Below are positions 1 to 64,000 of a DNA stretch of 64,000 bases, one piece after another. Position 1 is the stretch's first letter; each line of letters opens with the position of its first letter. A program made the position numbers and the translations under genes. Source of the stretch: Bolinopsis microptera (taxonomy: Eukaryota; Ctenophora; Tentaculata; Lobata; Bolinopsidae); contig NC_087084.1 of NCBI RefSeq assembly GCF_026151205.1, positions 968,312-1,032,311 on the forward strand, written 5' to 3'. The notes under the pieces are model-generated. The model saw nothing but the letters and a program-made list of their open reading frames with translations. It was not told the DNA's origin and did no database searches.

Positions 1-119
1 TCACAACTTAACTTAACTGTCATTTTATTAATGCAACTAGTGACAGTGTAAGTGTAACCCGGCCTTCGGCCGGGATTTCACTGCCGCAGTTAAAAAGGGT
101 ATGAGTATTTACCCGCTGA

Positions 120-713
120 GTCAAAACCCGCATTAGGTCAGCAATTATACTCGGAGTGCCCTCACGTATCCAATATGAGTATATCAAGAAACTCATAGAA
201 AATGGTGATGAGGTTGCACTTAAGAGTTTGGAAAATATATTTCGATATCAAGATGATCTTATTTCGTTTAATGATAGTGGTCTATTAGGGAATATTTTAG
301 GAGATATCTATCCTAGTGAGATGATTGTGAACTGTACTAATGTATCACCGCGTAAGTGCAATTATCTAGATTTATGTATTAGCATTTACAGGGGCAAGTT
401 TAGAGTAACACTTTATGATAAACGGAAAGACTATAGTTTTAATGTCATTTCTTATCCTTTTTTAGATGGGAATATCCCAAAGAATCTTTCTTACGGGGTA
501 TTTATTTCTCAGCTTGTTAGATTCGCTAACATTAATACCACAGTAGAGGGATTTTATAGTAACATTTGTGACTTAGTTAAGAAGCTTGTAAATCAAGGCT
601 TTATTCCTGCTGCCTTGCGCAAAAAGTTTTTGAAGTTTTACAATTCTAAACTTAATATCTGGTGTAAATTTGGGGTAGATATTTACGATCGTGTTATCAA
701 AATATTTGATTAG
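120..713 (+). pseudogene. Reverse transcriptase C-terminal fragment of a retroelement
   Basis: The frame is open from 120 (after a stop at 117) to the stop at 711-713, with no convincing ATG near the start, so this is the tail of a longer protein. The motif FRYQDDLISF, with YQDD about 31 residues after 156, looks like the catalytic Y/F-x-DD box of a reverse transcriptase. The following YLDLCISIYRGKF, YDKRKDYSFNVISYPFLDG and YGVFISQLVRFA segments match the palm/thumb end of an RT family common in aquatic invertebrates. Fingers, most of the palm and any endonuclease are missing. A small GC hairpin (58-74) with a CTTCG loop lies upstream. The fragment lies outside the inverted repeat. The RT assignment is firm; the clade is not. 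Confidence 0.72.
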
Positions 714-1819
714 GAATGTGTAGACTGTTGATATGTTGGAGTAGTTCATATTTGTTTGTCCTTCATATATCGTTTTTATTAATTTGGACCTTGAATCTTG
801 AGTGTAATGTGCCTTTTCTCTTCGGCTCACGCTTCCCGCGTGTGGTTGTACCTGGAACCTAGATTGAGTTCCTAGTTTCACCTTATTTACATTATTTGAG
901 TTATTTCGTGCGTGTCTAGGGATCTCTTTGGTGAGATGAGTTGTTGTATTAGTACAATTTAGTTGACCTAGTTTATATTCTTATTTTATTTTACCCTTTT
1001 CAGTTTTTAGATGATTTATGTTATTTGCATGCTCATGTTATAATAGAGTTTGAAGCATTGTTGCGTTTTGGGGCTTTGTAATACTATGACGGCATTGCTT
1101 TGAATTTGAATTTCTGATGATATTGATTTTCACTTTCAGTGCTATGTAACCTGGCAGTAACGTTGTAAAGGACTTTGAGGGGGTCTGTAGTCCCCCCGCA
1201 TAGTATGTTTGTGTTTCACTGATTTGTAAACTGAAGACGTAAATAATCGCATAATCAGTTCTTTCTCGTGGATAATTATGTCATTATTAGGCACCACATT
1301 CCATGATCATAAGGTCTGTGCACCCTGTACCACGACTATTACACCTCATAACTCCCGTCTTGAACCGCTTTCCATTTTTATTTAAATCATTTTAGAAATT
1401 AATCCTTGTTAACTCCGCACCACACCCGCTTATTATATTTTAAAACACGCATAACATTGTCGTATGAAAGTATGAACTCTCTCTCTGCAGTCCAAACAGA
1501 CCGCAATGAGTGCAATCCCCCCTAATAAAGTAATAAGCTTATAGTATTATCTTGTGGCTAACTTAATTACGATTCATGTACCAACGCTACATAATATGCA
1601 GTAATGGGAGAGAGAGCGAGGAGGGAGAAAAAAAGAGCCATTTTATGTCACATTTGTGGTACAAAACCATCAATAAAACCACTTACCACCGACCAATTTG
1701 AAAAAACCTTATTAGCTTATTCATTTGGCTTTGTCAGAGTTTTGTCGAAACTATACCGAAAAAACCAGTCCCGTAACTCCTACCGTTTTCTTGATTAAGC
1801 TGCTCGGAAATTACACGAG
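714..1819. other. Non-coding stretch after the RT fragment
   Basis: No gene is recognised. The first part (to about 1200, ending with a G-rich/C-rich pair, GAGGGGGTC...CCCCCCG) may be the 3' untranslated tail of the RT element. A 64-codon open frame at 1604-1798 starts with basic residues and resembles nothing I know; I regard it as chance. Confidence 0.4.
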
Positions 1820-1898
1820 CACAGACAGACAGACACACACAGACAGACACACAGACAGACAGACACACACAGACACACACACAGACACACACACACTC
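1820..1898. repeat. (ACAG)n/(AC)n microsatellite
   Basis: About 80 bp of interleaved ACAG and AC units, ending at a non-repetitive ACTCTGAG. Simple-sequence repeat with no sign of function. Confidence 0.9.
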
Positions 1899-4485
1899 TG
1901 AGATCATTGTTCAAGATACCTCAGCTTCATCATCGTACGTATGCGTGTTCCTCTCCAAAGATAGTGGAAACCTGTTGACTTAAGCTCCACTTAATCTTGT
2001 CGATGTGTGTCTAAAGAAAATTGCTGAATAGAAACCGCATGAAACTTCGAAACTCTATAACTTGTTATAAAAAACAATGATAATTTAAGTTCGCAGACGC
2101 AGACGTGTGCTATTCTGCGGTATGAACGGACATTAATATGAACGCTAGAAGGCATTCAAAACCATCAAAAATACGAATTTTTTTCATTTTTTAAATTTTT
2201 TAAAAATTTCAGCAAATGATTTTTAAATCCATTTTTTATAAAGTAAGTAAGAATAGCAGTCGTTAAGCAGTATAAATGTTAAAATATGTGTATATGATTA
2301 GTGTCTACTATCACAAATCATCTTCATCAAATGGGTTTTCGTGCATGAAATAGTCCATGCTTAAAGCATCAGTGATTTCTAGCTTTATGGAAACCTTTTT
2401 TTTATCAAACTACCCGGTCCTGCATTTCAGTGTTAACTTTTACAAGCCATTCGGCGTGAAGCGGGTTTTATCTTAGACAACTTTAGTTTAACCTTAACAT
2501 CACGTGGAGCTTTCCTAGCACTGTTTCGTTACCTCCCCTGAGTAATATGAATTATAACAACGTCGGACAATGTCCTTGGCAACACGATTTACCGTAATAT
2601 TTAGAGGCTGGAACAAGTTTGTCAAGTTGGCGGAGACTAGCTCATGAACTATGTTGTTGGGTGCCATAATTTCGCTGACTTTTTCCACCAAGTGACCCTT
2701 GAAAACATCATATACTAGTAGAGTTTTATGTGCCTCCGGGAGACCAAGGAGAACCTTTCTGTCGTTAACTTACGGCACAATAAAGTTGTCATATATTCTG
2801 GACAAAAAGTTCGAAATTTTGAAAAAAATTCAACGGACAATTTAACTTGGACGGACCTTAAATGAACAGACTTTATTTGAACGTACATTAGATGAACGTA
2901 TAGGGCCTCCAGCGTCTAAATAAGGTCCGATAAGGTACATATTTTGTAGTGTTGTAATTAACTTCAATGCGTCATAGAAGCCTAAATATTTGCTTCGTTG
3001 TTTGATTTACTGTTAACTAGTTTTCGATTAAAATCTTTCATTTATATTTATTTATTTATTTATTACGAAAATACAGATTTTGAGATTTCATAGGCCGTCA
3101 AGTTTCAATCTGTCAAGGGTCAAAGTTTGTCCGTTTCTAAGTTTTTATATCGCGACAATTATCATAGGGGGTTATTCCTGTTGATATTTTTACTTTGTGT
3201 GTGGTTCGGAACAGATATAAGATTTTCAAGAAAATTAAGAGGTTGCTCAAGCTCAGCATCAAATAGTCTTCACTTTAGGACATACCGATAACATAAAAAT
3301 GTGCAAGATATTAGAGTATATAAACGTCACAATAACGTCACAATAACGTCACAAGGCTACCACATCCTAAACTAATGAATTAGGCTGCAGAATGCAGATA
3401 CGACCCATAATAAGAAATCAAATTAACCATCAATCTTGGCTAAGTGTTTGTAACTTTAGAATCAAAAGTAGCTACTTTCGCATTCTCAGTGGGACAGAAT
3501 AACATATTCTGATATTATTAAGTTATAATATGTATGAACTCGGATATGAGGCGTCGAATAAATGTTTAGTTATCTTTTAATCAACTTAACTCCTTGAAAA
3601 CCGGAGAGCTCTACGATCTGCAAATGAACTCATGACTTACTAGTTACTATAAATATTATTTTGTCATATTTGTAGCGTTTGTATTATTTATTGGGCATTC
3701 CATAAAAGCAATCTCAAGTACCACGAAGTTCATGTAAGCTCACTGTTTTGTTCAGTTGTTCAATTACTTAATTAAACCGCTTCATTCTGCCTGATCAATT
3801 ATACTTATCGTCAACTAATTTACGTTGTTTTTAAACGCTATTACTCGAAGAACCTGGTTAATATTTTCCTGTTTCTTATAGTTTGGCACAATGCCAATGG
3901 ACTGGCCCATTTGGTTTAGTGAAAATATGTTTCCATTTTCAGTAACATTTTAGCAACAGAATTGCGTACCATGGATTAGCATATAATTGGGATACAGTGA
4001 AACTATCGGGCTATAATGAATGGGACTTGCCATGCCCCATGGCGACATTAAAATATATAACTCTGGTTCATCATTTCCTCGATATAGTCAGGGGAAAAGT
4101 GAAAATCCGTTGGATTTGAAGGGTGATAAGGATTTAGCAACGGGATATGGTAGTTAGGACCCCTACGAACATAATTAGACTTGTCACCAATTTTTTTTTC
4201 TCACGGCAACGCCACTTTTTACCACTTCTTACCACCTTTCTGGTTTGCCAAATATCTTCAGTTGTGAATGTCGCAGAAGGTTGCAAATAATGGAGGATGT
4301 TCATCTCATAAAGGAGAAAAGCTTTTGTTATACAACTTGTTACGTTGGACAATCAGCTAATTGGATAATCACCAATTAGCTAATTACCAAAAAAATTGAA
4401 AAATTTTTATTGGCTCAAAATGATCGATATCGTTTAAAACACGGACAAATGTAGTTTTAAGAAAAATTTCAAATTTTTTTTTCAG
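1899..4485. other. Gene-poor DNA upstream of the Ig gene
   Basis: Several open frames of up to ~70 codons exist but none shows a recognisable domain. Small local features are a TTTA run near 3045-3064 and a triple repeat of ACGTCACAAT near 3324-3353. The region is AT-rich. It should contain the promoter and any first untranslated exon of the Ig gene, but I cannot place a promoter. Confidence 0.5.
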
Positions 4486-4575
4486 AGAAAGTGAAAGAGA
4501 AAGTGACTAAGTAAGCAAGTTGGAGTTCTTTTCATGATAGTGAGGAGGTTCTTTCAACTGCTTGCTCTTGTCACG
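4486..4575 (+). CDS. Exon 1: 5' UTR end and signal peptide of the Ig-superfamily gene
   Basis: A polypyrimidine tract and CAG end at 4485, so this exon may be spliced onto an upstream leader exon. The ATG at 4534 opens 14 codons, MIVRRFFQLLALVT, followed by a donor (ACG|GTAAGT at 4576). Joined in phase 0 to exon 2 this gives a basic-then-hydrophobic leader ending near VIGA, a good signal peptide for secretion. The ATG choice rests on that leader. The right arm lacks this exon because the inverted repeat stops in intron 1. An in-frame ATG at 4924, just before exon 2, is a possible alternative start. Confidence 0.66.
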
Positions 4576-7500
4576 GTAAGTGTATTAGTTATTTATTTTT
4601 TTCGAGTAATGTTTTTAGGTGTCCGCAGACGCCTGGACTTTTAATTTTAATTTTCTCCCCTCTCGTAATAAAAGTCATTCTCGAACCCTTCAAATGAAAG
4701 TGTAGCATTTGATGACCAAAACTAATTTGAGGTAATTTTTTGTTACATCCACCCAGATTGGTAATTTTACATGACTATCCTCTCACCATAACCTTGTCAT
4801 ACGTTGTATGACCCGCCGCGCACGAGTGCGCGGCTCCCCCTGTATTGTAGAATGTAGAAACTCTACAGTAGAAACTTTATAGTGAAGCGACAGTGGGGGT
4901 CACCGCGTGATACAACCATAACCATGATAATAGTGAACGCTTTTTCTCAGGTTATTGGAGCGAATTTTGATTTTTCAGATGCTGACTCGTCAGGACAAGC
5001 AGCAACCTGTGAACAAGGGTTCGTTATAGATGGCGAAGGTAAGTTGAATTAGCCGATATTTTGTCCCTGTATATTTACCAAAATGATTTTGAAGTATATT
5101 ACGAGATTTTTGGGTTACTCGTTGCAGTCAGTGTAATTCAATATTTCTATAACTTTACTAATCAACTTAATTAACTAAACTGTGCATTATCAGGTTGTAG
5201 AGGTTGTCCCGCCGGTACCAAAGCTAAGTCCGATCAAACAGGTTGTGACACGTGTCCGTTAGACTCATACAGGTGAGTTCAATGTGAAACGTTTCCGCTA
5301 GACTCATACAGGTGAGTTTAATGTGAAACGTGTCCTCTATACTCATACAGGTGAGTTCAATGTGAAACGTGTCCTCTAGACTCATACAGGTGAGTTTAAT
5401 GTGAAACGTGTCCTCTAGACTCATACAGGTGAGTTCAATGTGAAACGTGTCCTCTAGACTCATACAGGTGAGTTTAATGTGAAACGTGTCCTCTATACTC
5501 ATACAGGACAGTTCAATGTGAAACGTGTCCTCTAGACTCATACAGGTGAGTTCAATGTGAAACGTGTCCTCTAGACTCATACAGGTTAGTTCAATGTGAA
5601 ACGTGTCCTCTAGACTCATACAGGTGAGTTCAATGTGAAACGTGTCCTCTAGACTCATACAGGTGAGTTCAATGTGAAACGTGTCCTCTAGACTCATACA
5701 GGTGAGTTCAATGTGAAACGTGTCCTCTAGACTCATACAGGTGAGTTCAATGTGAAACGTGTCCTCTAGACTCATACAGGTGAGTTCAATGTGAAACGTG
5801 TCCTCTAGACTCATACAGGTGAGTTCAATGTGAAACGTGTCCTCTAGACTCATACAGGTGAGTTCAATGTGAAACGTGTCCTCTAGACTCATACAGGTGA
5901 GTTCAATGTGAAACGTGTCCTCTAGACTCATACAGGTGAGTTCAATGTGAAACGTGTCCTCTAGACTCATACAGGTGAGTTCAATGTGAAACGTGTCCTC
6001 TATACTCATACAGGTGAGTTCAATGTGAAACGTGTCCGCTAGACTCATACAGGTGAGTTCAATGTGAAACGTGTCCTCTAGACTCATACAGGTGAGTTCA
6101 ATGTGAAACGTGTCCGCTAGACTCATACAGGACAGTTCAATGTGAAACGTGTCCTCTATACTCATACAGGTTAGTTCAATGTGAAACGTGTCCTCTATAC
6201 TCATACAGGACAGTTCAATGTGAAACGTGTCCTCAAGACTCATACAGGTGAGTTCAATGTGAAACGTGTCCTCTAGACTCATACAGGTGAGTTCAATGTG
6301 AAACGTGTCCGCTAGACTCATACAGGACAGTTCAATGTGAAACGTGTCCTCTATACTCATACAGGTTAGTTCAATGTGAAACGTGTCCTCTATACTCATA
6401 CAGGTTAGTTCAATGTGAAACGTGTCCTCTAGACTCATACAGGACAGTTCAATGTGAAACGTGTCCTCTAGACTCATACAGGTTAGTTCAATGTGAAACG
6501 TGTCCTCTATACTCATACAGGTGAGTTCAATGTGAAACGTGTCCTCTATACTCATACAGGTTAGTTCAATGTGAAACGTGTCCTCTAGACTCATACAGGT
6601 GAGTTCAATGTGAAACGTGTCCTCTATACTCATACAGGTTAGTTCAATGTGAAACGTGTCCTCTATACTCATACAGGTTAGTTCAATGTGAAACGTGTCC
6701 TCTAGACTCATACAGGTGAGTTCAATGTGAAACGTGTCCGCTAGACTCATACAGGACAGTTCAATGTGAAACGTGTCCTCTATACTCATACAGGTTAGTT
6801 CAATGTGAAACGTGTCCTCTATACTCATACAGGTTAGTTCAATGTGAAACGTGTCCTCTAGACTCATACAGGACAGTTCAATGTGAAACGTGTCCTCTAG
6901 ACTCATACAGGTGAGTTCAATGTGAAACGTGTCCTCTAGACTCATACAGGTTAGTTCAATGTGAAACGTGTCCTCTATACTCATACAGGTGAGTTCAATG
7001 TGAAACGTGTCCTCTATACTCATACAGGTGAGTTCAATGTGAAACGTGTCCGCTAGACTCATACAGGTTAGTTCAATGTGAAACGTGTCCTCTATACTCA
7101 TACAGGTGAGTTCAATGTGAAACGTGTCCTCTATACTCATACAGGTTAGTTCAATGTGAAACGTGTCCTCTAGACTCATACAGGTGAGTTCAATGTGAAA
7201 CGTGTCCTCTAGACTCATACAGGTGAGTTCAATGTGAAACGTGTCCTCTAGACTCATACAGGTGAGTTCAATGTGAAACGTGTCCTCTATACTCATACAG
7301 GTGAGTTCAATGTGAAACGTGTCCTCTATACTCATACAGGTGAGTTCAATGTGAAACGTGTCCTCTAGACTCATACAGGTGAGTTCAATGTGAAACGTGT
7401 CCTCTAGACTCATACAGGTGAGTTCAATGTGAAACGTGTCCTCTAGACTCATACAGGTGAGTTCAATGTGAAACGTGTCCTCTATACTCATACAGGTGAG

Positions 7501-10500
7501 TTCAATGTGAAACGTGTCCTCTAGACTCATACAGGTTAGTTCAATGTGAAACGTGTCCTCTAGACTCATACAGGTGAGTTCAATGTGAAACGTGTCCTCA
7601 AGACTCATACAGGTGAGTTCAATGTGAAACGTGTCCTCTATACTCATACAGGTGAGTTCAATGTGAAACGTGTCCTCTATACTCATACAGGTTAGTTCAA
7701 TGTGAAACGTGTCCTCTATACTCATACAGGTGAGTTCAATGTGAAACGTGTCCTCAAGACTCATACAGGTGAGTTCAATGTGAAACGTGTCCTCTATACT
7801 CATACAGGTGAGTTCAATGTGAAACGTGTCCTCTATACTCATACAGGTGAGTTCAATGTGAAACGTGTCCTCTATACTCATACAGGTTAGTTCAATGTGA
7901 AACGTGTCCTCTATACTCATACAGGTGAGTTCAATGTGAAACGTGTCCTCTAGACTCATACAGGTGAGTTCAATGTGAAACGTGTCCTCTAGACTCATAC
8001 AGGTGAGTTCAATGTGAAACGTGTCCTCTAGACTCATACAGGTTAGTTCAATGTGAAACGTGTCCTCTAGACTCATACAGGTGAGTTCAATGTGAAACGT
8101 GTCCTCTAGACTCATACAGGTGAGTTCAATGTTAAACGTGTCCTCTAGACTCATACAGGTTAGTTCAATGTGAAACGTGTCCTCTATACTCATACAGGTG
8201 AGTTCAATGTGAAACGTGTCCTCTAGACTCATACAGGTGAGTTCAATGTTAAACGTGTCCTCTAGACTCATACAGGTTAGTTCAATGTGAAACGTGTCCT
8301 CAAGACTCATACAGGTGAGTTCAATGTGAAACGTGTCCTCAAGACTCATACAGGTGAGTTCAATGTGAAACGTGTCCTCTATACTCATACAGGTGAGTTC
8401 AATGTGAAACGTGTCCTCTATACTCATACAGGTTAGTTCAATGTGAAACGTGTCCTCTATACTCATACAGGTGAGTTCAATGTGAAACGTGTCCTCTAGA
8501 CTCATACAGGTGAGTTCAATGTGAAACGTGTCCTCTAGACTCATACAGGTGAGTTCAATGTGAAACGTGTCCTCTAGACTCATACAGGTTAGTTCAATGT
8601 GAAACGTGTCCTCTAGACTCATACAGGTTAGTTCAATGTGAAACGTGTCCTCTAGACTCATACAGGACAGTTCAATGTGAAACGTGTCCTCTATACTCAT
8701 ACAGGTGAGTTCAATGTGAAACGTGTCCTCTAGACTCATACAGGTGAGTTCAATGTGAAACGTGTCCTCTAGACTCATACAGGTGAGTTCAATGTGAAAC
8801 GTGTCCTCTAGACTCATACAGGTGAGTTCAATGTGAAACGTGTCCTCTAGACTCATACAGGTGAGTTCAATGTGAAACGTGTCCTCTAGACTCATACAGG
8901 TAAGTTCAATGTGAAACGTGTCCTCTAGACTCATACAGGTGAGTTCAATGTGAAACGTGTCCTCTAGACTCATACAGGTGAGTTCAATGTGAAACGTGTC
9001 CTCTATACTCATACAGGTGAGTTCAATGTGAAACGTGTCCTCTAGACTCATACAGGTGAGTTCAATGTGAAACGTGTCCTCTAGACTCATACAGGTGAGT
9101 TCAATGTGAAACGTGTCCTCTAGACTCATACAGGTGAGTTCAATGTGAAACGTGTCCTCTATACTCATACAGGTGAGTTCAATGTGAAACGTGTCCTCTA
9201 TACTCATACAGGTGAGTTCAATGTGAAACGTGTCCTCTATACTCATACAGGTGAGTTCAATGTGAAACGTGTCCTCTAGACTCATACAGGTGAGTTCAAT
9301 GTGAAACGTGTCCTCTATACTCATACAGGTGAGTTCAATGTGAAACGTGTCCTCTATACTCATACAGGTGAGTTCAATGTGAAACGTGTCCGCTAGACTC
9401 ATACAGGTTAGTTCAATGTGAAACGTGTCCTCTATACTCATACAGGTGAGTTCAATGTGAAACGTGTCCTCTATACTCATACAGGTTAGTTCAATGTGAA
9501 ACGTGTCCTCTAGACTCATACAGGTGAGTTCAATGTGAAACGTGTCCTCTAGACTCATACAGGTGAGTTCAATGTGAAACGTGTCCTCTAGACTCATACA
9601 GGTGAGTTCAATGTGAAACGTGTCCTCTATACTCATACAGGTGAGTTCAATGTGAAACGTGTCCTCTAGACTCATACAGGTGAGTTCAATGTGAAACGTG
9701 TCCTCTAGACTCATACAGGTGAGTTCAATGTGAAACGTGTCCTCTAGACTCATACAGGTGAGTTCAATGTGAAACGTGTCCTCTATACTCATACAGGTAA
9801 GTTCAATGCGCTACTGGTGCGGAGGTATTAGGTAAACAGGTTCTGACACGTGACAGTGTTTAACCTAATCTCGCCCAATAACGACCCTGTCAATCGAATT
9901 GTTAAGGTAGTTTGAAAGTTACGAACAGTGTGCTTAACATTTCATTAAATAACATTTCATATTCTGACACTTACTTTCAGCTTGGCGGAGGCTACAGAAT
10001 GTGTAGAATGTGCTGGCTCGTTAGGAACTGTAAGTGATGGAAGCACCAAGGCTGAGGATTGCGCCAGTAAGTTTAACTTCTAATGTTTTTTTTTGTTTAA
10101 AAAAAAAAATTTTTTAAATTTTTTAATATGCAACCTACTAAAAACTTCTAATGTTTAAATTTAATCTACCATAAGCTGCAGTCACTCCAGTTATTTTTAA
10201 TGGTTGGTATGGCCTGCTTAGGTTTGGTTTATCGTTTCTACTGCCACATGTACGCTTTGGCGTCGTTGGAATTGTGAGTTGATATGATATCATATTCATC
10301 TTACTATATATAAAGCGAGACGATATATATGGATGTGTTTATCCGTACCATTTTACTGACACCACGGCATCAATTTTAACGCGACTTTCCGCAAAAAGCG
10401 TAAAAGATATACAACTGATACTTTTTTGACTGGGTCAAATGCTTTAATGGCCTCCAAATCAGCATGAAAAAATAAAAAATTGGCCAAGGAATAGGAGTTT

Positions 10501-13500
10501 TAGAGCCCAAAATTTGAACCCCCAAGTGGTGTCAAAAACGCGAATTAAATTGGTAATTATTATTTAGTCTCTTGAGTCTTGACACTATTTTAGGGTTATA
10601 CGGGTTCCTGCTAGTAGTCTTAACGATTTGAGGTTACCAATGAGTTAACGTTCAATTGTAGGAATTGAAATATTTCGTTACAGGCAGTAAGTTTACAGGT
10701 TGCATCGTAAGGAATGATTGAGATAATGATTTGAACAGCCCATTTTAATTTTCTATTATTTACCGTGGCACACAGAACCATGCACCTGCTACTTCCGGAT
10801 AATTTGAAAATATAAATAAACTAGATAGCCCGTGGTAACAGGGACGAAGCTAGTAGTATTCTTTGAAAGAAAGTTTTAATCGCATCAAAAATATCCATCC
10901 CAACTGAAGATACAGCCGATTTAAATATAAAACACTTTAAACACAACGTAATTACCACAAAACCGATCAAAATGACGTTAAAACAATCTTTGCACGTGCA
11001 TGACGTGTGCATTAAAACACCGTTGCTATGGAACGTTTTGGTTGTTACCTAAATTTCTATTTTTCGTCTAATTTGCACGTGGGCGGTCGTACGTACAGTG
11101 TACAGAATTTTCTGAATTATAATAGAGATAAACTATCATATCCGGACGATTTTGATTTCCCGAAAATAATCGCACATACATTTTGAACTGTGGTGTGATT
11201 GAGATTTCTCTTTTGATTCTTAAATTGCCCTATCTGTGTCACTGATTCGTTAATTTGAAAAAATCATTTGGGATATTGTATCAGTACAGTATAATCATCA
11301 TCAACTTGCTCTAACCATGTACTATGTAATACAGTATCATGTACTATGTAATACAGTATCATGTACTATGTAATACAGTATCATGTACTATGTAATACAG
11401 TATCATGTACTATGTAATACAGTATCATGTACTATGTAATACAGTATCATGTACTATGTAAAATCTTTCATTCAGAATCAAAGATTATTCAAAAGAATTG
11501 TAGGTAACTAAAACTGCTGACTGTCTGCCGTTCGACTGTCATGTGGACTTGATTAGTGCACTTGCTACTAATTTTTGTGGTTTGGTAATTTGGTCGTGAA
11601 TTATCAAACCGAAAAAATTGTAAAACGTTGGACCATGGACATTGGACATCGATAAAATATTCTTCATTATCATTATAACGAAATTAACCTTTTTAGCCGT
11701 GTGTACGGTCCCGAGCGTGGAGAATACGATAACCGGAACGACACCTTCTGGTACCCGGTTGGCAGATGGCGAGGATTCCACCATCGTGTGTGATAGTGGC
11801 TACCAGTACGCAGATCAGGAAACACAAATTATATCATGTGACGTTTCCCTCGATAACAACGGGTACCCTGCCGGCTGTAGAAGTAAGCATCTGTTTTATC
11901 CATTAATTTGGAAGTATTATATATTTGTTTAGATTATATATTTTTAATTGTAGTTGACGAAATGAGAGTCTCCACTCAGTGTGTTAAAACATAATTCTTT
12001 GTCGACGTTTCGGCTACATGCCTTTGTCATAAACAGGACAAAGGCATGTAGCCGAAACGTCGACAAAGAATTATGTTTTAACACACTGAGTGGAGACTCT
12101 CATTTCGTCAACTACAATTAAAAATAAATGATTGACCCACTCATAAGAGCAAAACAAGATTACCAGATTATATCCACCAGCGTGCGCTTTTTCGCATAGC
12201 GGGCTCTCACCAGCCCGCTGTCAAAGGGCCCGATATCTCTACAGCCCGCTCATGATATAGCCCGCTAACAAGTGACATTTAATTTGACCAGTAGCAATAT
12301 AGCCCGGAGTTCTCTAAAATATTTTCAGTTTCTGTATCGTCTCCATGTGAAATTCCTTATTACACTGACTATATATACATTTTAATTTTGTGTCCGGTAG
12401 GGCTGCTCATGCAGCTCGTGAGCAGATGACATGATACTTTGATTTATATCAAAGTTATTATAACACACTACATAATACACATCAGCACTATAATCCCCCT
12501 ATATTATTGATATTCATCGTCATTGACATTACATTCATTATTCCCAGGGCCCAGGAATGCAGTGCATCTCCAGCCCCTATATACGACACAGCCCTTTATG
12601 ATTGGCTTACATTGAACACGTGACGTGTTACCATGGTTACAACAATTAGTGGCGACCTTTTCTAGAGTTGGCTTTTATACAAGCTCCATTGTTTATTTAT
12701 AAAATTATATATTAACTGTAATACGCCCGCTGGTGGATATAATCCACATCACCTCGACCCGCGGGCGGAAAAATCGTATAGCACTCGGGCCCGATGGGCC
12801 CTCCGTGCTATACGAAAATATGTCCTCCTCGGGCTAGCGCCCTCGGGGACATATGAAATATTGCACGCGCGTGCGCGTGCAATATTTTGTTCCGCCCGCG
12901 AGTCTCCGGTGATATGTATATATATATTTGTTTAGATTATATATTTGTTTAGATTATATATTTGTTTAGATTATATATTTGTTTAAATTTATAATTATAT
13001 ATTTGTTAAGATGATCATGAGATGCCCAATGCTCCGGTTTTAGAATAAGGCAGAAATGAACCACCTCATCGATTATCAATAAAACGGTGAGTATGCATGC
13101 TTTGGTTGTTACTCAAATACTCGTCAAAAATTCTTTTATAAGTTATTGAAAAAATTCGTTTTTCAGAAATAACGCTGACATTACCGAATAATCCCTCCTT
13201 AAAAATGGGTAGCGAAGCGTCACTTACATGTGTCGTCGAAAATGAGTCGGATAACTCAGATATAACTTGGTTCAAGGGCGAGTCGCAACTCCTTAGTCCA
13301 GATGACAACTACGGATTTGATATCGATACAGATGCACTAACTTCTATTTTGACTATCAAAGTTCTGGATGATACTCACACTACATCCTACTCATGTAGAT
13401 TGAACTACCTATCTCCACTGCTCAGTGAACAGTCCATAACTGGTGACCTCACTGTCCTAGGTCAGGATAAGTTTTATTAAATGATACCTTTTTTAATTAA

Positions 13501-16500
13501 AAAATTATTTAATTTTAAAATATTTTTGTTTAGAACTAACCCGATAATATTACTTCAAGATTTTAAGCGAAGATATCATGCTACATTTTCAGTACTTTTA
13601 ATAGAAGAATTAAAAGTACAAAAATAAGTGAACGAACACTTATATTCTAGCATCGTTACTTATTCTAGCATCATTCTAACCAAAAATAATATTGTGCACG
13701 ATTATCCTAGTTCGATGATCCATGGCCATCTTACGAAAACAAATTTGTCTATTTCAAATTATTTTGGTGTCTGGTAGAACTTCAGCAAGGATCCTTCACG
13801 TCACGTTATGCCCATATAAGGATCTAGAATATTAAATTAAAGGATTATTCTGTGGTAAATGCTCGATCACTACTAATAGGATCAATATGGAAATGAAGCG
13901 TGTAAATTTACGAACTTTAAATTTAACGTATTAACAATTAATATGTATAATAGATGTGGATTTTCGTGGGGAGGTGAGCTACATTTGTTTACTTTTAAGG
14001 TGGCGGTTCTGCTCAGCAGGAGAAAGAGGTGATGCACATTTTGTATTATGGAACGCTTGTATTATGGAACGCTTGTTCTACTCATGACCTAGGGCCTAGG
14101 GGGTTAAGCTGAAACCGAAAGATCGGGGCAATCGTCACCTTAACTGATCGAACAGGTACTAACACAATTTTCATAAAGAAATGTTTATAGCAGCTTGTGA
14201 GAGATAAGGAAGTGTTTATAGTTCTGAAACCTAGTTAATTCATTTTTTCGTGCAATTTTGGGTCAGAAACAGTCACAAAAATGAGTTAACAACAAGGTCG
14301 ATTTCCCGGTTATTATTAAGCTTTCGTTCATAAAATAATTCGGGACCTTCAAAAGGGGTAACAAGAAGGAGTTACAAGCGTTACAAGCGTTCCATAATAC
14401 AAAATTTGTATCACCTTTGTCTCCTGCTGAGCAGAACCGCCACCTTGAAAGTAAACGAGAATCCACGAGAATCCACATCTATAACTTATCGTTTTATTTC
14501 TTCTTTACCTACAAAACATGTATTTTTCAGACATTCAGATTTTTGTTTCTGACGTCGAGGTCGATCCTGCTGACGCCAAAACTCTAATTGTAGCTGGGGA
14601 AAGCCTTTCTCTCATGTGCCAAATGAAGGCTGATAGCCAATATGTGGACAGAGAGATAGAATGGTTTTATGATGTTGACAAAACAGTATGTAAAATTCAT
14701 AATTATCATTTCGTAGGAAGACAAAAGGTTAATTACAAACTTTCTCGGGGAACACTAAACGAATACGATCAAGAAGAACATAAATAAAAACACTTCAGCC
14801 AACAGGCGTATTGGATGGTGAAACGTCGCCGTACAAACACAAAACTGTGACAAAAACTGCTGAACTGGCAGACACGGCAGATTATACTTGTACAGGTAGG
14901 AAAGGGGATAATGGTGTCTGGGACTCTGGAGCGGACCACCTCCAAAACCCTGACATTCTTTTTCATACATGGCTATTTTTCAATTATTGTTAAAGAAATG
15001 AATATCAATGTTGATGGCCGATCTTCTGCTCAATCCAACGGTCCCTAACGGCCATCATGGGATTGGTTTAACAAATGTTGTTAATAAATGGAGGATTTTA
15101 CTGAATTATCACCGGAAGTAACTAACGATCGGTTTCTCTAATCATCCAACACTTAGGCACGTACGGTAACGATGGAGCATCATTACCGCCCCTACCTATA
15201 ACTAAAAAGGTAAAGGTGTACGTGGTGGGCTACAGTGAGCAACCAGACAACACGTTTAGTGAAGTCGGAGCGGCCCTCACCCTCAGCTGTACTGTACAGG
15301 GAGATGCTGCCACCACAATCACGTGGTATGTGTTGTTAAAATAAATCTACAGGGTGGGCCAAAAGTCAGTACCCATACGTTGGCCTTTATAGCTAAGTCA
15401 CTGAGTGCCCAATTTAAATACTTCTTTCTGGTATGACTTACTACCACCACTGGTTCGAGGAATTTGTCAACTCGAAAAATATTCGCGTTCATTTTTTTCA
15501 AATGGAGGTTCATTTTCACATTTATTTGATAGTTTGGATAGTCAGATCAAGCTAAATGTTATTGAATTGTGTTTGGCCATTCGAATTACGTTTGTCCTGA
15601 AAGAATTAGAACTGTAGCTTCTCAGATGACCGAGATATGAAGCATAACGAGTTTATTAATTACGTGTGATCAGGTGATTGGTTTACCTAATCACGTGATA
15701 AGGTGACCCCGTTAACTACCCCGTTAAACATTATGGGAATTGTTAAGGGTGCCCAATTAAGGTGTCGTGTCACGGTGTCACATAATCACCCAGTCAATTT
15801 TGTTAACGAGATACAGAAAATGCTTGATAACTTCGTCATTTCTAATCCGTTTTGCCTCATGTTTTCAGATCATATGCAACATTTGATAATCTACCGTCTC
15901 TGAAAAAAATTAGGCGTTCAGCATGTCCAGAGAAAACAATATAGGTGTTTTAATATTGAATGGGCGTGGTCTAAAATATTCGAATTTTCAAATTTTGACG
16001 ACGGAATCCTCGAACCAGTAAGTACAGTATGCCATCTGCAAAGCAACATCTCTCAAATATAAAACACGGCGGAGCTATTAAGACCAACGTATGGGTACTG
16101 ACTTTTGGCCCACCCTGTAGTTAAAATAGATTCAGTTAAAATAGATTCAGTTGAAATAGATTCAGTTAAAATAGATTCAGTTAAAATAGATTCACTTAAA
16201 ATAGATTCAGTTAAATAGATTCAGTTAAAATAGATTCAGTTAAAATGAATTCAGTTTTTTCTTTCTTTAATTTGTTGTTTTCTTAGTTGTATAACTTTTC
16301 CACTCTATTGCTGCTCAAATTTACACACACTTCGAAAATGTTTACAAATTATCTGATTGATTACATCAATACATTACAATTAAAATCGGTTTATTGTTTC
16401 ACCAAATTTTCTGTTAAAGTTTAAACTGATTAAACTGTATTTTCCGCACACCTGCGAAGTCAACCACCTTTATTACAGGACTAAAACCGTTGAGGGGGGT

Positions 16501-19500
16501 GAATCAAACCGACCTTTATTACAGGACTAAAACCGTTGAGGGGGTTAAATCAAACCCACCTTTATTACAGGACTAAAACCGTTGAGGGGGTTGAATCAAT
16601 CCCACCTTTATTACAGGACTAAAACCGTTGAGGGGGTTGAATCAAACCCACCTTTATTACAGGACTAAAACCGTTGAGGGGGTTAAATCAAACCCACCTT
16701 TATTACAGGACTAAAACCGTTGAGGGGGTTAAATCAAACCCACCTTTATTACAGGACTAAAACCGTTGAGGGGGTTGAATCAAACCCACCTTTATTACAG
16801 GACTAAAACCGTTGAGGGGGTTGAATCAAACCCACCTTTATTACAGGACTAAAACCGTTGAGGGGGTTGAATCAAACCCACCTTTATTACAGGACTAAAA
16901 CCGTTGAGGGGGGTGAATCAAACCCACCTTTATTACAGGACTAAAACCGTTGAGGGGGTTGAATCAAACCCACCTTTATTACAGGACTAAAACCGTTGAG
17001 GGGGTTGAATCAAACCCAACTCCTGAAACTCCAAAATCCCCTACACTGTTTGAAACCTCGAGTGAACTTAGAATTAGCAGTGCTCAAATAAGCGACTCGG
17101 GATCTTATAAGTGCAGTGCCACGTTCGGGGAAACAACTGTGGAAAGTACTGTCGCTGCAGTCACCGTTCTTGGTAGGTAACAGTTCTTTGCTCGGTTTAG
17201 ACTTCTTTAGAGAGCGCAACTGTTATGTATTTTCCCTATTTAGTTTTCACTGATAATTGGTAACTGCTAAAATACAGATTTGATGAATTACTGGATTTCA
17301 TTTTATTTTTATTCCATTACAGCTAATATAATCAGCGTGCCGAAAAGCTGAAGTTCAAAATCCTCAAAACCCAATAGTATTTGCATCCCTGAAAATATTC
17401 TCCCTATTCCCAGACATCGGTATCAGCGAGGACCCAGTAAGGATAGGCTTCCTAACAGGAGAGTACGGTAGTTTGTCGTGCAAGGTAAAGAACCCGCCGG
17501 ATAACCCGGCCACTGTCTTCTGGATACAGGAGACAGCAATATGTGTAATATGTGTAATATGTGTAATATGTGTAATATGTGTAGTATGTGTAATATGTGT
17601 AATATGTGTAATATGTGTAATATGTGTAATATGTGTAATATGTGTAATATGTGTAATATGTGTAATATGTGTAATATGTGTAATATGTGTAATATGTGTA
17701 ATATGTGTAATATGTGTAATATGTGTAATATGTGTAATATGTGTAATATGTGTAATATGTGTAATATGTGTAATATGTGTAATATGTGTAATATGTGTAA
17801 TATGTGTAATATGTGTAATATGTGTAATATGTGTAATATGTGTAATATGTGTAATATGTGTAATATGTGTAATATGTGTAATATGTGTAATATGTGTAAT
17901 ATGTGTAATATGTGTAATATGTGTAATATGTGTAATATGTGTAATATGTGTAATATGTGTAATATGTGTAATATGTGTAATATGTGTAATATGTGTAATA
18001 TGTGTAATATGTGTAATATGTGTAATATGTGTAATATGTGTAATATGTGTAATATGTGTAATATGTGTAATATGTGTAATATGTGTAATATGTGTAATAT
18101 GTGTAATATGTGTAATATGTGTAATATGTGTAATATGTGTAATATGTGTAATATGTGTAATATGTGTAATATGTGTAATATGTGTAATATGTGTAATATG
18201 TGTAATATGTGTAATATGTGTAATATGTGTAATATGTGTATGGCATTAAGATATGACTGCAGGTAAAGAACCCGCCGGATAACCCGGTCACTGTCTCCTG
18301 GATACAGGAGACAGCAGATGGAGATGAAGTGGTTGAAGATCAGTACATCCGATGGGCTGATGAGAGCCCTGTTTTCAGCTCCACTCTAGTATACGACAGG
18401 TTAGAATGTGATGATATATTGTTGTACGTTATTTTATTTTGTTTTAATCATCAGATGAAAGTTTTTCGCCGAAACAATAACGTAAAACTGATCCGATATG
18501 TGTGTTTCAGTGCCACCCATGATAATGCTGGTGTTTACAAGTGTAAAGCAGACTACACTGTAGATGGTAAAACATACTCTCGGGAAAGCGCACCTGTTGA
18601 TCTCTTTATTAGAGGTAGTTATTCCTGGCAACTTGCCACATTCCTAGCAACTAGTGCCACATTTCTGGCAACTAGTGCCACATTCCTAGCAACTAGTGCC
18701 ACATTTCTGGCAACTAGTGCCACATTCCTGGCAACTTGCCACATTCCTGGCAACTAGTGCCACATTCCTGGCAACTTGCCACATTCCTGGCAACTAGTGC
18801 CACATTCCTAGCAACTAGTGCCACATTTCTGGCAACTAGTGCCACATTCCTAGCAACTAGTGCCACATTTCTGGCAACTTGCCACATTCCTGGCAACTAG
18901 TGCCACATTCCTAGCAACTAGTGCCACATTTCTGGCAACTAGTGCCACATTCTTAGCAACTAGTGCCACATTTCTGGCAACTAGTGCCACATTCCTGGCA
19001 ACTTGCCACATTCCTGGAAACTAGTGCCACATTCCTGGCAACTTGCCACATTCCTGGCAACTTGCCACATTCCTGGCAACTTGCCACATTCCTGGCAACT
19101 TTCCACATTCCTGGCAACTTGCCACATTCCTGGCAACTTGCCACATTCCTCACCTGTTTCACTTCAATTTATATTCTCCTGATTATGTTATTATAGTTTA
19201 TAAAATTTTGTGTGAAGCTTCATTTTTTAGTTTAAGGCCTTTTCTATTTTTTATTGTTGATAGCATGAATTAATTCATGTTCAATAATTTCCAATAATAT
19301 TATAAGTTCGAAATAAGATAAATCAAACACATAATTGTCATAACCGGAAACCCACAACTCAAATCGACCTGCTCTTAATATGAAATCTTCAGAGCTCCAA
19401 CAAAAACTAGACGAGATCACTCTGGTGAACCTGCCAGCCGATACTAGCAAGGTTACCATGGTTACTAAGGTATTTACCTGCACTTACAAGGGAGATGACG

Positions 19501-22500
19501 GTATTGAGAGCATCTCCTGGAATTTAGATGGGGATATATGGGACGAAGCTAGACATACCGGGTGGTCAACAGTTGACGTAAGGAATACATGAAAAATGTT
19601 GGTTATGTAATGAATTTGTGTGCCAGTTAAATCAGTTATTAGTATCGGTCATACTAGCCCAGACAAGGCTGGTCGGTCTTAGTATCATTCGGGGGAGACA
19701 AATGATGTAATTCCGTTATCTACAGGGATCCTACCTTGCCGATGGCACATGGGAGAGCACGTTGACAGTAACCAGTCTCACGAAAACCAGCGGAAAGCTA
19801 GTAAAATGTATCGTGAACTTCAAAACAGACTCTTACAACAATGCGCTGGCCTCCGAAAGCAACTTTGTTGTCCGCTGTAAGATGTTGTTAAAATATTTCC
19901 TCCATTTTCTTTATCAACTCACTTCCTTGTCTCAGGACCTTTTTTACAATATTTCTCCTAACTGATTATTTTCAGCAATCTCTGAGGCGCCCGATGCGCA
20001 AACAATTTCTGATCAGGCCTCAGTGGATATCAGCTGTATTTACGCCGGTACCAACGACCCGGATACCGTTCAGTGGAGAGTTGACGGTTCAGCGAAGACA
20101 TCAGCCGATACTGCTGATACCGGTTTTACTGTCACCACAGGAGTGTTCCATGGTTCTACAAATAACGAAAGGTTTTAAATACATTTGTTTACTTTTTGGA
20201 ATATATATTTGCTGTTTATGTATATGTATCCATGTTTTATGTTCTTCCCTGACAACCAATACCAGGTAAAATGTTTGTTTTTTTTTTACAAAAAAAACCT
20301 CTCAGAAAAACCACCTTGACAATAACCGGCCGAGAATACACAGACGCACAAAAAATTATCAAGTGTGAGTTTATCTTCTCCACAAATCTCCCGCAAGAAA
20401 CCATGGAAGCTTCTACAACTCTACTCTTCCGAGGTATTTGTAGTATAATTTGGCCACAAAAGTTATGAGTAAAATGGCTTACAGAGGGTCTAATCCCGAA
20501 ACGTCTACATAATACCTTACGAGACATATTGACAAGGTACGAAAGTCGGTGGTTTTCCGAAAAATACAATTTTTTCTGACTACCAAAATTCAGGTCACCA
20601 TAATTTTTTCCCCCAAATTATTTTTCACGTATTTTCTTTAATCATGACTTTGTCGATTTACTACCAATATAGTAAGTTATCAATATGATTCATCTAACAA
20701 ATGAACACTAGTATTACACCTGGGACTACACTGTAGAGAGAAACGTCCCTGAAAGAAGATCAAGAAGAAATTGACTTGTACTTTTTCAAATTTCATATTT
20801 TATTTCATTGATTTTCTCAAATACGTACTGGGTTTTATTTTTGTAAAATAAAGAAATGAAAAAATCACAAAATACCATAATTTAGTTTGGGGTACAAAAT
20901 GAGTAGGTTTTCGGCAAAAAATCCCATGTTTTCGTTCCCAAATCATTTAGGTCACCGGAATTTCGTCGAGGATAAATAATAAATATGTCTCGTAAGGTAT
21001 GTAGAAAACAGAATCCATATGTCAAAGTGTCCCATCGCGTACAGAATATTTAATTTAAGATTTGATTGACTATATTCTATATATCCTGCTTCTGTTGTTC
21101 AATTTAATTCATATCTTCTAGGAATTGTTACGCCACTGGATGCGAACTACTACTCGATTGGGAAGGATTCTGTTTCCTTTACTTGCGAACTAGGAGTAGG
21201 AGCTGCTGGGGATGTCCCTACTTTTACTGCATGGTAAGTCTGCATTCCTTTGTTGAGGGGGCTGTCCCTGCTTCTACTGCATGGTGAGTCTGCATTCCTT
21301 TGTTGAGGGGGCTGTCCCTGCTTCTACTGCATGGTGAGTCTGCATTCCTTTGTTGAGGGGGCTGTCCCTGATTCTACTGCATGGTAAGTATTATGCTAGT
21401 TAGGTCTTTCAGTTTTTACTTATTTAGTACTTAACTTTGGCTGTGGAATGTATCTGGACTGTATCTTACAAATCATTGATCAGTGTTCAGTATACATCAC
21501 AATTGCAGGTACCTCAACTACAATGAAGCAGATATATCGAAAAACACGGAACTAAAAAACGAGGGTGACTACGTCATAGTAACTAACTCTCAGATCAATA
21601 GCGGAAAAATGGAAACTACTCTGACTATCTCTAGTGCCAATATTGCAGTCACTCTTGCTGGGAAATACACGTGTGCATTCTCATATGACAACGGAGATAT
21701 CTATAAGTCTGAAGGAAACCTTGTTGTACGGCTGGTCACCATAATACCTTCCGATGCCCATATCTACAGCTACCGAGATGACGGGTTACAATTGTCATGT
21801 ACAATTGAGTCGAGTGACACTACTACCGGTGTAACATGGTCTGGGCCAACAGGGTTTGATCCGTCCGGTATAACCAGGATTAATAATGTTAACACTTACA
21901 TTCTGACTCTTCCAACCGATGCTGCTGCATCCCAGTACAGCTGTGAATTTGCTTTTACTGATGGACCTACTTTCAAGCCGGTTGGCATCTTTCTCGATGT
22001 TAACTTGAACGTGATCGAGATGACGAACCCGACCAAGATGTACAGTACCTATGGGGTTGGTGTTACCGTTACTTTCTCCTGTTCAGCTGGGTCTCGCGAG
22101 GAGATGAGTGACCTTAACTTCTGGGACGGAACCCAGGAAGTTACAGCAACTAGGAGGAGCTATGAACACGGCAAGACGAATGCTGAGTACGATTACGTGG
22201 TTGATACTAAAGATAAGGATGCGGAGTTTAAATGCTACAAAAGTGCGGATGAAACTTCCGATTCTACTACTCTTGATGTGATGACCTGGACACAAGAGCT
22301 TGCAGAGTCAACTGAAGGTTCTGCTGGAGATAGTGTAGTCTTGCTTTGTAAGGCAGAGTGGAACACAGTCGACCAGAACAAACCAGCCTTCACGTGGTTA
22401 AAGGGAGCTACAGTCGCTGAGGAGACCAACAGCAGGTACAGAAGACACGTCAGGAAAAACGTGGGTTCAAAGCGAGTTAACGATCACTCTTGCTCTTGAC

Positions 22501-25500
22501 ATGGACGGCAGCAAGTACACTTGTACTGCTTTATATACCGATCTTACAGCCGGCCTGACACTTACCAGTACAACCAACATCAAAGTCGCCAGTAAGTCAA
22601 ATATTTATTTTAAGTTACATTACTTTAAAAGTCATAACTGCCGATTTATGAGAACAGAAATCGCATGTCATGCTATTTTACCCGTACCTTTTTTAATTTT
22701 ATAAGTTTTGAAGTGAATATTTTTTTAACTTATTGATCTCATATGCTCCTTATTCCAGGTATCGAGATAAATCCAGCGAAGTACGCCATCGTACCGACCG
22801 GAGAATCAGCGATGTTCACTTGTGTTGTGATAGCGAAGGAAGGAGTCAACCTGAAGTGGAGAAAACATGCTGACGACTATACTGAGAACGACAAGAACTA
22901 CGTTGATCTGACGACCTCTGCTCGGCAGGATAACTACAATACAGACAACAAATCAAGGAAGTCCACTTTGACGCTGTCATCCTTGACAAATGCTGACAGT
23001 ACTGACACTATTGAGTGTTACGAAGAAAATAATCCCGCTCTCACTGCAACCATGGAACTCAATGTTGTCGGTAAGATCATCAAACCTATAGGGTGGGCCA
23101 AAAGTCAGTACCCATATGTTGGCCTTAATAGCTCAATCACTGAGTTCCCAATTGAAATAATTCTTTTTGGTATGACTTACTACCACCACTGGTTCGAGGA
23201 ATTTGTCAAATCGAAAAATATTCGTGTTCATTTTTTTCAAATGAAGGTTCATTTTTGCATTTATTTGATAGTTTGGATAGTCGGATCAAGCCAAATTTTA
23301 TTGAATAGTGTTTGGCCAGATCTTTGGTAAGATCACCAAACCTATATATATATGGGTAAACTAGACCTGCAGAAGCCAGGGGAACGGCCCATAGCAGGGT
23401 AACCAGGATGGCCCGGTACCCAAAAACCTGATTAACTAGCAAAGATAAAAAATAACAATAGGTAATAAATAGATACCAATACTATACCGATATAAGATGC
23501 ATAGTTCAGAAAGATCAAACCGGGATGTTCCTTCTGTTAGTCTTTTGTAAGAGTCCATGGCTGTCGTAATCTTGTCTCTATTTCTTTTCTTTTCCGTGTT
23601 GTATTAGTCTTGCTGTAACGAGGAGTTAAAGAAATGTCTAGTATGGTATACTATGGTCCTGGGAGGTATCATGTTAAAGATATAGAGGGCTGGGGAGGTC
23701 ACTGAATCATGTGATTGAGAAATAAAAGGAAACTGTGTAAGTAACGTGGTTGTCCCTTCCACAATCAAGAAAGAAGAGGGGAGGGAGAGAGAGACACGCA
23801 TTGGGTCAAGCTAGAAGTGCCGACTGTCCTGTGGACTAATGAGCTCTTAGAACTGGCAGGCTAGCAGGACCTGTTGCAAGTCTGGGAACAATCTGGGGAG
23901 GGGAGAGTGATCGTGTTAGAGGGACAATTACGATTACTAAGGCTAATATAAAAGAGACTAGGGAGGTTCTTAGAAATCTAGATACTTGGTAGCTCTAGCG
24001 ATCCCCACAGTGTTACTGGTAGAGAAGGCTAGGTGTGATGGAAGGTATCCTCTCTGATGGTATAGTTACAAACGTAGTATTTCCTGTGTAAGGAGAATGC
24101 TGGACAGCTTGTGAGATAGTGTGCTGTAGTTTCATTGTCTTCATCACACTATTTGCATGCTGTTGGGTTCGTTGCCAGTCTTGTTTTGGAAATATCTGAG
24201 ATGACTGCATCCTGTGAATAGATGTGTAAGAATTCTACTCTTGTCTCTATTTTGTCGTCTTACGTCAAGGTGTGTGTCAAAGAAACTAATAATGTTGGAA
24301 TGGTGGGAAACAGTGGAGGATCTAAAGAGTAATATACGATAAAAGTGAGGTCGGAAAAAGTTACTGTCTAGAATATAAGAAAGAGAGGAGTGAGTGTAAG
24401 GAGCCAAAGGAGGAGGTCCAGTGGGAGGAGATGCCGGCCCTTTGTCTTGAATTGATTGATTGCCTTGAATTCATCAATGCGCCGGTACCCAGTGGGGGGT
24501 GACGGAGAGTGTCCTTCTAACTGCGTTGAGGGCTCCTAGAGTGTCTATGATGAGGTGGGATTGGGTGATGGTGCCCGATAAGGCATGAAGAACTGCTTAG
24601 CTGTCGATGCAGATGTGGAGCTCAGTAGCTGCGTAGTTGGTCTTGGGAGGTGAATGCAGAGGTGGAGTAAAGCCAGCAACTCTGCCTGGAAGATGATTGT
24701 GGTGTTTGGTGGTAATGTTCTGAAATAGTCGCTGAGTTAAGATAGAGGACGAACCCCGCTCCTGCAAGATTGTTCTTCACCGAGCTGTCAGTGTACCCAA
24801 CTAGTGTGTCAGATTTATGGAGGAGTGGGATCTGAACTAGGGCTTCCGAGCGTTCGAGTATAAAATCCGTTTTGAATGATTGTGACAGGTTGGGTGAGGC
24901 TGGTGTTACATGTCTAAAAGTGTTGCATATCTAAAAGGAAAAGAGGTGGAAGTATCTTCTTGAGCTGGTCGGAGAGAAGGATAGAGTGAGATGTCAGCTT
25001 TCCGTCTCTAAGTCCGTTTGAGGCGGACGAAGTGATGTTAAGCCTGAGGAAAGTTATGAGAGAAATGGAGTGAATCCTGAGGTCAAGAGGGGGGAGTTGG
25101 GTGAGGACCTCTAAGTAACAGGTCGGTGAGGAGGAGATGGTTCCTGTGATCAGAAGTAGAGCTGTTCTTTGTACTGATCCATGTGAGAGGGCTGGGATAA
25201 TGATTTGATTAAAATATGTTTGTGCCTGTCTCGAATTGTAGATAAATTTTATGTCGTGCGGGTTAGTGTCTAGTGATTCTAGGAAGTCTACCTCCGCTAT
25301 AGCAATCTCTGCATGGGTATGGAATGCGTCTTCTCTAGTCAGTATTCTACAGTCTGTCCTAGTAGCTAGGAGAGTCAGGTCGGGTTCTGCGGTGGAAACA
25401 CCTGAGCTGGGCGCCCCGTTAGGGACAGCCTTAGGTGTCCCTGGCTCCTCTAATAAGTCGGCGATTCCACTAGTGGATGCCAACTCACCAGAGAGCCTGG

Positions 25501-28500
25501 AACTGGTCTGTAAAAGTCTGCGTGATGCAGAGTTGTAAGGGTAAAGTAGACAAAGGAAAAACTGCGCGCAAAGTGCGCGGCATGGCAGGGAATGAATGGA
25601 AAACGGTCTCCATGATAAAAAATGGAATGGCTTTCGCCGCGACCATAAAGGTCACAACAAAGCGGGAAAACGGGCAGGCGGAGGTTATGTCAAAAGAGGG
25701 ATACAATGATCCAAAGGGGAGGCAGAGGGAGAGATACCACCGACAACCTGGGTGACAGGCCTCCGACAGTGCACCCACCTCTGTGGGTCTGAGGGCGACA
25801 AGTCCAAGAACCAGGTGTGACGGATGGCATCCAATCCCCTACCTCGGTGGTTAGCTTGAGAATAACAGGACTATGCCTTTCTCCAGGCCAATCCGTTCAG
25901 TAACCAGCTGACCCAGCACCACCTCTGACGGAAGATGTGGTTCGGATTGGACTTCGCTAGGATTAGTCAGTTTTTCTGTAGACACTAATGCTCTCTCGAG
26001 GGAAGACATGAGCCCCGGCGAAACTGACCAAAAACGTGGCAGGGATTCTCACCCTACACACCGAACCTATAATCGTGTGTTCCACGTTTATGTTCTTACT
26101 ACTAAGCATGCTGCGTATAAGCTGTTTGGAAAAACTCCAGTCAGACATTAATTTTACAACACTACTTTTAGATTGTAGGTATAGCACCTTCACCCTGACT
26201 CATGTAATTCATGACTCATCAGTATCTATACATATGCATAAACAATAAATATACTTAATTATCTTTAATTCAGAGTTCGCCGACCTCGTTTCGAAGGGTG
26301 TGGTGGCAGGGGAAGAGGTTATTTTCACCTGTACTGTTTCAACCTTTACTAACACTGCTCTAGTCATCGAATGGTTCCAAAAATTCAGTAGTGGTGAAGG
26401 TACTTCCAAAGGAGCAGGTAAAAATTATTTTATCAATATTATAAAAAACCATGTATCTGTCGAATGCACTATAACCATTTCTTTAAAATTGTTTGATCTT
26501 CAATGAAAATTTCGGCCATCTTATTTTCTATTCTTCCCTTTAGGAGCACAAACTGGAAATGAGTACACGTACACTATTGACGCGGTTGATCAATGGATTG
26601 ACAATGGTGTTTACTATTGCCTAGCGACATACACTCAACCACTCAACCTTGGAGATGCAGTCTTCAAGTCAGAAGAAGTAAACCTTTTCGTTAGACGTAA
26701 GTTGTGTTAGGATATTTAGGAGTCTGTGTAAAAGATGTCATCAGCAAACCCATCATGGTACCCAAATATTCTCATCAGCTTTATCGTTCATAATTTTAAT
26801 TTCAGAGATCAATCCAACACCAACCACCCCTGTCTTTATCCACACTGGAGAGACAATAAGTTTGGACTGTTCTCTTAGCATTATAGCGGAATCAGCTGGA
26901 ACATCTGACATTAAATGGTACAAGGACGGAGTAGAGGTCGTGCAACAAGTGGGCGTTTTAGAAGTGAAAAACGGTATTTATGATGGGACAAATGAGCTTC
27001 AGAAGTCAACATACACTGACACGGATGTTGATAAAAATGATGGAGGTGTTTACAAATGCGAATTTACATTCGCTGTCGGAGAAAAGATTTCTTTCGAGAC
27101 TACCGTCAACGTTTATCGTAAGTACCGTATTGAAGTAGAATTAGGTACCGTTATAGAAGCACCGTATTGAGAAAAAGGATACGATTTTGAATTAGCAGTT
27201 TTGTTAAAGTACCTGTTTCTAAATCTGGGTGTGGTTCTGTATATTTAATGAGGTTTTTATCAAATCAAGCAAACAACCTATAAATATAATCATCCAACAT
27301 CTTTGCCCAATTCCTGCCACTCGGATACCACCGTCAATCTTAACGTTTATGGTACGTTTTTCAACGCTAAAAGTTATCTTGCAACAAAGTTTTTGATTAT
27401 GTACTCATTTCTGATTTCTATCTCACAGCCACATTACAAATTCAATTCATACCAGATAAACTAAATGGTAATATCACGCGAGTGTCATAAATTTCAAATT
27501 AGAGAGTATTTATTTATCAAAACATACTTCAGATGTTGAATCAGTGAATAAAGAAGTGAAGAAAGGCTCTGATACAACCATATCCTGTGTTATCACTGGA
27601 TTGACAGAAACAGCAACAGTGACCTGGCGAACTAGTACAGGACCAGTTCCAGCTGAAAAGTTCACCGCTGTCCAAGGTAGCCATTCTGGAGGGACACAAA
27701 CATCAACTCTTGCTGTAGACGGAACTCTTGTGAACGACGATACTGCTTACACTTGCAGAGTCACTTCCGGATCTTTGCCCGATTCCAGCCACTCGGATAC
27801 CACCGTCAATCTAAACGTTTATGGTACGTTTTTCAACGCTAACAGTTATCTTGCAATGCTGTTTTTCATTTGGTACTCATTTCTATCTCACAGCCACATT
27901 ACAAATTCAATTCATACCAGATAAACTAAATGGTAATATCACGCGAGTGTCATAAATTTCAAATTAGAGAATATTCATTTATCAAAACTTACTTCAGATG
28001 TTGAATCAGTGAATAAAGAAGTGAAGAAAGGCTCTGATACAACCATATCCTGTGTTATCACTGGATTGACAGAAACAGCAACAGTGACCTGGCAAACTAG
28101 TACAGGAGCAGTTTCAGGTAAAAAGTTCACCCCTGTCCAAGGAAGCCATTCTGGAGGGAAACAAACATCAACTCTTGAAGTAGACGGAAGTCTTGTGAAT
28201 GAAGATACTGCCTACACTTGCAGAGTCACTTCCGGATCTTTGCCCGATTCCAGCCACTCAGATACCACCGTCAATCTAAACTGAGTGGAGTTGGGTTAGA
28301 AACATATAAGAGATACGATGATTTAACTTGTAGAAGCTTTCAATAAACATGTGTTAATCGTCGTCAGCTGAATGTGATGTGGTGGACAATGCTTATATGT
28401 GATTGAGTGGTTTCAGGGATGGAGGGTGGGGGAGGTATGGGTGGGAAAGTGAAAATTACAGTACAATGTCAATAAAAATTTAGTCTTCTGTTGAGGTTGA

Positions 28501-31500
28501 GAAGGAAATGCCAGATGGTCTGGACTTTAAGGATTTGGCAATTTTAGGAAGAATGGGGTCCCAGAGAGAACTACATTTGGGTGCGCGGTCTGTTCTGTTC
28601 ATGGCTGGTTGTCGTATTTGTATAGCTGCATGTTCTGTGAGGTCAAGTTGGGAGCGTGAGGTGAGGGATTTGAGGACTTCGATTTTGTTCCAGGAGATGG
28701 TGTGGCCGGTGGTCAGGGCATGATGTGCAGGGGCTGATTTGATTCTGTCTGTGGATTCGTCGATGGCGTTGTTGAGTCTGTAACATCGTTCGTGTTCTTT
28801 CATGCGGTGGACCAAGGGTCTGTAGGTCTGTCCGGCGTATTTGGAGGGACACTGTGAGCAGGAAATTTCGTAGATGGTGTTGGGAGTGAGGTGAGTAGGG
28901 GGTGTGGTCTTCGTTTTGGTGAGGAGGTTGCGGAGGGAGGTAGCAGAGGAGTGGGTGACTTTGATGTCGTGTTGTCCGAGTATCTTGGAGATGGGTTTCG
29001 ATAGGGAGGGATGGAAAGGAAGAGAAACACTAAGGGCATGTTCACGGGTCTGTCGGTTGAATGAGGCTAGGGATTGGTGGCGAGAGGGGTTGGTGAATTT
29101 CCGTTGTACTTCGTCCATGATGGTGGTGATGCGGTGAGGAGGGAAGCCGTTCTGGAGGCAAACGTGTCGTACTGTCTGGAGTTCGTCGTCAAGGTGTTGG
29201 GGTGAGCAGATGTTGTGGGCTCTTCTGGTCAGTGATCGGATGACTGCGTTCTTAGATGAGTTGGTGGTGCAGGAGGAGTACTTGGTGTAAAGGTTGGTGT
29301 GGGTGGGTTTTCTGTAGACTGATGTGGATTTGTCAGGGTGGATGAGAACGTCAAGGAAGGGTATAGTTCCGTCTGTAGAGGGATGTTCTTGGGTAAAGTT
29401 GAGGTCTTCAGTAAGGGAGTTAAGGAATGTAAGGAAGGATTCTGCGTGGTTTCTGTCTCTGAAAGATCCAAGGCCGTCGTCAACGAAATGGGAGTAAGTG
29501 TTCGGAGGGTCAGGACATGAGGATAAAGCTAAGGTCTCGATTTCAGCAAGGCGGATTTCAGCTAGTTCAACAATGAGGGGGGATCCCATTGTACCTCCTT
29601 CGTCTTGGGAGTAGAAGGAGCCGTTGAATTCAAGGTATGAGTTGTCAAGGCAAAAGTTGATAAGGGAGCCTATGGTGGTGGTGGTGACATTGGGGGGAAG
29701 ACGAGAGGGGTTCTGTTCAAAGGAGGAGATGACAGTTTTGAGGGCTAGGCGCATGTCACAGGAGGTGTACAAGGATTGGACGTCTAAGGAGGCGTGGTAG
29801 TGGAAGGAGGGATTGAGAGAGGAGTCGAAGCGGTGTTTGAAGTCGGAAGAGTCTTTGAGGCGTAAGGGGTTCTGGGCTAGGGGTTTGAGGAAAGAAGCGA
29901 GGACTTTGTGGAGGGCTTGTAGGGGGGTGTTGTAGAAGCTGACTACGGGACGGATAGGTGCGCCGGGTTTGTGTATCTTAGGTTGTCCGTAAAGTTGAGG
30001 CCATCTAGGATGTAGGTTGCGCATCTTGTGGTAAAGGTCGGTCGTGATCTTCTTGTCGGTGTGTAGTTTCTTGAGGACTTTCTGTAGTTTAGTGGTGACG
30101 GATTGAGTGGGGTCTTTCGTTAAGAGGGTGTAACTACCTGAGGATAAGTGGTCGGTAACTTTGGTTATGTATTGATCGTGAGTCAGTACAACAGTGGCGT
30201 TGCCCTTATCAGCAGGAAGAAATTTCAATTCAGATTTCTTAGATTTTAAAGATTTAAGAGCGGTACGTTGTTGTGGAGTCAAATTGTCGGTGGTCATGTC
30301 ACGTTTATTGTCAAATTTAGATAATACAGAGGTGACCTGATATGTGGCTGAGGCTTCCATGCCTTCTCCTAGTTGTTTAGTGATATTCTGTATGAGGGGA
30401 GCCAGGTCGGGGGTAGGGTCTGAGGTGGGTGTCGGGACAAACTTCAGTCCAAGGGAGAGGACGTCAGTTTCAGCTGTGGAGAGGGTCTGTCCAGAGAGGT
30501 TGATCACTGTTTTGGCTGTGTTGTCTTTCTTGGGGGTAGGTGAGGTCTTGAGGAGAGGACCATGAAATGTGGGAGAGGGTATGTCGAGCGTTTTAAGAGT
30601 GTCGTAGGGTGAGAGGAAGGGGGTGTCGTATTCTGAGAGTAGTACCGCGAACTTCTTTTGGTGAGTAAGGAGTTGTTTTCTGTGGGTGTATGAAGATTTT
30701 TTGGTGTTGAGGTGTCCTAGTTTCTGAAAATATTGAGGGGTTATGAGTGATTCTATGTGTCTGAGGTTGTGCTCATAAGTGCGTTTGTGTTGTGCATATT
30801 TGAGGCGATAGTGGTTGAGTCTTTCAGTGATGAGGAGGTTAGATGCGTGAGTGAGGACTTCAGTTGAGCGTTTGGTGGATAGTGGGTTGGTGAGTCTGAG
30901 TCCCTTAGGGATGAGTGAGTGATCACGGCAGGCTTTCAGGAATGATATGTGACATGAGTTAATGGCCATGTGTTCTATGCTGTGAGAGGTGGTTTTGGCC
31001 AGTGTGGATGCATGCTGTCCAAATAGTGATATGAGTGAGTCATTAAATGAAAGTTGGGTGGTAGGATTGATGTGTTGATTAGGTGTTTCTGTGGATTCTG
31101 CACTGTTTGCTGTCTGATCCATAGGGGTGGAGTTGCGTATCAAAATAAAACTGAGTGGAGTTGGGTTAGAAACATATAAGAGATACGATGATTTAACTTG
31201 TAGAAGCTTTCAATAAACATGTGTTAATCGTCGTCAGCTGAATGTGATGTGGTGGACAATGCTTATATGTGATTGAGTGGTGTCAGGGATGGAGGGTGGG
31301 GGAGGTATGGGTGGGAAAGTGAAAATTACAGTACAATGTCAATAAAAATTTAGTCTTCTGTTGAGGTTGAGAAGGAAATGCCAGATGGTCTGGACTTTAA
31401 GGATTTGGCAATTTTAGGAAGAATGGGGTCCCAATCTAAACGTTTATGGTACGTTTTTCAACGCTAACAGTTATTTTGCAACATAGTTTTTCATTCGGTA

Positions 31501-34500
31501 CTCATTTCTATCTCACAGCCAAATTTCAAATTCAATTCATACCAGATAAACTAAATGATAATAGGATGCGAGTGTCATAGATTTCAAATGAGAGAGTATT
31601 CATTTATCAAAACTTACTTCAGATGTTGAATCAGTGGATAAAGAAGTGAAGAAAGGCTCTGATACAACCATATCCTGTGTTATCACTGGATTGACAGAAT
31701 CAGCAACAGTGACCTGGCAAACTAGTACAGGAGCAGTTCCAGCTGAAAAGTTCACCCCTGTCCAAGGAAGCCATTCTGGAGGGAAACAAACATCAACTCT
31801 TGAAGTAGACGGAAGTCTTGTGAATGAACATACTGCCTACACTTGCAGAGTCACTTCCGGATCTTTGCCCAATTCCAGCCACTCAGATACCACCGTCAAT
31901 CTAAACGTTTATGGTACGTTTTTCAACGCTAACAGTTATCTTGCAATAGAGTTTTTCATTCGGTACTCATTTCTATCTCACAGCCAAATTTCAAATTCAA
32001 TTCATACCAGATAAACTAAATGATAATAGGATGCGAGTCAGAATAAAACAAATATTCAGAATAAAACAAATATTATATTCAAATCTCTTTATTCAACAAT
32101 ATTAAATCATTACAGAACCTAATTTGTGGCTTGATCGTTATGTTAGGGCTATTTTGTTAGCTGATGCTGACAGGCACCGCATGGGGCAGAGACTTAGAAC
32201 CATTACGCTGGAGGCTTACAATGACCCTTTTTGAACCCCATGGCAGTGCAAGTTTTATTATGGTACAAATTGTAAATCGAAGTTGTGAAAACGATCAAGT
32301 CACTCCTGTTTTACACTATCAACAGCTACTTAAAACAACCTAGATTGTACAACTCACTTTGAAGATTAAACTGTTAAGTGATGAGTGATTGGGCTCATCA
32401 AACATTTTAGTAGCGGAGACATGCGGATCAGCTTCTTGAGGTTCTAATAGTTCATTTAGACAAGAAGTTTTACTTTTTCAAATTTAGTCGTTCAAGCTGC
32501 CTGAGTTCAGAAAGTTTGCCAAAGGGGCCAGGTATTCTTGTCACCTTTACCCTGAGACGAGAGAATGACTTTTTTACCTTTGATTTGAATACACCATGAG
32601 TGATTTTAAGGTCGTGTTATAGATTTCGAATAAGAGAGTATTCATTTATCAAAACTTACTTCAGATGTTGAATCAGTGGATAAAGAAGTGAAGAAAGGCT
32701 CTGATACAACCATATCCTGTGTTATCACTGGATTGACAGAAACAGCAACAGTGACCTGGCAAACTAGTACAGGCGAAGTTTCAGGTGATAAGCTCGTCCC
32801 TGTCCAAGGAAGCCAATCTGGAGGGACACAAATATCAACTCTTGAAGTAGACGGAAGTCTTGTGAATGAAGATACTGCCTACACTTGCAGAGTCACTTCC
32901 GGATCTTTGCCCGATTCCAGCCACTCAGATACCACCGTCAATCTTAACGTTTATGGTACGTTTTTCAACGCTAACAGTTATCTTGCAATGCTGTTTTTCA
33001 TTTGGTACTCATTTCTATCTCACAGCCACATTACAAATTCAATTCATACCAGATAAACTAAATGATAATAGGATGCGAGTGTCATAGATTTTGAATAAGA
33101 GAGTATTCATTTATTAAAACTTACTTCAGATGTTGAATCAGTGGATAAAGAAGTGAAGAGAGGCTCTGATACAACCATATCCTGTGTTATCACTGGATTG
33201 ACAGAAACAGCAACAGTGACCTGGCAAACTAGTACAGGAGCAGTTTCAGGTGAAAAGTTCACCCCTGTCCAAGGAAGCCATTCTGGAGGGAAACAAACAT
33301 CAACTCTTGAAGTAGACGGAAGTCTTGTGAATGAAGATACTGCCTACACTTGCAGAGTCACTTCCGGATCTTTGCCCGATTCCAGCCACTCAGAGACCAC
33401 CGTCAATCTAAACGTTTATGGTACATTTTTCAACGCTAACAGTTATCTTGCAACATAGTTTTTCATTCGGTACTCATTTCTATCTCACAGCCAAATTTCA
33501 AATTCAATTCATACCAGATAAACTAAATGATAATAGGATGCGAGTGTCATAGATTTCGAATAAGAGAGTATTCATTTATCAAAACTTACTTCAGATGTTG
33601 AATCAGTGGATAAAGAAGTGAAGAAAGGCTCTGATACAACCATATCCTGTGTTATCACTGGATTGACAGAATCAGCAACAGTGACCTGGCAAACTAGTAC
33701 AGGAGCAGTTCCAGCTGAAAAGTTCACCCCTGTCCAAGGAAGCCATTCTGGAGGGAAACAAACATCAACTCTTGAAGTAGACGGAAGTCTTGTGAATGAA
33801 GATACTGCCTACACTTGCAGAGTCACTTCCGGATCTTTGCCCGATTCCAGCCACTCAGATACCACCGTCAATCTAAACGTTTATGGTACGTTTTTCAACG
33901 CTAACAGTTATCTTGCAACATAGTTTTTCATTCGGTACTCATTTCTATCTCACAGCCAAATTTCAAATTCAATTCATACCAGATAAACTAAATGATAATA
34001 GGATGCGAGTGTCATAGATTTCGAATAAGAGAGTATTCATTTATCAAAACTTACTTCAGATGTTGAATCAGTGGATAAAGAAGTGAAGAAAGGCTCTGAT
34101 ACAACCATATCCTGTGTTATCACTGGATTGACAGAAACAATAACAGTGACCTGGCGAACTAGTACAGGAGCAGTTCCAGCAGGAAAGTTCAACCCTGTCC
34201 AAGGAAGCCCTTCTGGAGGGAAACAAACATCAACTCTTGAAGTAGACGGAAGTCTTGTGAATGAAGATACTGCCTACACTTGCAGAGTCACTTCCGGATC
34301 TTTGCCCGATTCCAGCCACTCAGATACCACCGTCAATTTAAACGTTTATGGTACGTTTTTCAACGCTAACAGTTATCTTGCAACATAGTTTTTCATTCGG
34401 TACTCATTTTTATCTCACAGCCAAATTTCAAATTCAATTCATACCAGATAAACTAAATGATAATAGGATGCGAGTGTCATAGATTTCGAATAAGAGAGTA

Positions 34501-34603
34501 TTCATTTATCAAAACTTACTTCAGATGTTGAATCAGTGGATAAAGAAGTGAAGAAAGGCTCTGATACAACCATATCCTGTGTTATCACTGGATTGACAGA
34601 AAA
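4534..34603 (+). CDS. Large Ig-superfamily receptor-like gene, left copy (overall span, 3' end missing)
   Basis: Conceptual splicing of about 30 exons gives a secreted or membrane protein. In order it has a signal peptide, an ephrin-receptor-like/GCC2-GCC3 type cysteine module (exons 2-4), one sushi/CCP domain (exon 5), about 13 diverse Ig domains (exons 6-23) and an array of at least seven near-identical Ig domains. Introns between modules are all phase 1; introns inside Ig domains are phase 0 or 2, usually just after the core Trp. No transmembrane helix, cytoplasmic tail or stop was found before the inverted-repeat centre. The architecture suggests a cell-surface recognition or adhesion protein, possibly immune or allorecognition-type, but that is inference. 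Two defects are visible: a reading-frame change in exon 19 and a retroelement in Ig exon B. Confidence 0.7.
4794..4914. mobile_element. 121-bp MITE in intron 1, left arm only
   Basis: The insert is flanked by direct repeats ACCATAACC at 4785-4793 and 4915-4923 (9 bp). The right arm (near 63150) has a single uninterrupted copy of that site, so it is an empty allele. The ends TTGTCATACG and CGTGATACAA form imperfect inverted repeats. An internal palindrome, GCCGCGCAC-GA-GTGCGCGGC, would form a hairpin. The 9-bp duplication fits a Mutator- or Merlin-like transposase source; no protein is encoded. Confidence 0.8.
4951..5038 (+). CDS. Exon 2: mature N-terminus and start of the Cys-rich module
   Basis: The acceptor TTTTTCTCAG ends at 4950 and the donor GAAG|GTAAGT starts at 5039. 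It is 88 nt, entering in phase 0 and leaving in phase 1. It encodes VIGANFDFSDADSSGQAATC followed by EQGFVIDGEG. The first cysteine of the ephrin-receptor-like module lies here. Its right-arm counterpart is 63036-63123. Confidence 0.8.
5194..5272 (+). CDS. Exon 3: ephrin-receptor-like/GCC2-GCC3 type Cys module
   Basis: Acceptor TATCAG at 5193; donor ACAG|GTGAGT at 5273; 79 nt, phase 1 in, phase 2 out. It encodes CRGCPAGTKAKSDQTGCDTC and then PLDSY, the C-x-x-C-P-x-G-T spacing typical of ephrin-receptor-like/GCC2-GCC3 modules. The donor is the first unit of the 39-bp minisatellite that follows. Reading into the satellite meets TGA at once, so the first donor or a tandem alternative must be used. 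Confidence 0.82.
5257..9807 (+). repeat. 39-bp minisatellite (~117 units) multiplying the exon-3 splice donor
   Basis: About 4.55 kb of 39-bp units, each containing GACTCATACAGGTGAGTTCA, which is the last bases of exon 3 plus its donor. Unit variants carry GGTGAGT (good donor), GGTTAGT (weaker) or GGACAGT (donor destroyed), and CTCTAG, CGCTAG, CTCTAT or CTCAAG. Variants recur in blocks, for example near 6110-6220, 6300-6380 and 6730-6810, showing higher-order duplication. The final unit reads ACAGGTAAGT. The right arm carries only ~31 units (59113-60312). Confidence 0.95.
9981..10066 (+). CDS. Exon 4: end of the ephrin-receptor-like module
   Basis: Acceptor TTACTTTCAG ends at 9980; donor GCCA|GTAAGT at 10067; 86 nt, phase 2 in, phase 1 out. 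It encodes SLAEATECVECAGSLGTVSD and GSTKAEDCA. Joined to exon 3 it reads CPLDSY-SLAEATECVECAG, a normal continuation of the module, which supports splicing out the whole satellite. Right-arm counterpart 58869-58954. Confidence 0.82.
10299..10614 (+). mobile_element. Short non-autonomous Helitron, left arm only
   Basis: The 316-bp insert begins TCTTACTATATATAAAG and ends CCTGCTAG. It lies exactly between A (10298) and T (10615). The right arm (near 58640) reads straight from ATTCA to TAGTCTT with no insert. A TC start, CTAG end, no target duplication and A/T target are the Helitron hallmarks. No helicase is encoded. Confidence 0.82.
10788..11098. other. ~300-bp insertion/deletion difference between the arms
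   Basis: After CATGCACCTG the left arm has about 300 bp that the right arm (near 58460) replaces with AATT before rejoining at GTGTACAGAATT. I see no clear terminal repeats, so it could be an insertion here or a deletion there. It includes an open frame at 10821-11012 (minus) with no recognisable content. Confidence 0.6.
11316..11461. repeat. 22-bp satellite in intron 4
   Basis: About 6.5 tandem copies of ATGTACTATGTAATACAGTATC. The right arm has about 23 copies (57748-58247), so this is a length-variable minisatellite. Confidence 0.95.
11697..11882 (+). CDS. Exon 5: sushi/CCP domain
   Basis: Acceptor CTTTTTAG at 11696; donor AGAA|GTAAGC at 11883; 186 nt, phase 1 to phase 1. It encodes one module of about 62 residues with four cysteines: CTVP, then IVCDSGYQY, then IISCDVS, then PAGCR. 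Order and spacing, with the Gly-Tyr after the second Cys, match a complement-control-protein (sushi) fold, although the usual late Trp is not seen. The right-arm copy (57347-57532) has several amino-acid changes, for example VPSVEN to VPIVMN. Confidence 0.8.
11941..12125. repeat. Near-perfect fold-back hairpin
   Basis: Two ~88-bp arms, 11941-12028 and 12037-12124, are reverse complements around an 8-nt loop (ATAAACAG). The arm holds GCCGAAACGTCGACAAAG, a string resembling terminal regions of Penelope-type retroelements (from memory). It also lies in the right arm at about 57100-57285. Confidence 0.85.
12167..12743. mobile_element. 577-bp element with short inverted termini
   Basis: It begins ATTATATCCACCAGCG and ends with the inverse CGCTGGTGGATATAAT. 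Inside are several GCGGGCT/AGCCCGC inverted motifs (12190-12300). No protein is encoded and I could not define a target duplication. Present in both arms. Confidence 0.6.
12750..12911. mobile_element. Multi-hairpin GC-rich element
   Basis: Outer inverted ends CCGCGGGCGGAA and TTCCGCCCGCG enclose three hairpins in series: CGTATAGCAC...GTGCTATACG, TATGTCC...GGGACATA and AATATTGCACGCG...CGCGTGCAATATT. It is probably a foldback MITE. The mirror site in the right arm (56225-56480) has a 40-base G run in place of the central hairpin. Confidence 0.6.
12916..13011. repeat. AT-rich 17-bp tandem repeat
   Basis: About five imperfect copies of TTTGTTTAGATTATATA. The same motif occurs once just after exon 5 (near 11926-11942), so the intervening elements probably split an older repeat. 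Confidence 0.7.
13167..13460 (+). CDS. Exon 6: Ig domain 1
   Basis: Acceptor GTTTTTCAG at 13166; donor CTAG|GTCAGG at 13461; 294 nt, phase 1 to 1. A whole Ig domain in one exon: SLTCVVENE holds the B-strand Cys, DITWFKG the core Trp, and TTSYSCRLNY the F-strand Y-x-C. No intron splits it. The following ~490 bp of intron shows nothing recognisable. Confidence 0.82.
13953..14479. mobile_element. 527-bp MITE with ~100-bp inverted repeats
   Basis: It starts GATGTGGATTTTCGTGG and ends with the inverse CCACGAGAATCCACATC. The shared inner block includes AAGGTGGCGGTTCTGCTCAG and TTTTGTATTATGGAACGC in opposite orientations at the two ends. No coding capacity. The mirror copy lies near 54680-55190 in the right arm. 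Confidence 0.75.
14531..14685 (+). CDS. Exon 7: Ig domain 2, first half
   Basis: Acceptor TATTTTTCAG at 14530; donor AACA|GTATGT at 14686; 155 nt, phase 1 in, 0 out. It encodes the first half of an Ig domain: LSLMCQMKAD with the B-strand Cys, and EIEWFYD with the core Trp. The reading frame continues cleanly into exon 8. Confidence 0.75.
14799..14895 (+). CDS. Exon 8: Ig domain 2, second half
   Basis: Acceptor AACACTTCAG at 14798; donor TACAG|GTAGGA (exon ends at 14895); 97 nt, phase 0 in, 1 out. It encodes PTGVLDGETSPYKHK, then ELADTADYTCT with the D-x-A-x-Y-x-C motif of an Ig F strand. The G strand is short or lies in exon 9. Confidence 0.72.
15157..15325 (+). CDS. Exon 9: Ig domain 3, first half
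   Basis: Acceptor CAACACTTAG at 15156; donor ACGTG|GTATGT at 15326; 169 nt, phase 1 in, 2 out. It encodes PLPITKKVKVYVVGYSEQPD and ALTLSCTVQGDAATTITW; the Trp codon is split by the intron. The second half is exon 10, more than 1.6 kb downstream. Confidence 0.77.
15350..16117. mobile_element. 768-bp mariner-type non-autonomous element
   Basis: Inverted ends CAGGGTGGGCCAAAAGTCAG, extending to ~34 bp, flanked by TA on both sides (15348-49 and 16118-19), as in Tc1/mariner insertions. The internal open frame (15405-15617) is not a transposase. A 5' fragment of the same family sits at 23090-23320, and a mirror copy at about 53042-53813. Confidence 0.82.
16118..16252. repeat. 15-bp tandem repeat in intron 9
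   Basis: Nine copies of GTTAAAATAGATTCA, with small variants, directly adjoin the 3' end of the mariner-type element. Confidence 0.92.
16464..17010 (+). repeat. 46-bp minisatellite (12 units) multiplying the exon-10 acceptor
   Basis: Twelve units at 46-bp spacing (first near 16464, last near 16970). Each contains CACCTTTATTACAG|GACTA, the exon-10 3' splice site and first exon bases, then GTTGAGGGGGTTGAATCAAA. The last unit runs into unique exon-10 sequence. Because 46 is not a multiple of 3, most upstream acceptors would shift the reading frame. A degraded mirror copy lies at 52115-52675. Confidence 0.95.
16985..17172 (+). CDS. Exon 10: Ig domain 3, second half
   Basis: Acceptor TTTATTACAG ends at 16984, in the last satellite unit; donor CTTG|GTAGGT at 17173; 188 nt, phase 2 in, 1 out. 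It encodes TKTVEGVESNPTPETPK, then ISDSGSYKCSATFGE (F-strand D-S-G-x-Y-x-C) and AAVTVL. The first ~30 nt are the satellite unit itself, so satellite-derived sequence is coding here. Confidence 0.8.
17414..17484 (+). CDS. Exon 11: Ig domain 4, A-B strands
   Basis: Acceptor CTATTCCCAG at 17413; 71 nt, phase 1 in, 0 out. It encodes DIGISEDPVRIGFLTGEYG and SLSCK. The proposed donor CAAG|GTAAAG (17485) is the copy of an exon segment created by duplication. Without splicing the frame runs on through the 9-bp satellite and ends at 18249. Confidence 0.72.
17541..18240. repeat. 9-bp satellite inside a new intron (17485-18262)
   Basis: About 77 copies of TGTGTAATA, with one GTAGTA variant near 17581. 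It lies between two copies of a 57-bp exon segment (17480-17536 and 18260-18316), each starting AGGTAAAGAACCCGCCGG. The mirror array is 50855-51582, badly degraded. Confidence 0.95.
18263..18399 (+). CDS. Exon 12: Ig domain 4, middle
   Basis: Acceptor ATGACTGCAG at 18262; donor ACAG|GTTAGA at 18400; 137 nt, phase 0 in, 2 out. It encodes VKNPPDNPVTVSWIQETADG (core Trp) and EVVEDQYIRWADESPVF. It repairs the domain begun in exon 11: SLSCK-VKNPPDN gives the expected Cys-to-Trp spacing. Confidence 0.78.
18511..18614 (+). CDS. Exon 13: Ig domain 4, F-G strands
   Basis: Acceptor TGTGTTTCAG at 18510; donor AGAG|GTAGTT at 18615; 104 nt, phase 2 in, 1 out. It encodes SATHDNAGVYKCKADYTVDG and a G strand ending VDLFIR. 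The next minisatellite starts four bases into the intron. Confidence 0.82.
18619..19150. repeat. 19/21-bp minisatellite at the start of intron 13
   Basis: About 27 units alternating ATTCCTGGCAACTTGCCAC and a 21-bp form with CTAGCAACTAGTGCC. It begins directly after the exon-13 donor but does not copy it. Degraded mirror at 49955-50482. Confidence 0.93.
19393..19577 (+). CDS. Exon 14: Ig domain 5, first half
   Basis: Acceptor AAATCTTCAG at 19392; donor TGAC|GTAAGG at 19578; 185 nt, phase 1 in, 0 out. It encodes ELQQKLDEITLVNLPADTSK, KVFTCTYKGDD (B-strand Cys) and SISWNLDGD (core Trp). Confidence 0.78.
19726..19876 (+). CDS. Exon 15: Ig domain 5, second half
   Basis: Acceptor TTATCTACAG at 19725; donor CGCT|GTAAGA at 19877; 151 nt, phase 0 in, 1 out. 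It encodes GSYLADGTWESTLTVTSL and KLVKCIVNFKTDS, the F strand having V-K-C in place of Y-x-C, then SNFVVR. Confidence 0.78.
19976..20171 (+). CDS. Exon 16: Ig domain 6, first half
   Basis: Acceptor TTATTTTCAG at 19975; donor GAAAG|GTTTTA (exon ends 20171); 196 nt, phase 1 in, 2 out. It encodes SISEAPDAQTISDQ, SVDISCIYAGT (Cys) and DTVQWRVDGS (Trp). Confidence 0.76.
20306..20433 (+). CDS. Exon 17: Ig domain 6, second half
   Basis: Acceptor AACCTCTCAG at 20305; donor CGAG|GTATTT at 20434; 128 nt, phase 2 in, 1 out. It encodes KTTLTITGREYTDAQKIIKC and the G strand ASTTLLFR. The following intron (20434-21121) holds no gene or obvious repeat. Confidence 0.77.
21122..21233 (+). CDS. Exon 18: Ig domain 7, first half
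   Basis: Acceptor ATATCTTCTAG at 21121; first donor GCATG|GTAAGT at 21234; 112 nt, phase 1 in, 2 out with the Trp codon split. It encodes GIVTPLDANYYSIGKDSVSF, then TCELGVGAAGDVPTFTAW. Three further copies of the donor follow at 50-bp steps. Confidence 0.8.
21208..21390 (+). repeat. 50-bp tandem repeat carrying the exon-18 donor (4 donors)
   Basis: The block of exon end plus donor, with TGTCCCTGCTTCTACTGCATG followed by GTGAGT or GTAAGT, recurs so that donors lie at 21234, 21284, 21334 and 21384. Because 50 is not a multiple of 3, later donors would shift the frame. A damaged mirror copy lies near 47750-47895. Confidence 0.93.
21509..22591 (+). CDS. Exon 19: Ig domains 7 (end), 8, 9 and 10 in one intronless exon, with a frame break
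   Basis: Acceptor CACAATTGCAG at 21508; donor GCCA|GTAAGT at 22592; 1083 nt. It encodes the end of Ig 7 (LAGKYTCAFSYDNGD), Ig 8 (LQLSCTIESS, GVTWSGP, ASQYSCEFAF), Ig 9 (VTFSCSAGS, LNFWDGT, AEFKCYKSA) and the start of Ig 10 (VVLLCKAEWN, AFTWLKG). Near 22435, after EETNS, the frame giving the rest of Ig 10 (DMDGSKYTCTALYTDL) is a different one, so one base is extra or missing; the first frame stops at 22499. The right arm has the same spacing here, so it is probably not a random read error. Most Ig domains in this gene are separated by introns, so this block may have lost them. Confidence 0.75.
22759..23070 (+). CDS. Exon 20: Ig domain 11
   Basis: Acceptor TTATTCCAG at 22758; donor GTCG|GTAAGA at 23071; 312 nt, phase 1 to 1. 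One complete Ig domain: AMFTCVVIAKEG (Cys), NLKWRKHAD (Trp), DTIECYEENN (F strand with E-C in place of Y-x-C) and TMELNVV. Confidence 0.8.
23090..23320. mobile_element. Truncated mariner-type element
   Basis: Begins GGGTGGGCCAAAAGTCAGTA and follows the first ~230 bp of the 15350-16117 element, including the CCACCACTGGTTCGAGGAAT stretch, then stops. Only one terminus is present. Confidence 0.75.
23400..25960 (-). pseudogene. Jockey/I-type LINE remnant (RT thumb plus RNase H)
   Basis: On the minus strand, the frame around 25260-25050 holds LLLITGTISSSPTCYLEVL followed by PPLDLRIHS, the thumb segment typical of Jockey/I-superfamily ORF2. Downstream (24845-24480) lie RNase H motifs in order: LVGYTDSSVKNNLAGAGFVL (first Asp), AELLALLHLH (Glu), LHICIDS (Asp) and HWVPAH. 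A stop follows CIDS and further breaks occur, so it is dead. A tail resembling the LINE C-terminus (TGCSHLRYFQNKTGNEP) lies near 24200. The region 25260-25960 is GC-richer and unassigned. The remnant lies in intron 20 opposite to the gene, with a mirror at 43200-45950. Confidence 0.7.
26274..26417 (+). CDS. Exon 21: Ig domain 12, first half
   Basis: Acceptor CTTTAATTCAG at 26273; donor GCAG|GTAAAA at 26418; 144 nt, phase 1 to 1. It encodes EFADLVSKGVVAGEEVIFTC and ALVIEWFQKFS (Trp). Confidence 0.77.
26544..26696 (+). CDS. Exon 22: Ig domain 12, second half
   Basis: Acceptor TTCCCTTTAG at 26543; donor AGAC|GTAAGT at 26697; 153 nt, phase 1 to 1. It encodes GAQTGNEYTYTIDAVDQW, DNGVYYCLATYTQ (F strand) and EEVNLFVR. 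Confidence 0.78.
26806..27117 (+). CDS. Exon 23: Ig domain 13
   Basis: Acceptor TTTAATTTCAG at 26805; donor TATC|GTAAGT at 27118; 312 nt, phase 1 to 1. Complete domain: ISLDCSLSIIAES (Cys), DIKWYKDGVEVV (Trp), NDGGVYKCEFTFAVG (F strand) and ETTVNVY. It is the closest neighbour of the tandem Ig array and shares its single-exon layout. Confidence 0.82.
27301..27351 (+). pseudogene. Relic 3' end of a tandem Ig exon
   Basis: This piece matches the last ~50 bp of the array exons (CGGATACCACCGTCAATCTT and then AACGTTTATG|GTACG) but has no 5' part. It marks the worn edge of the array. Confidence 0.75.
27533..27823 (+). CDS. Tandem Ig exon A
   Basis: Acceptor CATACTTCAG at 27532; donor TATG|GTACGT at 27824; 291 nt, phase 1 to 1. 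A complete Ig domain: DTTISCVITGLTETATVTW, a loop STGPVPAEKFTAVQGSHSGG, then DTAYTCRVTSGSLPDSSHSD and TTVNLNVY. Because it is phase-symmetric, copies can be added or lost without a frame shift. Confidence 0.85.
27998..28281 (+). CDS. Tandem Ig exon B, interrupted by a Penelope-like element
   Basis: Same domain as exon A with loop STGAVSGKKFTPVQGSHSGG. After TTVNLN the exon is broken by a 3.15-kb insertion. The final bases (GTTTATG) and donor reappear at 31442-31448. A stop (TGA) follows directly at the junction, so a transcript retaining this exon would be truncated unless the unit is skipped; skipping keeps the frame. Confidence 0.83.
28281..28562 (-). repeat. Penelope pLTR, 3' copy of the minus-strand element
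   Basis: It repeats 31150-31431 in the same orientation. The last 27 codons or so of the element's protein are encoded inside it. On the minus strand it contains CTGACGA and GAAA about 20 bases apart (28338-28367), a possible hammerhead core. Confidence 0.85.
28480..31143 (-). CDS. Penelope-like protein: reverse transcriptase plus GIY-YIG endonuclease, 887 aa
   Basis: Replicates the element by target-primed reverse transcription. Residues 1-300 form an N-terminal region rich in His and Lys. The RT begins near 308 with FLPADKGNATVVL. KIHKPGAPIRPVVSF is at 389-403; the first catalytic Asp is D454 in HASLDVQSLYTSCD; GGTMGSPL is at 516-523; the catalytic FVDDGLGSF is at 553-561. The C-terminal GIY-YIG nuclease (about 757-845) shows IYEISCSQCPSKYAGQTYRP, Arg780, His784 and a probable catalytic Glu837 in LTEHAAI. 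Met1 or Met8 may be the start. The frame is uninterrupted, so the element may still be competent, or was until recently. Confidence 0.93.
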   Translation of the reverse strand: MIRNSTPMDQTANSAESTETPNQHINPTTQLSFNDSLISLFGQHASTLAKTTSHSIEHMAINSCHISFLKACRDHSLIPKGLRLTNPLSTKRSTEVLTHASNLLITERLNHYRLKYAQHKRTYEHNLRHIESLITPQYFQKLGHLNTKKSSYTHRKQLLTHQKKFAVLLSEYDTPFLSPYDTLKTLDIPSPTFHGPLLKTSPTPKKDNTAKTVINLSGQTLSTAETDVLSLGLKFVPTPTSDPTPDLAPLIQNITKQLGEGMEASATYQVTSVLSKFDNKRDMTTDNLTPQQRTALKSLKSKKSELKFLPADKGNATVVLTHDQYITKVTDHLSSGSYTLLTKDPTQSVTTKLQKVLKKLHTDKKITTDLYHKMRNLHPRWPQLYGQPKIHKPGAPIRPVVSFYNTPLQALHKVLASFLKPLAQNPLRLKDSSDFKHRFDSSLNPSFHYHASLDVQSLYTSCDMRLALKTVISSFEQNPSRLPPNVTTTTIGSLINFCLDNSYLEFNGSFYSQDEGGTMGSPLIVELAEIRLAEIETLALSSCPDPPNTYSHFVDDGLGSFRDRNHAESFLTFLNSLTEDLNFTQEHPSTDGTIPFLDVLIHPDKSTSVYRKPTHTNLYTKYSSCTTNSSKNAVIRSLTRRAHNICSPQHLDDELQTVRHVCLQNGFPPHRITTIMDEVQRKFTNPSRHQSLASFNRQTREHALSVSLPFHPSLSKPISKILGQHDIKVTHSSATSLRNLLTKTKTTPPTHLTPNTIYEISCSQCPSKYAGQTYRPLVHRMKEHERCYRLNNAIDESTDRIKSAPAHHALTTGHTISWNKIEVLKSLTSRSQLDLTEHAAIQIRQPAMNRTDRAPKCSSLWDPILPKIAKSLKSRPSGISFSTSTED
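31150..31431 (-). repeat. Penelope pLTR, 5' copy of the minus-strand element
   Basis: Direct repeat of 28281-28562. The protein start lies only a few bases inside it, so promoter and 5' UTR must be in this repeat. Confidence 0.85.
31623..31913 (+). CDS. Tandem Ig exon C
   Basis: 291 nt, phase 1 to 1, acceptor at 31622 and donor TATG|GTACGT at 31914. Loop STGAVPAEKFTPVQGSHSGG; differs from its sisters by LTESA, NEHTAYTC and SLPNSSHS. Confidence 0.85.
32036..32618. other. ~580-bp insert in the intron between Ig exons C and D
   Basis: This block interrupts the otherwise standard 465-bp unit spacing. The forward strand has a short frame NLWLDRYVRAILLADADRHR continuing MGQRLRTITLEAYNDPF and then stops; it looks like the end of some protein but I do not recognise it. 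Present in both arms (mirror 36377-36950). Confidence 0.5.
32665..32955 (+). CDS. Tandem Ig exon D (mosaic unit)
   Basis: 291 nt, phase 1 to 1. Loop STGEVSGDKLVPVQGSQSGG is the most different in the array. Its downstream intron (TTGCAATGCTG, CATTTGGTACTC, CACATTACAAATTC) matches the intron of unit A rather than those of C, E and F, so the unit looks recombined. Confidence 0.85.
33130..33420 (+). CDS. Tandem Ig exon E
   Basis: 291 nt, phase 1 to 1; acceptor at 33129, donor TATG|GTACAT at 33421, a slightly altered donor. It has KEVKRGSDTT in place of KKGSDTT, and loop STGAVSGEKFTPVQGSHSGG. Spacing to exon F is 465 bp. Confidence 0.85.
33595..33885 (+). CDS. Tandem Ig exon F
   Basis: 291 nt, phase 1 to 1. 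Nearly identical to exon C (loop STGAVPAEKFTPVQGSHSGG) but with NEDTAYTC and SLPDSSHS. Spacing to exon G is 465 bp. Confidence 0.85.
34060..34350 (+). CDS. Tandem Ig exon G
   Basis: 291 nt, phase 1 to 1. Loop STGAVPAGKFNPVQGSPSGG with LTETITVTWRTS. This is the last complete unit before the inverted-repeat centre. Confidence 0.85.
34394..34603 (+). other. Spacer and turning point of the giant inverted repeat, with partial Ig exon H
   Basis: The array continues into an eighth unit (acceptor at 34524, exon from 34525). After GGATTGACAGAAA the sequence abruptly becomes the reverse complement of the intron after exon G. GAAA at 34599-34602 fits both sides, a 4-5 bp microhomology. About 210 bp here lack a mirror partner. 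Confidence 0.88.
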
Positions 34604-34642
34604 ACTATGTTGCAAGATAACTGTTAGCGTTGAAAAACGTAC

Positions 34643-34933
34643 CATAAACGTTTAAATTGACGGTGGTATCTGAGTGGCTGGAATCGGGCAAAGATCCGGA
34701 AGTGACTCTGCAAGTGTAGGCAGTATCTTCATTCACAAGACTTCCGTCTACTTCAAGAGTTGATGTTTGTTTCCCTCCAGAAGGGCTTCCTTGGACAGGG
34801 TTGAACTTTCCTGCTGGAACTGCTCCTGTACTAGTTCGCCAGGTCACTGTTATTGTTTCTGTCAATCCAGTGATAACACAGGATATGGTTGTATCAGAGC
34901 CTTTCTTCACTTCTTTATCCACTGATTCAACAT
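34643..34933 (-). CDS. Ig exon G', mirror of exon G
   Basis: 291 nt with the same encoded domain, loop STGAVPAGKFNPVQGSPSGG. No difference from exon G was noticed. Confidence 0.8.
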
Positions 34934-35107
34934 CTGAAGTAAGTTTTGATAAATGAATACTCTCTTATTCGAAATCTATGACACTCGCATCCTATTATCA
35001 TTTAGTTTATCTGGTATGAATTGAATTTGAAATTTGGCTGTGAGATAGAAATGAGTACCGAATGAAAAACTATGTTGCAAGATAACTGTTAGCGTTGAAA
35101 AACGTAC

Positions 35108-35398
35108 CATAAACGTTTAGATTGACGGTGGTATCTGAGTGGCTGGAATCGGGCAAAGATCCGGAAGTGACTCTGCAAGTGTAGGCAGTATCTTCATTCA
35201 CAAGACTTCCGTCTACTTCAAGAGTTGATGTTTGTTTCCCTCCAGAATGGCTTCCTTGGACAGGGGTGAACTTTTCAGCTGGAACTGCTCCTGTACTAGT
35301 TTGCCAGGTCACTGTTGCTGATTCTGTCAATCCAGTGATAACACAGGATATGGTTGTATCAGAGCCTTTCTTCACTTCTTTATCCACTGATTCAACAT
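35108..35398 (-). CDS. Ig exon F', mirror of exon F
   Basis: 291 nt; same encoded domain as F. No difference from exon F was noticed. Confidence 0.8.
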
Positions 35399-35572
35399 CT
35401 GAAGTAAGTTTTGATAAATGAATACTCTCTTATTCGAAATCTATGACACTCGCATCCTATTATCATTTAGTTTATCTGGTATGAATTGAATTTGAAATTT
35501 GGCTGTGAGATAGAAATGAGTACCGAATGAAAAACTATGTTGCAAGATAACTGTTAGCGTTGAAAAATGTAC

Positions 35573-35863
35573 CATAAACGTTTAGATTGACGGTGGTCTC
35601 TGAGTGGCTGGAATCGGGCAAAGATCCGGAAGTGACTCTGCAAGTGTAGGCAGTATCTTCATTCACAAGACTTCCGTCTACTTCAAGAGTTGATGTTTGT
35701 TTCCCTCCAGAATGGCTTCCTTGGACAGGGGTGAACTTTTCACCTGAAACTGCTCCTGTACTAGTTTGCCAGGTCACTGTTGCTGTTTCTGTCAATCCAG
35801 TGATAACACAGGATATGGTTGTATCAGAGCCTCTCTTCACTTCTTTATCCACTGATTCAACAT
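35573..35863 (-). CDS. Ig exon E', mirror of exon E
   Basis: 291 nt; carries the diagnostic KEVKRGSDTT and the altered donor seen in E. Confidence 0.8.
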
Positions 35864-36034
35864 CTGAAGTAAGTTTTAATAAATGAATACTCTCTTATTC
35901 AAAATCTATGACACTCGCATCCTATTATCATTTAGTTTATCTGGTATGAATTGAATTTGAAATTTGGCTGTGAGATAGAAATGAGTACCGAATGAAAAAC
36001 TGTATTGCAAGATAACTGTTAGCGTTGAACGTAC

Positions 36035-36324
36035 CATAAACGTTAAGATTGACGGTAGTATCCGAGTGGCTGGAATCGGCAAAGATCCGGAAGTGACTCT
36101 GCAAGTGTAGGCAGTATCTTCATTCACAAGACTTCCGTCTACTTCAAGAGTTGATATTTGTGTCCCTCCAGATTGGCTTCCTTGGACAGGGACGAGCTTA
36201 TCACCTGAAACTTCGCCTGTACTAGTTTGCCAGGTCACTGTTGCTGTTTCTGTCAATCCAGTGATAACACAGGATATGGTTGTATCAGAGCCTTTCTTCA
36301 CTTCTTTATCCACTGATTCAACAT
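36035..36324 (-). pseudogene. Ig exon D', mirror of exon D with a one-base loss
   Basis: 290 nt: TTTGCCCGATT of exon D is TTTGCCGATT here, shifting the frame after SGSLP. The 3' end and downstream intron also differ by several substitutions and resemble other array units. This may be a conversion patch plus an error or a true mutation. Confidence 0.75.
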
Positions 36325-37075
36325 CTGAAGTAAGTTTTGATAAATGAATACTCTCTTATTCGAAATCTATGACACGACCTTAAAATCACTCATGGTGTAT
36401 TCAAATCAAAGGTAAAAAAGTCATTCTCTCGTCTCAGGGTAAAGGTGACAAGAATACCTGGCCCCTTTGGCAAACTTTCTGAACTCAGGCAGCTTGAACG
36501 ACTAAATTTGAAAAAGTAAAACTTCTTGTCTAAATGAACTATTAGAACCTCAAGAAGCTGATCCGCATGTCTCCGCTACTAAAATGTTTGATGAGCCCAA
36601 TCACTCATCACTTAACAGTTTAATCTTCAAAGTGAGTTGTACAATCTAGGTTGTTTTAAGTAGCTGTTGATAGTGTAAAACAGGAGTGACTTGATCGTTT
36701 TCACAACTTCGATTTACAATTTGTACCATAATAAAACTTGCACTGCCATGGGGTTCAAAAAGGGTCATTGTAAGCCTCCAGCGTAATGGTTCTAAGTCTC
36801 TGCCCCATGCGGTGCCTGTCAGCATCAGCTAACAAAATAGCCCTAACATAACGATCAAGCCACAAATTAGGTTCTGTAATGATTTAATATTGTTGAATAA
36901 AGAGATTTGAATATAATATTTGTTTTATTCTGAATATTTGTTTTATTCTGACTCGCATCCTATTATCATTTAGTTTATCTGGTATGAATTGAATTTGAAA
37001 TTTGGCTGTGAGATAGAAATGAGTACCGAATGAAAAACTCTGTTGCAAGATAACTGTTAGCGTTGAAAAACGTAC

Positions 37076-37366
37076 CATAAACGTTTAGATTGACGGTGGT
37101 ATCTGAGTGGCTGGAATTGGGCAAAGATCCGGAAGTGACTCTGCAAGTGTAGGCAGTATGTTCATTCACAAGACTTCCGTCTACTTCAAGAGTTGATGTT
37201 TGTTTCCCTCCAGAATGGCTTCCTTGGACAGGGGTGAACTTTTCAGCTGGAACTGCTCCTGTACTAGTTTGCCAGGTCACTGTTGCTGATTCTGTCAATC
37301 CAGTGATAACACAGGATATGGTTGTATCAGAGCCTTTCTTCACTTCTTTATCCACTGATTCAACAT
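37076..37366 (-). CDS. Ig exon C', mirror of exon C
   Basis: 291 nt, intact, with NEHTAYTC and SLPNSSHS as in C. The intron after it differs by a single base (GCAACAGAG against GCAATAGAG). Confidence 0.8.
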
Positions 37367-37558
37367 CTGAAGTAAGTTTTGATAAATGAATACTCTCTTA
37401 TTTGAAATCTATGACACTCGCATCCTATTATCATTTAGTTTTATCTGGTATGAATTGAATTTGAAATTTGGCTGTGAGATAGAAATGAGTACCGAATGAA
37501 AAACTATGTTGCAAAATAACTGTTAGCGTTGAAAAACGTACCATAAACGTTTAGATTG

Positions 37559-40500
37559 GGACCCCATTCTTCCTAAAATTGCCAAATCCTTAAAGTCCAG
37601 ACCATCTGGCATTTCCTTCTCAACCTCAACAGAAGACTAAATTTTTATTGACATTGTACTGTAATTTCACTTTCCCACCCATACCTCCCCCACCCTCCAT
37701 CCCTGACACCACTCAATCACATATAAGCATGTCCACCACATCACATTCAGCTGACGACGATTAACACATGTTTATTGAAAGCTTCTACAAGTTAAATCAT
37801 CGTATCTCTTATATGTTTCTAACCCAACTCCACTCAGTTTTATTTTGATACGCAACTCCACCCCTATGGATCAGACAGCAAACAGTGCAGAATCCACAGA
37901 AACACCTAATCAACACATCAATCCTACCACCCAACTTTCATTTAATGACTCACTCATATCACTATTTGGACAGCATGCATCCACACTGGCCAAAACCACC
38001 TCTCACAGCATAGAACACATGGCCATTAACTCATGTCACATATCATTCCTGAAAGCCTGCCGTGATCACTCACTCATCCCTAAGGGACTCAGACTCACCA
38101 CCCACTATCCACCAAACGCTCAACTGAAGTCCTCACTCACGCATCTAACCTCCTCATCACTGAAAGACTCAACCACTATCGCCTCAAATATGCACAACAC
38201 AAACGCACTTATGAGCACAACCTCAGACACATAGAATCACTCATAACCCCTCAATATTTTCAGAAACTAGGACACCTCAACACCAAAAAATCTTCATACA
38301 CCCACAGAAAACAACTCCTTACTCACCAAAAGAAGTTCGCGGTACTACTCTCAGAATACGACACCCCCTTCCTCTCACCCTACGACACTCTTAAAACGCT
38401 CGACATACCCTCTCCCACATTTCATGGTCCTCTCCTCAAGACCTCACCTACCCCCAAGAAAGACAACACAGCCAAAACAGTGATCAACCTCTCTGGACAG
38501 ACCCTCTCCACAGCTGAAACTGACGTCCTCTCCCTTGGACTGAAGTTTGTCCCGACACCCACCTCAGACCCTACCCCCGACCTGCTCCCTCATACAGAAT
38601 ATCACTAAACAACTAGGAGAGGCATGGAAGCCTCAGCCACATATCAGGTCACCTCTGTATTATCTAAATTTGACAATAACGTGACATGACCACCGACAAT
38701 TTGACTCCACAACAACGTACCGCTCTTAAATCTTTAAAATCTAAGAAATCTGAATTGAAATTTCTTCCTGCTGATAGGGGGCAACGCCACTGTTGTACTG
38801 ACTCACGATCAATACATAACCAAAGTTACCGACCACTTATCCTCAGGTAGTTACACCCTCTTAACGAAAGGACCCCACTCAATCCGTCACCACTAAACTA
38901 CAGAAAGTCCTCAAGAAACTACACACCGACAAGAAGATCACGACCGACCTTTACCACAAGATGCGCAACCTACATCCTAGATGGCCTCAACTTTACGGAC
39001 AACCTAAGATACACAAACCCGGCGCACCTATCCGTCCCGTAGTCAGCTTCTACAACACCCCCCTACAAGCCCTCCACAAAGTCCTCGCTTCTTTCCTCAA
39101 ACCCCTAGCCCAGAACCCCTTACGCCTCAAAGACTCTTCCGACTTCAAACACCGCTTCGACTCCTCTCTCAATCCCTCCTTCCACTACCACGCCTCCTTA
39201 GACGTCCAATCCTTGTACACCTCCTGTGACATGCGCCTAGCCCTCAAAACTGTCATCTCCTCCTTTGAACAGAACCCCTCTCGTCTTCCCCCCAATGTCA
39301 CCACCACCACCATAGGCTCCCTTATCAACTTTTGCCTTGACAACTCATACCTTGAATTCAACGGCTCCTTCTACTCCCAAGACGAAGGAGGTACAATGGG
39401 ATCCCCCCTCATTGTTGAACTAGCTGAAATCCGCCTTGCTGAAATCGAACCTTAGCTTTATCTCTGTCCCTGACCCTCCGAACACTTACTCCCCATTTCG
39501 TTGACGACGGCCTTGGATCTTTCAGAGACAGAAACCACGCAGAATCCTCCTTACATTCCTTAACTCCCTTACTGAAGACCACAACATTACCCAAGAACAT
39601 CCTCTACGACGGAACTATATCCCTTCCTGACGTTTATCATCCACCCCTGACAATCCACATCAGTCTACAGAAAACCCACCCACACCCACCTTTACACCAA
39701 GTACTCTCCTCCTGCACCACCAACTCATCTAAGAACGCAGTCATCCGATCACTGACCCAAAGGAGCCCACACATCTGCTTCACCCCAACACCTTGACGAC
39801 GAAACTCCAGACAGTACGGACACGTTGCCTCCAGAACGCTTCCCTCCTCACCGCACTCACCACCATCATGACTAAAGTACAACGGAAATTTCACCAACCC
39901 CCCTCGCCACCAATCCTAGCCTCATTCAACCGACATACCCGTGAACATGCCCTTAGTGTTTTCCTCCTCCTTCCACCCTCCCTATCGAAACCCATCTCCA
40001 AATACTCGACAACACGAACATCAATACATCACCCACTCCTCTGCTACCTCCCTCACGCAACCTCCTCACCAAACGAAGACCACCCCCCATCAACCTCACT
40101 CAACACCATCTACGAAATTTCCTGCTCACAGTGTCCCTCCAAATACCGACAGCCTACAACCCTTGTCCACCGCATGAAGAACACGAACGAATGTGTAAGA
40201 CTCAACAACCGCCATCGACAATCCACAGACAGAATCAAATCAGCCCCTGCACACATGCCCTGACCACCGCCACCACCATCTCCTGGAACAAATCGAAGTC
40301 CTCAAATCCCTCACCTCACCACCAACTTGACCTCTCAAACCATGCAGCTATACAAATACGACAACCTTCCATGAACAAACAGACCGCGTCACCCAAATGA
40401 TTCTCTCTGGACCCCCATTCTTCCTAAAAGATTGCCAAATCCTTAAAGTCCAGACCATCTGGCATTTCCTTCTCAACCTCAACAAAGACTAAATTTTATT

Positions 40501-40696
40501 GACATTTGTACTGTAATTTCACTTTCCCCCACCCTACTCCACCCAAACAACGACCTCCATCCTGACACCACTCAATCACATATAACATTGTCCACCACAT
40601 CACATTCAGCTGACGACGATTAACACATGTTTACATTGAAAGCTTCTACAAGTTAATCAGCGTATCTCTTATATTTTCTAACCTAACTCCACTCAG
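37559..40696 (+). pseudogene. Penelope-like element, degenerate mirror copy
   Basis: Same insertion point as the left copy: it lies between TTTAGATTG at 37558 and TTTAGATTGACG at about 40697. The first ~550 bp, including 129 codons from the start, are clean. From ~38100 single-base losses and gains break the frame many times; a clean 164-codon piece (38961-39455) still shows the RT core up to GGTMGSPL. Losses in homopolymer runs suggest sequencing error rather than natural decay. Confidence 0.85.
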
Positions 40697-41445
40697 TTTA
40701 GATTGACGTGGTATCTAGAGTGGTAATCGGGCAAGATCCGGAAGTGACTCTGCAATGTAGGCATATTTAATAAGTATCTTCATCAAAAGACTTCCGTCTA
40801 CTTCAAGAGTTGAATGTTTGTTTCCTCCAGAAATGGCTTCCTTGGACCGTGGTGAACTTTTTTACCTGAACTCTCCCGTACTATTTTGCCAGTCACTGTT
40901 GCTGGTTTTCTGTCAATTCCAGATAACACCAGGATATGGTTGTATCAGAGCTTTCCACACTTCTATTATCACTGATTTCAACATCTAAGTAAGTTAGATA
41001 AATGAATATTGCTAATTTGAAACAATACACCGCCTCCTATTATCATTTAGTTTATCTGGTATGAATTGAATTTGAAATTTGGCTGTGCGATAGAAATGAG
41101 TACCGAATGAAAAACGAAGTTGCAAGATAAACTGTTTGCGTTGAAAACGTACCATAAACGTTTAGATTGACGGTGGTATCTCGAGTGGCTGGAATCGGCA
41201 AAGATCCGGAAGTGACTCTGCAAGTGTAAGCAGTATCGTCGTTCACAAAGAGTTCCGTCTACAGCAAGAGTTGATGTTTGTGTCCCTCCAGAATGGCTAC
41301 CTTGGACAGCGGTGAACTTTTCAGCTGGACACTGGTCCTGTACTAGTCGCCAGGTCACTGTTGCTGTTTCTGTCAATCCAGTGATTACACAGGATATGGT
41401 TGTATCAGAGCCCTTTTCTTCACATCTTATTCAATGATTCAACAT
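40697..41445 (-). pseudogene. Ig exons B' and A', error-rich mirror copies
   Basis: Exon B' (about 40697-40984) and A' (about 41153-41445) align throughout with exons B and A but carry several indels each, so no full frame survives. A relic matching 27301-27351 follows at ~41618-41670. Confidence 0.75.
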
Positions 41446-41769
41446 CTGAGTATGTTTGATAAATAAATACTCTCCAATTTGAAATTAATGACACTCGCAG
41501 ATATTATCATTTATTTTGTCTGGTATGAACTAATGTGTAATGGGCTGTGAGATAGAAATCAGAAATGAGTACATAATCAATAAACTTTTGCTAGATAACT
41601 TTTAGCGATGAAAAACGACCATAAACGTAAGATTGACGGTGTATCCGAGTGCAGGAATTGGGCAAAGATGTTGGATGATTAAATATATAGGTTTGTTTGC
41701 TTGATTGGATAAAACCTCATTAAATATACTGTGACCACACCCAGATTTAGAAACAGTACTTTAACAAAA

Positions 41770-42260
41770 ACGGGGGGGGGGGGCTAATTCAAAATGCGAA
41801 TCCTTTTTCTCAATACGTGCTTCTATAACGTACCATAATTCCTACTTCAATCCGGTACGTACGATTAAACGTTGACGGTAGATCACGAAAGAAATCTTTT
41901 CTCCGACAGCCGAATGTAAATTCGCATTTGTAAACACTCATCATTTTTATCAACATCCGAGTCAGTGTATTTGACTTCTGAAGCTCATTGTCCGAAATAT
42001 AAGGGGGGGGGGGGGTAAAGATAATAAAATTTGGGGGGGGTTGGGAGTTGGTTTGGAATGGGGGGGGGGGGGGGGGGGGGGGGTTTGTTTTTTTTTGGGA
42101 ATTTTAATGTGTTTTTGTGTGGGGGTTTTTGGGTTTTTTTGTTTTTTTGTAGCAGGGGGTTTGGTTTTGGGAATTGTTTGTAAGGGGGGATAGAGTTTTA
42201 AAATAGGGGGATATAAGATTAAAAGGGTATTGGTTGGATTGGGGGAAATTGGAAGATTTT
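41770..42260 (-). other. Corrupted stretch with long G runs where exon 23' should be
   Basis: Positions 42001-42083 contain several runs of 8-20 or more G, followed by G/T-rich sequence unlike either flank. Recognisable remains of exon 23 are found only up to ~41995. This looks like failed base calling or consensus, not biology. Confidence 0.75.
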
Positions 42261-45200
42261 TATTGTTTTAATGAAATTTAGGTGGGTCGAGAATGAGCGG
42301 ATAAAAGACAGGTGGTGTGGTGTTTGATTATCTCTGTAATTAAAATTATGACATAAAGCATGAAATATTTGGGTACCATATGGTTTCCTATGACATCTTT
42401 TACTCAGACTCCAAATATCCCAACACAACTTACTCCTAACAAAAGGTTTACTTCTCGCTTGAAGACTGCATCTCCAAGGTTGAGTGGTTGAGTGTATGTC
42501 GCAGGCAATAGTAACACCATTGTCAATCCATTGATCACCGCGTCCAATAGTGTACGTGTACTCATTTCCAGTTTGTGCTCCTAAAGGGAAGAATAGAAAA
42601 TAAGATGGCCGAAATTTTCATTGAAGATCAAACAATTTTAAAGAAATGGTTATAGTGCATTCGACAAGATACATGTTTTTTTATAATATTGATAAAATAA
42701 TTTTTACCAGCTCCTTTGAATACCTTCACCACTACTGAATATTTGGAACGCTTTCGATACTAGAGCAGTGTTAGTATAGGTTGAAACAGTACAGGTGAAA
42801 ATAACATCTTCCCCTGGCCACCACACCCTTCGAAACGAGGTCTGGCGAACCATCTGAATTAAAGATTAATTAAGTATATTATTGTTTATGCATATGTTAA
42901 TACTGATGAGTCATGATTACATGAGTCAGGGGTTGAAGGTGCTATACCTACAATCTAAAGTTAGTGTTGTAAAATTAATGTCTGACTTAGTTTTCCAAAA
43001 CAGCTGTATACGCACATGCTTAGTAGTAAGAACATAAACGTGAACACCCGATTATAGGTGGTGTGGTAGGGTTGAGAATCCCGCCCACTTTTTTGGTCAG
43101 TTTCGCCGGGCTCATGTCTTCCGTCGAGAGAGCAATTAGTGTCTACAGAAAACTGATAACCTAGCGAGGCCAATCCGAACCACATCTTCCGTCAGAGTGT
43201 TGCTGGGTCAGCTGGTTAATGAACGGATTGGCCTGAGAAAGGCCATAAGTCCCTGTATCACAAGCAACCACCGAGGTAGGGGATTTGGATCCGATCCGTC
43301 ACACCCTGGATCTTGATTGTCGCCCTCGACCCAACAGAGTGGTGCACTGTCGAAGGCCTGTCACCCAGTTTCGGTGGTATCTCTCCCTCTCCACCCCTTT
43401 GATCATTGTATCCCTCTTTGAGACATAACCACCGCCTGCCCGTTTTCCCTCTATTGTTGTGACCTTTATGGTAGCGGCGAAAGCCATTCCATTTTTTATC
43501 AATGGAGACCGTTTTTCATTCTTTCCTTGCCATGCCGCGCACTTTGCGCGCATTTTTCCTTTGTCTACTTTCACCCTTACAACTCTTCATCACGCAGACT
43601 TTTACAGACCATTCCAGGATCTCTGGTGAGTTGGCATCCACTAGTGGAAATCGCCGACTTATTAGAGAGCAGGGAACACTAAGGCTGTCCCTAACGGGGC
43701 GCCCCAGTCAGTTGTTTCCACCGCAGAACCCGACCGACCTCTCCTAGCTACTAGGACAGACTGTAGAATACTGACTAAAAGACGCATTCCAACCCATGCA
43801 GAGATGCTATAGCGGAGGTAGACTTCCTAGATTCGACTAGCCACTAAACCCGCACGAACATAAAATTTTATCTACAATTCGTGAGACAGGCACAAACAAA
43901 ATTTTAATCAAATCATTATCCACCCTCACACATGGATCAGTATAAAGATCAGCTCTACTTCTGATCACAGAACCATCTCCTCCTCACCGACCTGTTACTT
44001 AGAGCGTCCTCACCCAACTCCCCCCTCTTGACCCTCAGATTCACTCCATTTCTCTCAAACTTTCCTCAGGCTTAACATCACTTCGTCCCGCCCTCAACGG
44101 ACTAGAACGAAAGCTACATCTCACTCTATCCTTCTCTCCGCCCACTCAAGAAAACTTCCACCTCTTTTCCTTTAGATATGCTACACTTTTAGACATGTAA
44201 CACCAGCCTCACCAACCTGTCACAATCATCAAAACGATTTTATCCTCGAACCTCGGAAGCCCTAGTTACAGAACCTACTCCCTCCTAAATCTGACACACT
44301 ATTGGGTACACTAGACAGCTCGTGAAGAACAATCTTGCAGGAGCGGGTTCGTCCTCTATCTTAACTCAAGTGACTATTTCAGGAAACATTTCCACCAACA
44401 CCACAATCATCATCCAGGAAGATTGCTGGCTGTTACTCCACCTCTGCATTTCACCTCCCGAAGACCAACTACGCAGCTACAAGAGCTCCACATCTGCATC
44501 GACAGCTAAGCAGTTCTTCATGCTTTATCGGGCACCAACACCCAATCACTCATCATAGACACTCTAGGAAGCCCTCAACGCAGTTAAAGGACACTCTCCG
44601 TCACCCCCCACGGGTACCGGCGCATTGTGAATTCAGCAATCATCAATTCAAGACAAAGGCCGGCATCTCCTCCCACTGGACCTCCTCCTTTGGCCTCCTT
44701 ACGCGCTCACTCCTCTCTTTCTTAATCATTACTAGACATAACTTTTTCCACCTCACATTTTATCGTATATTACTCGTTTTGCGATCCTCACTGTTTTCCA
44801 CCCATTCTACATTAGTAGTTTCTTTTGACACACACCTTGACTTTAAAAAGTTAAGACGACAAATAGAGACTAAGTAAGAATTCTGACTAGCACATCTATT
44901 CACAGATGCAGTCATCTCAATATTTCCAAAACAAACTGGCAACGACCCAACAGCATTGCAAATATGTATGTGACGAACAATGAAACTACGAGCACACTTA
45001 CTCACAACTTGTCCCGCATACACCTTACACAGAAAAACTCCTTTGTAACTATACCATACAGAGCGGATACCTTCCATCACACCTAGCCTTCTCTATCCAT
45101 TTATTAACACGTGGTGATCGCTAAGAGCTACCAAGTATCTAGATTTCTAAGAACCTCCCTAGACCTTTGGATAATAGCCTTAGTAATCGTAAATTGTCCC

Positions 45201-48200
45201 TCTAACACGATCACTCTCCCCTCCCCGATTGTTTCCCAAGACTTGCAACAGGTTCCTGCTAGCCTGCAGTTCTAAGAGCTCATTAGTCACAGACAGCGGC
45301 ACTTCTACTTGACGCAATGCGTGTCTCTCTCTCCCTCCCCTCTCTTTCTTGATTGCGGAAGGGACAACCACGTTACTTACACAGTTACTTTTATTTCTCA
45401 TCACATGATTCATGACCTCCCCAGCCCTCTATATCTTTAACATGATACCTCCCAGACCATAGTATACCCATACTAAGACATTTCTCAACTCCTCGATACA
45501 GCAAACAATAACAACACGAAAAGAAAAGAAATATAGACAAGATTACGACAGCCATGACTCTTACAAAAAGACAACAGAAGGAACATCCCGGTTTGAACCT
45601 TTCAGAACTATGCATCTTATATCGGTATATGTATTGTATCTATTTATTACCTATTGTCATTTTTTTATCTTTGCTAGTTATCAGGTTTTTGGGTACCGGG
45701 CCAACCTGGTTACCCTGCTACGGGCCGTTTCCCCTGCGTTCTGCAGGTCTAGTTGTACCCATGATATAAATAGTTTTTGGTGATCTTACCAAAGAACTGG
45801 CAAACACTATTCATAAAATTTGCTAATCCACTATCCAGCACTACAAAATGAAATGCCAAAAGAGACCTTTCAATTGAAAAAAATGAACACGAATATTTTC
45901 TGATTGACAAATTCCCTCGAGACCAGTGGTGGTAGTAAGGTCATACCAAAAAGAATTATTTTCAATAGAACTCAGTAGATTGTCTATTAAGGCAACAGTA
46001 TGTAACTGACTTTTGCCCACCCTATAGGTTTGATGATCATACCCGCGACAACATTGAGTTTCCATGTTGCAGAGAGAGCGGGATTATTTTCTCGAAACAC
46101 TCAATAGTGACATACGTTCAGCTTTGTCAAGGATGACAGCGACCAAGTGGACTTCCTTATTTGTTGTCAGTATTGTAGTTATCCGCCGAGTCAGATGTTC
46201 GTCAGAACAACGTATCTTGTCGTTCTCAGTATAGTCGTCAGCATTTTTCTCCACATCAGGTTGACACCTTCCTCGCTATCACTTACACAAGTGAAGCATC
46301 GCTGATTCTCCTGACGGTACTTATGGCGTACTCGCTGGATATTTATCTCGATACTGAATAAAGACTTATGAGATCAATAAGTAAAAAAATACATTCTCTT
46401 CAAAACTTATAAAATTAAAAAAAGGTACGGGAAAATAGCAGAGACATCGATTTCTGTTCATCATAAATCGGCAGTTATGACTTATTTAAAGTAAGCTAAT
46501 TAAAATAAATATTTTGTGACTTACTGGCACTTTGTTGTGGGTTTTACTGGGTAAGGTCCAGCCGGCTGAAGACCGGATATAAAGCATACAAGTGTACTCA
46601 CCGCTGCCGTCCATGTCAAGAGCAAAGTAATCGTCAACTCCATTAGAACTCACTTTTTCCTGACGTGTCTTCTGCATCTGCTATTGGTCTCCTCAGCGAC
46701 TGAACTCCCTAAAACCACGTTAAAGGTTGTTTGTATCTGGTCGACTGTGTTCCACTCTGCCTACAGAAGCCCAGACTACTCTCCCCCCAGCAGACCTTCA
46801 GTTGATTCAGCAAGCTCTTGTATCCAGACATCACATCAAGAGTAGTAGAATCGAATTCATCCGCAACAATTGTAGCATTCAAACTCCTGCATCCTTATCT
46901 GTTAGAATCAACCACGGTATTCGTACTCAGCATCGTCTGCCGAGTCATAGCAACCTCCTATTTGCTGCAACTTGCCCTGGTTCCGTCCCAGAAGTAAGGT
47001 CACTCATCCACCTCGCGAGATCCCAGCTGAACATGAGAAATTAACGGTAACACCAACCCCATAGGGTACAGTAAATTCTTTGTCGGGTTCGTAAAATCTC
47101 GAATCACTATGTTTTTCAAGTTAACATCGAGGAAAAAAAAAGAAATGCAACCGGTTTGAAGTAGGTCCATCAGAAAAGTACAAATATCACAGGTTGACTG
47201 GCTGCGGTCAGCATCGGTTTGGAAGAGTCAGAATGTAATTGGTTAACATTATTAATCTGGTTATACCGGACGGAGCAAACCCTGTTGCCCAGACCATGTT
47301 ACACGGTATAGTGTCCACTCGACTCAATTGTACATTGACAATTGAACCCGTCTCTCGGTAGCTGTAGATATGGCATCGAAGTAATTATCGTGACCGAGCC
47401 GTACAACAAGGTTTCCTTCAAACTTATAGATATCTCGCGTTGTGAATATGAGAATGCACACGTGTATTTCCCAGCAAGAGTGACTGCATATTGGCACAAG
47501 ATATAGTCAATAGATTTCCATTTTCCGCTATTGATCTGAGAATCAGTTACTATCTATCCCACCTCGTTTTTTAGTGCGTGTTTACCGATGTATCTCTTCA
47601 GTTAGTTGAGGTACTGCATTGTGATGTATACTTAACACTGATTTAATGAATTGTAAAGATACAAGTCCCAGATACATCCACAGCCCAAGTAAAGTACTAA
47701 ATAAGTAACAACTTAAAGACCTAACGAACCATATACTTACCATGCAGTAGAAATCAGACAGCCCCCTCAACAAAGAATGCAGACTCACCATGCAGTTAGA
47801 AGCAGGACAGCCCCCTCAACAAGGAATGCAGACTCACCATGCATAGAAGCAGGGACAGCCCCTCAACAAAGGAATGCAACTTACCAAGCAGTAAAAGTAG
47901 GACATCCCCAGGCAGCTCCTACTCCTAGTTCGCAATAAAGGAACAGAATCCTTCCCAATCGAGTTAGTAGTTCGCATCAGTGGCGTAACAATCCTAGAGA
48001 AATGAAATTAAATTGAACAACAGAAGCAGGATATATAGAATATAGTCAATCAATCTAAATTAAAATAATCTTACGCGAATGGTACACTTTGACATATGGT
48101 CTTTTTTCTACATACCTTACGAGACAATTTAATTATTATCCTCGACGAAATTCCGGTGACCTAAATGATTTGGGAACGAAACATGGGATTTTTTTCCGAA

Positions 48201-50854
48201 AACCTACTCATTTTGTACCCCAAACTAAATTATGGTATTTTGGTGATTTTTGTCATTTTCTTTTTACTTTACAAAAAAAAAACCCCTACGTAATTTGAGA
48301 AAAATCATGAAATAAAATATGAAATTTGAAAAAGTACAAGTCATTTTCTTCTTGATCTTCCTTTAGGGACGTTTCTCTCTACAGTGTAGTCCATGTAATA
48401 CTAGTGTTCATTTGTTAGATGAATCATATTGTGATAACTTACTATATTGGTAGTAAATCGAACAAAGTCATGAATAAAATAAAAATACGTGAAAATATTT
48501 GGGGGAAAAAATTATGGGACCTAATTTTTTGGTATTCCAGAAAAAATTGTATTTCGGAAACCACCGACTTCGTACCTTGATACAATATGTCTCGAAGTAT
48601 ATGTTAGACGTTTCGGGATTAGACCCTCTGTAAGCCATTTAACTCAAACTTTTGTTGCCAAATTATACTACAAATACCTCGAAGAGTAGAGTTGTAGGAA
48701 GATTCCAGGGTTCCTTGCGGGAGATTTGTGGAGAAGAAAAACACACACTTGATAACTTATTGTGGCTTCTGTGAGTATTCTCGTCCGGATATTGTTAAGT
48801 GGTTTTTTCTGAGAATTTTTTTGTGAAAAAAATTAAATATTTTACCTGGTTTGTTGTCAGGGCCGAATAAAAATATCCAAAAAATATCCCAACAAGTAAA
48901 AAATGTAGTTAAAACTTTCTTATTTGTTGAAGCATGGAACACTCCTGTGGTACAGAAAAACGTTACAGCATAATCGCTGAAGTCTTCACTGAAACCGTCA
49001 CTCTCCACTGAAACGGTACCGGTCGTTGGTACCGCGTCAATACAGCTGAATTATCCACTGAGGCCTGATACAGACAATTGTTTGCGCATCGTGCGCCGTC
49101 ATGAGATTGCTGAAAATAATCAGTTTAGGAGAAATATTGTAAAAAAGGGCCTGAGGAGAAACAAGGAAGTATTGATAAAGACAAAGGAGGAAATATTATT
49201 AACAACATCTTACAGCATGACAACAAAGGTTGCTTTCGAGGCCACGCATTGTTGTACAGAGTCCTGTTATTGAAGTTCACGAAACAATTTTAGCTAGCAT
49301 TCCGCTGTTTTCGTGCGACTTTTACTGTCAACGTGCTCTCCATGTGCCATCGCAAAGTAGATCCTTAGATTACGGAATACATCATTGTCTCCCCCGAATG
49401 AAATACTAAGACCGACCCACCTTGTCCTGGCTAGTATGACCCGATACTAATAACTGATTTACCTGGCACACTAAAATTCTTTACATACCCAACCAATTTT
49501 TCATGTATCCTTAACGTCAACGGTTGACCACCCGGTAGTCTAGCTTCGTTCCATTTATCCCCATCTAAATTCCAGGAGATGCTCTCACTACCGTCATCTC
49601 CCTTGTAAGTGCGAGGATAAAATACCTTAGTAAAACCTTGGAACCTTGCAATAATCGGCTGGACATGGTTCACCAGAGTGATCTCGTCTAGTTTTTTGTT
49701 GAGCTCTTGAAGATTTCATATTAAGACAGGCGATTTGAGTGTGGTTTCCGGTTAAATTGACAATATATGAGTTTGAGATTTATCTTATTTCGAACTTATA
49801 ATATTATTTGGAAATTATTGAACATGAATTAATTCATGCTAATCAACAATAAAACATAGTAAAAGGCCTTACTAAAAAATGAAGCTTCACACAAAATATT
49901 AAAAAACTATAATAACATGATGCAGTAAGAATAGAAATTGAAGTGAAACAGTTGAGAGAATGTGCAAGTTGCCAGGAATGAGGCAAGTTGCCAGAATGTG
50001 GAAAGTTGCCCAGGAATGTGGCAAGTTGCCGGAATAGTGGCAAGATTGCCCAGAATGTGGCAAGTTGCCATGAATGTTGCACTAGTTGGCCAGGAATGTG
50101 GTCAATTGCCCAGAATGTGGCACTAGTGCCAGAAATGTGGCACTAGTTTGCTAAGAATGTGGCACTAGTTGCCAGAAATGTGGCACATTTGCTAGAATGT
50201 GGGCACTAGTTTCCGAGGAATGAGGCAAGTTTGCCAGAAATGTGGCCCTATTTGCTAGGAATGTGCACTAGTAGCAAGAAATGTGGCACTAGTTGCTAGA
50301 ATTTGCACTAGTTGCCAGTAATGTGCAAGTTTCCAAGGAAAGTGGCCACTAGTTGCCAGAATTGGCAAGTTTTCCAGGAATGTGGGCACTAGTTGCCAAA
50401 ATGTGGCACTATTGCTAGGAATGTGGCACTAGTTGCCAGAATGTGGCACTAGTTGCTAGAGCATTTGGCAAGTAGCCAGGAATAACTACCTCTAAAAAGA
50501 GATCAACAGGAGCGCTTTCCCGAAGTATGTTTTACCATCTAACATGTATTCTGCTTTACAACTTGTAAACACCAGCATAATCATGGGGGCACTGAAACAC
50601 ACATATCGCATCAGTTTTACGTTATTGTCGGCGAAAAACGTTCATCTGATGATCAATAACAAAATAAAATCACTAACAAATCTATCATCGACATTCTAAC
50701 ACTGTCGTATACAGAGTGGAGCTGAAAACAGGCTCTCATCACCCATCGGATGTACTGATCTTCAACCAATTCATCTCCCAACCTGCTGTCTCTAGTATCC
50801 AGAGACTTGACCGGTTATCCGCGGGTTTCTTTACCTCAGTCAGATCTTAATTCC

Positions 50855-51582
50855 ATACACATATTACACATAGTACACATATGACCATATTACACATAGT
50901 TACAACATATTACACATATTACACATATTACACATATTAACACATAATTACACATAATTACACTTAATTACACATTAATTACACATATTTAGCACATATT
51001 TACACATAATTACACATAATTACACATAATTACACATAATTACACATAATTACACATAATTACACATAATTATACATAATTACACATAATTACACATAAT
51101 TACACAAAGTTACATATAATTACACATAATTACACATAATTACACATAATTACACATAATTACACATAATTACACATAATTACACATAATTACACATAAT
51201 TACACATAATTACACATAATTACACATAATTACACATAATTACACATAATTACACATAAATACACATAATTACACATAATTACGACAATAAAACACATTA
51301 ATACACATATAACACATATTACACATAATTACACATAATTACACATAATTACACATAATTACACATAATAACACATAATTACACATAATTACACATAATT
51401 ACACAATTACACATTTACACATATACACATATTACACATATTAGCACATATTACACATATTACACATATTACACATATTACACGAATATTTACACATATA
51501 ACACATATTACACATATTACACATATTACACATCTACACATATTGAACACATATTACACATATTACACATATTACACATATT
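50855..51582 (-). repeat. 9-bp satellite, right arm (degraded)
   Basis: Mirror of 17541-18240. Units read as ACACATATT, or as ACACATAATT with an extra base across most of the array. A consistent one-base insertion per unit is typical of a homopolymer or base-calling bias. Confidence 0.85.
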
Positions 51583-52114
51583 GGCTGTCTCCGTATCCAT
51601 GAAGACAGTGCCGGGTTATCCAGCGGGTTCTTTACCTTGCACGACACAAACAACCGTACTCCACCTGTTAGGAAGCCTAGCCTTACTGTTATCCTCGCTG
51701 ATACCGAAGTTCTGGGAATAGGGTAGAAAATTTTCAGGATGCAATTACTATAGGGAGGTTTTGTTGAGGATCTTTTGAACTTCAGCTTTTCGGCACGCTG
51801 ATTATTTAGCTGTAATGGAATAAAAATAAAATGAAATCCAGTAATTCATCAAATCTGTATTTTAGCATTACCAATTATCAGTGAAAACAAATAGGAAAAT
51901 ACATACATTGCGTGCTCTCTAATAAAATCTAAACCGATCAAAGAACTGTTACTACCCAGAACGTGACCTGCCAGCGACAGTACTTCCACAGTTGTTTCCC
52001 CGATCGTGGCAATGCACTTATAAGATCCCGAGTCGACATATTTGAGCACTGCTAATTCTAATTCACGCGAGAGTTATTAACAGTGTAGTGGATTTTGATT
52101 TTCAGGCGTTGGGT

Positions 52115-52675
52115 TGATACAACCCCCTCAACGGTTTTTTAGCTCCTGTAATAAAGGTGGGATTTGATTCAACACTCCCCTCACCGGTTTTAGTCCTGTA
52201 AATAAAGGTAGGTTGATTCACGCGCCCCCACCTCAACGATTTATTCCTGTAATATAGGTGGAGTATTCGAATTCAACCGCCCTCAACGTTTTGTCCTGTA
52301 TAAAGTGGGTTTGATTCACCCCTCAACGGTTTTAGTCCCTGTAATAAGGTGGGGTTTGATTCAACCCCCTCAACGGTTTTAGGTCCTGTATTAAAGGTTG
52401 GTTTGAATTAACCCCCTCAACGGTTTTAGTCCTGTAATAATGCGTGGTTGAATTTAACCCCCTCAACGTTTTTAGTCCTGTAATAAAGGTGGGTTTGTTC
52501 TACCCCCTCAACGTTTTAGCCTTAATACAGGTTGGAAATTGATCAAACCCCCTCACGTTATTTAGTCCCTGTAATAAAGGTGGTTTTGATTTAACCCCCA
52601 CACAGGTTATAGTCCCTGTTAATAAAGTCGGTTTGATTCACCCCCTCAACGTTTAGTCCTGTAAAAAAGGTGGAT
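52115..52675 (-). repeat. 46-bp acceptor satellite, right arm (degraded)
   Basis: About 12 units of CCTCAACGGTTTTAGTCCTG plus TAATAAAGGTGGG with many indels; mirror of 16464-17010. Confidence 0.85.
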
Positions 52676-53041
52676 AGACTTCGCTATGTGTGCGGAAAAT
52701 ACAGTTTAATCAGTATTAAACTATAACAGACAAATTGTGGTGAAACAAGTAAACGATTTAATGTAATTGTATGAAGTAATCAATCAAGATAATTTTGTAA
52801 ACATTTTCGAAGGTGTGTAAATTTATCAGCAAAAAAAAAAGCAATAGATCGAAAAGTTGATACAACTAAGAAAACAACCAAATTAAAGAAAGAGAAAAAC
52901 TGATTCCATTTTAACTAATCTATTTTAACACTGAATCAATTTAAACTGAATCTAATTTAAGTGAATCTATTTTAACTGAATCTATTTTAACTGAATCTAT
53001 TTCACTGAATCTATTTTTAACTGAATCTATTTTAACTACAG

Positions 53042-53813
53042 GGTGGCCCCAAAAGTCAGTAAACCCATACCTTGGTCTTAATAGCTCCGCCGTGTTTTAT
53101 ATTTGAGAGATGTTGGCTTCTGCAGATGGCATACGGTACTTACCTGTTCGAGGATTCCGTCGTCAAAATTTACAAATTCGCGAATAATTTAGACCACGCC
53201 CATTCGAATAATAAAACACCTATATTGTTTTCTCTGGACATGCTAGAACGCCTAATTTTTTTTCAGAGACGTAGATATCATGTTGCATAAGACCTGAAAA
53301 CATGAGGCAAAACGAATTAGAAATGACGAGAGTTATCAAGCATTTTCTGTATCTCGTTAACAAAATTGACTGGTGATTATGTGACACGGTGACACGACAC
53401 CTTAAGTTGGCACCCTTAACAATTCCCATAATGTTTAACGGGGTAGTTAACGGGGTCACCTTATCACGTGATTAGGTAAACCAATCACCTGATCACACGT
53501 AATGAATAAACTCGTTATGCTTCATATCTCGGTCATCTGAGAAGCTACAGTTCTAATTCTTTCAGGACAAACGTAATTCGAATGGCCAAACACAATTCAA
53601 TAACATTTAGCTTGATCCGACTATCCAAACTATCAAATAAATTGAAAATGAACCTCCATTTTGAAAAAAATGAACGCGAATATTTTTCGAGTTGACAAAT
53701 TCCTCGAACCAGTGGTGGTACGTAAGTCATACAAGAAAGAAGTATTTAAATTGGGCACTCAGTGACTTAGCAATAAACCAACGTATTGGTACTGATTTTT
53801 TGGCCACCCCTGT
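53042..53813. mobile_element. Mariner-type element, right-arm copy
   Basis: Mirror of 15350-16117. Termini CAGGGTGG and CCACCCCTG are present with small indels. Confidence 0.75.
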
Positions 53814-56329
53814 AGATTTCTTTTACCAACACATACCACGTGTAGTGGTGGCAGCATCTCCTGTACAGTACCAGCTGAGGTGAGGGCCGCCCGACTTCAC
53901 TAAACGTGTTGTCCGGTTGCTCACTGTAGCCCACCACGTACACCTTTACCCTTTTTAGTTATAGGTAGGGGCGGTAATGATGCCCAACGTTACCGAGTAC
54001 TGCCTACGGTTGATGATTGAGAGAAACCGGATCGTTAGTACTTCCGTGATAGAATCAGTAAATCCTCCAATTATTAACAACAATTGCGTTAAAAACCAAT
54101 CCCATGCATTGGCCGTTAGGACCGTTGGATTGAGCAGAAGATCGGCCATCAACATTGAGTATTCAATTTCTTTACCATAATTGAAAAATAAGCCATGTAT
54201 GAACATAAGAATTTCATGTAGTTTTGGAGTGGTCCGCTACCATTATCCCTCTTTCCTTCCTAACAAGTATAATCTTGCCTTCTGCCAGTTCAGCAGTTTT
54301 CTTCAACATTTTGTTTTGTCAACGGCGACTGGTTTCACCATCGCAAATACCCGGTTTGGCTGAAGTGTTTTTTATTTATTTTCTGCTTGAACGTATTCGT
54401 TTAGTGTTTCCCCGAGAAATTTTGTAATTTAACCTTTTGTCTTCCTACGAAATGATAATTATGAATTTTACATACTGTTTAAGTCACCATCATAAAACCA
54501 TTCTCATCTCTCTTCCACATATTGGCTATCAGCCTTCATATTGGCACATGAGGGAAAGGCTTTCCGCAGCTAAAATTAAGTTTTGGCGCACAGATCGACC
54601 TCGACTAAAACAAAATCTGAAGTCTGAAAAAACAATGTTTTGTAGTTAAAAGAAGAAATAAAACGAAAAGTTAAAGATGTGGATTCTCGGGATTCTCGTT
54701 ACTTTCAAGTGCGGTTCTGCTCAGCAGGATACAAAGGTGATGACAAATTTGTATTAAACGCTTGTAATCGCATGTAACTCTCCTTGTTACCCCTTTTAAA
54801 GGACCCGAATATTTAAGAACCAAAGCTTATAATAACCGGAAATCGCCTGCTGTTAACTCATTTTTGTGACTGTTTCCTGACCCAAAATTTGCACGAAAAA
54901 ATTAATTAACTAGGTTGCAGAACGATAACACTTCCTTATCTCTCACAAGCTGCTAAAACATTCTTTATGAAATTGTTAGTACCTGTAGAATCAGATAAAG
55001 TGAACGATTGCCCCGATCCTTCTGGTTTCAGCTTAACCCCCTAGGCCCTAGTCATGAGAACAATCGTTTCCTAAAATACGAAGCGTTCCATAATAAAAAT
55101 TGCATCACCTCTTTCTCCTGCTGACAAACCGCCACCTTAAAAGTAAACAAATTGTAGCTTCACCTCCCCACGAAAATCCCCATCTATTATACATTAATTG
55201 TTAATACGTAAATTTAAAGTTCTAATTTACGACGCTTCATTTCCATATTGGATCCTATTAGTAGTGATCGTAGCAATTACCACAGAAAAAATCCGTTAAT
55301 TTTATATTCTAGATCCTTATATGGGCATAACGTGACGTGAAGAGCCTTGCTGAAGTTCACCAGACACCAAAATAATTGAAATAGACAAATATGGTTTTCG
55401 TAATGATGGCCATAGGATCATCGAACTAGATAATCGTGCACAATATTATTTTTGTATAGAAAGATGCTAAATAAGTAACGAAGCTAGAATATAATTTGTG
55501 ATCGTTTCACTTATTTTTGTACTTTTTTAGATAATCTTACTATTAAAAGTACTGAAAATGTAGCATGATATCTTCGCTTAAAATCTGAAGTACTAATTAT
55601 CGGTTAGTTCAAACAAAAAATTTTAAAATTAAATAATTTTTTTTAATTAAAAAGTATCATTTAATAAAACTTATCCGGACCAGCCAGGGGTCACCAGTAA
55701 ATGGACTGTTCACTGATCAGTGGAGATAGTAGTTCAATCTACATGAGTAGGATGTAGTGTGAGTGTATCATCCAGAACTTTGATAGTCAAAATAGAAGTT
55801 TAGTTGCATCTGTATCGATATTCAAATCCGTAGTTTGTCATCTGACTAAGGAGTTGCGACTCGCCTTGAACCAAGTTATATCTAGTTATCCGACTCATTT
55901 TCGTCGACACATTTAAGGGACGCGCTCGCTACCCATTTTAAGGAGGGAGTATTCGGTAATGCAACGTTATTTCTGAAAACGATTTTTTTTTCATAACTTA
56001 ATAAAAGAATTTGACGAGTATTTTAAGTATAACGAACCAAAGCAGCATACTCACCGTTATTATGATAATCGATGCGGAGGTCATTTCTCCTTAAACTAAA
56101 ACCGAGCATTTCGCATCTCCATGATCATCTTAACAAATATATAATTATAAACTTAAACAAATAATAATCTAAACAAATATATACATCTAAACCAAATATA
56201 AAATCTAAAGCAAATATATAAAATACAAATCACCCGGAGACTCGCTGCGGAAACAAATATTGCACGCGCACGCGCGGTTGCAATATTTCACTATGTCCCT
56301 GCACCGGAGTGGGGGGGGGAGGAGGGAGG

Positions 56330-56374
<45 letters not shown>

Positions 56375-57346
56375 CGGCTAGCCGAGGAGGACATATTTTG
56401 CGTATAGCACGGAGGGCCTATCGGCCCCGCGTTGCTATACGAATTTTCCGCCCTCGGGTCGAGGAGATGTGGATTATATCCCCAGCCGGGCGTATTAACA
56501 GTGTAAATATATAATTTTATAAATAAACAATGGAGCTGTAAAAAACCACTCAAAAAAGGTCCTACTATTGTTGTAACCATGGTAACACGACACGAGTTCA
56601 ATGTAACCAATCATAAAGGGCTGAGTCGTATATAGGGCTGGAATGCACTGCATTCCTGGGCCCTGGAATAATGAATGCTAATGTCAATGACTAAGAATAT
56701 CAATAATAATAGGGGGATTATATGCTGATGTGTATTATGTTAAGTGTGTTATAATAACTTGATATAAATCAAAGTATCATGTCATCTGCTCACGAGCTGC
56801 ATGACAGCCCTACCGGACACAAATTAAAAATGATAGATAGAACATGTTAATAAGGAATTTCCACATGAACATACAGATAAACTAGAAAAATTTTTAGAGA
56901 ACGTTTTCCCCCCCCCGCTATAGATTGCTACTGGTCCAAATTAAATGTCACTTGTTAGCGGCTATATCTGAGCGGGCTGTATAGAGATATCGGGCCCTTT
57001 GACAAGCGGGCTGGTGAGAGCCCGCTATGCGAAAAACGCACCTGGTGAAATAATCTGGTAATCTTAGTTTTGCCTTATGATGGGTCAATCATTATTTTTA
57101 ATTTGTAGTTGACGAAAATGAGAGTCTCCACTCAGTGTGTTAAAACATAATTCTTTGTCGACGTTTCGGCTACATGCCTTTGTCCCTGTATATGACAAAC
57201 ATGTAGCCGAAACGTCCGACAAAGAATTATGTTTTAAACACACTGAGTGGAGACTCTCATTTCGTCGAACTACAATTAAAAATATATCATCTAAACAAAT
57301 ATATAAAACTTCCAAAATAATGGATATAAACAGATATCACGCTTAC

Positions 57347-57532
57347 TTCTACAATCGGCAGGGTACCCGTTGTTCTCGAGGGAAACGTCACATGTTATAA
57401 TTTGTGTTTCCTGATCTGCGTACTGGTAGCCACTATCACACACGATGGTGGAGTCCTCGCCATCTGCCAACCGGGTACCAGAAGGTGTCGTTCCGGTTAT
57501 CGTATTCATCACGATCGGGACCGTACACACGT
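57347..57532 (-). CDS. Exon 5', sushi/CCP domain, right copy
   Basis: 186 nt, same length and phase as exon 5. Encodes VCTVPIVMNTITGTTPSG and IITCDVSLENNGYPADCR, with at least five residue changes from the left copy. The sequence is clean here, so the changes look like real divergence. Confidence 0.75.
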
Positions 57533-57747
57533 CTAAAAAGGTTAATTTCGTTATATGAAGAATATTTTATCGATGTCCAATGTCCATGGTCCAACGTTTT
57601 ATAATTTTTTTGGTTTGATAATTCACGACCAAATTACCAAACCACAAAAAATTAGTAGCAATTGCACTAATCAAGTCTACATGACAGTCGAACGGCAGTT
57701 TTAGTTATGATTCTTTTGAATAATCTTTGATTCTGAATGAAAGATTT

Positions 57748-58247
57748 TACATAGTACATGATACTGTATTACATAGTACAGTATGTACTGTATTACATAG
57801 TACAGTATGTACTGTATTACATAGTACATGATACTGTATTACATAGTACATGATACTGTATTACATAGTACATGATACTGTATTACATAGTACATGATAC
57901 TGTATTACATAGTACATGATACTGTATTACATAGTACATGATACTGTATTACATAGTACATGATACTGTATTACATAGTACATGATACTGTATTACATAG
58001 TACATGATACTGTATTACATAGTACATGATACTGTATTACATAGTACATGATACTGTATTACATAGTACATGATACTGTATTACATAGTACATGATACTG
58101 TATTACATAGTACATGATACTGTATTACATAGTACATGATACTGTATTACATAGTACATGATACTGTATTACATAGTACATGATACTGTATTACATAGTA
58201 CATGATACTGTATTACATAGTACATGATACTGTATTACATAGTACAT
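57748..58247. repeat. 22-bp satellite, right arm (~23 units)
   Basis: Same unit as 11316-11461 but over three times longer; two units near 57770-57810 carry a CAGTATGTACTG variant. Confidence 0.94.
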
Positions 58248-58868
58248 GGTTAGAGCAAGTTGATGATGATTATACTGTACTGATACAATATCCCAAATGA
58301 TTTTTTCAAATTAACGAATCAGTGACACAGATAGGGCAATTTAAGAATCAAAAGAGAAATCTCAATCACACCACAGTTCAAAATGTATGTGCGATTATTT
58401 TCGGGAAATCAAAATCGTCCGGATATGATAGTTTATCTCTATTATAATTCAGAAAATTCTGTACACAATTCAGGTGCATGGTTCTGTGTGCCACGGTAAA
58501 TAATAGAAAATTAAAATGGGCTGTTCAAATCATTATCTCAATCATTCCTTACGATGCAACCTGTAAACTTACTGCCTGTAACGAAATATTTCAATTCCTA
58601 CAATTGAACGTTAACTCATTGGTAACCTCAAATCGTTAAGACTATGAATATGATATCATATCAACTCACAATTCCAACGACGCCAAAGCGTACCTGTCGC
58701 TGTAGAACCGATAAACTAGACCTAAGCCATACCAATCATTAAAAATAACTGGAGTGACTGCAGCTTATGGTAGATTAAACATTAGAAGTTTTTAGTAGGT
58801 TGCATATTAAAAAATTAAAAAATTTTTTTTTTTTTTAAACAAAAAAAAACATTAGAAGTTAAACTTAC

Positions 58869-58954
58869 TGGCGCAATCCTCAGCCTTGGTGCTTCCATCA
58901 CTTACAGTTCCTAACGAGCCAGCACATTCTACACATTCTGTAGCCTCCGCCAAG
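58869..58954 (-). CDS. Exon 4', right copy
   Basis: 86 nt with intact splice sites (acceptor mirror at 58955, donor mirror at 58868). Encodes the same SLAEATECVECAGSLGTVSD module end as exon 4. Confidence 0.8.
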
Positions 58955-59112
58955 CTGAAAGTAAGTGTCAGAATATGAAATGTTATTTAATGAAATGTTA
59001 AACATACTGTTCGTCACTTTCAAACTACCATAACAATTCGATTGGGCGTTATTGGTTAAACACTGTCACGTGTCATAACATGGTTTACCTAATACCTCCA
59101 CACCAGTAGCGC

Positions 59113-60312
59113 ATTGAACTCACCTGTATGAGTCTAGAGGACACGTTTCACATTGAACTCACCTGTATGAGTCTAGAGGACACGTTTCACATTGAACTCA
59201 CCTGTATGAGTCTAGAGGACACGTTTCACATTGAACTAACCTGTATGAGTCTAGAGGACACGTTTCACATTGAACTAACCTGTATGAGTCTAGAGGACAC
59301 GTTTCACATTGAACTCACCTGTATGAGTCTAGAAGACACGTTTCACATTGAACTCACCTGTATGAGTCTAGAGGACACGTTTCACATTGAACTCACCTGT
59401 ATGAGTCTAGAGGACACGTTTCACATTGAACTCACCTGTATGAGTCTAGAGGACACGTTTCACATTGAACTCACCTGTATGAGTCTAGAGGACACGTTTC
59501 ACATTGAACTAACCTGTATGAGTCTAGAGGACACGTTTCACATTGAACTCACCTGTATGAGTCTAGAAGACACGTTTCACATTGAACTCACCTGTATGAG
59601 TCTAGAGGACACGTTTCACATTGAACTAACTTGTATGAGTCTAGAGGACACGTTTCACATTGAACTCACCTGTATGAGTCTAACGGACACGTTTCACATT
59701 GAACTCACCTGTATGAGTCTAGAGGACACGTTTCACATTGAACTCACCTGTATGAGTCTAGAGGACACGTTTCACATTGAACTCACCTGTATGAGTCTAG
59801 AGGACACGTTTCACATTGAACTCACCTGTATGAGTCTAGAGGACACGTTTCACATTGAACTCACCTGTATGAGTCTAGAGGACACGTTTCACATTGAACT
59901 CACCTGTATGAGTCTAGAGGACACGTTTCACATTGAACTCACCTGTATGAGTCTAGAGGACACGTTTCACATTGAACTCACCTGTATGAGTCTAGAGGAC
60001 ACGTTTCACATTGAACTCACCTGTATGAGTCTAGAGGACACGTTTCACATTGAACTCACCTGTATGAGTCTAGAGGACACGTTTCACATTGAACTCACCT
60101 GTATGAGTCTAGAGAACACGTTTCGCATTGAACTCACCTGTATGAGTCTAGAGGACACGTTTCACATTGAACTCACCTGTATGAGTCTAGAGGACACGTT
60201 TCACATTGAACTCACCTGTATGAGTCTAACGGACACGTTTCGCATTGAACTCACCTGTATGAGTCTAGAGGACACGTTTCACATTGAACTAACCTGTATG
60301 AGTCTAACGGAC
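59113..60312 (-). repeat. 39-bp donor minisatellite, right arm (~31 units)
   Basis: Same unit as 5257-9807 but about a quarter of the length. Unit variants differ from the left arm: here most units are GTGAGT with a few GTTAGT, and the GACAGT form common on the left is missing. Confidence 0.94.
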
Positions 60313-60372
60313 ACGTGTCACAACCTGTTTGATCGGACTTAGCTTTGGTACCGGCGGGACAACCTCTACAAC
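60294..60372 (-). CDS. Exon 3', right copy
   Basis: 79 nt, same module as exon 3. Its first donor is ACAG|GTTAGT, weaker than the GTGAGT used by the left copy, so the next unit's donor could compete. Confidence 0.78.
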
Positions 60373-60452
60373 CTGATAACGCACAGTTTAGTTAATTAAG
60401 CTGATTAGTAAAGTTATAGAAATATTGAATTACACTTATGACTGCAACAAGT

Positions 60453-62953
60453 CTGCCGTTTTCTGACAAAAGTGCTTAAGTAACACAAGGTTCATTTTGT
60501 GCAAATTGACTTTAAAGATTTCAATTCTGTAGTTGCTCTGGGCTAGCTGCTGTCAAATTTAAACTGCACCCACTATGTTTCTAAGGTGCTTTGTCGGCTT
60601 TTGAGACTTATGACAAGGTTTCATCATCCTAACTTTTTGGAAAGTGCCTCAAAATCACAAATTATAGTTTCAATTTCTTAGAAAAGTGCTTAAGTACAGT
60701 CACATCGGCAAATACTACATGTTCTGATGAAAATGACCCGTTCAAACCATTGGTCATCGAAGGTAAAACGAAAAATTAGCCTAAAACTGTTGTGATGAAA
60801 CATTGGTTGTAAATAGGGGACACGCTGAAATAGAAAATTTGAAATTTCGTTTTTTGAGAAAAGTGCTTAAGTACAGCCACATCAGCAAAAGCTTCATGTT
60901 CTGATGAAAATGACCCGTTCAAACCATTGGTCATCGAAAGTAAAACGAAAAATTAGCCTAAAACTGTTGTGATGAAACATTGGTTGTAAATAGGGGACAC
61001 GCTGAAATAGAAAATTTAAAAATTTCGTTTTCTGAGAAAAGTGCTTAAGTACAGCCACATTAGTGGGAACTTTATCTGCGATCATTCTGACCTAAAATTT
61101 TACGACAAATTGATTGATGGTGGTTTAAGAACACGAAAACACTCCCTTCTCCCCAGCGGATTAAAAAATAGTCGGAATTTTACCAGCATTTCAACGAAGA
61201 GTTGATTGGTGAAAGTACGGGATAATAATAAATAATTTTCTTTCTCTCGAAAATAAATTAAGAACTCAGATGAGGCTTCCTTCATAAAGACCAATGATTT
61301 GCGAATTATTGATATCGTAACGCGAGGCAAAGAAAAACAAGCGTATAACAATGTAACATAATTGTTGTACATAAATAAATGGTAAATATAATAATAATAC
61401 AAGAAATAGCGGAAAATAGATGATTTTTAGTCAAACACTCGATTAAGATCTGTTATATCTGTACTATCAGGCAAGTTCATCCAGAATACCCTACTATTCG
61501 GGGCCATAAGCCTGCACAGTTTACGTATATAATGTCTTGTTTTTTGGGAGTAGCTATCCCCCGGGGCTCTTCCTGGGCGAAAGCTATTTTTCAACCTATG
61601 GAAATGAGTCTCTCGTCTTTTTGTCTGAGAAATGGAGTGAAATGAAAGGAAACCTCGTCATGATTTGTTTTCCATTCCATTTCTACAGACCCACGCTGGA
61701 AACTTACAACTTTAACATCTTTAGTTTTTTAGTTGCTTGTTCCGTAGGACCTTGGCCACGATTCAAAGTCTGTGCAGTTCATGCTTATCGCAGTACCCAC
61801 CTGTTCAACTGCCTGAACAAAGTCCTTATAATCATGAAGTTGACCTGATTGTTTAATGGACAACTCCACTTTATGGTGGAATGAGTCTGCACTCATAAAG
61901 GTGTGCACTGGCTCTAGATACTTGACCGTTATCTTGTCCAGGTCAACATCTGGGCTGTTAATAATTGAACATAGGGCAGTGAATAAAGTACAACACTTGT
62001 TTTGAGCAGAACAATTGTCTGCCCAAAAAATGATCTCCCTGCTACCACCAATCTTACCAACTGGCAAAATGTTTTATTGCCCTTATCCAAGTCGAGGACA
62101 CATTCTCATCTTTCCTTCCTGCGATTGACTCATTCCAAAGAATCGCTAAAGGAGCTCCGTCTGACCCCAGCCTCGCGAAGGTCTCGTTAAATGTGACAAG
62201 GCGTCTTGTAAAAATCGCCTCCTTGTACTCCGGCATGTGTGGTAGTAAAAGAACTTTCTCCATATCAACAGAGAAGGAGCAGTGAAGCAAATCGCTTCTA
62301 TCTCTTTGGTAATGTTCCCTTAGCTTGCCTGTCGATAATCCCGCCAGTCTCAAATAATAAGAGAATAAAAAATTTTAGAGCAAATTATGACGTATATTTT
62401 GAAACGTTCTGCATTGACAAATCGGCAATTTTGACGGCGAAGCTAGCGTTTCTGAAGTTTATGACCATCACCAATCGATCCACCGTGAAAATTTAGATTT
62501 GTTAGTACCGATTATATAGTTTCAGTTGGCAGAATCAACATTTAATTAAACGTATAATGGCACTTAAGCACTTTTGTGAGAAAACGAGCCCGTTTTCACA
62601 AAAGTGCTTAAGTGACATAAATTCTTTTTTCCCAGGCCAAAAGACCCACGATCACCAAATTGCCGTCACTAGGCCAGTTTTGGACGTAGAAAACAATGCC
62701 ACCGTTTTCAGTTCTCGAAATGGCATCATTTTTGAAATAAACGGCACCCGTTTTCCAAAATGTTACTTAAGCACTTTTCTCAGAAAAATTACCATTTTTT
62801 GCATTTTAGGGGGTTCCAAAAAGGGGGTTTTGGGGGGTCGGCGAATGTATCCAATGGTCCTCAGGGATAGTTCTTGACCCAAAAACAAAAGTTAGACCAA
62901 AAAACCCGAAATTTCCAAAATGTTACTTAAGCACTTTTGTCAGAAAACGGCAG
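60453..62953. mobile_element. 2501-bp terminal-inverted-repeat DNA transposon, right arm only
   Basis: Perfect 33-bp inverted termini (60453-60485 and 62921-62953) starting CTGCCGTTTTCTGACAAAAG. Flanks are AAGT on both sides (60449-60452, 62954-62957). The left arm at ~5121 has the empty site GAGTAACCC. The motif AAGTGCTTAAGT recurs near both ends: at 60470, 60683, 60860 and 61038 on one side, and at 62560, 62601, 62762 and 62921 (either strand) on the other. Two ~175-bp blocks at 60683-60860 and 60860-61038 are near-identical. Confidence 0.9.
61729..62353 (-). pseudogene. Broken transposase-like gene with DNCSAQNK motif
   Basis: Two overlapping minus-strand frames look like one protein broken by a frameshift near 62060. 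The first (62353-62054) has FSVDMEKVLLLPHMP, IFTRRLVTFNETFARLG and ILWNESIAGRKDEN. The second (62067-61729) has EIIFWADNCSAQNKCCTLF and KYLEPVHTFMSADSFHHKVE. This order matches an abundant uncharacterised protein family in invertebrate genomes. The two Asp boxes (SVD, ADNC) and later Glu/His-rich block could be a DDE-type core. N- and C-terminal parts were not found, so the element is probably non-autonomous. Confidence 0.7.
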
Positions 62954-63035
62954 AAGTAACCCAACAATCTCGTAATATACTTCAAAATCATTTTGGTGAA
63001 TATACAGGGACAAAATATCGGCTAATTCAACTTAC

Positions 63036-63123
63036 CCTCGCCATCTATAACGAACCCTTGTTCACATGTTGCTGCTTGTCCTGACGAGTCAGCATCTGCA
63101 AAATCAAAATTTGCTCCAATAAC
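63036..63123 (-). CDS. Exon 2', right copy
   Basis: 88 nt; encodes ANFDFADADSSGQAATCEQG, with one residue change (SDAD to ADAD) from exon 2. The in-frame ATG upstream (MIIVNAFSQ) is uninterrupted, whereas exon 1 has no counterpart on this side. Confidence 0.78.
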
Positions 63124-63305
63124 CTGAGAAAAAGCGTTCACTATTATCATGGTTATGGTGAGAGGATAGTAATGTAAAATTCCCAATCTGGGTGGATGCA
63201 ACAAAACATAACCTCAAATTAGTTTTGGTCATCAGATGCCACACTCTCATTTGAAGGGTTCGAGGATGACTTTCATTACGAGAGGGGAGAAAATTAAAAT
63301 TTGTC

Positions 63306-64000
63306 GAGCAAGTTCAGTTTTCTGTGCGTCTGTATTTATTATTTTGTAGTTGTATACTAGGTAGTGCGCCATCGACAGTGAGCCGCGCGTGCCGACTGTA
63401 GGATGGTTTTTTAGCGCTAATTTCGGCCAGCACAATTTTCTTCAAACAAATAGATATTGAGTATCCTTCCCGACCTCCGATTGCAACAAAAATTGGCAAG
63501 CTTACTCATAAACCTACAAGGAAAGTGTCCGAAAAATTTAAAGCATATCCAACCATCTAATCAGACATTATGTTACAGCTAAAAGCAACGTATTTTGCCC
63601 CATTTTGATTACTATATCAAATACTAAATAGCTGTAAAACATGGCGAAGTTCCCCCATTCTACGGTAAACTCCGATATCAACCAAATTTTTCGGACAGTT
63701 GTGAAAGCCCTATTGAAAGGTCGTCGCCAATTTTCAGGATGATCTCATTCAAGGAACCGAAGATATATCCGAATAATACGACAAAAAAATGAACGAATTT
63801 GGTCAAGTTACGCGACTTTTACAGCTAATTTTGCTCCAAAAGCCGCGCACCATTAAATATGGCACATAGGCGAAACTCACTGATCTTTCCAAAAAGGTAT
63901 GACAAATTTGGTATTGTGAAAATTCTCACAGTCTCTAGAAAACAATGGTACAAAAAATTTTTAAATCCGAGCAAGTTTATTTTTTATCGTGCAACCCCTA
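63306..64000. other. Flank beyond the right arm
   Basis: Unrelated to the sequence left of 4640. Only short open frames; no recognisable gene or repeat. Confidence 0.5.

Follow-up and report, generated by a model that had tools for sequence, protein, structure and literature searches.

Gene-converted palindromes of sex chromosomes combine long inverted arms with a near-identical centre, and a willow study is said to provide an example. The window considered here, a stretch of 64,000 nucleotides from the ctenophore Bolinopsis microptera, is laid out in long inverted arms as well, but it differs from such palindromes in that an inner arm appears to be of raw-read quality and carries hardly any independent substitutions.

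Three technical systems also resemble the locus. In fold-back artefact reads, the second strand re-reads the locus near the turn, as seems to be the case here; the Breakinator report's account of such reads puts them at ~0.55-0.6% of nanopore genomic reads, describes them as able to tangle assembly graphs, and finds virtually none in PacBio HiFi data, the last of which counts against an artefact reading (PMC12870357). This locus differs from those fold-backs in that its offset of 204 bases, just outside the 200-base limit of that report, is known from the finished contig alone, and in that nearly clean sequence makes up its inner 4.85 kb, with an outer part that stems from another copy (PMC12870357). 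Gap closing of the TGS-GapCloser type, in which raw long reads close gaps and need correction, is similar in placing a raw-quality patch between cleaner parts of a contig; TGS-GapCloser as described offers correction, and the tool used for this assembly may be another (PMC7476103). Palindromic reads from MDA-based whole-genome amplification are likewise inverted chimeras that mislead long-read assembly; unlike what is described for them, there is only one turn here and no sign of genome amplification (PMC13265396).

The window spans positions 968312-1032311 of contig C13 (16.35 Mb), in an assembly of 264.65 Mb and 232 contigs. The region contains Ig-domain exons assigned to Pfam Ig families including C1-set, Ig_3, and I-set; some of these exons form tandem arrays with a unit of 465 bp, and units like those of the window's array are also found elsewhere on C13 and on C4, C7, and C11. 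Almost the whole window had been described as a ~59-kb inverted repeat, which is borne out as a sequence feature: left 4643-34394 is mirrored collinearly, in reverse, by right 34599-63301 (Table 1). The arms do not end at 4640 and 63305, as the original prediction had it; blocks of ~91-96% identity keep their order to ~window -2501 and 80059 (C13:965810 and 1048370). Some out-of-order matches are also seen beyond the window edges, e.g., -6329 to -5727 with 63357-64008; these look like dispersed repeats. Relative to the left arm, the right arm consists of three parts with different kinds of difference, with limits at ~39450 and ~57341. The predicted divergence of the arms looks genuine outside ~57341; at ~39450-57341 the differences have the signature of sequencing error instead. 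Judged from the sequence, the layout is quite likely a fold-back assembly artefact in which the left arm was re-entered, mostly as raw reads, and joined to a second related copy (copy B); the palindrome is probably not real.

Table 1. Features of the inverted layout, in window coordinates.
Feature	Coordinates	Strand	Description
Left arm	4643..34394	+	Clean; open Ig exons, 909-aa transposon ORF, eight compared tandem arrays
Asymmetric stretch, 204 bases	34395..34598	+	Forward array goes on before the turn, unmirrored at the axis
Turn point	34599..34602	.	4-base GAAA common to forward Ig exon and reversed intron
Inner right arm	34599..39450	-	Nearly identical to left 29536-34394
Candidate uncorrected long-read patch	39451..57341	-	~10% error-like differences from left arm
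Apparent read garbage within patch	41994..42298	-	305 bases, unalignable to left 26842-26985; G runs of 13 and 24
G-rich run within patch	56311..56374	+	Longest pure run 44 G; absent from left arm
Outer right arm	57342..63301	-	Clean; a different related copy; other VNTR lengths, multi-base indels
909-aa transposon ORF	28480-31209	minus	Open on left; right counterpart in pieces

The middle part of the right arm (17.9 kb; hereafter the patch) was compared with the left arm over the pooled left-arm intervals 26986-29535, 19200-26841, and 11889-19200, leaving out the unalignable stretch 26842-26985. Of the 16866 bases aligned, 779 (4.62%) are mismatched; indel events total 963 (5.71 per 100 bases), and 825 of these involve a single base. 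Transitions make up 182 of the 779 mismatches (23%), compared with 91 of 178 (51%) in seven outer flank blocks (Fisher p ~2e-12); random substitution gives one third transitions, and the patch falls below even this. Of the 825 one-base indels, 476 (58%) fall within or next to a run of the same base, a modest excess over the 45-47% expected by chance. Homopolymer context was at one stage taken for a strong marker; that count used a loose rule without a control, and the figure given here is the strict recount. The patch shows the combination that marks raw sequence, in that its differences are rich in indels and transversions and private to one copy.

All four G or C runs of at least 12 bases in the window sit in the patch (41772, 42003, 42060, and 56331), which weakly supports the error reading; such runs also occur in the flanks (three in 20 kb on the left, one in 40 kb on the right). 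Poly-G was rejected as a stand-alone marker of raw patches, given that 32-base G and C runs account for 14381 and 20720 overlapping matches genome-wide. At three places with such runs that were inspected, one (L032) looked like homopolymer-inflated garbage, one (L033) is a G run within a simple repeat, and one (L034) has two runs in ordinary sequence.

The two edges of the patch are of different character. At the inner edge, 100-base bins counted outward contain 0 events in five bins, 3-4 in two, and then 7-10, and differences remain dense from there to ~57341. At the outer edge the density of events is alike on both sides (4-8 per 100 bases outside, 4-10 in the first inner bins, with one bin at 24), and it is the kind of difference that shifts, to SNPs and clean indels of 4-11 bases outside; the limit at ~57341 is therefore set by kind and is good to ~100-200 bases, and the unchanged density there counts against the artefact reading. 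From the kinds of difference described above, ~39450-57341 is probably uncorrected long-read sequence.

Outgroups were used to assign each substitution to one arm: for two transposons their other genomic copies, and for part of the gene a relative elsewhere in the genome. In the patch, right-private and left-private substitutions stand at 34:0 with each of three copies (L014, L015, and L016) and at 23:0 with a partial copy (L013); for L024, L025, and L026 the ratios are 52:1, 51:2, and 43:2. With the gene relative on C9 (L027) the ratio is 110:12; at 86% identity to the left arm, this sequence is expected to share some changes by coincidence, and the 12 left-private sites of 122 are slightly above a rough chance expectation of ~6, which counts against the artefact reading. 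Sites at which all three sequences differ number 0 or 2 per transposon row and 4 for L027. Indels follow the same pattern: the outgroup sides with the left arm except at 6 of 45 deleted bases (L025), 1 of 30 (L026), and 1 of 79 (L027), and, for insertions, in 1 of 55 (L027). In the outer flank, the split with four other copies is 25-26 right-private to 14-15 left-private, as for two sequences that have evolved apart. The Fisher tests took one outgroup row each (L014, L024, L027, and L029) and dropped the sites that differ three ways. Independent change in each arm, as a palindrome would show, is thus present outside ~57341 (14-15 of 40 left-private) and largely lacking inside, where nearly all patch substitutions are right-private; as tested, the inner right arm repeats the left arm's own sequence in damaged form.

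The scarcity of left-private changes inside could also come from very recent gene conversion. The locus would then be a real inverted duplication, a head-to-head palindrome of Ig genes, in which the inner ~22.7 kb of each arm, including six tandem arrays, has been homogenised, and in which the outer parts have come to differ by a few percent, in VNTR length, and in the insertions they have acquired; the right arm would have stayed uncorrected for want of reads assignable to a single arm, making the patch a secondary blemish. This explanation is unlikely, even though a homogenised, uncorrected centre of a true palindrome would look similar. Besides having hardly any left-private changes, the inner region faces a left arm that is clean throughout, and with reads from both arms the right arm would presumably have been correctable; conversion would also need to end no more than a few hundred bases from the change in kind of difference, an argument that is partly circular because error hides real differences.

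The tandem arrays agree with the polarisation result, in that six arrays in the patch keep their span and two outside it do not. TRF spans on the left and right are 555 and 564 bases for the 46-bp array, 703 and 725 for 9 bp, 530 and 526 for 21 bp, 138 and 140 for 15 bp, 182 and 175 for 50 bp, and 73 and 76 for 17 bp. Outside the patch they are unequal (4565 and 1211 bases for 39 bp; 146 and 502 for 22 bp), consistent with the VNTR differences reported earlier, which come to 117.1 versus 31.1 units for the 39-bp array and 6.6 versus 22.6 units for the 22-bp array. For two short left arrays in the patched range (14041-14076 and 24903-24937), TRF lists nothing on the right. Unit counts in the patch by a fuzzy pattern are 8 on the right to 12 on the left, 16 to 26, 65 to 78, 8 to 9, and 3 to 3; the low right-arm counts are read as errors breaking the pattern, and array spans are relied on instead.

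The turn was predicted to lie at a short microhomology inside an Ig exon, and this is what is found: the forward 465-bp Ig-exon array enters an exon and switches at 34599 to reversed intron via the shared GAAA, after 204 forward bases that have no mirror image. From there to ~39450, comparison with left 29536-34394 gives 11 substitutions and 12 indel events (11 and 16 with the slightly longer left 29500-34394). The centre differences that can be polarised are all right-private (1 substitution, 5 deleted bases, and 2 insertions; left-private 0). This near-clean stretch, the first ~4.85 kb after the turn, counts against the artefact reading and favours a palindrome whose turn was assembled nearly cleanly. 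Sequence this clean is not accounted for by one raw fold-back read. Several reads, or one of high accuracy, may underlie the fold, and a real turn keeps a small chance.

Frames are broken in the copy that is patched, as seen for the 909-aa ORF, which we take to be Penelope-like from its motifs and for which a Pfam search gave nothing over the cut-off. Its right counterpart is frameshifted already in the nearly clean inner right arm, where its first part lies. A frameshift also affects the right-arm Ig exon at 35906-36355. At left 32909-33033 the changes are clustered, and no one left unit is an exact match for the cluster (94.9% at best).

Beyond ~57341 the right arm differs from the left in the manner of related sequences, with substitutions of 1.8-4.4% in the seven flank blocks and 2.9-7.1% in the smaller blocks within the window. 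Two outer-arm blocks (174 and 364 bases) show 100% identity with the left arm; low divergence is accordingly not confined to the inner part, which counts against the artefact reading and fits a real palindrome. An insertion is present in the left arm only (~176-1240); five other places carry 99% copies of the sequence at 172-1245, and no clear target-site duplication was recognised at the insertion.

The flank comparison took in 20 kb to the left of the window and 40 kb to the right. Collinear homology was not found beyond -2501 and 80059, over 17.5 kb on the left and 24 kb on the right; a stop on both sides resembles a segmental duplication and to that extent favours a real palindrome. A fold of C13 into whole haplotype arms is unsupported in the compared 20 kb and 40 kb. 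Initial searches with the left flank were swamped by repeats (40 of 7211 candidates scored) and were redone with non-repeat stretches, for which every candidate was scored (40/40 and 23/23). Searched in the assembly, C13:959391-961971 gave nothing beyond short, weak matches at other places; the close matches of C13:948312-951971 are all local tandem copies (C13:946-957 kb), and its distant matches elsewhere are at 65-88%, most under 75%. Of 2143 candidates for the gene stretch 19200-24800, 40 were scored, and among these the two arms alone carry it at full length. The outer right arm is a different related copy, B, and from these comparisons may be either a paralogue or an allele that is structurally altered at its ends; because homology stops and two left-flank stretches have no close partner (local tandem copies aside), a paralogue may be the case. 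Another inverted pair is found nearby (C13:1053740-1058851 and 1206931-1212028, 98%), on the same contig, as would suit a real palindrome. A second palindrome centred near C13:1.132 Mb, which that pair suggested, was considered and rejected for the stretch compared: 1126312-1136311 has no self-inverted match, and no turn was found in it.

A plain misjoin of two haplotypes, with the left arm from haplotype 1 and the whole right arm from haplotype 2, is very doubtful: the SNPs, indels, VNTR lengths, and one-sided element-like insertion of the outer right arm are such as alleles may show, but inside ~57341 the right arm repeats the left arm with a load of errors and is not a second haplotype, no collinear homology was found in the flanks compared beyond -2501 and 80059, and two non-repeat left-flank stretches have no allelic partner in the assembly. 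A haplotype origin may apply to copy B alone. The original prediction had offered a choice between misjoined haplotypes and an inverted duplication with a converted centre; the misjoin survives from this choice, with a second, diverged copy only from ~57341 outward.

In the fold-back assembly artefact proposed above, the left arm would be a real Ig-gene region (copy A), and its contig would have ended near 34599 with a fold-back that is spurious. Gap filling or contig-end extension would have bridged the distance to the next contig with uncorrected long reads, one or a few, in which copy A is read again in reverse (39450-57341), and this fill would have been joined by similarity at ~57341 to the clean end of an inverted copy B. 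Since the fold is taken to be spurious, the inverted orientation of copy B is itself unproven. It had been objected that a fold-back read would give identical arms; the objection fails for the inner ~22.7 kb (34599-57341), where the difference is read-error-like.

The locus offers a worked example of how a raw-read patch can be told from biology without the reads, by transition fraction, polarisation, and tandem-array length. At face value, the window would point to a palindrome under gene conversion and, in this Ig region, to duplication of immune-type genes, pseudogenes, and rapid protein change. All of these signals can be explained, in the inner right arm, by uncorrected read sequence, and the protein changes of the right arm in patch exons are not to be taken as biology.

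Arrays of the 465-bp-type Ig exon unit recur on contig NC_087084.1 (C13) beyond the window, where they occur in both orientations among the matches listed; related arrays on C4, C7 and C11 are 77-87% identical, again among the matches listed.

Features of the left arm and of C13 beyond the window (identity is the range for the four C13 arrays, among the matches listed)
Feature	Position	Strand	Identity
Transposon ORF, open, 909 aa	window 28480-31209	minus	
465-bp-type Ig exon unit array	C13:1072307-1074047		87-92%
465-bp-type Ig exon unit array	C13:1085319-1088351		87-92%
465-bp-type Ig exon unit array	C13:1182024-1190823		87-92%
465-bp-type Ig exon unit array	C13:1234851-1239445		87-92%

The transposon ORF, which we take to be Penelope-like from its motifs, had no Pfam match above cut-off; window 29400-31434 matches other places in the assembly at 95-99% identity, with at least 39 of these matches spanning 690 bases or more.

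The left flank (L011) carries a minisatellite at window -14020 to -11557, whose offsets suggest a unit of ~31 bp, and C13:946180-956720 holds local tandem duplicates (82-97%) of L011:11-2150 and L011:2788-3660. On another chromosome-sized contig, C1:588500-589100 is homopolymer-inflated and similar to low-quality read data, which suggests that other raw patches may be present elsewhere in the assembly.

Right of the window, bases 1429-6540 of L021 (C13:1052312-1062311) form a 98% inverted match to C13:1206931-1212028, and eight places on C7 (9.72-10.36 Mb) match parts of this locus at 92-94% over 4.2-5.5 kb; judged by sequence similarity, the locus is a member of a dispersed duplicated family.
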